Shown here one piece after another: positions 1-64,000 of a DNA stretch of 64,000 nucleotides. The translations under genes were made by a program, and so were the position numbers. How positions within the stretch are numbered: position 1 is the first letter of the stretch; every line of letters begins with the position of its first letter. The notes beneath the pieces are model-generated. The model was not told the origin of the DNA. It saw only the letters and a program-made list of their open reading frames with translations, and searched no databases. This stretch comes from Fulvia fulva (Eukaryota; Ascomycota; Dothideomycetes; Mycosphaerellales; Mycosphaerellaceae): positions 868,001 to 932,000 of the forward strand of contig NC_063014.1 of assembly GCF_020509005.1 (NCBI RefSeq). Direction: 5' to 3'.

Positions 1-1723
1 GTCTCTCGATGCCACCAGCGCTGTCCTCGCCAGTGGCGAAGGTGGCTGGCGTCTGGAGAGCCGAGTCAGTTGGTGTAGGTCCCTCGTATTTGGGGCGCTG
101 CCAGAACTGGTCCATCAACTTCTCAGTTACCCATCGGGGACGACCAGGGTTGCTGAGCTGATCGGCCCAGTAATGACGAACATGCTCTGGAATCTCGGTC
201 ATGAGGTGATCGTAGTCCACTTTGTCCGAAAAGCGGGTCTGACTGTACGAGCCATAGTACTTATACTCGGCAGAATCCTTCTCCTTGATGAAGACAGGGC
301 ATTTCTCGTAGTGCCACTCGTACGGAGCCTCGCCGGGAAGGGTGATGGTGTCGTTGAAGAAGGGAGTAAGCTTGGCACCATTCTTGCCAGGTGCTTCGGG
401 AAGGTATGGCTCGTGCTCCGAGTCCAATATCCAGTACGCCGAGCCCTCTTCGTTGTTACCGGCCTTGCTGTTGAAGTAAAAGCCAGAGGACCATTCCTCG
501 CCTCCAAACTCCTGGCGGAGGAACTCCTTCGAGAACGTCACAGTGTTGCTTGGGATCGTAGCAGTTCGCTCTTTCATCTGTGTGACGGCGAACGGGACCC
601 ACTTTGTGCCGTGCTGCGACTGAATCGGGACCTGAGACTGAACTTGGATCTGAGAATGATCCGAGGCTTGAGGTAGGGCTGCAATTGGGGCTTCTGCCGC
701 GACCTCAGTCCGATCTGTGGCCTGAGGCTGAGGCAGAGGCTGAGCCTTGGCCGCTGCTGCAGCTTCCTCCCTGGCTTCAGGCGCTTTGCACTTCTCGTAA
801 AGTCGGGCCAGTGTCTCTTTGGCCCCAGACGTGGCTTTGTCGGCAGCAGGCGCCTTAACCTCAAGCGCCCTCGACTTTGAGCTGTGTGGGCGTGGCGCAG
901 GTGCATGTGTTGGAGTGCTGTGAGAGCCAGTGTCGGAGCCAAGTCGTGGCTTGACAGCATCTGGATGTGCCTCCTTCACGTGCGCGAGCAGCTCGTTGAT
1001 ATCGCCATAGGCTGTCTCGCAGCATGCAAACCCAATCACCTTGGATCCTGGGGTTGGCGGAGCTTCAAGTAGCTTGTCAGCAGGCGCATCTTCCGCGCCA
1101 ATAATGATGCCCTTCAGCTTATCGGCTTCTCTTCTCAGCTTGAAAGCGACGGTTGCCATGATATCGGCCCGAGTGAGATACTCTTCAGCGATTTGCTCGG
1201 TGGCAAAGTTGTCAGTCATCTCCTTCCGTGGTGACAAATCCATGCTCAGAAGCTCCTCGTCGTCGGCTTTGAGCATCCTATTCATTGCTGGAACAGCACT
1301 GGTTCCGCGATTGATTACGGTGTCATCTGTCTCGGCATCGTCCTCTTGCAGACTCTTGATCCGACCCTCCAGAATCCGCAGATCACGCTGAAGCATGCTG
1401 CGAAGCTCTGCGACTTCTTTGGCAGTGCCGCGAGCCATCTTCTCCAAGCGTACGTTATCACTCATGTGTGACACGTTCATGTCCACGAGATACTTCCGCA
1501 TCTTCTGCATGTCAGGCATCGAAGCAGTCCGCGGCTCGTGATAGCGCTGCATGTCCATGCCGTTCGGCTGGAAGCTGGGGGTCGATGGGTCGTAGGATGG
1601 TGTCGGCATGTGGATGTTGGCGTTGTATCCTGTGGACCACTGAGGCTGGATGTAGCCGCTTGGGTATGCCATGTTGTGGTAGTTGTAGGCTGGATGCTCT
1701 GACGAGAACTGATGACTAGCCAT
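1..1723 (-). CDS. Hypothetical protein, possible DUF6697 family, C-terminus outside window
   Basis: A single uninterrupted reading frame runs from an ATG at 1721-1723 to the left edge, about 574 codons, with no intron signal needed. The N-terminus (about residues 1-60) is rich in Tyr, Pro, Gln and Met. A charged, probably helical stretch follows (about 90-140). Near residues 230-255 there is a degenerate zinc-finger-like pattern, adjacent Cys-Cys, twelve residues, then His-x4-His. An Ala/Gln/Pro-rich linker leads to a C-terminal globular region beginning around KEFLRQEFGGEEWSSGF and including LPGEAPYEWHYEKCPVF and YKYYGSYSQT. That region reminds me of the fungal DUF6697 domain, recognised from memory and not searched. 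Function is unknown. The gene continues past position 1. Codon use is ordinary for the intact genes here and there are no RIP-type stops. The frame is confident; the family name is tentative. Confidence 0.8.
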   Translation of the reverse strand, partial: MASHQFSSEHPAYNYHNMAYPSGYIQPQWSTGYNANIHMPTPSYDPSTPSFQPNGMDMQRYHEPRTASMPDMQKMRKYLVDMNVSHMSDNVRLEKMARGTAKEVAELRSMLQRDLRILEGRIKSLQEDDAETDDTVINRGTSAVPAMNRMLKADDEELLSMDLSPRKEMTDNFATEQIAEEYLTRADIMATVAFKLRREADKLKGIIIGAEDAPADKLLEAPPTPGSKVIGFACCETAYGDINELLAHVKEAHPDAVKPRLGSDTGSHSTPTHAPAPRPHSSKSRALEVKAPAADKATSGAKETLARLYEKCKAPEAREEAAAAAKAQPLPQPQATDRTEVAAEAPIAALPQASDHSQIQVQSQVPIQSQHGTKWVPFAVTQMKERTATIPSNTVTFSKEFLRQEFGGEEWSSGFYFNSKAGNNEEGSAYWILDSEHEPYLPEAPGKNGAKLTPFFNDTITLPGEAPYEWHYEKCPVFIKEKDSAEYKYYGSYSQTRFSDKVDYDHLMTEIPEHVRHYWADQLSNPGRPRWVTEKLMDQFWQRPKYEGPTPTDSALQTPATFATGEDSAGGIER

Positions 1724-3028
1724 GGTGGTAGAGTATGTGTTGTGAGTCGGAGGTTGATGTGAGTGGTAGAGTTGGTTGAAGTTCCTTCAGGTGTGGATGA
1801 AAAAGTCTGCCGAAGTGATGACTGCTTGTAATTGTCCTGTGACAATGAGTCCGAGCCTTGTGCCAAGAAGAGCCTGCGGTAGGAGTGACAAACCTGTGAT
1901 AAAGCGTCCGCGATGAAGCAAAGCGCCGCGTGCCAAAGTAGTGACTTCTGGAATGCTCTCATTAGTGAAATTCCCATCTGTATGGAAGCCTGACCGACCT
2001 TTTAGCAGATGGGTGTGTTGGCCAGTCGCACTGGTGCGAGCTCTAGGCGAGATGCTTTGCGGTGGCGGTACGGTCTCTGCTCGCAGGTTTGATAGTGACC
2101 TTTGTCAATAATCAGCGGTGGAAGGGTACGTGTCGATAAAGGAAGAAGTGGTCTGGATGGAAGATGCTGTCTTGATGTGTGTTATCAAGAGGAGGATACA
2201 ATGGGGCTGTAGAACGGAATTTGTAGGCAGCCCTGCAGGGTTCCTCGTGCGCATGTGCATAAGAGTTAAACCTTTTACGCGGCAAGTGAGGGTGACTTGA
2301 GGCCGCAGATCCCGCTTCATGACAGCCTGGTGAGAGATCTCCATGGACAGGTGGACATCCTCTGTACAGAATGTGTTCGCTTCATGACTACAGCTCCGCC
2401 CATCAGGCCCAGCGTGAGAAGTCAAGGAGGTGTTGGGATGATCGTCTGGAAACCGTGGCAGCTTTCTAACACTCAGTACTGCAACGGATGCTCTTGGCGC
2501 ATGGCATGTTGATCAAGATCGTTCGGACTACTCTCATGGCGCGGGCTGAGATCCTGTTGCAGCAGCGCTTCCATGGACACGATCAAAGTTGGGACTACTT
2601 GCCACAGACTAGAATCATTTTACAGTGACGCTGCGCAGCCAACTGTCAGACCAGGCAGGACTCGAGAGGCCGAATGTGGCGGGATTTCCTCGTACATCCG
2701 GGGGTCTTTTCACGAAAGCCAAGCGGGTCTCATGGATCTGGCCATATTATTGATACATTTGATCCTGTAAACTCCCCGCACGCCTGCATGTACTTGTAGA
2801 GACTCTGCTGTATTGGTATGCCGGTCCCTAACACTGCAGACTGGCCCAGCATCCTCCTGAAGAGCGGCAATTGAGTGGGCACGTTGATCGAGGCGGCTAC
2901 CATGCTTGAGCTTTCCAGTGTTAGGAGACGTTGCATGGAAAAGTCCCACGCGCGTAGGACGTTAGAGTCGTGTAATGTTGAAGACAGTGTCGTGAAAGGG
3001 AGAGTTGTGGTTGTGGTCGAGCTTGCCT
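1724..3028. other. Intergenic region, no gene seen
   Basis: This is upstream DNA of the leftmost gene up to the target duplication of the MULE. Short open frames occur on both strands, but none has a recognisable motif, an intron structure or coding-like composition. It presumably holds the promoter of the minus-strand gene at its left end; I see no convincing individual site. Confidence 0.5.
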
Positions 3029-3037
3029 CCCAGCGCC
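3029..3037. repeat. MULE target-site duplication, left copy
   Basis: CCCAGCGCC, identical to 6673-6681 and abutting the terminal inverted repeat. Confidence 0.93.
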
Positions 3038-3078
3038 GCCACAAGCTTCGCCGCACCCCAGCAATCGCCGCACCCCAG
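3038..3078 (+). repeat. MULE left terminal inverted repeat (41 bp)
   Basis: Begins GCCACAAGCTTCGCC and is the exact reverse complement of 6632-6672. Inside it a GC-rich motif, CGCCGCACCCCAG, occurs twice about 17 bp apart, which could be a doubled transposase-binding site (inference). Confidence 0.95.
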
Positions 3079-3745
3079 CTCGGATTCTCGCGTTCCGACA
3101 CATGGTGTTGCTGGCTTGTATCAATTGCCACACACGCTCAAAATACACGATATGTAGCTCAAATTGCTCAGAATAGCATCGCGAATACAGAATAATTATG
3201 TTTCATGTTGATATATCGCTGCGTTGTGGTGTTGTTGATGGGCTCAGATTGAGGTGCGAATTCTGAAGCCGCATCGGCTGAACTTCGGGTCCCTTTCCCA
3301 GCTTTCCCAGCTTGGGAGCTTGAACCCGGCGCCAAGCCAGAGATATGGGCTTGGGCGACGACGACACTGCACCGCAACGACACGGTGTATCAACACCAAA
3401 CTTACCAGGCAGCCAGATATAGGCGTGAAGATGAAGCTCAGGTAATATGAATGTCATAGGGCAAGGGTCTTTGGGGGGTGGTCGAAAATTCCCGTCTCCA
3501 AGCCCGCTTACGACATCAGCGCGATAGCAGCGCTTTCTCACCACCTCAAAAGCAGCGGCGAAACCCCTGACACACGTTGCAACGGCGCGATTGCGCGCAT
3601 TTCCAGCGACAGCCAATGAGAGCGCTGGAAATAGCTGTCAATCACATGCGAATACTCACTGCAGTGGGTTCCTACCACAGCTCTTGCCAAAGCGTGAAGG
3701 ATTTGACGCGTGTACGTAGCTGTCGTCATAATACTGCTGCTGCTG

Positions 3746-6382
3746 CTAAGGGTGAATGAAGTGCTGCATAGGCGCAGTGGACGCGTAGCCGTACGGTTGC
3801 TGCAATAGTCGTTCTTGCTGCATGTGATACTGCTGATCTCGCTGCGCCTGTTGAGCCTGTTGTTGTTGTTGACTCACTAGCAGCTCGGTGAGCTGCTTCA
3901 ACTGTCCTTCTAGTACGTCCATTCGATCAGGTGGTTTCGCTGCAGATGGCCCTCTAGGTGATATAGCACTCGGATTGCCTTCAACGTTGTCACAAGCAAC
4001 ATCTTCCTTGTGATACTATGGACCGCAATTGCGTGTTGACTTCCGACACGCGCACGCTCGAGTCGTACAGCCAGTCTTGTAGTTGCAGAACACACCATCC
4101 GGTGCCATAGCCTTCCGCTACGAAGCAGTGGGTTGAGGTGTTGGTAGAAAGCTCGATAGCCGTGGATCCTTAGCCTTCCGTACGCCATTCCTGTCAGTAA
4201 GCTCGAAGGCTGTATTGCCACGGTATGCGCTTGTGACACCTGCTGTTGGATTGCGAGCAGGTGGATCAATTCTTCTACGCTTGTTGGATCGTCGATTGGG
4301 CTCCATCAGAGGCTCATGTAGTGTGGTACCTGCTGCAGCGCGATCGATATGCCAGTGAATATCGAAGTCTGTCATCTGCAGAACACCTCCCCTCTCAAGT
4401 AGCTGCATATTGCGGTGCACACACGGCAAACCAGTCGTACGGCGATAGCAGCCGTCACACGTGCAAAGATGACACGCACAGGTGAATGCAGAGTGCTTGC
4501 ATGGCTCGCCCTTCTCATCTCTTTCAATGCGGAGCCTACGCATGGCTTCGGCGACTGTCTTCGTGACCTCCTACAATGCGTAGTCGTGGATACCGTAGAC
4601 ACCTGTCTTAGACACGATAGGCCTCACTTTCGAGTAGAAGTCGCCAACCAAGTTGCTAGCACATGCTGATGCTCGTCCACGCAACCTGCGGTGGTTCTTG
4701 CAAGCCTGCTGCCACATGGGCTGGAGCTGACTGAACATGTTGTATAGGTCATTCCGAGCACTGTAATTGAGCCAGAGCTTCATCCAGTTATGAGCACCCT
4801 CACAACGCGATGTAGCCTTCTCGTTGTAGTGACAGACTTCCGAGGTATAGCAATAAGCAAACCGCCTTGCATATGGCCACCACTAGGTCTGAAGGTAGGT
4901 CACCATCGATGGATACTTCTAATGAAGCTCCTTACGCTGTTCCTCGAATGACTGCTCGTCAGTGGACCTCAATACAACTTGCCAATCACTCATAAATTGA
5001 TTGCTAAGCTCTGACTCAATCCAATAAGTCCTACCCGCCACATCTTGCCTTGGTACCTGTGCGAAGTTGCCGCCGAGCTTGTGAAGCTTAGCCTGGATGT
5101 CCTTATTGATATGCCATTCATATAGGATCGTTGGAGTCTCTGGAAACACCTCATCGAGTGCGTTGAGCAACGCCTCTTCACGGTCATTGAGTATTGCCTT
5201 CGGCATAGGGAGTTTGCGCTCCTCGAAGTAGGCTCGTAACCACTATAAGTGAGGGAGATAGTGCTCCTTGGTCATGCCGTCTAGCATGTGAATAGACACC
5301 GGCATCGTGTTATTCATGGGCGTAGCTGACACCACATTCAGCACGTTGCGATTGTAGACATTCGTCTTGAAGGTCACATCCATAACCAGTAGCTCTAGTG
5401 CTTCAGCATACACCTCAAGGCAGTCCGGATGGATGACATTCAAGCTTCGCAGCCTGCCAGCGTTATCTCCTTCAGTGAAAGTGTCGTAGCCCTTAATGAA
5501 GCCCTTGTCTTCCAACAGTCGCATACAACGCTCAGCTTGAGTCGCTTGCTTGCGGCCATTGAGGTGGTGTCGCCACTTCAGGTTCTTGATGTCTCCCTTG
5601 TGGATAAGAACACCAGGGTAGTTATCGTCGATGAAGGCCTCAATCTGAGCAGGGCGTACGCCTATTCGAGACAGACCCTATATCTGACCAAGAACACCGA
5701 TTGTGTTATTACGAGAGTTGGTGCGGGCTCCAGGCAAGACAATAGGCTCAGAAGGAGGGTGGTTATGCTCTAGATGTTGAGATTGAGAAGGTAGGCGTAA
5801 CTCATAGGGCCCAGTGACTCTTCCATCAACGACAGGTGAATTGAGCTGTGTAGCAACAGCAGTAATCTTCCATAGACATCCACACTTATTGGACCGGTGC
5901 TTGCTTGGCTTAGCAGCCTGTTTGGCTTGTGATCGCTTGTCAAGTGAACCCTCACGATGACAGCGTATCTCGAGCCTATATCGATCGCCTAAAGGACTAT
6001 CGTTACCTGTCTTCTTCCACTTCTGCTTCTTGAGGTCGAAGCCCTGTGCAAGAGCCCATCCTGACAGCCATAGCATAAGGTCCTCGAATGAGTCGAAAGT
6101 TCTGTTGTCTGGTGGTGGCATCTCTTCAGGCTCCTTCTCTTCATCCACATAGGCAAGCGTAGGAGGACATGATGCTGAGCGGTGTATTCGGACAGGTGTG
6201 AAGCCCTTAACAGCCGAGTTTAAGAGCCTTCGAGATGGGTGTCGAGACGGGTGTCGCATAGGGAATATAGAGGGTGTTGTAGGTGTCGTAACGCGCTGAA
6301 TCGGACGAGCAGCATCAATATCATATAGCAGATCACCCTCATATTGAATTTGAGAGCCTGTGGGCACTATAGTGGGCTCCAT
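3746..6382 (-). pseudogene. MULE transposase with seven in-frame TAG codons
   Basis: One minus-strand frame of 879 codons runs from ATG 6380-6382 to a terminal TAG at 3746-3748. It is interrupted by stops at 5678, 5243, 4919, 4883, 4571, 4118 and 4016 (low coordinates), all TAG, with no frameshift. Along the protein: an N-terminal FAR1/WRKY-like Cys-His DNA-binding region (KCGCLWK, later HLEHNHPPSE), then the MULE DDE core (LVMDVTFKTN with the first Asp, AILNDREEALLNALDEVFPE with the second, and a downstream WHINKD), then a SWIM-type finger (CTCDGCYRRTTGLPCVH), a Cys-rich segment (CNYKTGCTTRACACRK) and a Gln-rich tail. TAG arises from CAG or TGG by CpA to TpA on one strand or the other, so the stops fit light RIP. 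The reading is unambiguous; the gene is not functional as it stands. Confidence 0.93.
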
Positions 6383-6631
6383 GGTGTGTTGTTGTATGTG
6401 GTGAGGTGGTGAGAAAGCAAGAAACGCGTGAATCTCGACACGGGCGCATGAAGCTTTGGTGGGGCTCTCACCAAAATCCCATGCCGAAGCGTCAACACCA
6501 ACCTCTCGGCAACACAACGTGTTTTTACGCGATATGAGAAAATAGAACATAGAAACAGATAGCTGCGAACACATTGGGAAAAGAATCAAGTTGATATGAG
6601 CAATATTGGTGGTGTTGATGATAAAAAGTCA

Positions 6632-6672
6632 CTGGGGTGCGGCGATTGCTGGGGTGCGGCGAAGCTTGTGGC
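6632..6672 (-). repeat. MULE right terminal inverted repeat (41 bp)
   Basis: Perfect inverse copy of 3038-3078, ending CGAAGCTTGTGGC at the element boundary and containing the same internal doubled motif. Confidence 0.95.
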
Positions 6673-6681
6673 CCCAGCGCC
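6673..6681. repeat. MULE target-site duplication, right copy
   Basis: CCCAGCGCC, identical to 3029-3037, immediately outside the right inverted repeat. Confidence 0.93.
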
Positions 6682-6930
6682 GCGGTACACAAACATGGCG
6701 CGGGCCGCCAGGCCCTGCATGGTGACGCATTTTAAATTAACCCGAGCTCAGTCGCGTGTCTGAGGAGAAGCGTTCGTCAGCAGTCTTCCTTGTGCTGCAT
6801 TGACAAACTATTACCATACGGAACCCGTTGCATCAGACGACTCGCCATGATCGAAAGGTCCCTACTGCCAACGCTAAGCTCAAGTACAAGCAGAAGATAA
6901 CGCTCCAGCCACCTCTTGTAGCTCGCGACA

Positions 6931-7589
6931 ATGCCTCCAGCGAAATCCTCGGACGCGAAGACGAGCGCCTCGACTGTACGAGAGCGACAAATAGCTGCTG
7001 CAGCCCATGCCCGGAGCATGAAGAATGGTGCGCAGTCGCATCAGAACGGTGTTGGAAGTAGTAGCCTCAGAGAGTTTGCGTTACTCTCGACAGACAATAG
7101 TGCTGTGGCAGGAGCTGGTCAAGGTCCTGCAGTGAGTAGCACGACCCTACGCTGGGTCTGGAGGCAGACTGCTGACTATTGTATGTGTAGCTTAATTGGC
7201 CGAAGGAGTCCTTGGAACTCCTCAACACGTACCGAGTCTCGCACAACCTTTCAACGCCAGCCGCCTTTACGACGCCTTATCGACAAGCCCTCTTAACGAA
7301 TCCTGGCATTGGACGACAATCGCCCACTATGGCTCGCAAGAAAGACAAGAGACGGGTTGCAAAGGATCAGTTGGCGTTGGCTGTACGGAAGAACTTTAAT
7401 GGAGCTGCTGTGAATGAGATCGATGTTGTGGTGGACATGGTGTACAAAGTGCGGAATCAGGGTGAGTGCCGTCGACTTGTGGTCATGCTGCAGAGGTGAG
7501 CCTGTACGAGCGCAGTCATACTGACAACGATTCCAGACAAGGTTTTTCGAATGCGATCGACGCCTGCTGGAGTAACGAAGAAGCAATAA
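6931..7589 (+). CDS. SAP30: SAP30-like Sin3-binding subunit of histone deacetylase complex
   Basis: Three exons are inferred: 6931-7131, 7191-7461 and 7537-7589. Introns are 7132-7190 (GTGAGT, branch CTGAC, TAG) and 7462-7536 (GTGAGT ... TTCCAG). Exon lengths sum to 525 nt, giving 174 residues in one clean frame. Residues 1-67 are a Ser/Ala-rich, probably disordered leader. From residue 68 the Sin3-binding SAP30 domain is clear: LNWPKESLELLNTYRVSHNL, then LLTNPGIGRQSPTMAR, a basic KKDKRRVAK patch, LALAVRKNFNGAAVNEIDVV and finally VRNQDKVFRMRSTP. In the family, SAP30 links the Sin3 scaffold to the Rpd3-type histone deacetylase in the nucleus. The MULE ends 258 bp upstream of the ATG, within the probable promoter. 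Intron boundaries come from the sequence; the function comes from the family. Confidence 0.92.
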
Positions 7590-7944
7590 CGAATGTTGCA
7601 ATGCATTGGATGGTGTAAGGCGTTTGGCGATGGTAACTTTTGGTGCTTATTTCGGATCTCGGACTGTTGATGATGGACTGGGTAATGTATAGGGTTGAAC
7701 AATACCACTCTGTTGACTGATGATCAAGAGTGCTCAGCGTAGCATAATTCGCAAGTAGTGCTGCTCAAGGCAATGCTTTCACGACCGAGTCCTTCATGAA
7801 ATATCGATTTGAGCCTCGGTCAAATTCGCATGAGTTATGTAAGCGGATATTTATCGATAACTTTTTACCTGCTGTCCACCACTGTCATGTGCCAGCAACA
7901 TGATTGAAGGTGAGTTCCACGATCGTCTTCAGTGAGCATACATC
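7590..7944. other. Intergenic, SAP30 3' end and PRP16 promoter
   Basis: Between SAP30 and PRP16 there is no coding signal. The last 150 bp before the PRP16 start is AT-rich (around 7800-7875) and would hold its promoter; no specific site is called. Confidence 0.5.
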
Positions 7945-10900
7945 ATGGCTAGCGAAAACAGCGCGAAGCGACGCAGAATCGACGACGGCGACTCGGACCA
8001 TCTCAGCATCAAGCCGCAAAGAGCACGACCAGACCGACCGCAAGATCGCAATGGCGGACCTCATGTTTCGAGATATGGCGATGCGACGCCGCGCTCATAT
8101 CGAGTTGAGGGCACGCCGCCTCGCGAAAAATTCGAGGGGCCGGAAAGGGGTGTAAACAATGAGGACTCGGCTGCTCTAGATCGTGACTGGTATAATTACG
8201 GCGAAGAGGGAGCAGTACTTGGTGATGATTCGCATAATCCGTTTGGAGGCACTGAAGATACAACGTATGCCGATCGCATACGTGAGCAGGAGCTGCTGGA
8301 GAAGAAGCTGGCAGTGAGGTCCAACGTTAATCCCAAGTTTTTGCAGCGACAGAAGGACAATGATGCCTGGGAGACGAATCGCATGCTGGCCAGTAGCGTC
8401 GCGCAGACGAGAGACATGGGCATGGATTTTGGTGAGGACGACGAAGAGACCAGAGTCCATTTGCTTGTGCACGACCTGAAGCCACCGTTTCTGGATGGCA
8501 AGACTGTATTTACAAAACAGCTTGAGCCAGTGAGCGCTGTCCGAGACCCGCAGAGCGACATGGCAGTGTTTTCGAGGAAAGGCAGCAAAGCCGTGAAGGA
8601 GCGTCGACAGCAGAAAGAGAGGCAGAAGCAGGCTCAGGAAGCGACATCTACAGCCAACACAGCACTAGGAAACATCATGGGAGTGAAAGAAGAGGACACA
8701 GACTCGGCTGCTCCGAATGCGAATGGTGAGGAAGAACCCAAGAACAAGGGCAGCAAGTTCGCAGAACACATGAAGAAACAGGACAAGGGACAGTCAGACT
8801 TCTCCAGGACGAAGAGCTTGAGAGAGCAGCGAGAGTACCTACCAGCTTTTGCGGTGCGAGAAGAGTTGCTGAAGGTCGTGCGGGATAACCAAGTCATCAT
8901 CGTTGTTGGCCAGACAGGTTCTGGCAAGACAACGCAGCTTACACAGTTCTTGTATGAAGATGGCTACGCTAGAAACGGGTTCATTGGGTGTACGCAACCA
9001 CGACGTGTTGCTGCCATGTCCGTCGCAAAGCGTGTCAGTGAAGAGATGGAGGTTCCTCTCGGTGGCAAAGTCGGCTATGCCATTCGTTTCGAAGACTGCA
9101 CGAGCAAAGAGACCCAGATCAAGTACATGACGGATGGTGTCCTGCTAAGAGAATCGTTGACGAATCCTGATCTTGATCAGTACAGCTGCATCATCATGGA
9201 CGAGGCTCACGAGCGCGCGCTCAACACGGATGTGCTGATGGGCCTGATCAAGAAAGTTCTTGCTCGACGACGAGATCTCAAGCTGATCGTGACTTCGGCA
9301 ACCATGAACGCGGAACGCTTCGCTCGCTTCTACGGAGGTGCGCCAGAATTCTTCATACCAGGAAGAACGTTTCCAGTCGACATCCAATATTCGCGATCTC
9401 CTTGCGAGGACTACGTGGATAGTGCGGTACGACAAGTCCTTGCCATACACGTGAGTCAGCCTGTCGGAGATATTCTGGTGTTCATGACTGGACAAGAAGA
9501 TATCGAAGTCACTTGCGAATTGGTCGAAGAGAGGCTGGCTCAGCTGAATGACCCTCCCAAGCTCAGCGTTCTGCCAATTTACTCCCAGATGCCTGCGGAT
9601 CTACAAGCCAAGATCTTCGATCGTGCTGCACCCGGCGTGAGAAAGGTCATCGTGGCGACCAACATTGCCGAGACGTCGCTCACAGTCGACGGTATCATGT
9701 ATGTCGTGGATTGTGGCTTCAGCAAGCTCAAAGTCTACAACCCACGCATGGGCATGGACACGTTACAGATCACACCGATCAGTCAAGCCAACGCATCGCA
9801 ACGTGCTGGTCGTGCCGGACGTACTGGGCCTGGCAAAGCATTCCATCTCTACACGGAGCGAGCCTTTCGGGACGAGTTCTACATTGCCACGATACCCGAG
9901 ATCCAGCGGACTAACCTTGCGAATACAGTTCTGCTTCTGAAGTCGCTTGGTGTGAAGAATCTTCTGGACTTTGACTTTATGGATCCTCCACCGCAAGACA
10001 CCATTACGACCTCGCTCTTCGACCTATGGGCTCTAGGAGCGCTGACGAACCTGGGAGAGCTAACTGATCTTGGTCGTCAGATGACATCTTACCCCATGGA
10101 TCCATCACTCGCCAAGCTCGTCATCATGTCTTCGACCACTTATCACTGTGCGGAGGAGATGGTGACCGTTGTTGCCATGCTCAGCGTACCCAGTGTCTTC
10201 TACCGCCCGAAGGAGCGTCTCGAAGAAGCAGATGCAGCACGTGAGAAGTTCTTCGTACACGACTCAGATCATCTTACGCTGCTCACTGTGTACCAGCAAT
10301 GGGTCGCCAACGGACGGAGAGACAACTGGTGTGTCAAGCACTTCCTCCACCCCAAAGCACTACGCCGAGCAGAGGAGGTCCGCACTCAGATCACGGATAT
10401 CATGTCCTCCAACAAAATGGAAATTGTCTCCTGCGGCTATGACCTCGACGTAGTCCGCCAGTGCATCTGCAGCGGTTACTACCACCAAGCAGCAAAACGA
10501 AAAGGCCTCGGCGAGTACGTGAACCTCCGCACGAGCGTTACCATGGCCCTACATCCTACCAGTGCCCTTTACAACAGCGGCGATCCGCCTGACTACGTTG
10601 TCTACCACGAACTCATCCTCACGAGCAAGGAGTATATGAGCGTCGCTACTGCCGTGGATGCGCATTGGCTTGCTGATCTGGGGGGTGTTTTCTATAGCGT
10701 GAAGGAGAAGGGGTACAGCGCTATTCAAGGAAGGAGAGAGATGGAGTATAGCAAGAAGGCAGAGCTTGAGGAGCAGATTAGGAAAGATAGGTCAAGGCAG
10801 AAGGAGGAGGAGGAGGAGGATGAGCAGAGAGGAGTCTCTGGCACGAAGAGTAGCACTAATGGGCCGGCGAAGAGTGCTGTGAAGAAGGTGGGAGGGTCGA

Positions 10901-10950
10901 AGGGGAGTGCTGTTGTTAAGCCGGTTATTGGAGGCAGGCGGAAGAGGTAG
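7945..10950 (+). CDS. PRP16: Pre-mRNA splicing DEAH-box ATPase/RNA helicase PRP16
   Basis: A single-exon gene of 1,001 residues. PRP16 is the DEAH ATPase that remodels the spliceosome after the first transesterification and proofreads branch-site and 3' splice-site choice. The N-terminal third (1-290) is the charged PRP16-specific extension, with [12 protein letters not shown] and [18 protein letters not shown]. The helicase core has GQTGSGKT at 322-329 (Walker A), DEAH at 419-422, SAT at 451-453 and QRAGRAGR at 619-626. It is followed by winged-helix, ratchet and OB regions ([22 protein letters not shown] near 870). The C-terminus has an Arg/Lys/Glu-rich helix and a Lys/Gly-rich tail. The start is the first ATG in frame, giving [16 protein letters not shown], a plausible nuclear leader. 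The length is close to the yeast protein. No defect is visible. Confidence 0.97.
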
Positions 10951-11372
10951 TGGTATGGAGGTGATTACCATGGTCGTACAGCATCTGTTAGCAGCGGAGT
11001 CACATTCTCTTCCCGAGTATCCTAGCGAAATCCAGGATTCTAGCAAATCAGCCGGCTTCGTTGGCAGCGGCCGCTAAAACCAAATGTTACTCCGCTGCTG
11101 TAAGACGCTGTACAGAGCGACGGTTGCATACAGGCATCTTTGGCGAAGACGGCTGCCGGCACTGATATCAGATCTTGGCACACTGCCCAGCCGCCTGTTC
11201 CGTGGAGCTGGGCCTGGTTGAAACTCATTCAGTCAGGCTGACCTCCATGAACATGACCTCTGCCCATCACGAGTCGGGGTAGTGGAGACAAAGCGTGGGC
11301 TGAGATGCTGCCTCACGATAATCTTCAGTCATTGAGCACACTCTCCAATCCAGAGTCAAGTTCGCCGATACC
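10951..11372. other. Intergenic region, nothing recognised
   Basis: A 422-bp gap between PRP16 and the next plus-strand gene. No ORF with coding character, no RNA gene and no repeat seen. Confidence 0.5.
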
Positions 11373-12308
11373 ATGAAGCATGATGACGAACGACCGCCTC
11401 CAACTTACGAGGCTGCCGTTAGACAGCCACGTGAGCGAGACTTGCTGACTCTTTCCACTGCACATCCTGAACACCAGGCAGCGCTTGAGAGATTAGAGCA
11501 CGAGCGTTTGATGCGGCAAGTTGATCTCGAGAGGATAGCATATGAGCGCAGAGTTCGTCTAGGGGGAGACCGTCAGATTCCTGACGCCACGAATGGAGCA
11601 CTCGAGCAAACCATTCAATCGAAGTCTTCGACTCTCTATGCTCCAACATTCTCCCAAGTCCTGGAAGCTATCCATCGGGTGCCCTGCAGCAGTTCAACAC
11701 TGAAGGAGTGCTATGGACAGCTTTCACAAGATGACACCGACCTTCGCATGCCGCCCTTCGACGTAGCATTGCACCAAATGTGCCAGCGACCCGACTACCA
11801 CCGGCCCATAGGTGGCCTGTCGGAACAAGCCACGAGTCTGAGAGATTTCCTGATCCGCAGTCTCGAGCGAGAGTACATACATATAGCTTGCAAAGAGGAC
11901 CCCAAACACCAGCACTGGACTGATCTCGCCACACTAGTCCGAGATAGTAGACTTGCTTTCAGGCTGCGCACGCTCTCTGACGAAAAGCTCTTGCAGATGT
12001 CCACAGAGTTGCAGAGAGAAGTGTGGCGGCCAGCCACCGAGTTGGGACTGCTGAGAGAGGAAGTTGAGGAGAGTATTCTGGCTTACCGAAAGTGGAGTGC
12101 ATGTGGGTGTGTGCATGCTGTGGCCTTGCAGAATGGGACTGATACGGTCGCGGTGAAGTTGTGTTATGATTGGTATAGGGCTAGGCTGTTGGTGGAGGGT
12201 GGAGATAGGAGGGAGGGGTTGTTGAAGGGGATTAGAGGAGTGGCGGGGATGTATCTCCCAAGAGGACATTCTTGGCGGAGGATGATGGGAGAGGGCAACA
12301 TCGTTTAG
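11373..12308 (+). CDS. Hypothetical protein with N-terminal PPxY motif
   Basis: A single-exon frame of 311 residues starting at the first ATG (MKHDDERPPPTYEAAV). Residues 9-12, PPTY, form a PPxY motif, which in other proteins is bound by WW domains such as those of Nedd4/Rsp5 ubiquitin ligases. A strongly charged, probably helical stretch follows at about 35-65 (ALERLEHERLMRQVDLERIA). The remainder is predicted mostly helical, with no membrane segment, signal peptide or catalytic motif I can recognise. I do not recognise the family. Codon use and the absence of stops over 936 nt argue for a real gene; no introns are needed. An arrestin-adaptor or ubiquitin-ligase link would be speculation based on the motif alone. 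Confidence 0.75.
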   Translation: MKHDDERPPPTYEAAVRQPRERDLLTLSTAHPEHQAALERLEHERLMRQVDLERIAYERRVRLGGDRQIPDATNGALEQTIQSKSSTLYAPTFSQVLEAIHRVPCSSSTLKECYGQLSQDDTDLRMPPFDVALHQMCQRPDYHRPIGGLSEQATSLRDFLIRSLEREYIHIACKEDPKHQHWTDLATLVRDSRLAFRLRTLSDEKLLQMSTELQREVWRPATELGLLREEVEESILAYRKWSACGCVHAVALQNGTDTVAVKLCYDWYRARLLVEGGDRREGLLKGIRGVAGMYLPRGHSWRRMMGEGNIV

Positions 12309-12527
12309 GGCAGCGCTGCGCAGTAGGTCGTGGCTGAGGGTGGGATGAAAGATATGTCTCGGCGAGGATGGAAGTGAGGTTGAAAATGGCAACGGCAAAA
12401 GTAGCCCGGATCCGTTGCGCGCTGATATCCAGCCTTGCCTTTAACTCTGCAACAGCTTAGCTGCACCTTTACCTCACCCATCGAAAACACACAACCACGA
12501 GCAACACGCTATCTATCCTACACCAAG

Positions 12528-13181
12528 ATGGCCAACCGAAAAGACATATTCCCTTTCTTCGAACTCCCTCGAGAAATCCGCGACGAGATCTACACATTAT
12601 GCACAGCGACCTACGCTCTCTCCCAGAGCCCATCCGCCAACGGTTTCCCTTCAAAACTCTTCAAAATCACCGTCAACCACGCACCTCTCAAGGCCTTCCA
12701 ACTAGTCAGCCGCCAATTCCGCTTCGAGTACATCCAGCGCACCTGGAAAGCCGCAGGCATCATCATCCACGACCACTACGCCGCCCAATCCCAGCTGCCC
12801 CTGCTCCCACAGTCCATGAGTCGCTACCATCTCCACGAGATCCGAATCATCTACGCCACAGAGAACGACACGCGCCGGAATACGACCTGGCTCAGGGAGC
12901 TGCTCAATGCGGTCGGGTCGAGTAATGTGGTGATCAAGGCGTTCGTGGAGCGCAGTCATTGGATTAAGCCAGATGTTCTACCGCAGTGCTACAGGATTGG
13001 TTTGCGGGAGATTTCTGAGATTGGTGGTGTGGGCGGGATTGAGGTGTATTCGTATAGGCATAGTCCGTGGCCGAAGAGTCCTGCGTTGATGAATAGGGAG
13101 GTGGAGGGGATTATGGAGAGGCAGCGGTGGAGTGTTGGGAGTTGGACGAGGGGTGGTGGGTGGGTATGGGAGGAAGCATGA
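12528..13181 (+). CDS. 2EXR/F-box-like domain protein, intact member of a tandem trio
   Basis: A 217-residue protein starting at ATG 12528 in the context ACCAAGATGG. The open frame extends upstream to a TTG, but this is the first ATG and has the better context. Near the N-terminus it has FPFFELPREIRDEIYTL (residues 8-24), the opening helix of a fungal family usually annotated as 2EXR or F-box-like. Then come LKAFQLVSRQFRFEY, the RIIYATENDT strand region and a Trp/Gly-rich tail, WSVGSWTRGGGWVWEEA. Such proteins are abundant and lineage-expanded in filamentous ascomycetes and mostly uncharacterised, so a ubiquitin-ligase adaptor role is only possible. Two paralogues follow immediately downstream in the same orientation and both are broken, so this is the only apparently functional copy. 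Confidence 0.8.
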   Translation: MANRKDIFPFFELPREIRDEIYTLCTATYALSQSPSANGFPSKLFKITVNHAPLKAFQLVSRQFRFEYIQRTWKAAGIIIHDHYAAQSQLPLLPQSMSRYHLHEIRIIYATENDTRRNTTWLRELLNAVGSSNVVIKAFVERSHWIKPDVLPQCYRIGLREISEIGGVGGIEVYSYRHSPWPKSPALMNREVEGIMERQRWSVGSWTRGGGWVWEEA

Positions 13182-13453
13182 GTTTTGGAGCGCCGTGAAT
13201 GACAGTAAGTGAACGAGTAGAGTCGGAAAGGCATTCGCACTCTTACTTATGTGTTAGTGTGACTCACGACACTTACCGCTTGCACTCCACTATACCACCA
13301 AGGACATGCTTCAACACCCTCGAATTGCTATCTGGACACCGACGAACACGGTACGGTTGGCAAATCAACACTGCTACCGCGCGTACCAGCTCGTCAGCGC
13401 TGATCGTCGACCGTCGACTACAACTCACAAATCTCTACTCCGACACTAGCATC

Positions 13454-14306
13454 ATGCAACCTGGCGACGGTACGGAGGTCGTCTCGATCGTCCTCGCTGC
13501 CGCATTGTCGATCGTGATCGGCTGGGCCATCTACTCGCTCTTCTATTCAGGTCAAGGCACGTGCATCACCTCGAGTGCCGGCAACAAAGCAGCACCCAAG
13601 CGTGAGGATAAGGACCCGAAGAACATCTTTCCCTTCTTCAAGCTACCAGCCGAGCTGCGCGACGAGATATACACATTGTCGACGGTCAAGAGGCATGCCA
13701 AGCCCTCCATCATACCAAATGAAGAGGAACCGACTACTTCGGACTTTCTGTAATCAACGGACCATCGACATCGCTGGTCCTCGTGAGCCAGCAGTTCAAT
13801 AATGAGTACACAGCGCGCTGCAAACAGTTCGCAGGTATATGCCTCGAAGACTTTGGCGATCACCGATCATACTAGAGCAGCTCAAACCTTTACCACTACG
13901 ACGCGTGAGCATCCTCATGTTCAAGGACGCGCGCGAAAGAGCTATCGATCTCACGGAGTGGATCGACGACATCGAAGACGACATTGACGATGAAACTGAG
14001 GTGAGGATCTATGTCCAGCTGGACATTCACGAAGCCATGGACATGATGGAAAAGCTTCTGGTCCTTTAGCAGGATCTAGAAGGTCTCCTGGCAGTGCAAA
14101 ATGTTTCCAAGCTGAGTGTGCTCACCTGGCGGTACAGCTCAGACGTGCTCCGCCGTCGTCCTGCTTTACTCGAACGGGAGGAGGACCAAGTCATACAGCA
14201 TGGCGGCGAGTTTGTCGGTGCGTGGTCGGGGGCAAATAGCTGGGCATGGACCTGTGCGAAGGAGAGCTCGAAGACTTTGACAGACACAGAAGCACGTGAA
14301 GGGTAG
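13454..14306 (+). pseudogene. 2EXR/F-box-like paralogue 2, frameshifted, with N-terminal membrane segment
   Basis: Starts at ATG 13454 (MQPGDGTEVV), with a hydrophobic helix VSIVLAAALSIVIGWAIYSL not found in the neighbour. FPFFKLPAELRDEIYTL follows, and the first frame stops at 13750. The family continues in another frame (LVLVSQQFNNEYTARCKQF, matching LVSRQFRFEY upstream) until a stop near 13878. It then continues in a third frame, 13839-14306 (MFKDARERAIDLTEWIDD, matching the ENDTRRNTTWLREL region), with an in-frame TAG at 14067. It ends with FVGAWSGANSWAWT, equivalent to the Trp-rich tail of the intact copy. No GT-AG pair repairs the shifts, so I call it a pseudogene. Confidence 0.75.
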
Positions 14307-14779
14307 TTAAGGTTAACCGCGGGATCTTGACGACAGCGTTCGTCCGAGATGAGCGTTCTTGTTTGAACGGACTACGTCAAGAATCGCTAGTCTTCATGTC
14401 GCCCGCCGCGATAGTGACCAAGTATGAAATAGCAGTTAGCGCAGCGAAGTATAGCAGCGTCGCTTGTGCCTTTCGTGTGACGTGAACACCTCACCATTCT
14501 GTCCTCGCGGCTTGTGGTGTGGCCCGCGCTTCATGTGCAAAGTTGGCATAACACATGCAACGCCTTCATCTCACGATGCCACTCAATGCTCACTCGCCAC
14601 ATCACCACATCGTCGCCATCATCCACCCTTCACAGCACAGCTCGACGCCCTCTCGTCACATCACAACAACATCGCCATCAACTCCAATCCACCGTGCGAC
14701 TCGGTGCCCACTCTCGCATCACCACATTGTCCGCATCGACCACCACCACCGCCTTCTTCGACCTACCACCACCGTCGAG

Positions 14780-15432
14780 ATGTCAACTTCGAGGAACGTC
14801 TTCCCCTTCTTCAGGCTTCCAAGTGAGCTTCGCGATGAGGCCTACGAACACTCGACCACAGCGAAACAGCAAGTCAGGACTCCAGCCTACACCCTGAGAC
14901 TGTTCGTCCGCAACAGCCCAATCAAAGCGCTACTCGTTGTCAATCGATAGTTCAAAGATGAGTACTGCGAGCGTGCATCGAAAATGTCCAGCATCACTCT
15001 GGACGACTGGTACGGCTGCGATCTGAATATTCCCAAAATTCCGCCGCAACTCTGTGGATATCCCTTGAGTCAGATCTCATTCTTCGTCTTCTATCCCACT
15101 GTCTTAAGCAACATACCAGCAATCAAGAGATGATGCGACACGAGATTATGCGACACAAGATACCCTCCAAAGGTCTGCAGATTAGCCTCTACATCAAAGA
15201 TGCCGAGGTCACTTCCCGTGCCGAGATCGAAGCAGTGGCGGTGCTTCCCCAGAAGTTACAAGCAGACTCCAGACTGGCCGTATACAGCTGGCAGCAAAGC
15301 GAAGATTTCAAGATTCTGGGGCGCAGTTTGCAAGAGCAGGAGGTCGATCAAGTACTCGAGCGGGAGGAGACGCCAGTCGGTGCTTGGAGTCGCGAGGACG
15401 GTTGGTGGTGGGAGTCGACTTATGCGCCATAA
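14780..15432 (+). pseudogene. 2EXR/F-box-like paralogue 3, broken by TAG and a frameshift
   Basis: Starts at ATG 14780 (MSTSRNVFPFFRLPSELRDE). LLVVNR is followed by TAG at 14948 where the intact paralogue has Gln (SRQFRFEY), so a CAG to TAG change is likely. The same frame then continues FKDEYCERASKM to a TGA near 15133. The rest is in another frame from 15130 (ISLYIKDAEVTSRAEIEA ... VGAWSREDGWWWES), ending at 15432. The Trp/Gly-rich tail again matches the first member. It is a third copy of the tandem family and is non-functional as written. Confidence 0.78.
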
Positions 15433-16064
15433 CGATGCCTTGGGAACGGTCTGCGAAGAGAGTAGAAGGATCTGGTGGCGGGCAGCCCAGCATGTCACCC
15501 CTGGCTTGGAAGTTCTGCGAGTTCGATGGGTTGCGTTGTGGCAACGAAGAGGCACGGGTATGACATGCGAGAGTGACAAGGGTCGTACATACAGTCCCAT
15601 GCTTCCAACTCTTCTGAGTGACGCCTGGTCTTCTCTTCGCCAGGGGATGTCTCACAAAAGCCTACAAAGTTCGCCTTCAATCGGTCGACAACTGAGCGTT
15701 CCTACCTTGTCCACTACTTTCTCCTCGCAGTGCTCACTTTAAGTTGTCTTCTTCGTACAGTAGTGTAACAACTGGCTCGTGTGGCTTAATGTGACAGGAT
15801 ATTGCTCCATTAAGTGAGTGCGGGTGAAGAACTCCATTCAATGTTGATGATGAAGATGAAGATGCTCGTCGACCCTCAAGCGTGTTGTCGTTGAAGCGGG
15901 AAAAACTAAGCACGGGCCATGCCGAAAAGTGGACCCCTGTCAAATCGCACGGCGAAAGAATTGCTAGCCGACAACGACTTTTTCGAAGCTCACAGCGGGA
16001 CTTAATACCTGACGTCCACCACCAACTCCCTCACCTAACCACTTCTCCCCCAAACACATCCAAC
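15433..16064. other. Intergenic, SSB promoter region
   Basis: No gene seen. The last 50 bp before the SSB start (16015-16064) is a C/T- and A-rich leader without G-rich or ATG-containing stretches, typical of strongly expressed fungal genes. I see no convincing heat-shock element array, in line with SSB being a growth-linked rather than heat-induced Hsp70 in yeast. Confidence 0.5.
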
Positions 16065-19138
<3,074 letters not shown>

Positions 19139-19766
19139 ACGGGTATGAGGGTATGACTTCTTTCTGCTTGGGTTCGGCGTTTTGCGGGCAACGAAGAGGC
19201 AAGGCATAACGAGCGGCATTTCGCTCTAGATGCCGATTGGGCCTCTTTAAGCACGCATGGTATAGAGCAATGATGATACGGCCCAGAGGCAAAAAGTCAA
19301 GATTGATGTATGATCAGCATTCGGGGCCAGGATGTCACTTAGCGTACGCAACGTCCGTAGCCATTGATTCTGTGTTCACCTCACGTCTCCAGCACTGTTT
19401 CTCAATCCTAGCTGTCTTTAATGCTATTCGACTCGAATGTCGTCTCTGTATGTGAGTGTCCAATCAGAGGTGTAACATCGGCATGTGAATCAAGGTGCAA
19501 AGCTTCGACTGGAGCTTGACATCACCCTCAATCGTGCATCTACAAAATAAACTAGTGGGACATCACACCGCAACTATTATCACGGTCATTACCATCTTAC
19601 TGGGCTATGATATAATATTCTAGATGTTGGAGAGCGGAAGTCGTGCTCGAAGCGCAAGCATGGAAACACAAAGTGAGCACTTTCTGCATACATGAAGTCC
19701 GCGTCATGGAAACTGCATTGGATGTTAATGGATTTCGAAGACGAATTTAGGATGTATACTGACAAC
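19139..19766. other. Intergenic, SSB 3' region and phosphotransferase promoter
   Basis: No coding signal. The ATG and in-frame codons upstream of 19767 (from 19692) could extend the next gene, but the extension lacks family similarity and is better read as 5' untranslated sequence. Confidence 0.5.
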
Positions 19767-21046
19767 ATGAGCACAGATAGGCCTGCTACAGGCACACTAT
19801 CCGAAAACGGCCTCAAACACTTCAAGACGTATAAATACTCCTCAGTGGACAAGTCGCCGATATCACACTATGTCTTGCGGCACTATGTACGCAGCGCCTC
19901 CGCAACGGGAACGCAAAAGTTATATTTTGTACACTAACACCTCACCAGTGGAACTTCTGCGTCGAATTCCTCCCCCTCTGGCTCGCGCCAAACATGGTAA
20001 CCCTCATCGGCTTCTTCTTCGTCATCGGCAACGTAGCCCTCCAACAACTCATGGACCCCTCCCTCAGCGGACCTCAATATGCCTGGGTTTCCTACTCCTA
20101 CGCCTTCGGCGTCTGGGCTTACTCCACTATGGATAACATCGACGGGAAGCAAGCACGACGGACTGGAACATCCTCTGGCCTTGGGGAGCTCTTTGATCAC
20201 GGAATTGATTCGCTGAATTGTACCCTTGCCAGTCTGCTGGAAACGAGTGCGATGGGGCTGGGCGCGACGAAACTTGGAGCGCTGACGGCGCTGATCCCGT
20301 GCTTACCGATGTTCTTCTCGACGTGGGAGACGTATCATACGCATACGCTGTATTTGGGGTATTTCAATGGGCCTACTGAGGGGTTGCTTATTGCTTCGTT
20401 GATTATGCTGGCTTCGGGATTCTATGGACCGCAGATCTGGCATGAGCCTATGGCGAACGTGCTTGGGAATGAAGCGATGTTGGGGACGTTGAGTGTGAAA
20501 GATATATGGGCTCCACTTTTGCTGGTCGCGTTCCTGGTCGCACACTTACCGTCCTGCGTCCTCAATGTGGTGGCAGCGAGGCACGAGAAGAATCTTCCCG
20601 TCGCACCGGTCTTTCTGGAATGGACGCCTATGCTTCTCTTCTGCGGATCCCTTGTTGCGTGGATCGGATCGCCTTACTCCACTATCTTGACAGAGAACCA
20701 CATAGCTCTGCTGTGTCTTACCTTATCCTTCGTCTTCGGGCGGATGACAACTAAGACGATCCTGGCCCATCTGACACGACAACCATTCCCGTACTGGACC
20801 TCTCTACTCGCGCCGCTCGTGGGTGGCGCGGTCATGGTCAATCTGCCATATCTTGGATTCCAGGCTGTGTCTCCAGTGGTACAGCTCTACTATCTTTGGG
20901 GGTACTTCTTTTTCGCGATGGTGGTTTACTTCCGTTGGGCCCATGTGGTGTGCAATGCTATCTGTAGCTATCTAGGCATCAACTGCCTTACGATTCCGGA
21001 TGAGAAGTGGAAGACGTTGCAAAGGGAGAGGGCGAAGAGTGCTTGA
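19767..21046 (+). CDS. CPT1: Choline/ethanolamine phosphotransferase (Kennedy pathway, CPT1/EPT1)
   Basis: Two exons, 19767-19886 and 19949-21046, flank a 62-bp intron (GTACGC, CACTAAC, CCAG) and encode 405 residues. The enzyme family transfers phosphocholine or phosphoethanolamine from the CDP-alcohol to diacylglycerol in the ER membrane, the last step of the Kennedy pathway. The CDP-alcohol phosphotransferase signature DG-x2-AR-x8-G-x3-D-x3-D is complete: D105, G106, A109, R110, G119, D123 and D127. The N-terminus has GLKHFKTYKYSSVDKSPISH and HYWNFCVEFLPLWLAPNMVTLIG across the splice, as in yeast Cpt1/Ept1. About seven or more hydrophobic segments follow. I chose ATG 19767 (MSTDRPATG) over 19692 because the conserved region starts just after it. 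Whether it prefers choline or ethanolamine cannot be told from the sequence. Confidence 0.93.
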
Positions 21047-22044
21047 GGTGGATATGGAGGTGGGAAAGTCGGGTATGTTTGAAGGAGGTTAAGGATGAGG
21101 CCCGAGAGCAGTCGTCGTCGCTGTCTTACGCGTCAGTCGTTGGATCAGATTGCGAAAGTGGAAAAGCCGGGTACGTTGGATCCTTCCTTGCGGCCGTGTA
21201 GGGCAATTGAAAATGGAGAGCAACCATGTTACCATCGTCACCATCTCACCATCTCACGCGTCAGTCAACAGTAAGCCCTTCTGACATCTAAGAATGTGTT
21301 CAGTCGAGAGCAGGTCTTGTTCCATTGTTCTCGAACAACAGATAGCAGGGCTTGTCCATGTTCTTTGCAGATAATCTTGCCACTGCGATAGGGCATAGCG
21401 GTGCGGATCCCATCAACAGACTTCACATAGGCGAGAACACATTCTAAGGCTGAAGTTACTTCGCTTGCTCCCAAGCTTCCATAACCTTGTCTACTGACAG
21501 CACACCACAGCAGAAACTTTAAAGAGCGCAAGCACCTCGATGTGCGGGTTGACATGCCGCGCTGCTGCTCAGAAGCTCGTGGTTATACGAAAGCGTGGCG
21601 GTACGGCGACCGTTGAGACGCCGGCTGCGCCCTCGGTGGTATCATCCTGCCGTTCAATGATATGTGAAGGATGTCAAAAGCAAAGAAGGGCTTTTGTGAC
21701 AAACAGGAAGGGCTGAAGACGGCATTCTGAAGAGGGCGAGAATGGCCAGGCACAATCTGCTGCAGCATATTCGAAGCTTTCTGCTTGGTGGCGTGATGAT
21801 GTTCCTGGCACTGTCTACACAGTGCTCTTGTCTTGCCCCTGTGATGTGTCGACGAGTTTGTGGTGATGTGTCGATATCATGAATGATATTTCTGCTCTTG
21901 CCTGTGGACTGGCGTTGTCTCGGAACCGGGCCGTGAAACAGGGATGACGGTACATGTAATTTCTATTCCCATCACGACTGCACATGTACAGTCCCTGGCA
22001 TGGTTCTTACAACCCCTGCACTTCCACCTTCCCTAATTAAGAAG
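21047..22044. other. Intergenic boundary between genes and repeat island
   Basis: No gene recognised. Base composition is still that of the gene region (CA and TG dinucleotides common). Short minus-strand frames at 21265-21768 show no motif. The change to CpA-depleted DNA happens sharply at about 22,045-22,080. Confidence 0.5.
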
Positions 22045-22930
22045 GATGTCTCCACTGCTTGGCGTAGCTTACTACCTAGTATATTCTCTATTGTTAGTAA
22101 CTACTATATTATAGCGCTCTCGTATACTTCTATAGATACAGTATATATCCTCCTTTAATAGCTTACTCTATTTAAGCTAGATTATAGCTATTACTACCTC
22201 TTGTATTATAGGAAAGTAAGTACCTACCCTATACTTAAGAAGAGCCTATAGGTTCTTAATAGGGTTAAGATCTAGTAAGATAGCTAGCTATTCTATAAGA
22301 AGTAGGCCCTTCTCTTTAAATAGACTTACTATTACCTTAGCCCTATAGATACTAGCGTTATCCTATATAATAATATAGTCCTATTAACCTATTATCTCTC
22401 TTTAATACTAAATAGCTATATAGATAAGGGAAAAAATCTACGTTCGATATACCTTACCGTTAATAGAGCCCTTATTAAATATATAGAGCTCTAGAGGCCT
22501 ATCTACTAAGATATAGCCCTATATTATATAGGCTAAGAACTTTCGAAAGCGTATAGTAAGGTAATTGTCGTTAAAGGCCTTATTAGCTATCCTTATTACG
22601 TAGACCTATCCGAATAATCTATACCTAAATAGAGACTTAACCGTCTAGAGGACCTAACTCTATTACTAATTAGTCTAGTTAATATAAGCCCTTACCTATC
22701 AAAGCCGTATCTCCTTATATTTCTTAGTTAATAGCGGCTTCCGTATTACTATATATTATACGGATCGACTTATATACCCCGGTAGGACGTAGAGAGGAGA
22801 GCGGAATATCGACAAGGACTATTTATTCGATAGCCCTTATTAAGACGAGCAATCTACTCAAGTAGTAGCGACCCGCCTACGCTAGCGGCGGCGTAATCGT
22901 AGTATAAAGAACCCTAAAACTAAGGTTCTG
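22045..22930 (-). mobile_element. RIPed Tc1/mariner transposase relic
   Basis: Read on the minus strand around 22190-22370, the DNA encodes DNASIYRAKVIVSLFKEKG, then DLNPIKNL near a stop and ALLKYRVGTYFP. These are the second-Asp and DLNPIENLW blocks of the Tc1/mariner (pogo/Fot-like) DDE family, with His to Tyr, Glu to Lys and Trp to stop changes of the kind RIP makes. CA and TG dinucleotides are almost absent. I could not find the terminal inverted repeats, so both boundaries are approximate. Confidence 0.8.
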
Positions 22931-23136
22931 TTCCCCTAATAGTAGACCCTAGAGTTACGGAGTTACGGAGGACAAATACCTAATTAGAAAGCGCGACCTC
23001 ACCCCGAATAGTAGCGAAGAATAGTAACTAACAAGAGCTATAGCCTTACGAACATTCTATACTAAGAGCTAAACCGGGGAACAAACTAAGAAAAAACCTA
23101 GAATATAAGCTAAGGCCTACTATATAGAAAGTAGAG
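22931..23136. other. RIPed DNA of unknown origin
   Basis: About 200 bp of CpA-depleted sequence between the mariner relic and the Gypsy-1 LTR. No motif recognised; it may be more of the mariner element or an older repeat. Confidence 0.4.
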
Positions 23137-23320
23137 TATAAGGGCGCGCGTACTATAGGGTCTAAATAAGAGAGTTGTTGTTCTACGAAGCTACAAAAGA
23201 GGAGCGCGAGGCGCGGCGAAGTTATAAAGTAAAGCTAAGCCGCGCTAACCCGATACGGTAGGTCCGCGGCTCACCCGGGCTGACGTAGCTATAGTAAGGG
23301 GTCGCGGGCTGCCCGTAATA
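23137..23320 (-). repeat. Gypsy-1 3' LTR
   Basis: 184 bp, begins TATAAGGGCGCGCGTAC and ends GCCCGTAATA on the plus strand; matches 37821-38004 with scattered differences. In element orientation it runs TATTAC ... CTTATA, which is TGTTAC ... CTTACA after RIP. Confidence 0.9.
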
Positions 23321-23334
23321 GTACCCCCCCTCTC
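23321..23334 (-). other. Gypsy-1 polypurine tract
   Basis: On the minus strand GAGAGGGGGGGGTAC directly precedes the 3' LTR, the expected position of the plus-strand primer. It also fixes the element orientation. Confidence 0.8.
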
Positions 23335-26300
23335 AAAACGCGTCTTAGTCCTCTAAGCGTTATCTATCTTATACGGCGACTTGCCCGTACTACTCTATAA
23401 CCGTACAAAAGTCTAATTATCCTCTAATGCCTTATTATCGTCTAGTAACACATCTACATCTAGTCTATCTATAACTAGCCTATCCGCGACCGGCTCCCTT
23501 CGAGAAATGCTTAGGGGGACCTAATTAGATAGAGCTACGAAGCCTATAGGCGTTGACAACTCCGGCCGGCTATAGTAAAAGTCTATAATAGCGGCGGCCG
23601 CGTGTTTAAACATGTTCTTAGCCGGTTCCTAGGTCTTACTATCCTCCTTATTCTAATATCTAAGCTATTTTACCTTGTACTAAGTGTCTACTTTACGCTT
23701 CTGCCCCTTCTTCACTTTGCCTACTCGCTTACGGGTATATATATCTAAGATCTTCTCTACCTTATATATATATAGGTGTTACGACTATATTAGCGACTAT
23801 ATCGGCTTCGGTAGTATCGGGCTCGATAGTTATCGGCGGTAGTAGTACTAGATACTAGCCTTCGAGTAGTAGGAAGTCGGGATAATTAGCTCGCTAAAGT
23901 AACGAGGTATAAAAGTAGTTGTCGAGTCCTACTATAGCGTCCGATAATCTCAGTTTATATAAGAGCTTAGCTAGTATAACTTCTATAATCTAGTACGGAC
24001 TAGCGTATCTTCTATCGAGCTTCTTAGATAGTCGAGTCGTACGGATGTTCTTAGTACTTAGGTATACCTAGTCGCCTACTTTATAGTCTAGCGGGATTCT
24101 TCGGTAGCGGTTTACTACCTTAGCTTAGAGAGCTTATAACATCCGTATATTTTCTTAAAGGTACTTATAAAGGTCGTAAATCCGGCGTACGAAGGCTTTA
24201 GCCGAGTACGTATCTAGTCGCTAGAGAGTAGTTAGTCCTCCCTCTTTTCTAGCGCTTAGGTCTACGCGCTCTATAAACTTAGGATTGTAGCCTAAAGTAG
24301 CGTAGAATAGCGACATACTAGTAGTTTTAGAAAGGTAGTTATTAATCGCGAACTAAGCTAGACAAAGCTATTCTACCTAGTCATCTTATACCTCGTTAGT
24401 AAATATACGGAGATACTATTCTATTACTTAGTTAGTACGTCCCGACTGTCTATTAGTTTCTAGGTAGTATAAAGAACTTAGCTTACGACTTGTACGAAGC
24501 ATCTTATAAAGTTTCTTCTAGAAGGTAGCAACCTATTATTTACCGCGGTCTAAAGTAATAGTATTAGGAAATCCGCGTCGGGAGAACATATACTTAAGGA
24601 AAAGTCTTGCTGTATTCTAAATAGTTATCGCTCCGATCGGAATCAGCTCGACTTCCTTCGTTAGCCTATCTATTACGGTTATAATATTATTATAGGTTAT
24701 GCTATCGAGGGTGCTATTAGGAAGTCCGACTACGAAGTCTACCGCGATGTACCTCTAAGGTCGGTCTAGTACTAAAAGTAGGTATAATAATCTAGGTGGC
24801 TAGGAGTATAGAGATTTAGTCGTACGGTATATACGGCAATTTGCGGTATATCTACGTACTAATCTTACTAAGCTAGGCTAGTAGAATTCTCGTACTACGA
24901 GTTTATAGGTTCGAGCTCGTCCTAGATATCCTACTACTAGAGCGTTATAATTTATTCTAATAAGCCGAGTCCGTAGGGCCTAGTTATTGGGTACCTATAG
25001 GCTCTAGCTATCGTACTAGTTTCGTATATATAACATATTACTATCCACCTTATAGTACGTAGGGTATATCTTCGCCTTCTATAAGAGTAGAGGGATAGTA
25101 CTATCTTTCTATAGTATCTTAATTACCGCCTTAAGTTCTTAGTCTAGGGCGTAAGTAGTCGTTATACGGTACTCGAGTTTAGCTTCGACTTCGGCTTTAT
25201 TCGTAGTCTATACTTCCTAAGCTAGTACTAGCTATGTTTATAGTACCTATTCTAGTTCTAGAATAAACTCGATTGCTTTAGGATTTAGGGGAGTCGTCGT
25301 CTCTTCTTCTTCGGGCGTATCTTCGATAGTAGCTTATATAGAGTCGATCTTAAGGAATCGCTCTAGCGGAAGTAATGTCTAATACTAGTACTAATTTCTC
25401 GGATCGTCTACCCCCTATAGAAGGTCCTAGCTACGTCTTGTTAGGCTGTCTAGCTTCGTTCCTTATATACCTAGGCGGTATATAATCTAGAAGTTAAATT
25501 GTAATAGAAATTCTGCCTATCGCGCTTATCGGCGATTTAGCTAGTTCGTAGTTATAAAATATTCGAGGTTCTTATAGTCTATAAACACTTTGACTAGATC
25601 GCCGTTCTCGTCTACTTCGTACGTAAGCTCCGGGCGCTACTCTTCGAATGCTTTAATAATCGCGAGGAGTTCCTTATCGTAGATCTCGTAATTATACTCC
25701 TAGGGGCTTAGCTTCTTCGAATAGAAAGCTATAGGATGTAATACTCCCTACTCGTCGTATTATAAGAGCATACCTATATTAATAAAGTCTAAGGAGTTAG
25801 TCTCGACGACGGTCTATCAGCCCGGTATATAGTATACTAGTATACCCGCCTTACTAAACGCTACTTTTAACGCCTCGAATGCCCTCTAGTAATTATCAGT
25901 CTAGTTGATTCTACGGTTCTTATAATTGCTAGGCCTATCTGACTTCGTTAGGTTAGTTAATAGGGATGTAATACGAGAGAAGGCCTCGATAAATCTACGG
26001 TAGAAGTTCGCGAATCCTAGGAAGGCTTAGACATCCTTAAGATTAGTTAGTACTTCCTAGGTCTATATACATTCCAATTTCTCTGGGTCTATCTCGATGC
26101 CCTAGGGTGTAATAATAAGGCCTAGATATTTTATACGTTCCTAGTAGAACTCGGACTTATTAATATTAATAGTAAGCCCGGTATCTCGTAGCTTAATTAA
26201 CACCTTTCGTACGTGTTCGACGTGTTCCTCTAGAGTGTCGCTAAAGATAAGGACGTTATCTAGATATACTAATACAAAGTTATCTAGATGTTCCTATAGA

Positions 26301-26445
26301 ACCTTATTAATATACGACTAAAAGGTTACGGGTCCGTTATAGAGGCCGAACGGCAATACGAGGCATTCGTATATACTATAGCGTATTACGAAAGCTATTA
26401 GCTACTCGTGCCCTTCCGCGATACGTAACTTATTAAAGGCTACTA

Positions 26446-29400
26446 ATATCGGGCATTCGACGTAGCGTATATCTACGTATAGAAATACGACATATTCGAA
26501 AGCTCTTATTAAGGCCATTATAACGATATATAAAGTAGGCTACTGCCCCTAGGACTAAGGGAGTTCTACCTTATTTATTCTAGACAGCTTAAAGCTCTCT
26601 TCACCCTGTTTCTTTAGCTCTAAACGCCGCGGAAGTGCCTAGCTACATTAGGCAACTCCTAGGCAATAGTAGCCTAGGCTACGGTACTAACGGCGCCTAC
26701 GGCCCTATAGGCGAAGCTCCCCTAAGACAACTAGTAGCAACTTATAGAGGACGTAAAAAGTATAGAAACTAACGATTAGCTCCCTTACCGGTCTCTATAG
26801 GTAATGATCACTTAGCTACGCACGGCGCTTATACTGTCGTATTACCGAGGGCAATAAGAAATAAGGACGACGTCCTAGGCGATTAGTAAGGCTACCCGGA
26901 ATTAACACCCCTATAGCTAGGAATCGGTCGCGGCATCGATACTAGGCCCCCGCCTAACGTACGATATAGTTACGATCCGCATTATAGTAAAGGAAGACTA
27001 GGCCGAAGTTACGAAGCTATCGAATAAGGAGCTCGCCTAACGAATTAACTAACTAGGGGTAGTCGTAGTGAACTAATAGTCTAACGGCACTCTATAGATC
27101 TATACTAGCTCTACTACTACTAGGAGGCACCTAGAGGCATAGCTATAGTAGGCATCTAAGGTTACGGTATTAGCGAAGGTCTTAACGAAACAATTTACGA
27201 TCCTAGTCTACGACATACCTAAGGAGTTCGATCTAACTAACTAAGGTCACCTACGCGCTCTCTAAGAGGACAACCCGGTCACTCTTAACTCTCTAATCTA
27301 GAAGGCGACTTGGCTCTATAGGAAATGGCTAGAAGGTAAGAAGGCCTCGGCGCTAATAGTATAGCTATAAGACGCGAAAGCGGCGGATCTAGCGATAGAA
27401 CAAGGCCTAGTCTAGTAATATAGCCTCAAGATAGTAGAAAAGCACTCCTTATCCTTTCGTGTCCTCTAATACTTCAAATGCTAACAGTATAGACACCAAA
27501 CCTATACGTGTATAAACAAGCAGGCCCACTCGAACTGTATAGGAGACTATATATCTAGGGACTTTATATCGACTACGAGACGGTACGCGAACTATCCGGG
27601 GCACTACCTATCGTATAGTACGGAATGCCTATAGCGGAAACTAGCGAAAAACAAGGCAATTACAAACAGAACCGTCGCCCTAAGATTCTACGGCGACCGT
27701 AAGGCTAGCCTATACCGGAACTAACTAGCGGCGGTCGGGTATAAGCGCCCTAGAGCCGAGAACGATATAAAGGATACGTAACCTAGGGCGTACGGGAGGC
27801 TACGTACTCTACTAGCTACGGCGAGGGAATCTAACTAGGCCCGGCTCCCCTTTAGTATATAGCCGATAGGCGTAGACTAGGACGTATAGGGTAGTAGGAT
27901 ATAGGACGCTATAGAGGAAATGATTGTCGATGCCGATAACTAGCCTCGATACGCTTAGTATTATCTAGTATAACGTTAACTATAGCAAGGATATAGTCTA
28001 GAACCATTTCCTATACGAGGCGGACCCGCGCGTCTACTACGTCCTTATAATCTAGGAGCTATAGATTAACCCGTACTATAAGAGACTAACGACCTATAAG
28101 TTACTAGGCTATACGATATACCTACGAGGCGACGGCAGACCCCGTACGTACTTCTATGTTAGTAAGGACATACTAGAATCTAACTAGGAGGTAGTATACT
28201 ACGTAGACGAAGAAGGCGGGGGCGATATTACCTTCCTCTACGTAGGTAGCACCTAGATATATAACCTATATATATAACCGCTAGCCTCGAGGTCTAGCCG
28301 CGACCTAGGGGTCTATAGACACCTAGATAGTGCGCTTAAGAGACAAGGGTGCTATATCGTAGTAGGAGACTTTAATATATACTACCCTTCCTAGGAAAGC
28401 CTTATATAGCCGTACCCTATAGCCGACGAAGTACTCGACTTAATAGCGAGCAACGTAATTACCCTTAATACCCCGAAGGACCTAGGCACCTAGAAGAGAG
28501 GGGGACTCTAAGGCACGATCGACCTCTCTAAGATCTTAGACAGCCACTACTATACGGTAACCTACTATAGGATCGAACATAAACTCGAGGCGTCGTTAGA
28601 CTATATACTAGTTAGGACTTCTAAAACGATATAGATATAACGTACACTAGCGAGAACCCCTAAGCTAAACTAGGGAAAGGCCTACTAGGCTAACATCTAG
28701 GCGTATCTCGATAACTCTAAGAGGCTAGTCTAGATTGCGTAGTAGTAATATAATAGTAAAGACGAGATAGACGAGGCAGTCTAGGGGTTGACAGACGAAA
28801 TAAGAAAAGCGACCTTACTTTACGTTCCGCTTACCTAACTAACGATATAGTCTAAACCGTACTAGACGCCGAAGTATACTACGGTAGTAAGAGAAGCAAG
28901 GAGAGCCCGCCGGGTATAGACGAGTAGCTATAGCGAGGAGGCCTAGAACGTATATAGGGAGGCATACTAATAGAAGAAACCTATAATATAGAGGGAGAAA
29001 GTAGTCGGCTAGAGGGCTATAGTAGAAGAAATCGCCGGTAAGCTAGAGAGGATGTAGAAGCTAGCAAAATAGGCCCGACAGGACCCTATATAGGGCCCCT
29101 CCTTGTCTATCCTAGCGCTATAATCGCCTAGTGGCCCGGTTAGCGACCCTAAGGCTAAGGCGCGTCTACTAGCTAGCAAGTTCTTCCCGCTCCTAGTCGA
29201 GGCTAATCTAAGCGATATAAACAGCTCTACTCCCCTAGCCCCTAGTATCGCGGTCTAATAGGAGGTGTCCGAGGGAGAAGTTGCCGCTATACTAAGGAAG
29301 CTACCGGCGAAGAAAGCCCCGGGGCCGGATAGGATCCTAAACGAGCTACTAAAGAAGTGTAGAGATCAACTAGCCCTAGTAGTTATAGCGGTCTTTAACG

Positions 29401-31421
29401 CCTACCTATAGACCGGATACTACCCGATAGCTTTTAAACAATCGACGATAGTAGTCCTACGTAAGCCGCAAAAGGAAGACTATACGTAGGTGAAGTCGTA
29501 CCGCCCAATTACGCTCCTTAACACTCTTAGGAAGGCGCTTAAGAAGCTAGTTATAACGAGACTCTCCGAGGCGGTAGAGGAATACTCCCTACTCCCGGAT
29601 ACCTAGATAGGTACGCGCCTATAGCGATCGACGCTATCCGCGATAGAACTTATCACCTCTTAGGTAAAGGCTATCTAGTATAAGAATAGGGACAAGGTAG
29701 CTTCCTTACTTAGCCTAGACATATCGGGAGCCTTCGACTACGTGTTATACCCGCGGCTACTCTATATCCTAAGGTCGAAAGGACTCCCTAAGTAGCTTAT
29801 TAACTTCGTACGGTCCTACCTCTAAAACCGTAGTACGTCGATCCTAGTCGGCTAGTATAGAAGCCTATTTTAAGTAGTCTATACTAGAATCCCGTAAGGC
29901 TTAACGCTAGTACCTATTCTATTCCTCTTCTTTATAGCGACGCTACTCCTAGCCCTAGAATCCCAGAACACCGCTACGAGCGGCTTCGTAGACGACATAA
30001 ACATCCTAGCGTAGTCTTCCTCGACTAAGGAGAACTATAGGCTACTAGAAGAGAAGCACAAGATCTACGAGGACTAGGCTAGGAGGTACGGGGCTCGGTT
30101 TGCCCTAGAAAAGTACAATCTGATATACTTTACGCGCCGGCTACGGTTCTATAATATATAAACTTCTATCTAGATATAGGGGTATACGACTAACCCGGCA
30201 AATTAGCTTAGGATCCTCAGACTATAGGTAGACCCGGCGCTACGGTAGAGGAAGTACGTATAGGCAATATTACGGAAAGCTAAACAGAATATAGTATTAT
30301 ACTAGAGGCTTACTACGTCTATATAGGGGGCGGACTTCCGGTAGTCACGACTTCTATATACGGCTATTATACGGCTAGTCCTTACCTAGAGTAGCTAAGT
30401 GTAGTCCTTAGGCGAGAGGGCCTACCTATCGAAGGGACTCCTCGCGCCGCTAGCGAAGATCTAAAACTAATGCCTAAGGAAGGTCACCGGGGTATATAAG
30501 TCGATACTAACGAGGATGCTTAAGTACGAGACCGCTTTACCGCCGATCGACCTATATATCTAGGGACTACGGACCTCCTACTTAGGCAAGTCGGCATAGT
30601 ACCTAGTATAGAAGGTCATCGCTAGTATAGTCGTAAGGGCCCGCGAATTAGTACTAGCGTATAGGGGCATTCGACCCGGAAACGAGCCGAACTATAGGGC
30701 AAGGGACGAATAGCTAGTAACATAATAGGAAGGTAAGAAATCGTTTATAGAGCAACTATAGAAAGAGAGGTGGAACAACTAGGTTATAGGGCATAGTGGA
30801 CGCCCTTAGCTAGCGGGACAACCTAAGGAATAGTTAGCTACAAAATCCGCGGTCAAGCACCCCCCGAAGCTCATCTACTACCGCCTTACGAGGGTATAGA
30901 GTAGTATAGCAACCTAACTACGAAGCGAACACATCGGCCTCTAGGGGTACCTATTATAGAGGAAGGTTCTAGGATACACGAATACTAGCTACCCCTACGG
31001 CTATCGCTCCTAGAACGTACGGTACGTACTCCTCGTCTGTCCGAGGTAGTCGCTAGGAAGGGGGGAGTAGATAGTAAAGGCGAGGAACCGGACGATTAGG
31101 GCACTTCTTAATAACGATAAGGACCTACGGCGTATTACGAACTAGATACTAGAGAAGGGCTAGCTAGAACAGTACCGCCTAGTAGGAGTAGTATAGGAAG
31201 AGAGGATACGACGTAGCGCGACGAGACCGGCTAGGAGCGGGGGCTAACGGGGTAGTGATATAGACTACGTACGTTTAGAGGGAAAGCTAATCTAGATAAG
31301 GAGTAGTCGGGGGCGGGAAGGGTTTTCACCTATTCGGGTTTCCCTTTGTATATAACAATAGATATATACCTATATAGGCCGGATAGGGTCCTAAAATAGG
31401 GGAATAACAAATCTATCTATC
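26446..31421 (+). mobile_element. LINE-B, near-complete but heavily RIPed non-LTR retrotransposon
   Basis: A 4,976-bp insertion in Gypsy-1, flanked by the 15-bp duplication TATTAAAGGCTACTA (26431-26445 and 31422-31436), ending in an (ATCT)n tail. ORF1 has a nucleocapsid-like knuckle region at about 27,470-27,550. ORF2 has an APE-type endonuclease at about 27,950-28,650 (IIQEPWINP, VVGDFN, GTIDLS) and reverse transcriptase at about 29,270-30,350 (LDISGAFDYV, FVDDINILA). It ends with a Cys-rich region near 30,985-31,050. Codons that were CAG, TGG or CAN have become stops or Tyr codons throughout. The same family appears un-RIPed at 54,701-56,409, where every compared difference is CA/TA or TG/TA. 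It resembles the Tad/I groups of fungal LINEs; exact clade not determined. Confidence 0.92.
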
Positions 31422-32169
31422 TATTAAAGGCTACTATAATATCTAGTTTCGTAAAGTACTTCTTTCCGTATATACGGTTAAGCGTTTCCTATATTAATAG
31501 AATAGGATAGCGATTCTTAATAGTAATAGCGTTTAGCCTACGGTAGTTAATATATACTCGTAGCCCTCCTCTAGGCTTTCTTACTACTAATACCGGTGCC
31601 GGTAAGTAGCTTATTTTCTAACCGGCCTTACGTACCTTACCTTCTAAAGTCTATTCGAGTAACTATTTCTTAACGGCTTCATTCTCTATCTCGGCTAGTC
31701 TATATAGCTTTCGATATAGCGGTTCTTTAGGTCTACCGGGTTTGATATAAATCTCGTAGTCGATACCTAGTCGGTAAGGTAGGAGTCTCTCGTAGTCCTT
31801 TACTAAGAAAGTATCTATAATGTCGTAGTATATAGGCGGGAGCTTCTCTTTAGGATTATAGTTATACTGCTTGTTTAAGAACTGATTTAGGTCATTAGCT
31901 ACTATCGCGCTTAGTTTAAGGCTATTATCGTTATTATTGTTATCCTCGCGCCCCGTAGGTATAATATAGAAACACTCGGCCCTAGGCCGGTACGCGTATA
32001 TCTCCTATACGCGCTACGAGACTTCCTAGTAATTTACATCTTTATCTACCTCTAGAGCGGACATATCTAGCTCCGCCCCTCCGGCTATAAATCCTACTAA
32101 TTCGCTAGTAAAGGGCTTTAGTCTATATTTCGTTCTACCGATATAGTTTAGAGATTATACTATTATCGA

Positions 32170-32188
32170 TGTCTTATTATATAGATAG
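32170..32188. repeat. Target-site duplication of chimeric element a, left
   Basis: TGTCTTATTATATAGATAG, identical to 35066-35084. Confidence 0.9.
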
Positions 32189-32378
32189 ATAGATGATTCA
32201 TTTACCCGTTGTGGTGCCCTCCGGCCCATGCGGGTTTATGTCTATATATGTTACTGCATAAGGTAGGAAACCTATTCCTAGGTAAAAACCTCCTCTCCTT
32301 CTCTAATAGCTTCCTTGCCATGAGTTCTCAGTTTTCCTTCCATTGGGGTGCACTAGTGTCATGGTGGTTAGCCTCTGA

Positions 32379-33987
32379 CTACCTTGTCTGCAACCCTGGA
32401 GTTGTCCCCCTCTTCCTGCTCTCCTCCTCCTTCTTTCTCTCCTCAATCCATCTCTCTGTTTCCCTAGTAAGAGAGAACTGCTCCAAAAATCCTTGGTGGA
32501 TGATCCACCTTGTAATTCTCTGGAGGTCTCCCTTATTGCTAATCATGGCTTGGAAGTTTCTGTTCCTTGCCCTTGCCCTCCATTCACCTCTCCCTGTACT
32601 CCATTCTTTGCAAACCAGAAGTCTATGTTCGACATTCTGGGACAGGTAGCCGCATGGGCAACTCTTGTCTTCGATACCTGGGACTTTTCTCTGATGCAGG
32701 TATGCCCTGACTCCGATGTGTTCAGAGCGGATTTGTATTGCTATGCTTGCTTCTGACCTGGTTAGGTCTGAGTACAGTAGGTAGTTGTGGCTACCAAACT
32801 GTTGGAGTGCCTTTGGGGTTCCTGGCCTCTGTGGGGTTCTTGTCCATTCAGTCTTCCAGAGGAGTCCTGCCATCCTTTCAGCTAGAGACTGTTGCCTCTT
32901 CCCTTGGCTGGCTGCTGATCCTCTCCCTTGAGCCCTTCTGTCCTGTTCCTGCTGGGCTAGGTGCAGCTGTTCTGTTAGCTCTTTGAACTTCTGCAGGTCC
33001 TGCTGCTTCTGTGGGGCTGGATTGGGTCTTGCTTGTCTGTGCCTTCTTGTGCACTGGCTCCTGATTTTGTTGACTGCCTTCTGGATTACTAGCTGGGCTG
33101 GGTATGCAGACGTCTTTCCTGCATACTGGTATCTCAACCCTTGAAGGTAGAGCTTGGCTGGTGGGGAGCCAGACTCCATTTCGACCACCCTTGTTGGAGT
33201 TGACTTGTATGCTCCAAGCACCTTTTTCAGACAGGAGGCTTGGGCTCTGCTGATGGGATCTGCAATTCTCTTTGGGATCTTGTCTTGGGCTGACCAGATC
33301 TGGGCTCCATATAGCATGGCTGGCTTCACAATGGCCTTGTACATAACCTTTGCTTTCGCAAATGTGGCTCCCCATGTGGAGGCTGTAAGCCTGTCAATTG
33401 ATTGCCTGTTGTTGTCTGCTCTTGCCTGTGCTTTCTTGACCTGTGGTCCCCAGCTAAGCTTTGGATCCATCCATATTCCTAGCACCCTTAATTCACTAGA
33501 GGGTTCTGTTGTGTGTCCCTGAATAGTGATTGGGGCTTGCATATTGTGTCTGTTTCTGGCTCTACTGAAGTGGATGAGTTGATACTTCTCTGGGGCAAAT
33601 CTGGCTCCATGTTTCCTGGCCCATTCCTCACATTCCTTGTGTTTCTTCTGCAAGATTCTGCAGTTCTCTTCTGTGCTGTCTGACCAGGCTAGGATGTTTG
33701 TGTCATCCACAAACCCTGAGGCTGATGTGTTTCTGGAGTTTAGCTTTGCTGGCAGGTCTGCCATAAAGAGGAGAAACAGGATTGGAGACATTGTTGATCC
33801 CTGTGGGATTCCTGTCTCTGTAGGCATGCTGTCAGATTTGTATCTGCCCAGTCTTAGTCTTGTGGTTCTGCCTTTGAGGAACGACTGGATGAACTGGACT
33901 GTCCAGTTAGGGATAGCCTTCTGTTTTAGGATGTGGATCAGCCTCTGGTGTGAGACATTGTCAAAGGCTCCTGATATGTCCAGTGAC
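32379..33987 (-). CDS. LINE-A reverse transcriptase, 5'-truncated, open frame
   Basis: About 535 residues from the fusion point to the stop at 32379. Visible motifs are DISGAFD, TGIPQGSTMSPILFLLF, SGFVDDTNILAW (RT catalytic Asp pair), FAPEKYQLIHF, LRVLGIWMDPKLSW, the thumb region and a C-terminal zinc-like CPCGYLSQNVEHRLLVC. The upstream portion (endonuclease and the first RT blocks) is missing. The frame continues about 16 codons into the unrelated 1,079-bp segment before a stop and has no ATG at the fusion, only a TTG. A functional enzyme is unlikely, so movement in trans is inferred. Confidence 0.88.
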
Positions 33988-35065
33988 AAGGAAGGAATCG
34001 TATTTAGCAAGCTAGCTACGAGATAAGGTGACAAGTCTTAACCGCGCTTTCCCACTCATCTAGCACCACCGTGTAGCCTCGTTTCGAGAGGTTAGCCCGG
34101 AGCAAAAGCTTCCCTCTACGCCCTCCCTCCCTGTTTGCTCCTTAAGCCAATATCCACCTCCATAGGCCTAAGCCCTTTAGTGCTCTCTATTGACCGACAT
34201 GCGCATCCGTCCTCTCGGGCTGTACAGACAGTGTCAGCCGTCGCTGCCAGTGTACACCACGCCCCAGGTTTTGACGCCCTTCGCGTTACCGCAGCCTATC
34301 TCTAGAAAGCGGCCGTCCATGCCTCGCAGGTTTGCTCGGGGCACACACCACGCCGGGCAGCGTACTCCTTGCGTTTCCACCTACTAACCAATATGAAGTT
34401 CCTTATCACCCTGCCCTCGATCCTCCCCGATCACAGAACTAATCCACTTGCATTGTACGTCTTTTCCCCGTCCTAACAGCCGTCTTTTCCTTGCTCAGGC
34501 TATCGTCTTTTCCTCGTCGCAATCTACCATGTCAGACTAGGTGCGTTGTGTAGCGGGACAGGCAGTGCCTCAGGCAAAACCCTCGTTCCCATACCGGGTG
34601 TTCAACAGGCCCTTACAGGCTTCGTCGCGTGTCCACCTACCCACCGCATTGCCCGCTGGCAAACACCAGATTGTTTCGTAGTCCGCTCGACGCCGTTGCA
34701 TAGTCCGCTCAGTTGTTGTTCTGTAGTCCGCTCGTCCAATGTTCGTCGCTCAGCCCGCTCGGTTTGCGGTCTCCGGAGGTGAAAATTCTGCACTCATACC
34801 AGAGGTGTCCTGTCGAGCGTATAGGCCACGGTTCCGCGCCCTTCTTACACGTAGAAAGAAGAGGGACTCGCTCCCGACACGAGTACACGCTCGTCGGATG
34901 GTTTTCATACCCGTTTTGCTGGTAGTCCTCTGTTCGCCGCGGCTTCGCCTACGTTGCGCGCCCGTCGCGCCCACGACGCTCCAGCGTGAGAATACTTGGC
35001 TCTCTCGTAGCTAGACGAGAGGTTCGTAGCCGACACCACGTACAGGTGATTCTCGTCGTCGACCT
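33987..35065 (-). repeat. 1,079-bp non-LINE 5' module, copy a
   Basis: Equal in length to 53626-54704 in inverse orientation; in every stretch compared the two are identical. GC-rich, not RIPed, and without an ORF above about 95 codons. I recognise no protein or RNA family. It holds two sets of threefold motifs with 22-23 bp spacing (described at the other copy). Confidence 0.92.
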
Positions 35066-35084
35066 TGTCTTATTATATAGATAG
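35066..35084. repeat. Target-site duplication of chimeric element a, right
   Basis: TGTCTTATTATATAGATAG, identical to 32170-32188. Confidence 0.9.
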
Positions 35085-37820
35085 TAATCGAAGTAGTAGT
35101 TAGATCTAAACGCTACCTCGCTAGTTTCCTAGAAGATGTTCGGGTTATACGCGGAGAGCTACGGTAGTCTAAAGACGATATCGTATTCGAGGTCGGTAAC
35201 GTAGTATAGTATTTGCTCGTAATAACCGCTAATAACTACGTCTATAAGGGCTATATATATGATCTAACGCGCTATAGCCGATCTATCTCCTAGTGTCAAT
35301 CGTCTGTTCTTTATTAAAGAGATTAAGGGGGTTGTATATTTACGTATAAATTTCTAATTAAGAAAGAGAGAGGTAGAGGTAGAATCTATAAGGCCGCGAG
35401 CCTTTTTATATTATATCGTTACGGTTAATACTATATAAGGGTATATAGCTAGTTATTGTTTATCTAGTATATATACCGATATCTTAAGCTCCTTACTATA
35501 GTCCGTCTCTTATATTCTATATCTCTTAATCTTATACTCTTTCTGTCTTAGAAAGTTCGGTTACTAACCGCTATCTACTACGCTTAGGTAGCGGTCGTGC
35601 CATTTCCCTATTACTATAGGTCGGTAGTAAGGGAGCTAAGGTTCGGGTTAGCGTTCGCGTTGTTTCGTAGACGTAGAGGGCGGTAGTCGCCGTCGTAACT
35701 ATATATCGGGCATTCGGGGTTCGTTAATACGTACGAGCCTATACGGTAGCGGTAGTACTTACCCTACTTCTTAAGGTCCTTACGCTACTTACGGTTTAAT
35801 AAAGGCAGGTTCTATAAGTAAACCGGTAGGTCCTCCTTCTTCTTCGTACCTACGTATTATAGTAGTCGCTAGATAATTATAGCGGTCGTACTAGTAGCTA
35901 CGGCGCCTACGGCATTACTACCGCCCTATACGCCGTTATTGTTCGAATTAAAGTTACTACGTAGGCGCTCCTTCTATAGATATAGTCGGTCGGTCTCGTA
36001 GAAGCTCTTATCTAATACCGTACATTCCTTAATAATATCCTATATATTATATAAGCGTCTATCTACTTCCCTATCGCTAAAAGTCTTAATAAAGTACTTA
36101 CGGTTTAGGCGGTTACGAAACAGTATTAGCTTAGTCCCGTCGGTCTACTCTATCTAAGTACGTAGCTTCGAGTAGCGAGCGTAGAAGGTAATAAAGGTCT
36201 CGCTCTACTCCTACTTATAGGTAGCGATATTAACTATAGCCTTAGTTCCTTCGTTACGAGTACCGTACTAGCGCGTTATCTAATCTAGTAGTTCTTTACT
36301 AGTCTTAAACTCGTTCAATAATTATTGTCTAGGCACGGGAATCCTCGGCTTAATACTTCTCGAAGGGTCACCCTATATCTATCTATATATAAAACGTAGG
36401 CCGTCTTACTCGGAGCGGAAAGTAGTTATAGTTAGCTTAAGAAGCACGCTACTATACTAAGTGTCGAAGTTAGGGTCGTTATCGTTCTTAAAGTACTTCG
36501 GGTTAGGTACGCCCTTACTAACCTCGATACCGCGTATTAGAGTACGGTTAATAGTAAATAGGCGTTCTAAAAGTTCGGTTAGGGGAGTCTATATACGGGT
36601 ATTACGCGCTCGAGAGTCGCGACCGTTATTATTATTATTAGGTCGTAGACGGTTTCTGTTACGTCCTCGATTGTTATTACTATTACCGTTATTATTATTA
36701 TTACTACTACCTCCGCCGCCGCCGCCTCTACTAGTAGCTTCACGATACTTACGTATTAGCTACTCGAGTAAAGTCTCGCGTAGAGGTAAGTAGGAGGGTC
36801 GGCGACTAGAGCGACCCCTACCTCTATTCTATATAGTGTCTTTAGTAGCTTAGAGTCGAGTCTTTAGATCGTTAACCTCCTTCTATAGAGCCTAGTTCTT
36901 AGCTTCGGCATCCTATACCTTCTTCTTCTCCTTTTCGTAAATCTCGCTAAATTACTTATATAGGTTATTAGCCTCCCTATACTTCTTCTCTGCCTCTTAT
37001 AACTTTACTAGGTTATAATCCTTCTTACTCTTTAGGTCTACGGCTATCTTCTATATTATAGCCTCCTCGCTTCGTAGCATCTTATAGGTACGGTCGTACT
37101 CGGTATATAGCGTAGTATACTAGGTGTTCTAGAGGTTATTAGCTCGCTCTATTATATCGAGTTGTCTGCCTTTAGTGATTACTATATTTACTACCTATAG
37201 CACGAAGTCGTAGGTAGTCTTCGGGTACTAGGATACGAGAATCGTAAGTTTGTCTAGTATAGTATTCTAGTATTTAGATACGAGAATATGCTCTACCTCG
37301 TCGAGTAATAGGTATACCTCGTCTAGGTCCTCTTCGAGCTTAAATTCGAACAGTTCTATAAAGTCAATCTTACTACCTTCTTCTCGCTCGAAGGCTTTCT
37401 AGTAAGCTTTATTAATTTCCTATTATAGCGCGATACCGGTATCTACTATCACCCGCCGGTTATCGTCCTATATCTAACTCTAAGGAAAAGAGGAGAGGTC
37501 GGGGAAAAGAGATATACGCTACTTACCTTTGCTCTTAGGCTTTAGTAGCGGTAGTATACCGCCGTTCGTCTATAGAGTTATATTATCTAGGTTCGGGGGA
37601 GGCGTAACGATGCCTATTTCCTGACTATCTACGAGCGCGCGACTACCTACTAATAATATCGCCGCGTTACGTTCTCTAGGTATTTACGCGCTATACGCCT
37701 TACCGTGTTCTATGTTCTAATACGACTCTACGCGTCCTTCGAGTTCTATAGTTCTGTCTATTCCTATTATTACGCGTCCCTTACCTAGATCCGCGATCTA
37801 GGTAGGGTAGTAGAACAAAC

Positions 37821-38004
37821 TATAAGGGCGCGCGTACCGTAGGGTCCGAATAAGAGAGTTATTATTCTACGAAGCTACGAAAGAGGAGCGCGAGGCGCGG
37901 CGAAGTTATAAAGTAAAGCTAAGCCGCGCTAACCCGATACGGAAGGTCCGCGGCTCACCCGGGCTAACGTAGCTATAGTAAGGAGTCGCGGGCTACCCGT
38001 AATA
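37821..38004 (-). repeat. Gypsy-1 5' LTR
   Basis: 184 bp, the same length as the left LTR and nearly identical. The differences are a mix of RIP-type changes and a few other substitutions. Confidence 0.9.
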
Positions 38005-38698
38005 CTAAGTACGTAAACTAGACGCGTATACCTATACTACGGTACGCCGAAGGCGACGAAGTATAGGTAAGTACTAAGAACTAGACGATAGAGAGACCTT
38101 CTCGTAAGATAGACGTAAAGTAGTCTAGACCGTACGTAATTACGGAGGTACTACCGGGTAATACTTATAAAGTAGAGCTCCTACCTACTTTAAATATCGA
38201 CAATCGCTTCTACTTATACCTTCTTATACTAGTTTATCCGCCGGTTATAGGACAGATATAACCCGTACTACTACCGATCCGAGTTATTAATAACAAATAA
38301 TACGAAGCCGATCCCGCCGAACCTAATTAATAGGAAGTTAAGCAAATTCTAGACTATAAGAAGAGATAGCCGCGAGGACTAATACCGGTAGGAGGCAAGT
38401 AGCTATATTAGGAATACTTAGTGAAATATATTAGATATAATAAGCTATCCTATAAAGCTACGGACTAGGTTATCGAGACTACCGCCGCCTCTATAGCCGA
38501 CTTTTACTATAACTATCCGAGAGCGACTAAGCTACCTAGTTTTTAACTACCTATAGACTAGATACTGAATAAGAATGCTATAGGTATACGTATAGCGCGC
38601 TAACTAGTATAAGTAGCGATAGCTCTAATACCGGTAGAACGAGGCCTCCGAGCTTATAAGAAAGAGAGCGATATATATAGTCTTATAGATAATAATGT
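38005..38698 (+). mobile_element. Gypsy-2 (chromovirus) integrase C-terminus and chromodomain, RIPed
   Basis: Plus-strand codons, ignoring RIP stops, read RPYVITEVLPGNTYKVELLP (GPY/F module, about 38,130-38,190), then after a spacer EVKQILDYKKR, EYLVKYIRYNKLSYKATD and ADFYYNYPRATKLP (about 38,335-38,530). That is a chromodomain with its YLVKW..Y core and the ADF..RYPRA.KP tail seen in fungal chromoviruses. This differs from Gypsy-1, which lies on the other strand. The element continues after Copia-1, at 56718, with its polypurine tract and LTR. Its 5' part is not recognised in the window. Confidence 0.82.
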
Positions 38699-39103
38699 TA
38701 AATAGGTATAGTATATATATACACGGAAGTTAGGACACGTAATAGGGAAGGAGGAAGGACTAATATAGTATACGAAGGTATATAGTATAATAGTATTTAG
38801 TACTAAAGGTGTCTCTACTATCGGTATAGAGACTACGTCTCTTATACCTATATAGAGGGATATTGCTCTAGTCCTAGTTCTGTTTTACTACGCCTTATCG
38901 GTTTTACCTATATCTTATCCTACGACGGTAGTTCCTCCGACAGTCTTGTATTAACTATCTAAGCAACTTTAGGTCCTCTAAGTCGCTCCTACTATTCGTA
39001 CGGTATCTCGGTAGTATTACCGTACTATTGTCTCGACTAGCTTAGTATATACTAAGTTAATCTTAGTACCGTACGACATACCTACTAACCTATATTCGTA
39101 ATA
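38699..39103 (-). repeat. Copia-1 3' LTR (uninterrupted copy)
   Basis: About 405 bp, from TAAATAGGTATAG to TTCGTAATA on the plus strand. At 38,806-38,824 it contains the uninterrupted sequence TTTAGTACTAAAGGTGTC, the empty version of the site filled by the second chimeric element. Confidence 0.88.
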
Positions 39104-40158
39104 CTCCTACTTAGGTCGTAAGGTAAGGAACGATTGTTCCTACTATACTAGCTATAGCTATCGTACGAAGGTCTAGAACTAGGGACCGGCTAGCGGTTTA
39201 GTTAAACTATCTACTACTATCTCCTTAGTATAGTAGTACTCTACTTTGATCTTCCTCTACTACTAGAGGTACCTAATATAGTTATAGGCAATATTAATAT
39301 ACTTAGATCTTTCGTAGATATAGGCGTCCTTAACTAAGGTTAGAGCCGCCTAGTTATCCTCTATAAGGCGTACTAGTCTCAGTTTGTCGGCGGTGCTCTT
39401 ATCGGCTAGGACTATTAGTTAGAAAGAGTAGTCTCCTACTAGCCCCGGGTAGTTTATCTCTCGGAGGATAGCCGCTAGGAACTAGGATTGTTTCGCGGCG
39501 GCGTTTATCGCTATAAACTCTACCTCTATAGTAGAGGTTGCTATAGACTTTTGCTTCTTACTTATCTAGAATATAGGCGTACCGTATACTAGCTAGACAT
39601 GTCCTAGAATTAAGACCCTATCTACTCGATCTATCGCGTAGTCGGAGTCTAAGTATCCGGTTAGGGCACCGCTACTACGTCTAAACATTAACCCTAGGTC
39701 GGGGAACGACCTTAGGTATCTCGAGACCTTCTTTAGTACTTTTATATACCGCTTTGTTAGATCCGCGACATATATACTAGTTCTCCGAGTAGGAAGGCTA
39801 GGTCCGGTCTCGTTATAGTCATTAGCTATATCTAGGTCCTACTATCGCTCTAGTAGTTATCCTTACTACATCTCTCGTCGTTCGGGGCTATAGGACGGAG
39901 ATTATCGTAACTATCTATTAGCGAGAGTGTTAGGCTTGCCTTTTCTTTTACTATGTCTATTTTAGTAAGGGCCTTACGGATATAATAGCCCTAGTCGAGA
40001 TTTAGGGTACCGTTACGCCTATCGCGAGTAATCTTTAATCCTAGTAGTTTCTCCGGTTCCCCGAGATCCTTAATCTTAAAGTGTTACGCGAACTACTTCT
40101 TAAACTATTAGATGTCGGTCAACCTTAGTGCTATAATAGGTATGTCGTCTATATAGAT

Positions 40159-43100
40159 GGATAGATTATTTATTCGCCTGTTTTAGTACCCTATAGCCTA
40201 TATAGGTCTCTCGCTATTTAGGTCTATTTATATAGGTAGGAAACCCGATTAACGGATAAAAACCTCCTCGTCTTTGCCCTCCTCGTTCTTTCCTATCTTG
40301 TCCTTTCGTTCTCCTTCCTTTAGGGTACGCTAGTATTATAGTTATTACCCTATAACTACCTTGCCCGTAACCCTAGTAATGTCCTCCTCTCGATTCCCTT
40401 TCTCCCTTTTATTTCTCCGGCTCTTCTCTCTCTCTCCCTCCTCTCTATCTACCTTTCCGTTTCTACTACTAGGGAGAATTGCTCTAGGTAGTCCTCGTTA
40501 AGGATCTATCTTATCACTCTCCTAATATCTTGTCTATTCTAGATAATAGCCTAGTATTACCTATCTCTTGCCTTCGCCCTCTACTAGCTTCTCCCTTTTA
40601 CCTACTTAGTACAGTTTAGTACTATATACTCCGGATTTTAGGATAGGTAGCTATAGGGGTAACGTTTGGAATCGTATCCTAGGACTCTTCTTTAGTATAA
40701 GTATACTCTTAGCCTGATGTACTTAGAGCGAATCTAGATAGCTATGCTTACTTCCGCCCTCTTTAGGTCTTTGTAGATAAGGTAGTTATACCTCCCGAAG
40801 GTCCTAGCCGCTAGTAGGGCTCCTAGCCTTACCGATTTTTGGTTCTAACGCGTTTTATATAGGTGACCTACGATCCTTTCTACTTAGCTTTGCTTCTTTT
40901 TCCCTTTATCCCCTATATTAGCTTGCTCCCTTAGAGCTTCTCTCTATTTAAGGGCTACTAGGATTTCCTATAATGTTTTTAGGTCTACTTCCTTCTATAG
41001 GATTGTATATAGCCAGTTAGGTCTTCTCCTCCTCTCCTACTAGGTTCTCATCCTTTAAGTAGCTACTTAGATAGTTCCCTAGGCTAGGTATACTAATGTC
41101 TTCTCTACGTATTAACACCTTATGCCCTAGAGGTACTTCCTAATAGGGGCTGTACCTAATTCCATTTCTATTGTCCTATAAGGGGTTGACTTATATGCCC
41201 CTAGTACTCTCTTTAGGCAAGCTACCTACGCTCTATTAAGGGGGTCCTTAATTCTCTTCGGGATATGTTTTTCCGCTACCTAAATTGCTACTCTATATAG
41301 TATTACGGGCTTGATAATAGCCTTATATATAGTCTAGGCCTTTATAAAGGTCGCCCCCTAGGTTGACGTAGTAAGTCTCTCGATTAATTGTCTATTAGTG
41401 TCCGCTCTCGCTTACGCCTTCTTTACTTATAGTCCCTAACTAAGTTTCGGGTCTAGCTATATCCTAAGGACTCTAAGTTCTCTTATAGGATAGGTCTCGA
41501 ACCCCTAGATTTTTACTAGTACTACTAAGTTATGTTTTGTCTTTACCTTACTAAAATAGATTAGTAAGTACTTGTCCGGTACGAATTTTGCCCTATACTC
41601 TCTTGCCCACTTTTCGTATTGTCTATGTCTCTCCTCTAGGAGTGCGTAGTTTTCCTCTATAGACCCCGATTACGCTAGGATATTTATATTATCTACAAAC
41701 CCCGATACTAAGGTGTTTACTGTTTCTAGGAGTAGGGTCAGGTCGGCTATAAAGAGGAGGAATAGAATTAGGGAGAGTGTAGAGCCCTATAGGATGCCCG
41801 TGTTCGTAATTAGGGTCTACGGGGCTTTAAAGGACCCTAGGAGGATCTGGGTTGTTCTGTCCTTAAGGAATGACTATATAAAGTATACTATCTAGGCTAG
41901 GATACTTTTTATTCTAAGGATATATAGGAGCCTTACGTAGGACACGTTATCGAAAGCCCCTAATATGTCTAGTAAAAGTAGTAAGGCTACCTTATTGTTA
42001 CTATAGTACTAGATGTGTCTAATTTGCTCTATAATCAGTTCGACTACTATAAGGGTAGATCTCTCTTATCTCCCCCCTATTTACGTTACCGGGAGGAGGT
42101 TATGTTCTTCTACTATTCCGGTAAGCCTTATAGCTACGACCTTCTCTAGGAGCTTCCCTAGTATATTTAGTAACGTAATTGGTCTATATGACTTCATCTT
42201 AGTATAGTCTTCCTTTTAGGGTTTCCTTAGGACGTAAGTTAGTAATTACCTAAAGGCCTTTAGGTAATACCCCTACTTTATATACTAGGTGAAGAGTAGC
42301 GTAAGTACTAGAGTAATAAGGCTACTACTAGCTTTTAGGTAATAGTTAGGGATCTTGTCTAGGCCTAGGGCTTTGTTGCCCTTTAGTTTCTTAATAATGT
42401 TTCCGATCTCTATAGTAGATACTTACTAGTTAGCCTCCCTTAGCGGAGAAATATATATTCCTAGGATATTACTTAGGTCTACCTCTACCTAAGTCCCGAA
42501 GAAGTGGTCTACGAATACTTTCGCTTTCCCTATCGGAGTGGTTTGCGTTTCCCCGTCTTAGTCCTATATTAAGGGAAACTAGGGCGGGGAGTTTCGTTCC
42601 TCGTCTAGTTTCCTAGCCTATTCTACTAGTCTCTAGATTTATTCTAGGTGTTCTATAATTATCCCTATAGTTAATCTCTACTCCTACGTCTTATCTCTTC
42701 TGATCTGCGCCTTCTTTACTTTGTACGCGTTGTTATAGGCTTCCTAGTTTACTTAGGTACGTCGTTACTCCTATCTCCTTCTTACTCTCCTTGCCTCCTT
42801 AACTTTGGCTATATACTCTAGTGTCTAGTATAGCTTCTAGTATAGCGACTATCTCTTCTTAGGTATATAGGCCTAGGCTGCCCTTTGTATAGCTTCTATT
42901 AGCTACTCTACTACTTAGTCGATCCCCTCCGTTATATATATATCGTTAATATTTACCTGTTCTAGTTCGCCTTCTAGCCGCTACTATACTAGTGTCCACT
43001 CGGCCTACTTCTAGTAGAGCTTCCTCTTAGGTTCCCTCTCCTCCTTAACTATAAGTTAGATGTCGGTTTGGATTAGATAGTGGTCTAATAAGGACTCTAG

Positions 43101-46100
43101 TTAGTTATTAACTATATAGCTTTCTACCCGTCGTGTTAAGGCGTAGGATATAAAGTATAGGTCTAGCGTACTAGAACTGTTGTTTCTAGCCTAAGTTTCT
43201 GTTCCCTTTGGCGTAATTAAGTCTATTTAGGCTGTTTCTATCTAACTAATAAGCCTCCCTACTAAGAAGTAGTATACTAGGGTAAAGTCCGATCCCTACT
43301 TTAGGTAGTAGAGGTTGAAATCTCCTATTACGATGTTGTAGTTTTGTTAGTCGATTACTTCCGGGAGCCTTCCTAGCGTATATAGTTATGTACTACTTCT
43401 AGACTCTAGAGGTAGGTTATATACGCTATAGATTAGGACCTAGCCTTAAGTTGTTTTAACTATATTATAGTAATATCCCTATCGGTTCTAAGCTAGGCCT
43501 ACTAGTCCTCTACTAGTACCTTCTTACTAATATAGATATATGTTCGTAGGACTCCCTCGGTTCTGTTTATTACTACGTAGTATCTCGGGTCTCGTATAGT
43601 TAATAGAATCCTAGAGTATAGGTTGATCTACGGTTCCTATATTACTATAATATAGTGTTCCTCCGGGTCTAAGGCTTATAGAAAGCTCCTTTAGACCTTG
43701 TCTTTACTTCTATTCATATTATACTGAATGATTAATAGTCTACTAGTATAAGGCATTAGGACATATTTATGTCTAGGTCCGTTTAGTCTTACTATTAGTC
43801 TTACTATTAGTTTTCCCGTCCCTCCTCCTACTCTTCCCTTTAGGGTTAGCTCCCTATCATTTGGTTGACTCTTATTTGTCTATTCCTCTACGCTACCTTA
43901 TATAAGAACGTTAGTCTTCCTATTACTAGCACTATTTATAGCTCCTCTTATAGCCGGGGTCTCTTATTCGGGTAGGTAGTTCTCTCTAGTTGTTTCTATT
44001 TACCTACTAGGAACCTAGTTAGTATTGTTACCCTTACTTCCCGCGCTCTCTACTAGGCTAATAGTCTAACTAGGCATTAGTTTAACTATACCGGGTGTTT
44101 TCTCCTATATACTACGTGTCTTATGTCCTCCTTCCGTTTTTAGTACTCTTAGGTCGCGTGATTACTAGTATAGTAGGAGTAGACTAGTATAGCTTTGCTA
44201 TACTTTAGGGCAATATATCCGTACTGTTAATAGTTAAAACATTAAAGGATTCTATAGTTACTCTAATAGATTTCTATATCTAGCCTCTTAAAGTCCTAGT
44301 ATAACCCTTAGTCTAAGACCTTGTTCGCTTGCTCTAGTATTATAACCTATAAGATTAGCGAGGAGGCCCTCTTACCCTCCTCTATCTTCTTCTTAACCTA
44401 CGCTGTCTTTATGATCTATAGTCCTAGTACTATTACCTAGTTTTGCCTCTAGAGGTTTAGTATATCCCTTTATATATCAAAGGTTTGTAGGACCCTATAC
44501 GTAATTACTATATACTATTAATACCCGGAGAAGAAGCGAGAGCTAGAGGGCCTAATAAATAAGGAACTTATAGATAGGATTGGCTAGGAGGAGATAGTAG
44601 GAGCCAAAATCGAGCCTAGAGGAGTAATACGCCTCTTTATAGTATAGGAGACAGACCGACAAAAGCTCGAGACCCTTAAGGACTAGATAGTCAAGGTAGC
44701 GAGGTCGGTAAAGGTCTCTTACTAGTAGTATACGGTAATAGCCTATAGGGTACTAAGGGCCTTTAGGGTAGAGAACGACCTCGCCCTACTCTAGATATAG
44801 AACTAGAACACCTTACCGGGAGTACGCTTTACTAAAGTAGCGTAGCTAAATAAGAACGTCGAAGCTATTAAGACGTACTCCTCTCTAATCGTCTAGATAG
44901 CTACCGCGGAACAAGCGAACTAGGTCCTAGAAGGAGGACTATTCTAGTAATACAAACGCCTCGACACGGAGATATATAAGAGCAGCTATAGAGTGCTCTA
45001 ATGCTTTAACTACTAATAATACGGCGAAATCGCGCTAAAGTACACCGAGAAGACCCCTAAGTACCTATACTACGTAGGACCGTATTAGGGGAAATAATAC
45101 CTATAGGAGGAATCGAGGTGCGCGTACTACGGCCGTAAACACTTGGTATACTCGAACTAATGCCCTATAGGGATAGTAGCGTAAGAAAAGGCCCGCTAGG
45201 CTAGGGTAACAACTCCGGCGAGGTACTCTATACTAACGCTCGGTAATTCCTAGTATAGAGGATTCGAGGCCGTAAAGAGGAAAAGGATAGACGAAGCGAT
45301 ACAAAATATATAGTAGAGTACTCACCTACCTCCGGGACGCCTAAGGGGGCTATAGAGGGCGGTAAATAAAGCTAGACAGATACGAATCTTCGGGTACCCC
45401 CTAACGACCGAACGCTAACTAACCTAATAGGATAGCGTAACAAACGATAGAGCTATATAGCTAACGAGCACCCTAATAGACCTTATCCTAGCTAGTCCGT
45501 AATGCTAACACAAGCCAACCTCACTATTATATAGTATAACGTTAATAAAAGTAAGGATAAGGTTCAACTCCACTTCCTCTAGGAACTCGACGACTAAAGG
45601 TATTATATCGTAGCGATATAAGAGCTATAGCTAAACCTATACACTCGAAGACCTACTACCTATACCGACCTACGGTACTATATAGCTATCGAGGGAGCTA
45701 TAGGCTATACCCTAAGGATATATATACGTTAGTAAAGTATTACGTACGGACGCCTAGAAGGTAATCTCGTACCCGAAAGGGAGTTAAGGGGACATTACGA
45801 CTATATAAATCACTACGAGTTAAGGACCTATCCGGATATATAACGTCTATAACCCTCCTCCTTAGGGAAGAACGAGTAGAGACCTCGGTACGCTAGTACG
45901 ACTTGACTAGGTACTCGACTAAGGGGATATAAACTATATCCTCCTAGGCGACTTTAACCTCTACTACCTAACGTAGGGTCTAGAATTCACCCCCCCTTAC
46001 GTATATCTAGGAGGTAAGCTCCTAGAGATTACGGAAAGTAGGGACATAGAGCTTGTAACCCTAAAGGGTATAGAGACGTAGAAGGCAAGAACAAGCGCGA

Positions 46101-49100
46101 GTACTATCGACCTATACTTTCTATCGAGGGACGTAGTAATAAGGCTAGTAGAGTATAGACCTAACCTTGCCCTAGAGGTAGGGTCAGACTTCATCCCTAT
46201 CTAGATAACAATAGCGACGGGGATAGAAGAGGAGCTCCGGGGTGAAAAGCGCCTTAACTAGAAAAAAGCTCCCTAGGAGGAGATCCGGAATCTACTTAAA
46301 TAGTACCTAAATAACACTAGTATCGGGGAGACGGAAGCCGAGCTTAATAGTACGGCAGAATAGATAATAACGACGATATAGTAGGCGGCCGAGGAACATA
46401 TACTAGAACTAAGGCCCTCGAAGCACTAGAAGCCCTTCTAGACCCTAGAGTACTTAGCTAAAGTTAAGGATATAAGGAGGGCAAGGCAAAAATAGACGAA
46501 GGAGCAAAGCTAAGAAGCATAGGACGAGTACTAGGAAGCAAGTTAGGCAAAGAAGGCCTAAATACGACGAGATAAGCGATAAGACTAGAGGGCAACTATA
46601 GGTCTTATAATAGAGAACCCGGAGTAGATATAGCGGCTTATAAAGTAGGTAAGGGCCGGAGACGGGGATAGGACACTACACTTCCCCCTAATCTAGGATA
46701 CGATAGGCATAATATAGATAACGCCGGAAGGGAAGGCGAAGGCGTTCGCCGACCACTTCTTTACGATATAGTTAATAGCTAACCTAACGGATATAGAGGC
46801 AACGATCTACCCGGAGCTACTCGATATATACTAGATAGTAGGTAAGGAGGAGATAAAGGAGATTATAGGAAAGCTAAAGGGCCGTAAGGCCCCGGGACCC
46901 GACGGTATCCTAAACCTCCTCCTTAAAGAATATAAAGAAGAAGTCGCCCTATACCTCGCCGAACTATTTACGGCTTGCCTACGTAAGGGATACTACCTAC
47001 GGCCATTTAGGCGGTCCCTTATAGTCGTCCTAAAGAAGCTATAGAAGGAAGACTATACAAAGCTAAAGTCCTATAGGCCGATCGTACTCCTAAATATAAT
47101 TAGAAAGATACTAGAGAAGGTCGTAGTAAGAAGAATTATATAGGTCGTCGAGGATAATAACCTACTCCTAGAGACATAGATAGGTAGTAGGAGCAAACGA
47201 TCTACCCTAACGGCTATAGAGCTTATTACCGATTAGATTTATACTCTCTAGTACTATAGACGGAGTAGGGTTATATTACTATTGTCTCTCGATATCTTAG
47301 GGGTATTCGATAACGTCTCCTACGAGCGACTCCTCTATATCCTACGGCAAAAAGGAATCCCGCGGTAGGTAATAAGTTTCGTAAACTCCTTCCTTAAGGA
47401 GAGAATAACGTAGATTGTCCTTAGGAAGCGTAAGGAGGGCAACCTTATATATATAGAATGCGGGATCCCCTAGGGCTTAACTCTATCCCCGATCCTCTTC
47501 CTAATCTTTATAGCGGACCTAATCCTACTACTCACCTTACTATAAACGTCGGTCTCGGAGTTCGTCGACGATACGAACATCCTAGCCTAGTTAACGACGA
47601 CCAAAGAAAACTACTAGCTACTTATAGAAAGACACGAGGTATACGAGGAATAGGCACGTCGACACGGCGCCCGTTTCGCCCCGGAAAAGTACTAGCTTAT
47701 CCACTTTAGTAAGGCAATAACCTACTATAATATATAAGTAACGGTAACTATCTAGGGTTACGTAACGAAGCCCTCTCCCGAATTACGAGTCCTAGGAATC
47801 TAGCTAGACCCTAAGCTTAGCTAGAACCCCTAGATTAGGAAAGCCTAGAATAGAGCCTAGGTTAACGAGGCTATAATAACTAGACTCACAACATTAATAT
47901 AGGGAGCTACGTTTAGTAAGGTAAGGGTTATATATAAGACGATCGTAAAACTAGTAATACTCTACGGGGCCTAGATATAGGGGATAGGAGGAGTAGGTAA
48001 ACCGATCTCGAAGCGGATAGAGGGACCCCTAAACAGGACGTAGGCCGCGAACCTTAGACGGATACTAGGAGCCTATAAGACAACGCTAACGAGAGTAGCG
48101 GAAGTAGAGACAGGGTCCCCCCCGATTAAACATTATATTAAGGGAATAAGGATCTAATACGCTAGGAAGACGGCGGATTATCTAGTATAATAAGCTATTC
48201 GGGACTCTACGGAGAAGATCGCTAGGAGGTACGACCGACTACCTTACCTTAGGGTACATTAAAGCTAAAAGTAAGACGACCTACGTACATTTAAAGTCGT
48301 TAAGCGAACCTAGGAGTAGATAGAGAGGAAGGAGGAGGAGGAAAAGGCACGGAGGAAATAGGGTAATAAGGCAAAGATATAAAGCCTCGTAGAGTAGGTA
48401 GCGGGCTACCTTTAGGAATAGGAATAGAAAGAGAATTCCCTACCGAGTCGAGGACCCCTAGCCTTACGCCCCTTCTAGAGACATAACTACCTACTCTACC
48501 GTAACCTAATAAGGGCCGAAGTAAGCATCGCGATATAGATTAGGTCCGAATATATCGGGTTAATGGCCTACCTATATAGAAGGAAAGTCCCGGACGTATA
48601 TAGCCTAGTATACTAGTATAACTACCCGTTATAGAACCCGGAGTATATAATACTACGGTGCCCGTAATAGGTAGAAGGACGAAGCTAGTAGAGAGCTAAG
48701 GTAGTAAGACGCGACTACTAGTTAATCGTAACGGATAAGCGAGACGTAAAACGGATAGTATAGTAGATACTATAGTAGGGCTTTCTTAAACAGTTCGCGC
48801 TAGCTAGCGAGACGGAGGAGTAGATAGAGAAGAGGCGGGAGGTTAAGGGGGTGTAGACAGGGTAGTTATTAGGGCAGGCCTATAATACTAGTGTACCCTT
48901 AATAAGGAAAACACGAAAGAAGGCAAGGTTAAGAACGTATAGGAGAGGAGAGGGGGGTTTTACTCTATAATACGAGTTTCCCCTTTATAACTAGAAGTAG
49001 GTAGTATAGCTATATAGGCTAACAGGCTCTATAATAGCATAATAAACAATATATATATATATACTATTAATAGTAGACTTTCGCTATACTCCCGATCTTT

Positions 49101-49621
49101 AGTGTCTACTCCTTGTTTATTTCGAGGGCCTTCTTATCCTATACGTATACTATAAACAGCTTGACCCCTTTATTATCTACCCTTGCCCCTACTATTCCCT
49201 TTACTCTAATCTTCTCGACTATCTCCCTCCCGGTCATCTTTCCTATCTCTTCCTTCTCTTTCTAGTCCGTAATATAGACTCGTAGTACTATACTCTAAGG
49301 GGGGTAGGTTGGCTCGCGATTGTTACCTAGGTCGTTAGGCCCTAGGTCTATCTCGGGTCTCTTTAAGGGTTATTTCTTACGTTTCGTATTACTACCTCGA
49401 TTGCTATATTAATCGTAGTGCTTATTTATCGTTTAAGCGCCTTTAGTCCCCCGAGTAGTTCGCTTATTACTCCTTTTAGTACTCTCTCTAGAAATCTCCC
49501 TTCTTCTACCGCTACTATCTCTTCCGCCTTCTTATAGAGCGTCCTCTACTCGTCTCCCCCTTACTCTCGGTCGTCTACTACCGTCGTCGTCGCCATTTTT
49601 TTAGTAGCTTAGTCTATAGGC
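40159..49621 (-). mobile_element. LINE-A, RIPed full-length-like copy interrupted by LINE-C
   Basis: Inserted in Copia-1 RT with the 18-bp duplication TATGTCGTCTATATAGAT (40141-40158 and 49622-49639). Without the nested LINE-C it is about 4.9 kb. On the minus strand ORF1 starts near 49,600 (EIVEKIRVKGIVGARV, GVKLFIVYV) and continues at 44,100-44,508; endonuclease is at about 43,000-43,800 and RT at about 41,000-42,500 (SGFVDNINILA). The 3' end resembles that of chimeric element a (32,189-32,330), so this is the RIPed relative of the LINE used there. TAG/TAA stops occur throughout. Confidence 0.87.
44524..49057 (+). mobile_element. LINE-C, RIPed, nested in LINE-A
   Basis: A 4,534-bp plus-strand insertion with the 15-bp duplication TATATACTATTAATA (44509-44523 and 49058-49072). 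ORF1 is at about 44,530-45,500 (PEKKRELEGLINKELIDRI, with a Cys-rich region near 45,000-45,170). Endonuclease is at about 45,530-46,230 and RT at about 46,870-48,100 (KGRKAPGPDGILN, CGIPQGLTLSPILFLIFIAD, VSEFVDDTNILA, HGARFAPEKYQLIHFSKA). The tail is TA-rich rather than ATCT-rich. It is close to LINE-A in protein sequence but a separate copy or subfamily. It is the youngest of the three nested layers here, yet is also RIPed. Confidence 0.87.
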
Positions 49622-52600
49622 TATGTCGTCTATATAGATTAGTAGTATAATGTCTCTCTTAGTATAAGTTAGGAGATATAGGTCTACCTCGGACTAGTAG
49701 AATCCTATTTTAACTAACGTAGTAATATAGAGCTTGTTCTAGTCTCTAGCTACCTACTTTAGGCCGTAGAGACTCCGGAGTACCTTAAGGACCGTATTCG
49801 GTAGGGTTTCGACTTCTAGTAGGGGTTTTATATAGATATCTTCGGCTAGGTGGCTTTAGGTAAACGTATTATTAACGTCGACCTAGTATATCTCGAGATC
49901 CCGCTCGTAAACTACTACTATAAAGACCCTTAGGGTGTTATAGCGTACTATAGGTACGAATGTCTCTTTGAAGTTAACGCCGAATTTCTATAAAAACCCT
50001 CTTACGACAAGTCTTGCCCTAAACTTTTCGATTGCTCCGCTAATAAGTCTCTTTACGTTAAAGACCTACTTAGAGGTAACTATATTCGCCCCCCTTAGAG
50101 CGACAGCCGTTTCCTAGGTATTATTACTTAATAAAGAGAGCAGCTCGGTATCGATAGCGTCCTTCTATAAGTAGCCCTATTTAGGATCCTATACCGTAGC
50201 CTTGTATATCTTCGGAATAGGTACTTCCTATTAGTAGGCGATACCGGGTCCGAATATAGTAAAGGCGTATTCTTAGACTTCGTCGAACAGTTCCTCTACC
50301 GTAGCTATAAACATACGTTCGTCGGTATCGGTAAGTCTATTATTCACCTATAGTAGTTAGTAGAATAAAGCTATTATAGCTTTATAGTACTTAGCCTTAT
50401 AGTCCTAGTCCTAGCCGTAGTTATTATTAGGATCCCTAGTCCTTTTCCTCCGGACGATTAGTTCCGGTAGCTCCGGAGTTTCCTCGATCTTCTTATAGTC
50501 CGTAATATTATCTAGTCTACCGGGAAGTTAGATATAGAGCGGTCTTAAGACAGTTAGTCCTTTGTCCTTAGCCGTAGCGGGTTCGGTCTCTACGTAGAGA
50601 GTAGGGATTAGCTAGGTCGGTTCTTCTATAGAGGACTCGGCTACTTTAGTAGTAGAAAGTTAGGGTATTATACTACCCGAGGATCGTGAGATTGCTATCG
50701 GGGCATCCGCTAGTCGCTAAACTAGTAGTAGTCGCGAGACCGCCGGTAGTCGACCGACTAGCCTTCGTTCGGATACCCTACTAGGTTAGTTCGTAAAGGA
50801 GATACCTAAGTCTAGATCTCCCCCTTTCTCGTTTTCGAACTAATCTACTTGGCTATACTACCTAATAGCTCGTATATCTAGCTCCTAGAACAACTATTGC
50901 TTAGTCGATTAACCGTATCTAACGAAAATAGCTTCCTTATCCCGGTTTATTAACTTATCTTATCGTAGCCCTTTTAGATATAATTTCGGTTCTACGTAAA
51001 CCACTACTATACAACCCTATACTCTTAGGTGATCTACCGTCGGTACTTTACTAGTAAATACTTCTTCCGGTAAAAGTTAGATACCGTTAAGTAACGGTCC
51101 GTTTAGTAGTAGGTTACGTATAACCGCCTATACCTCTAGCGCTTTAGGCTAGAATTCTACTAGCATCCCCGATTCCTCGAGTATTACGCGGATCGCGTTC
51201 TCTGATACCTAGATTGACATTTCTACTACTCCGTTTTATATAGAGTTATAAGTATTCGTCGTATTGTATTAAACTCCCGATTCTTTCTCCTATTCTTTTA
51301 GAACTATTAGTAGCTTAGGTATATTATTATTCCGTACTACTCTTACGTAGTATTTCGATACTTTCTCTATAGTTAGCCGCTATTATCGTAGTGCTTACGG
51401 TACGTCGGATTTGTTCTTAAGCGGGATTACCTACTTCTTTCTTAAGAAGTTATCTACGATCTCTAGCTAGTATTTGAAACCTAGCCTAGATGTCGTATTT
51501 TCGAAGGGTCCGTAGATATCGGTAGATATAAGCGCAAGCCTTTCGTTCTTTCGTTCTACGATAGCGCCTTTAAACTTCCGTATATTTGCGATAGAGTATA
51601 CCTTATAGTTATACTCGTCCGGGATAGGAATCGGGTCTTTCTTATTACTTACCCTATAGATGTTCCGGAGTAATCCTTTACCTAGGTATACGAATCTTCT
51701 ATACTAAAGCTCCTACTAATCCTCGGTAGTTACCGCGGCTAGAGCTTCCTCGTATAGTATCTCCGGGGGTCTATTATCTACCTAGTTTAGGGAGTTAGAT
51801 ATCGAAGATACTACCGGTACCCCCCCCCTTATAGTACTATTCGTACGATAGGCTTTCCGCTCTTATACTTAAGTATAAAGTTTAGAGGTTCGATATCGAA
51901 TTGCTTACTAAACTGCCTCTATAAAACTAGATTAACTCCGAGATTAGGAACAAATAAGACTTTCTCTAGCGCAATTTATTTCCCCCTTAGGCCTCCTATA
52001 GTTACTGTTCCTTTATAGAATATATCTAGGTACCCCCTACCGACTTTGATTACTTTCCTTCTCGCTAGTTTCCTAAGCGATCTAAATAGAGACTTATTAT
52101 CAGTTATGTATAAGGAGGTATAGGAGTCTAGTAACTATTCGGAGGCGGGAAACTTGCCTTTTACTTCGGTAGTAGAATAGGCGACTTCGTCGTTATATAT
52201 TTCCTCGGTATCGCTTTCTCGTAAGGTATAGGCTCGTATCGCCTTTGCCTTTATCTTGTTATCGGATTGGCTTCTCCTATCCTTCTACTGTTTCCTAGAC
52301 TTCTTAAGGGCGTTTTAGGCCTTCTCTAGATCCCGGACTAGCTCTTCGTAGGACTTCTTCTCCGGTTACTTCTAGGTATTCTTCTTTTTAATAAACTCCT
52401 TTACGGAATCTAGTTCCGGGCACGATATAACTAGGTAGTTACTATCGTAGATAAAGTAGCCGCTCTTACCCCCTTACCTCTAGGAGTATAGAGCGGTCTC
52501 GCCCTTACTCTCTTAGATCCGTAATTCGTAGGATTTAAGTAAGGTTATAGCGGATTCCTAGCCTAGGTTTAGCTAGGCTAGAATAGTGTCCCTAGTACTA

Positions 52601-53625
52601 GCGTAGACGTCCGGGAGGCTACTAATACGGACAAGGCGTAAGACAGGGCGCAAACGTATCAATACCTTAGAATCGAATAAGTTCTACGAAGAGGAGAAGA
52701 TAAGAAAGTCGCGAAGCCGCGATAAAGTAAACGCCGAGGTTAGGGTCTAGGGTCCGGGCGCGCTAGCGTACTAGGTTACGTAACACTAAGTATAGCCTTA
52801 CGAGGTGAACCGTAATAGCTACTTAGTAGGTGCTTAAACCTCCGGATAGGGTCCTTATAGTAGGTCTCTTTACTATCTATTTCGGAAATCTATATAGATA
52901 GGTTACCTAGATATATCTACCCTTATCTAATTATCTAATCGTCCGGTAGCTTAAACGACACTAGCTATTTTATAAGCGCTACTACGTATGCCTTATAGAC
53001 CTTACTATACTTCTTCTATAGAAGTTTCTAGATCTCTTTTACATCTCGTATATCTAAGATTTCTTAGTTATCCTCCTCGGACAAATATACTAAGATAGTA
53101 TATCTCGCTATACCGTTCGCCTTCGAAGTAATCTTAGGCGTAACGGATTCTAGGAGATTAGCCGACGAGTCGTCGATAACCTAGAATACCTCCCGGCTTT
53201 CGAGATAGTCTCGTAGTATAACGAACTAGCGCTTCTAGTTCTTACGAGTAAGGGTAGGGCCGACCTTCCGGGGGCCCTCGTAACTCGTTAAGTCTTCTAT
53301 AGCGAAGGTAGCCTTAGATATATAGTAAGCTCTACTTAACTACGGTAGTTAGAATAAGCTTAGACTCCCCGAGTCTATTAGTAGCGTTCCGTATAGTAGA
53401 CTCCTAGAGTCTATTAGTACGTTACCGTACGGATTCCGGGTATAGAGTATAATACCCTACGTCGTACTTCCTTAGTATATCGATATCCTATTAAGCAAAC
53501 CCGGGCTTATAACCTAATAAATAGGTATAGTATATATATATACGGAAGTTAGGACACGTAATAGGGAAGGAGGAAGGACTAATATAGTATACGAAGGTAT
53601 ATAGTAGAATAGTATTTAGTACTAA

Positions 53626-54704
53626 AGGTCGACGACGAGAATCACCTGTACGTGGTGTCGGCTACGAACCTCTCGTCTAGCTACGAGAGAGCCAAGTATT
53701 CTCACGCTGGAGCGTCGTGGGCGCGACGGGCGCGCAACGTAGGCGAAGCCGCGGCGAACAGAGGACTACCAGCAAAACGGGTATGAAAACCATCCGACGA
53801 GCGTGTACTCGTGTCGGGAGCGAGTCCCTCTTCTTTCTACGTGTAAGAAGGGCGCGGAACCGTGGCCTATACGCTCGACAGGACACCTCTGGTATGAGTG
53901 CAGAATTTTCACCTCCGGAGACCGCAAACCGAGCGGGCTGAGCGACGAACATTGGACGAGCGGACTACAGAACAACAACTGAGCGGACTATGCAACGGCG
54001 TCGAGCGGACTACGAAACAATCTGGTGTTTGCCAGCGGGCAATGCGGTGGGTAGGTGGACACGCGACGAAGCCTGTAAGGGCCTGTTGAACACCCGGTAT
54101 GGGAACGAGGGTTTTGCCTGAGGCACTGCCTGTCCCGCTACACAACGCACCTAGTCTGACATGGTAGATTGCGACGAGGAAAAGACGATAGCCTGAGCAA
54201 GGAAAAGACGGCTGTTAGGACGGGGAAAAGACGTACAATGCAAGTGGATTAGTTCTGTGATCGGGGAGGATCGAGGGCAGGGTGATAAGGAACTTCATAT
54301 TGGTTAGTAGGTGGAAACGCAAGGAGTACGCTGCCCGGCGTGGTGTGTGCCCCGAGCAAACCTGCGAGGCATGGACGGCCGCTTTCTAGAGATAGGCTGC
54401 GGTAACGCGAAGGGCGTCAAAACCTGGGGCGTGGTGTACACTGGCAGCGACGGCTGACACTGTCTGTACAGCCCGAGAGGACGGATGCGCATGTCGGTCA
54501 ATAGAGAGCACTAAAGGGCTTAGGCCTATGGAGGTGGATATTGGCTTAAGGAGCAAACAGGGAGGGAGGGCGTAGAGGGAAGCTTTTGCTCCGGGCTAAC
54601 CTCTCGAAACGAGGCTACACGGTGGTGCTAGATGAGTGGGAAAGCGCGGTTAAGACTTGTCACCTTATCTCGTAGCTAGCTTGCTAAATACGATTCCTTC
54701 CTTG
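53626..54704 (+). repeat. 1,079-bp non-LINE 5' module, copy b
   Basis: Inverse copy of 33987-35065. Internal structure: GAGCGGACTA at 53958, 53981 and 54003 (spacing 23 and 22 bp), then GGAAAAGACG at 54178, 54201 and 54224 (spacing 23 and 23 bp). No ORF above about 95 codons. The 3' boundary falls in TTCCTTG, which also occurs at the corresponding place in LINE RT, so a few bases of microhomology sit at the fusion. Confidence 0.92.
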
Positions 54705-56409
54705 CTAGACATATCGGGAGCCTTCGACTACGTGTCACACCCGCGGCTTCTCTACATCCTAAGGTCGAAAGGACTCCCTGAGTGGCTTGTCAACTTCGTA
54801 CGGTCCTACCTCCAAAACCGCAGTACGTCGATCCTGGTCGGCCAGTACAGAAGCCCATTTCAAGCAGTCCACACTGGAATCCCGCAAGGCTCAACGCTAG
54901 CACCTATTCTGTTCCTCTTCTTTATGGCGACGCTGCTCCCAGCCCTAGAATCCCAGAACACCGCTGCGAGCGGCTTCGTAGACGACACAAACATCCTAGC
55001 GTGGTCTTCCTCGACTGAGGAGAACTGTAGGCTACTAGAAGAGAAGCACAAGATCTGCGAGGACTGGGCTAGGAGGCACGGGGCTCGGTTTGCCCCAGAA
55101 AAGTACAATCTGATACACTTTACGCGCCGGCCACGGTTCCACAATATGCAAGCTTCTATCCAGATACAGGGGCACACGACTAACCCGGCAAATCAGCTCA
55201 GGATCCTCGGACTATGGGTGGACCCGGCGCTACGGTGGAGGAAGCACGTACAGGCAATATTACGGAAAGCTGAACAGAATATGGCATCATGCCAGAGGCT
55301 CACTGCGTCCACATGGGGGGCGGACTTCCGGCAGTCACGACTTCTATATACGGCTATTGTACGGCCAGTCCTTACCTATGGCAGCCAAGTGTGGTCCTTA
55401 GGCGAGAGGGCCTGCCCATCGAAGGGACTCGTCGCGCCGCTAGCGAAGATCCAAAACCAATGCCTAAGGAAGGTCACCGGGGCATATAAGTCGACACCAA
55501 CGAGGATGCTTGAGCACGAGACCGCTATACCGCCGATCGACCTATACATCCAGGGACTACGGACCTCCTACTTAGGCAAGTCGGCACAGTACCCAGTACA
55601 GAAGGTCATCGCCAGTGCAGTCGCAAGGGCCCGCGAATCAGTACCAGCGCACAAGGGCATTCGACCCGGAAACGAGCCGAACTACCGGGCAAGGGACGAA
55701 CAGCTAGCAACACAATGGGAAGGTGAGAAATCGTTTGTAGAGCAACTATGGAAAGAGAGGTGGAACAACCAGGTTGTAGGGCATAGTGGACGCCCTCAGC
55801 CAGCGGGACAACCTAAGGAATGGTCAGCTACAAAATCCGCGGTCAAGCACCCCCCGAAGCTCATCCACTACCGCCTTACGAGGGCACAGAGTAGCATAGC
55901 AACCCAACTGCGAAGCGAACACATCGGCCTCCAGGGGTACCTATCATGGAGGAAGGTTCCAGGATACACGAATACTAGCTGCCCCTGCGGCTATCGCTCC
56001 CAGAACGTACGGCACGCACTCCTCGTCTGTCCGAGGTGGTCGCTAGGAAGGGGGGAGTGGATGGCAAAGGCGAGGAACCGGACGATTGGGGCACTTCTTA
56101 ACAACGCTGAAGACCTACGGCGCATTACGAACTGGATACTAGAGAAGGGCTGGCTAGAACAGTACCGCCTAGTAGGAGCAGTGCAGGAAGAGAGGACACG
56201 ACGCAGCGCGACGAGACCGGCTAGGAGCGGGGGCTAACGGGGTAGTGACATGGACTACGTACGTTCAGAGGGAAAGCTAATCTAGACAAGGAGTAGTCGG
56301 GGGCGGGAAGGGTTTTCACCTATTCGGGTTTCCCTTTGTACATAACAATAGATATATACCTGCATAGGCCGGATAGGGTCCTAGAACAGGGGAATGACAA
56401 ATCTATCTA
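53630..56409 (+). mobile_element. Chimeric retroelement b: 1,079-bp unknown segment fused to LINE-B 3' half
   Basis: A 2,780-bp insertion in the right LTR of Copia-1, flanked by TTTAGTACTAAAGGT (53615-53629 and 56410-56424); the last four bases AGGT also match the element start. The first 1,079 bp are the same module as in chimeric element a. From about 54,705 it is LINE-B: DISGAFDYVSHPRLLYIL through the C-terminal CPCG region, the 3' untranslated region and an ATCT tail. It is not RIPed. The uninterrupted Copia-1 LTR at 38.8 kb shows the exact empty site, so the insertion boundaries are certain to within the microhomology. Confidence 0.95.
54701..56237 (+). CDS. LINE-B reverse transcriptase, 5'-truncated, open frame
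   Basis: About 511 residues in frame from the fusion to the stop at 56235-56237. Motifs: DISGAFDYV, TGIPQGSTLAPILFLFF, SGFVDDTNILAW, FAPEKYNLIHF, LRILGLWVDPALRW, MLEHETAIPPIDLYIQGLR and the C-terminal CPCGYRSQNVRHALLVC. It is the un-RIPed counterpart of 29,715-31,250. The frame extends about 16 codons upstream into the unknown module and begins at TTG, not ATG. Endonuclease and early RT blocks are missing, so it is probably not an autonomous enzyme. Confidence 0.9.
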
Positions 56410-56717
56410 TTTAGTACTAAAGGTGTCTCTACTATCGGTATAGAGACTACGTCTCTTATACCTATATAGAGGGATATTGCTCTAGTCCTAGTTCTGTTTT
56501 ACTACGCCTTATCGGTTTTACCTATATCTTATCCTACGACGGTAGTTCCTCCGACAGTCTCGTACTAACTAGCTAAGCGACTTTAGGTCCTCTAAGTCGC
56601 TCCTACTATTCGTACGGTATCTCGGTAGTATTACCGTACTATTGTCTCGACTAGCTTAGTATATACTAAGTTAGTCTTAGTACCGTACGATATGCCTACT
56701 AGCCTATATTCGTAATA

Positions 56718-56814
56718 AATAAGGTGTTTACGAAGGTAATAAGAGATGTACTAGATACGATAGATATAAGAGGAGAGGAGAGTACTCCGGAGCGTACTCT
56801 AAGAGGGGGGGTAG
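56718..56814 (+). mobile_element. Gypsy-2 3' end with polypurine tract
   Basis: Continuation of the Gypsy-2 tail after Copia-1. AAGAGGGGGGGTAG at 56801-56814 is a polypurine tract on the plus strand, directly before an LTR-like TATTACCG start, matching the orientation of the chromodomain at 38,335-38,530. Confidence 0.75.
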
Positions 56815-56999
56815 TATTACCGTACCGGCGTACATTTACTTAAACCCGCGGGCACGTCTCTAGACCTCGCGCCCGCTAACTAATCCGACTAGCGGCTTAG
56901 CGCCCGTATATAACTCTCGCGCTCTCCGCGCCTCCCTTAGATAGAACATCTATTCGACTTATACCTTACCTAACTACGTACTTATACCTACTTATAATA
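56815..56999 (+). repeat. Gypsy-2 3' LTR (boundary at right approximate)
   Basis: Starts TATTACCGTACCGG (RIPed TGTTAC) after the polypurine tract and probably ends at CTTATAATA, giving about 185 bp, like the 184-bp LTR of Gypsy-1. It contains a TATATAACTC box followed by a C/T-rich stretch. No second copy is in the window, so the right end is a judgement. Confidence 0.6.
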
Positions 57000-57926
57000 C
57001 TACCCTAGTCTACCTTAGGTAAGAAAGGTCCTTAGATCTTATTCCTAACTACTATCTTCCTAGAATATAATATATATTAAGAAGAAGAGAACTCTACTAC
57101 CTACTTTAAGGAGGACACTAAGAGAGAAGTCCTCTATAGAAGAACTTAGGAAAATAGTAAAGAAACTTAGCTCTAATATACTATTACTCTAGAAGAACTA
57201 GGCCTAGTCTTATATCTCTAAAGTAAAGACGACTAGAAAAGGGGTTTCCGCCTAAGAGTCACGTGACTTATGCAGCTCATCCCTAGAGACAATGTCTAAT
57301 AATAATGAGTATAATAAAGTAGCTTACTTAACTATAGAAGTCTAAGGCAAGTTCCCCTCGTTAGAGTAGTTACTTAACTCCTTTACTTTATCCTATATAG
57401 CTAACTAAAGCTACCTCTTTAGATCTATAACTCCCTTAATAAGAAAGAAATAGATTAAAGTAGGAGGAAGGTTTTTATCAACCACTTATATTAGGAATGT
57501 AGAGATAAGTAGGAGAGCTAGTAGAAAAGTTGTTTTAGAAGATGTCCTACTTATACCTAAGCTAGGAGTAAACCTAGTTTAATAGAACTAGTTTAGTAAG
57601 TAGTTTAGTGTTTAGCCTCTATTATTTTCTCTTATTTCCCCCTCTAGTAAGACTATTATCTAGATAAAGCTCCTTAGAGGGGTTCTATTTATTAATAAGA
57701 TTTCTCCTCTCCTATAAGAACAGGTACATTACTCATTATATACACTACTAATAGAGAATGCCTTTGTAACTACTTAATTAGAGACCGACCTAAAGTAGTA
57801 GAAGCTTTAGTATAGAAGATTTATATACTTTAGGAAGAATTTGCTCTAGAATCTTTATAAGGTAATAGACTTAAAAGAACCTATTCCTATCCCTAAGGAT
57901 AGCTTTTACTAGTATAGAGTATGTTC
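57000..57926 (+). mobile_element. Copia-5 gag-protease fragment, RIPed
   Basis: Plus-strand codons around 57,350-57,600 read SLEWLLNSFTLSYIANQSYL, then RKKWIKVGGRFLS and LIPKLGVNLVSIELVSK, the copia aspartic protease region (LLDSCASSHMT) with RIP damage. The GAG-pre-integrase region follows to 57,926, where Copia-3 begins. The first roughly 100-250 bp are unassigned. A short patch near 57,255-57,300 keeps CA/TG dinucleotides and appears less mutated. Confidence 0.7.
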
Positions 57927-58160
57927 TATTAAGAATATATAGGCCGTAGGTCAAGTATATAGGTGTAGGTGTGTTATGTAACTAGATCTCGTGACTAGGG
58001 TTTACTAGCCTATAGGCTAGTAAACATCCGGATACCTAGTATCTACCTATACTAATACTAGCGATACTATATATAGATATACGCTATCCTATTGGGTCCT
58101 TCTTCGTCTTTCGTATAATCCGCCGTCTTCTACTACTACGTAACTCGTACCTATTTAATA
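57927..58160 (+). repeat. Copia-3 5' LTR (234 bp)
   Basis: Runs TATTAAGAATATATAGG to CTATTTAATA. The Copia-4 LTR at 59802-60035 is the same length and its reverse complement begins TGTTGAGAACATATAGG, so the differences here are the expected TG to TA and CA to TA changes. Confidence 0.92.
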
Positions 58161-59801
58161 GGTTATAAGCCCGTGTTAGTAACTCGGTATTTTACCCTCG
58201 ACAAAGTCGTATTAGAGTTACTCCTCTTTAGAACAAAAGGAAGGCAGACTAGAGGCCGCACCCGCCTTATATAGGAAGCTATAGCCGTGCTAGAGGTGTT
58301 TATAAGACGTAAAAGAGCCTAGTAAGGCACTGTTAGACTCCGAGTTAGAGAGCATATACTAATACCTTAGACAAGTAGGCGAGCTTACTAAGAAGAGTCG
58401 CTCTCCGGACATCGCGTTTGTATCGACTAACTGTTCATTCTAAGAGAGCCGTAGTGTCTTAGAAACCCCCTCTACTAAGAGAGTTACGCTATAGTGTCTT
58501 AGTACTTATACGATCCTTACCGACCGAATATATCCTTTTACCTAAGGGTAGCTAACCTGTCCCTTAACTTACAAAAAATAGAGAACGTGACTAGGTTCTT
58601 AAGAAAGAGAGTAGCACCTGTTCTAATAAGAGAGAACCACGAAACATAGTTCAAGCTAATTAGAATACACCTAGTATTAAAGTAGGTTAACTAGGTCCTC
58701 GAAGACATTATTACGGACATTCCCGCTATAACCCTATCTATAGCGACACCCTCTATATTATTGGAGTCATCCCTTCCTTTAGATCAAGCGATAAGGAAGG
58801 TATCGTATAGACGGCATAATATAACGGCCCTATATAAGATATATATCTGTCTGTTAATAGATAATTAAGAGATAATATACGAGATCCGGTATACGAAGGA
58901 GTTATAGGAATAGGCTAAAGCTAAATATAAGAGAAGACTTCTCGCTACTAGAAGAAGTTTGCTTTAGCAATACACCAATTTCGTGATAATAGAGGACTAG
59001 TCAATAGATGACGCCTAGTAGGAGCTTAGCTCAATTGTAAGGAGGGCTGTTTCAATCTCGGCTTAGTTCTAAGACATCAAGACTAAGGACAGAAAGATCT
59101 AGCAACTCTTAGTAGCTCTACTAGACTCATTTGGCTCAATTCGCGATGCAATTGATGCCTAGGTGAATCTCTTACTATAAGACATTCTTACAATTCTTAG
59201 GGAGAAGCAAGAATCAATGATTTATTAAGGGATTGCTATGTTTACTAAGAAGGGTTTCTAGGGCAAGCTTACGTACTATCTCTACGATAGTAACTATTTT
59301 ATAAGCAAGTGCCTATACCTTTCTATAGCTTAGTAGGCTATTAGGAACAAGGACAAACTAGCTAGGGTTACCTACCCTACTAAGAGATAACCGTTACTAC
59401 CTTATAGGAGGTCATTATTACTAAACCTTCGTGATGTCCTTAAGGTAATAACGGACCTTATAAAGTAGATAAAGGAGAGCCGCAAGCTAAAGGCCTCCTC
59501 TAGTAAGAAGCCTATAAGGGCCTATACGACCTAGGAAGACGTATTAGACTCTAAGATACTATTAGAAGATAATAATGTTAATGAGGTTGCCTATTCTACT
59601 ATAGAAGCCAAAGGTAAGTACCCCTCGTCCGAGTAGTTACTTAACTCTTATACTTCATTATATATAACTGACTAAGATTTACTATTTAGGATACTAAAGC
59701 CTCTTTAAAAGAGAAAGTGGACCAAGGTTAGGGGTGGCTATCTATAAGCTATATATATAGGAAGTATAGTAATAGGTAGTCCTTCTAGAAAGCAAATTAT
59801 C
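57927..59801 (+). mobile_element. Copia-3, 5' LTR to protease, RIPed, truncated by Copia-4
   Basis: Begins with a 234-bp LTR (57927-58160), followed at once by a primer-site-like GGTTATAAGCCCG, then gag. The gag C-terminus and protease (about 59,390-59,800) read DVLKVITDLIKQIKESRKLK, SSEXLLNSYTSLYITDQD and KRKWTKVRGGYLQ, with X a stop. These match Copia-4 residue for residue apart from RIP-type changes, so they are the same family. The element is cut at 59801 by Copia-4 in the opposite direction; the rest of pol is not in the window. Confidence 0.85.
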
Positions 59802-60035
59802 TATTAAATAGGTACGAGTTACGTAGTAGTAGAAGACGGCGGATCATATAAAAGACGAAGAAGAACCTAATAGGATAGCGTGTATCTATATACAGTATCG
59901 CCGGTGTTAGTGTAGGTAGATGCTAGGTGTCCGGATGTTTGCTAGCCTATAGGCTGGCAAACCCTAATCACGTGATCTAGTCACATGACACACCTACACC
60001 CACATGCTTGTCCTGCGGCCTATATGTTCTCAACA
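59802..60035 (-). repeat. Copia-4 3' LTR (234 bp)
   Basis: Inverse of the Copia-3 LTR. In element orientation TGTTGAGAACATATAGG ... TATTTAATA, with an intact TG start. Confidence 0.92.
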
Positions 60036-62184
60036 CTCCTACTTAGGCCACATAGTCTCCTACAATCCCTTTACGTAAGCTAGAGCTGCCTTATAAAGTT
60101 TTGGAACTACTAGCTATTAAGGGGCTTTATTAACCTATTAGTAGCTATGTCCTTTATATAGTAGTAGTCCACTACAATCTTCTTCTACCACTAGAGATGT
60201 CTGACATAGTTATATACAACATCAATATGCTTTGACCTTTTATATACATAGGCATCTTTAACAAGTGTTAAAGCGGCTTAGTTGTTACCTATAAGCTTGA
60301 CTAGCCTTAGCTCGTCAACAGTGCCCCTACTTGCCCTTACACTCGGCTAGAAAGAGCTCTTTCCCACTAGTTCTAGGCACCCCATTTCCCTGAGGACAGC
60401 AGCAAGAAATTGTGACTGCTTTGCGGCTGCGTTTATAGCTATGAACTTAGCTTCTATTGTTGATGTTGTAATAGACTTCTGCTTCCTACTTATCTAGGAC
60501 ATAGGTGATCTATAAAGGAACTATACGTATCCCAGAATTGAGACTCTATCCACTTTGTCTATAGCGTAGTCAGAGTCCGAGTATCCCTAGAGATTGCCCC
60601 CTCCCTTTCTATATATAAGACCTAGGTCTAGGTACGACCGTAGGTATCGGGAGAGCTTCTTTAAAGCCTTTATATACTACTACGAGGGATCAGCAACATA
60701 TGAGCTAATTCTTCTAAGGGGGAATGCTAAGTCTGGCCTTGTCATTGTTATTAGCCACATCTAGGTACTATTGTAGCTCTAGTAATCCTGTTTGTTACAC
60801 CTCTTATCTATAGGTGCCGTAGGCACTAAGTACTCGTAGCTCTCTATAGGTAAGTAGGTTAGCGTAGCCTTCTCTCTAGCTATGTTCATCTTGGCTAAGT
60901 TAGCGTAGACATAGTGTCCTTGATCAAGCTTTAAAGTGCCTTAGGACCTGTCTCTTGTAATCCTCTTCTAAGGATCTTCGTAGGTTCACTAAGATCTTTA
61001 ATCTTAAACACTTTTCCAAGCTTAGCCTTAAACTACTAAACATCTAATAGCTTCGGAGCTGCAATAGGTATGTCATCTATATAGGTAAGGACTATAAGGT
61101 CTCTATCCGTATAGACAAGTAGGCATAGATCTACCTAGGACTAGGTAAATCTAATCTTCTCTAGCTTCGTAACACAGAGCTTGTTCTAGTCTCTAGCTGC
61201 TTGCTTAAGCCTATAAAGGCTTCGTAGGACCTTAAACACTATGTTTAGAGGTGCTTCAACTCCTAGGGGTGGGATTATATAGATGTCTTCAAGGAGGCTG
61301 CTTTAGGTAAAAGCATTATTCACATCTACTAGGTGTATCTCGAGATCTCTCTTACACACTACTACCATAAATACTCGGAGAGTATTATGTCTAACAGTAG
61401 GTACAAAGGTCTCTTCGAAGTCAGCCCTATATTTCTATGAAAATCCTCTTATAACTAGTCTTGCCTTGAACTTCTTAATAGCTCTACTAATCATTCTTTT
61501 CACATTAAAGACCTACCTAGAAGTAATTAGATTCGTACCCTTTGGCGGTACAACTGCTTCCTAGGTGTTGTTGCTTACTAAGGCAATAAGTTCGTCCTCG
61601 ATTGCCTCTCTCTATATATGTCCCTATTCGGGGTCTCCTACGGCTACCTTATAGGACTTTGGGATTGGCACTTCCTGCTAATAGGCTATGGCCTGCCTAA
61701 TAGCAGCAAATGTATGTTCTTCTACGTCGTTCAGAATGTCCTCTACCTAGCTTATTGTAGGGTCTAGATGGAACATCTAGGCGATAAGAGCCTTATAGTG
61801 TTTAGCCTTATGCTATTCAGAGTTATCATCTCCGTCCCCCCTTGACCTCTTGTTACCTACAACCTGAGGTGGCGCTAGGTGTTTAGATAGGTCGAACTGA
61901 ACGACATCTTCTTTTTCTTTTATTGGAGTACCCTGATCTCCAAACTTCTGGTATTCCCTAATGTCCTTTAGGGGAGGGGGAAGTTGCACAGACAGCGGTT
62001 GCTATAGTGTTAATGACTCGGGTAGGTTCTGTACAGATCCACCGTTATCGGCCTTCGACAGTGTTGAAACCGCCTCAATATTTTCTCCTAGCCTTCGTAA
62101 CGGTGTTTCTGATAATCCCCTATCGGAAAATTTCGCCCCAAAGGGCTTCCTCCCAATAGGATTGCGCTGTGGCGCTCGACTCGG

Positions 62185-62406
62185 CTAGTTAGTGAAGGTG
62201 ATACCAAGATCCATATCTCCCCCCTTCTCATTCTCAAACCAGTCGACGTGACTATACGCTTTTATAGCTTTTATGTCGGGATCCCAGAACAGCCATTGTT
62301 TTGTGGTGTTTTCTGAGCAGCCCACAAACACGGCTTCTTTTCCTCGGTTCATCAACTTGTCTCTCCTCAAGCCTTGAGGTTGGGCTCTTGGGTCTATATA
62401 GACCAC
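62185..62406 (-). pseudogene. Copia-4 integrase C-terminal fragment
   Basis: An open 73-codon stretch within the mutated pol: KLMNRGKEAVFVGCSENTTK, then YSHVDWFENEKGGD. It corresponds to the segment after the copia integrase core that leads into RT. Stops on either side separate it from the rest, so it is part of a broken polyprotein rather than a gene of its own. Confidence 0.8.
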
Positions 62407-63501
62407 AGCTTTATATCCCTAGACGCGGAAATGGTCGACTGACGGTACTTAGCCAGTAAAGGCTTCTTCTAGTAAAAGAGCAATACTATCAATGATCGGA
62501 CCATTAGGCAGTCTGTTTCTGATCACAGTCTGTGCTTACAAAGCTTCTGGCCAGAACTTAACTAGCATGCCAGAGTCTTCAAGCATAGCCCGGACTGTGT
62601 TCTCAGAGGCTTGAATTGACCTTTCTACAGGTCCATTCTGAAGAGAGTTGTAGGCATCAGTTGTGTCCATCTGAGTGCCAAACTCCTTCTCCCACTCTTT
62701 TAGCAAGGCGAGAATTTCCTTTGCACCATCACTACGGATCGCAGACAGAAAGCACCTTGACTGCCGTTCTGCCTAGACCTTCCAATCCCGTAGGGCTGCA
62801 GGAGCGTCGCTCCTGGCCTTCAAAGGGATTACCCACTTCTTCCTAGAGAAGTTGTCTACAATCTCAAGCCAATATTTGTATCCTAGCCTAGAGACTGCGC
62901 CCTGAAAAGGCCCACAGATGTCAATAGAGATGAGGGCCAGCCTCTCCCCTTTCCTCTCTGTGGTAGGTCCTTTGAACTTCCTTATGTTTGCAAGGGAGTA
63001 GACCTTGCAATTCTGGTGTTCAGAAGGAACAGGAATGGGATCTTTCTTGTCAGTGACTCTATACAGGTTTCTTAGCAGTCCCTTGCCAAGGTGTGCACAT
63101 CTTCTATGCCATAGCTCCTACTGATCTTCGGACTCAGTGTTAGCCATAGCGGTACCGTCACGTTCTTAAGAGAGTATGCTAGCATGCTGTGGCTCAAGAA
63201 TTTCCGAGATCGAGTAGATAAACGGTACTCCTCCTCGAAGTTTAGTCTGGACAACGGGTTTACTAGACAAGGATTTTAGGGTGAAACTAGGTGGTTAGAC
63301 AGCAAACTGTTAGCTGAATTGATTCCACGAAACAAGACTAACTCTAAGGCCAGGAACAAACAGGACATTTTCTAAGACAATTTGCTTTCTAGAAGGACCA
63401 CCCATTACTACACTTCCTATATATGTAGCTTGTAGATAGCCACCCCCAACCTTGATCCACTTCCTCTTTTGAAGAGGCTTCAGTGTCCTGAATAGTGAAT
63501 C

Positions 63502-64000
63502 TTAGTCAGTCATATGTGATGATGCACAAGAGTCAAGCAACCACTCGGACGAGGGGTACTTGCCTTTGGCTTCTACAGTGGAATGGGCAACCTCATCAAC
63601 ATCATCATCTTCTGATGGTATCTTAGAGTCTGATGCGTCTTCCTGGGTCGCATAGGCCCTTGCAGTCTTACTAGAGGAGGCCTTTGGCTTGCGGCTCTCC
63701 TTCATCTGCTTTGTAAGGTCCGTCATCACCTTGAGGACATCACGAAGGTTTGGTGATAATGACCTCCTACGAGGTAGTGACGGTTGTCTCTTAGCAGGGT
63801 AGGTAACCCTAGCTGGTTTGTCCTTGTTCCTAACAGCCTGCTGAGCTGCAGAAAGGTGTGGGCACTTGCTCATAAAATGGTCACCATTGCAGAGATAGCA
63901 CGTGAGCTTGCCCTAGAAACCCTTCTTAGCGAACATAGCTGTCCCTTAATAAATCATTAATTCTTGCTTCTCCCTAAGGATTGCAAGAATGTCTTGTGGT
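63502..64000 (-). pseudogene. Copia-4 gag C-terminus and protease start
   Basis: On the minus strand from the window edge: a nucleocapsid knuckle CYLCNGDHFMSKC (C-x2-C-x4-H-x4-C, about 63,860-63,905), a basic Ser/Lys-rich linker, then EWLLDSCASSHMTD with the aspartic-protease Asp. A TAG interrupts the frame just before the knuckle, and a TAA replaces Gln right after MTD (63,502-63,504). Both fit CAN to TAN change. The homologous damaged stretch is at 59,220-59,800 in Copia-3. Confidence 0.85.

Follow-up and report, generated by a model that had tools for sequence, protein, structure and literature searches.

Two Composite Elements Carry the Same Noncoding Module

The window (the whole stretch of DNA analysed, 64,000 nucleotides) contains two inverse copies of one sequence, at 33987-35065 on the reverse strand and at 53626-54704 on the forward strand, identical at 1079 of 1079 positions. 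The earlier note took these 1,079 bp as the unit. Because modules elsewhere in the genome begin with GGTCGAC, the first shared base is a coincidental flank, and the unit is 1,078 nt long. Copy 1 occupies 33987..35064 (−), where the strict ribozyme descriptor described below puts nt 1 at 35064, and copy 2, identical to it, occupies 53627..54704 (+). The module is noncoding, its longest sense ATG open reading frame having 52 codons for amino acids. Its 3′-terminal G, at 33987 (−) in copy 1 and at 54704 (+) in copy 2, is the joining point to LINE sequence and is a fixed base across junctions.

In composite 1, the module is followed by a 5′-truncated LINE-A, from native position 4547 on (32189..33986, −; site CTC|TCACTGG), and in composite 2 by a 5′-truncated LINE-B, from native position 4464 on (54705..56407, +; site AGC|CTAGAC), which ends in a TCTA-repeat tail. 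The region 32178-33986 is 99.9% identical to a native LINE-A copy and 54694-56410 is 99.7% identical to a native LINE-B copy, while the similarity between the two natives is limited to a 248-base stretch (72%) and 29 further bases. Hence, the LINE parts belong to two different families, as had been proposed. Both junctions do lie just before the LDISGAFD motif, but not at the same nucleotide as had been thought: the LINE-A part starts with TCA CTG GAC, one codon earlier than the LINE-B part, which starts with CTA GAC. A long LINE-B copy without module (26483..31429, +; 89.8% identical to the native in an in-window comparison) reads through this site as AGC CTAGAC.

Target duplications were checked in these two composites. 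The length of 15-19 bp given in the earlier note holds for composite 1, where they have 19 nt (5′ copy at 35066..35084, 3′ copy at 32170..32188, both −, with an extra A at 35065), but not for composite 2, where they have 14 nt (53613..53626 and 56408..56421, both +). The clean insertion of composite 2 is independently shown by an uninterrupted empty-site paralogue of its target (38699..39103, +), which matches 53518-53629 and 56408-56717.

The Module Has Fixed Ends throughout the Genome

The 3′ end of the module has 597 matches in the genome, and a control pattern read backwards has none. Copies are spread over many contigs. In a nonrandom sample of 136 junctions that were read, the module stops at one fixed base in all 136 and is followed by LINE sequence or by module and then LINE sequence. 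The 3′ end reads ...UUCCUUG; of 115 loci, 103 have G as the last base and 12 have A, and all 21 further loci have G. At the other end, the outer module is 5′-complete to within one base in 40 of the 40 fully covered loci, and among the copies read a 5′-truncated module is seen solely inside double-switch elements. Families A, B, and C, as well as further related ones, are joined to it. This genome search and tabulation of junctions, suggested in the earlier note, bears out its view of the module as a donor RNA repeatedly captured by LINEs as the 5′ part of 5′-truncated insertions, and in the copies read it is not the case that every module runs on into a LINE 5′ end. The free-standing module or source locus that one might have hoped for was not found among the 136 junctions.

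Junction Sites Are Many and Follow a Short Rule

Fusion at a single position of the reverse transcriptase (RT), as originally supposed, is contradicted by 66 distinct LINE junction sites in families A-C (60, plus 6 new ones). The LDISGAFD site is frequent, ranking first or joint first in every one of these families, with 18 of 96 mapped copies in the main set and 1 of 20 LINE-joined copies in a later set; it is tied by B5309 in family B and equalled or nearly so by C4028 in family C. The maximum at any junction site is 6 of the 96 mapped copies, reached by C4496, C4028, and A4547.

These sites share a motif. The base at −1 is a pyrimidine at 60 of the 60 distinct LINE sites of the first series, and 56 have the full sequence R-Y|Y (purine-pyrimidine|pyrimidine), a switch-site motif of the GCC type, as in MINE-type chimeras; the other four have no purine at −2. 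In LINEs, R-Y-Y makes up 10.4% of positions. The information at the junction is concentrated at −2 to +2, R-Y|C-C being the commonest form. In an out-of-sample test, the 6 new LINE sites and the one new module site all conformed. There are three module-to-module double switches, and in every case the inner module was left after A-C, although one of these sites (nt 371) has G at +1 instead of a pyrimidine. Two junctions with an extra C raised the possibility of a longer module end, which was rejected, as other LINE-C copies have that C.

Module-free 5′-truncated LINE copies, a small control set that is almost all LINE-A, have R-Y-Y in only 3 of 17 cases (Fisher p = 2e-9 versus module junctions), or in 3 of 11 when the truncation is unambiguous (p = 6e-6). 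RNA structure near used sites was compared with that near 346 unused R-Y-Y-C sites in five windows, all with p > 0.1. Since module-free truncations go without the motif and used sites have no extra RNA structure, an RT pause alone, the preferred pause site of the earlier note, is insufficient to explain site choice.

The Module Has Been Joined to LINEs Repeatedly

Eight identical modules sit at eight distinct junctions, and one marker base is borne by 35 copies spread over 26 junctions. Conversely, differing module haplotypes are found at each of the sites C4028, C4496, and C4755. Because identical modules occur on many sites and a single site can hold several haplotypes, composites are not simply derived from one another, which also disposes of the concern that one window composite came from the other. 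Judged by their sequences, the copies read are products of repeated, independent joining of the module to LINEs. It is thus very unlikely that the copies go back to one or a few master composites, each formed a single time and later multiplied by re-transcription, with the ribozyme freeing them from co-transcripts. The sixfold recurrence of the three top sites would fit such amplification, as would loci L009 and L024, which have both haplotype and junction in common. Masters can add copies in this manner; they do not account for the diversity of 66 LINE sites and of haplotypes, and the copies read refute them as the sole explanation.

The Module Probably Starts with an HDV-Like Ribozyme

Descriptor and fold models indicate that the 5′ end of the module likely carries a self-cutting ribozyme of the HDV type. 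The predicted ribozyme spans module nt 1-77, that is 34988..35064 (−) in copy 1, as placed by the strict descriptor, and 53627..53703 (+) in copy 2. Helices P1 (1-7/31-37), P2 (11-16/72-77), P3 (18-20/28-30), and P1.1 (22-23/38-39), with an optional P4 (44-50/57-63), would form a nested double pseudoknot from nt 1, all without mismatch. J4/2 (64-71) contains C-N-A, and its catalytic C and constrained A, together with the U and G of L3, are present as the strict descriptor demands. This descriptor was composed from HDV features after the candidate had been seen; the C and A of J4/2 and the importance of a G in L3 follow PMC3774820. On both strands of the window, the strict descriptor matches only the two module starts, and on shuffled sequence it gives 10 matches in 45,510,708 positions. 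In Rfam, RF02682 is the sole match of the 125-base 5′ stretch, with a full-length alignment from nt 1, at 13.1 bits, which is far below the gathering cut-off of 44 (E = 2.2 over 4,227 families). A query of 1,401 bases including the whole module matched no HDV family at E ≤ 5, and one lncRNA family at E = 2.9. Among slightly diverged copies, none of 24 variable positions falls in nt 1-77; this has a chance of about 0.17 and hence gives no evidence of constraint. In the open-licence literature searched, no account of fungal HDV-like ribozymes on LINEs was found.

The earlier note had overlooked this likely ribozyme. Reverse splicing of a group I intron was also considered, as the module ends in G, and was rejected: there is no Rfam group I match at E ≤ 5 and no guide-length consensus upstream of the junction site.

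Some LINEs, R2 among them, do begin with an HDV-like ribozyme (PMC3774820), and the module could likewise be a 5′ UTR that belongs to a single LINE family, the truncated copies being products of deletion. This is scarcely credible given that the top junction site has only 6 of 96 mapped copies and that three LINE families and further related ones are in use. Moreover, the native copies of A, B, and C (one each) have neither the module nor a ribozyme match, and native LINE 5′ regions had no match to a looser descriptor in the ranges covered.

The lone ribozyme predicted at the 5′ end and the lack of free-standing copies in 136 junctions would also be expected if the module were a viroid-like or retrozyme-like RNA outside the chromosomes, freed by its ribozyme from a circle or concatemer and captured by LINEs. 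Yet the genome has no exact head-to-tail dimer (0 matches for the joined ends with a gap of 0-8 nt), and the descriptor has no match on the module's other strand. The whole-module fold is not more stable than that of shuffles (z = +1.9), and a circular fold is no better than a linear one. Such an origin is highly improbable. Exact 20- and 25-base words of the module have no match in viral contigs.

Proposed Route of Joining

Completion of the 5′ end of LINE insertions is poorly understood. We think it fairly probable that here a ribozyme-processed RNA of ~1,078 nt is captured as the 5′ end during LINE reverse transcription, through a jump of the RT. An HDV-like self-cleaving ribozyme (nt 1-77), as modelled, would set the 5′ end of a discrete noncoding module RNA. 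During target-primed reverse transcription, the LINE RT would quit its LINE template at R-Y|Y, optimally R-Y|C-C, land on the 3′-terminal G of the module RNA, and copy it through to the ribozyme-made 5′ end; the chimeric cDNA would then integrate with ordinary target duplications. In this way, LINE copies otherwise 5′-truncated would receive from the module a portable 5′ end in the style of R2. Self-cleavage of the module, the jump as the joining route, and help in completing 5′ ends are the three steps that we infer from these patterns.

The same DNA product would result if RNA ligation came first, an endonuclease specific for R-Y|Y cutting the LINE (sometimes module) RNA and a tRNA-type ligase joining the 5′-OH fragment to the module 3′ end before the chimera is retrotransposed. 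The strict pyrimidine at −1 fits an endonuclease, and module-free truncations go without it. We nevertheless consider this order of events unlikely: we know of no R-Y|Y-specific nuclease in fungi, double switches demand two cuts and two ligations, and the module 3′ end needs a matching chemistry of which the data give no sign. Ligation via RtcB is one of the two routes discussed for mammalian U6/LINE-1 chimeras in the available part of PMC13174262.

Under the RT jump that we favour, sites might conceivably be chosen by pairing of R-Y-C-C in the LINE with the module ends (5′-GGU and 3′-G, read as GGGU). In this scheme, A and G pair with U, and C and U pair with G. The idea is weakened by the presence of GGGU also inside the module, four times (nt 153, 423, 483, and 654). 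With hundreds of likely events, a single acceptor RNA, ends that are fixed, and a short rule for the donor, the rules of template jumping or RNA ligation become measurable. Should the ribozyme be active, several LINE families would be sharing an R2-style 5′ end in trans, and there would be a testable answer to the puzzle posed in 2007 by WEIRD, which is well expressed but has no known gene.

Similarity to MINE, SIDEs, and Other Chimeras

By analogy, the closest description appears to be Magnaporthe WEIRD/MINE crossed with the R2/R1 SIDEs. The comparison with MINE made in the earlier note is correct: there, a 1,113-nt noncoding RNA, WEIRD, is fused to the truncated MGL LINE in 33 chimeras (PMC2104539, as are the MINE data below, all from the part available). 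The module is likened to WEIRD by this published description. Both systems have a full-length noncoding RNA of ~1.1 kb in 5′ and a 5′-truncated LINE in 3′, in the same sense orientation and with short target duplications; both use many sites, some of them repeatedly, and have double switches, and in neither was a solo copy found. The switch sites of MINE (Table 3 of that work) have R-Y-Y in 13 of 14 distinct sites, the same motif class as in Fulvia. In contrast, the module is ~18 times more abundant (597 3′ ends versus 33 chimeras), involves at least three LINE families, and has a predicted 5′ HDV-like ribozyme, of which that part of PMC2104539 makes no mention for MINE. There, the junction is drawn one base later, without microhomology, and hairpins are proposed upstream of the sites, which are not seen here.

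More speculatively, and with considerable doubt, the module may be a so far undescribed kind of mobile RNA that travels as a hitch-hiker. It would have no protein and no LINE-type tail of its own, would spread only by lending the LINE RT a ribozyme-finished 5′ end, and would pick its join by pairing both ends (3′-G and 5′-GGU) with R-Y-C-C in whatever RNA is undergoing copying. In Magnaporthe, its counterpart would be WEIRD, for which one would then expect an HDV-like ribozyme at the start and, given the G-Y-Y motif there, 5′-GGC as the first bases.

Full-length stable RNAs in sense at the 5′ side of a truncated LINE also occur in mammalian U6/L1 and other 3′-LINE-1 chimeras, although the available part of PMC13174262 describes no comparably strict junction rule or 5′ ribozyme. 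The putative ribozyme begins exactly where the insert begins, as in Drosophila R2, whereas R2-type ribozymes are part of the LINE and this one would be on a separate RNA joined in trans (PMC3774820, same part). In the R2 SIDEs and R2/R1 hybrid SIDEs of Drosophila, as predicted for the module, an HDV-like ribozyme lies directly upstream of a LINE 3′ part and is moved by that LINE's machinery (PMC3414825, in the part available, for this and what follows). However, SIDEs form a few long-lived rDNA lineages with one fixed ribozyme-LINE junction, whereas the joint of the module has been re-made at no fewer than 66 sites (at least) on many chromosomes, from a 1.1-kb donor RNA outside the native LINEs examined. 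In its P3-L3-P3′ skeleton, the primer for the R2 catalytic region in that work agrees with module nt 18-33.

Structure and Abundance of the Module

The two segments that the earlier note described as inverse copies of equal length show no difference over 1,079 bases; the first of these bases is flank. Among the 40 distinct loci spanning the whole module, the alignment of the outer module starts at nt 1 in 39 and at nt 2 in one, and hence the unit has 1,078 nt (53627–54704 on the + strand and 33987–35064 on the − strand). The exact start GGTCGACGACG... is present in 29 of these loci, the start word being altered in the other 11. Of the 115 copies in a first sample, 103 end in G and 12 in A; all 21 copies of a second sample end in G. 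RIP acting on TpG would produce such an A. Within the module, GAGCGGACTA (nt 332, 355, and 377) and GNAAAAGACG (nt 552, 575, and 598) occur three times each, 22–23 nt apart.

The genome searched has 67,169,167 bases in 14 contigs; the Cladosporium fulvum Race 5 assembly is described as 67.17 Mb in 14 chromosomes, heavily affected by RIP and with Tad1 LINEs accounting for 16.3% of its sequence (PMC9453070). LINE families A, B, and C have an ORF2 with endonuclease and reverse transcriptase (RT) domains in Pfam, which gives no RNase H match in them. The module 3′ end has 597 genomic matches (32-base pattern, up to two mismatches), and the reversed pattern has none in the same search. Junctions were read in 136 of the 597, a nonrandom sample: the first 115 comprise 100 places from the 3′-end listing and 15 others from the module search, and the second 21 are the previously unread copies among 35 with one marker base. 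Eight loci repeating an already counted place were excluded before counting.

Sequences Following the Module

In the first sample, 96 of 115 copies could be mapped to a native LINE (A, B, or C), with 60 distinct sites among them. What follows the module in the remaining 19 is sequence of related LINE families, a short non-LINE stretch leading to LINE-like sequence, or another module that is itself followed by a LINE; for one (L069) the LINE relation is weak and found by protein, and another (L118) has a weak match but is similar to L016. The second sample adds 20 LINE-mapped copies (six new sites) and one joined to a module. No free-standing module was found among the 136 junctions. Altogether, 116 copies map to 66 LINE sites (A 14, B 25, and C 27), with up to 10 mismatches tolerated in 45 bases on account of RIP, and at least two neighboring pairs (B1467/1469 and C4496/4497, by family and native position) may each be a single site.

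The region encoding LDISGAFD, where both window composites are joined (LINE-A, 32189–35064, − strand; LINE-B, 53627–56407, + strand), is used in all three families: by 6 of 19 LINE-A copies at A4547 (runner-up site, 1), by 4 of 40 LINE-B copies at B4464 (tied with B5309), and by 9 of 57 LINE-C copies at C4496–4497 (8 at C4028). In codon frame, these three sites lie at most 3 nucleotides apart but do not coincide. With 66 sites in all, the claim of one RT position is wrong.

At four loci (L001, L092, L098, and L124), the module is joined to a short non-LINE stretch upstream of LINE 5′ sequence, which looks like captured LINE co-transcripts with upstream flank. Three loci spaced by about 4.67 kb (L036, L037, and L038; G000 C1:8826068–8835437) have a common junction and 5′ flank and, from this arrangement, are read as a tandem segmental duplication of one composite. 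One LINE-B copy (L138) has lost the LDISGAFD junction point by an internal deletion (native 4413–4465).

A Strict Rule at the Junction

In the native LINE, the base at −1 is a pyrimidine at all 60 sites of the first sample and the base at −2 a purine at 56; the first LINE base is C at 54 and T at 6, and the second is C at 42. Two seeming mismatches at the first LINE base disappear on comparison with other LINE-C copies, and positions outside −2 to +2 carry little information. The pattern purine-pyrimidine-pyrimidine (R-Y-Y) is far from chance, being found at 56 of 60 sites against a background of 10.4% in the same LINEs (p about 4e-50). The second sample served as a test, with the rule fixed beforehand, and all seven new sites follow it (six LINE and one module).

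As a control, 52 regions were examined for LINE copies ending inside the element without a module, giving 18 copies at 17 sites, of which 17 copies are LINE-A and several have ends blurred by additional bases. R-Y-Y is found at only 3 of the 17 sites (3 of 11 clean ends) and a pyrimidine at −1 in 7 (6 of 11). Hence, the rule appears to belong to module joining and not to general RT stopping. In a nonexhaustive count over 100 listed LINE-A 3′ ends, 9 truncations are module-capped and 13 uncapped, their 5′ ends lying at about positions 4547–5841, so capping is a common fate. Module-free truncations cluster at about 4959–4981 (L163, L170, L177, L179, and L183), adjoining junction A4960; this is likely an ordinary RT stop region.

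Independent joining events are indicated by eight modules without any difference that occupy eight different junctions. The marker base is common to 35 copies, which occupy 26 different junctions. C4028, C4496, and C4755 are each shared by different module haplotypes. Three loci (L023, L209, and L210) have the order LINE, 5′-truncated module, full module, resembling a tripartite element described in Magnaporthe (PMC2104539). All three depart from the inner module after A-C, and in one (nt 371) the retained base is G, contrary to the rule.

Mechanism of Joining

The simplest reading is template jumping: RT would depart from the LINE template at R-Y|Y, land on the fixed 3′ end of the module RNA, and continue to a 5′ end made by a predicted ribozyme. 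RNA ligation preceding reverse transcription may also produce the chimera. The Magnaporthe switch sites belong to this R-Y-Y class as well, since by our count from the published table 13 of its 14 distinct sites show it (PMC2104539), which suggests one joining mechanism in two fungal classes. The two module ends, joined in reading, give GGGU, and the bases at the four informative junction positions are those permitted by a wobble helix with 5′-GGGU. That these ends pair with the LINE site and so choose the junction is only a hypothesis, because GGGU has four further occurrences within the module.

A Predicted HDV-Type Ribozyme

Module nt 1–77 can form all helices of an HDV-type ribozyme without mismatch. 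A strict descriptor (G1, 7-bp P1, 3-bp P3, 7-nt L3 with U1 and G6, fixed P1.1, P4, J4/2 with C-N-A, and P2) matches both window strands only at 53627 (+) and 35064 (−); when the module is dinucleotide-shuffled 44,706 times, 10 of 45,510,708 positions match. A looser one matches the module at positions 1 and 2 and its shuffles at 5 of 61,080 positions; both descriptors were composed from known features once the fold had been noticed. For a 125-base stretch (E up to 10), the sole Rfam match is the HDV ribozyme, full length from module nt 1 and far below cut-off; for the whole module (E up to 5), no HDV ribozyme is returned, the sole match being an lncRNA family (E 2.9). The L3/P1.1 pairing of the R2 ribozyme is CC/GG, and the predicted module ribozyme differs in a pair-preserving way, with GU/AC. 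Its P3-L3-P3′ stretch resembles the R2 primer in PMC3414825. The scanned 5′ regions of native LINE A, B, and C (one copy each) have no such element.

The architecture is known from Magnaporthe MINE (PMC2104539) and the ribozyme-LINE link from SIDEs (PMC3414825). New are the strict junction rule backed by a control, the scale, the fact that several LINE families reuse the module, and the captured RNA's ribozyme, itself a prediction. No account of module-LINE chimeras in C. fulvum was found in the open-licence literature searched; in word searches, “chimeric” is absent from PMC9453070, and “chimeric” and “ribozyme” from PMC10823647.

Insertion Sites in the Window

Both window composites are flanked by target duplications, as claimed, the 15–19 bp given for them becoming 14 nt (LINE-B composite) and 19 nt (LINE-A composite) when measured. 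An uninterrupted paralogue of the LINE-B composite target lies within the window (38699–39103, corresponding to 53518–53629 and 56408–56717). The two matches overlap by 17 nt, so the target GGT following the duplication coincides with module nt 1–3, a possible microhomology at the 5′ junction. The LINE-A composite has an additional A at 35065, between the target duplication and the module.
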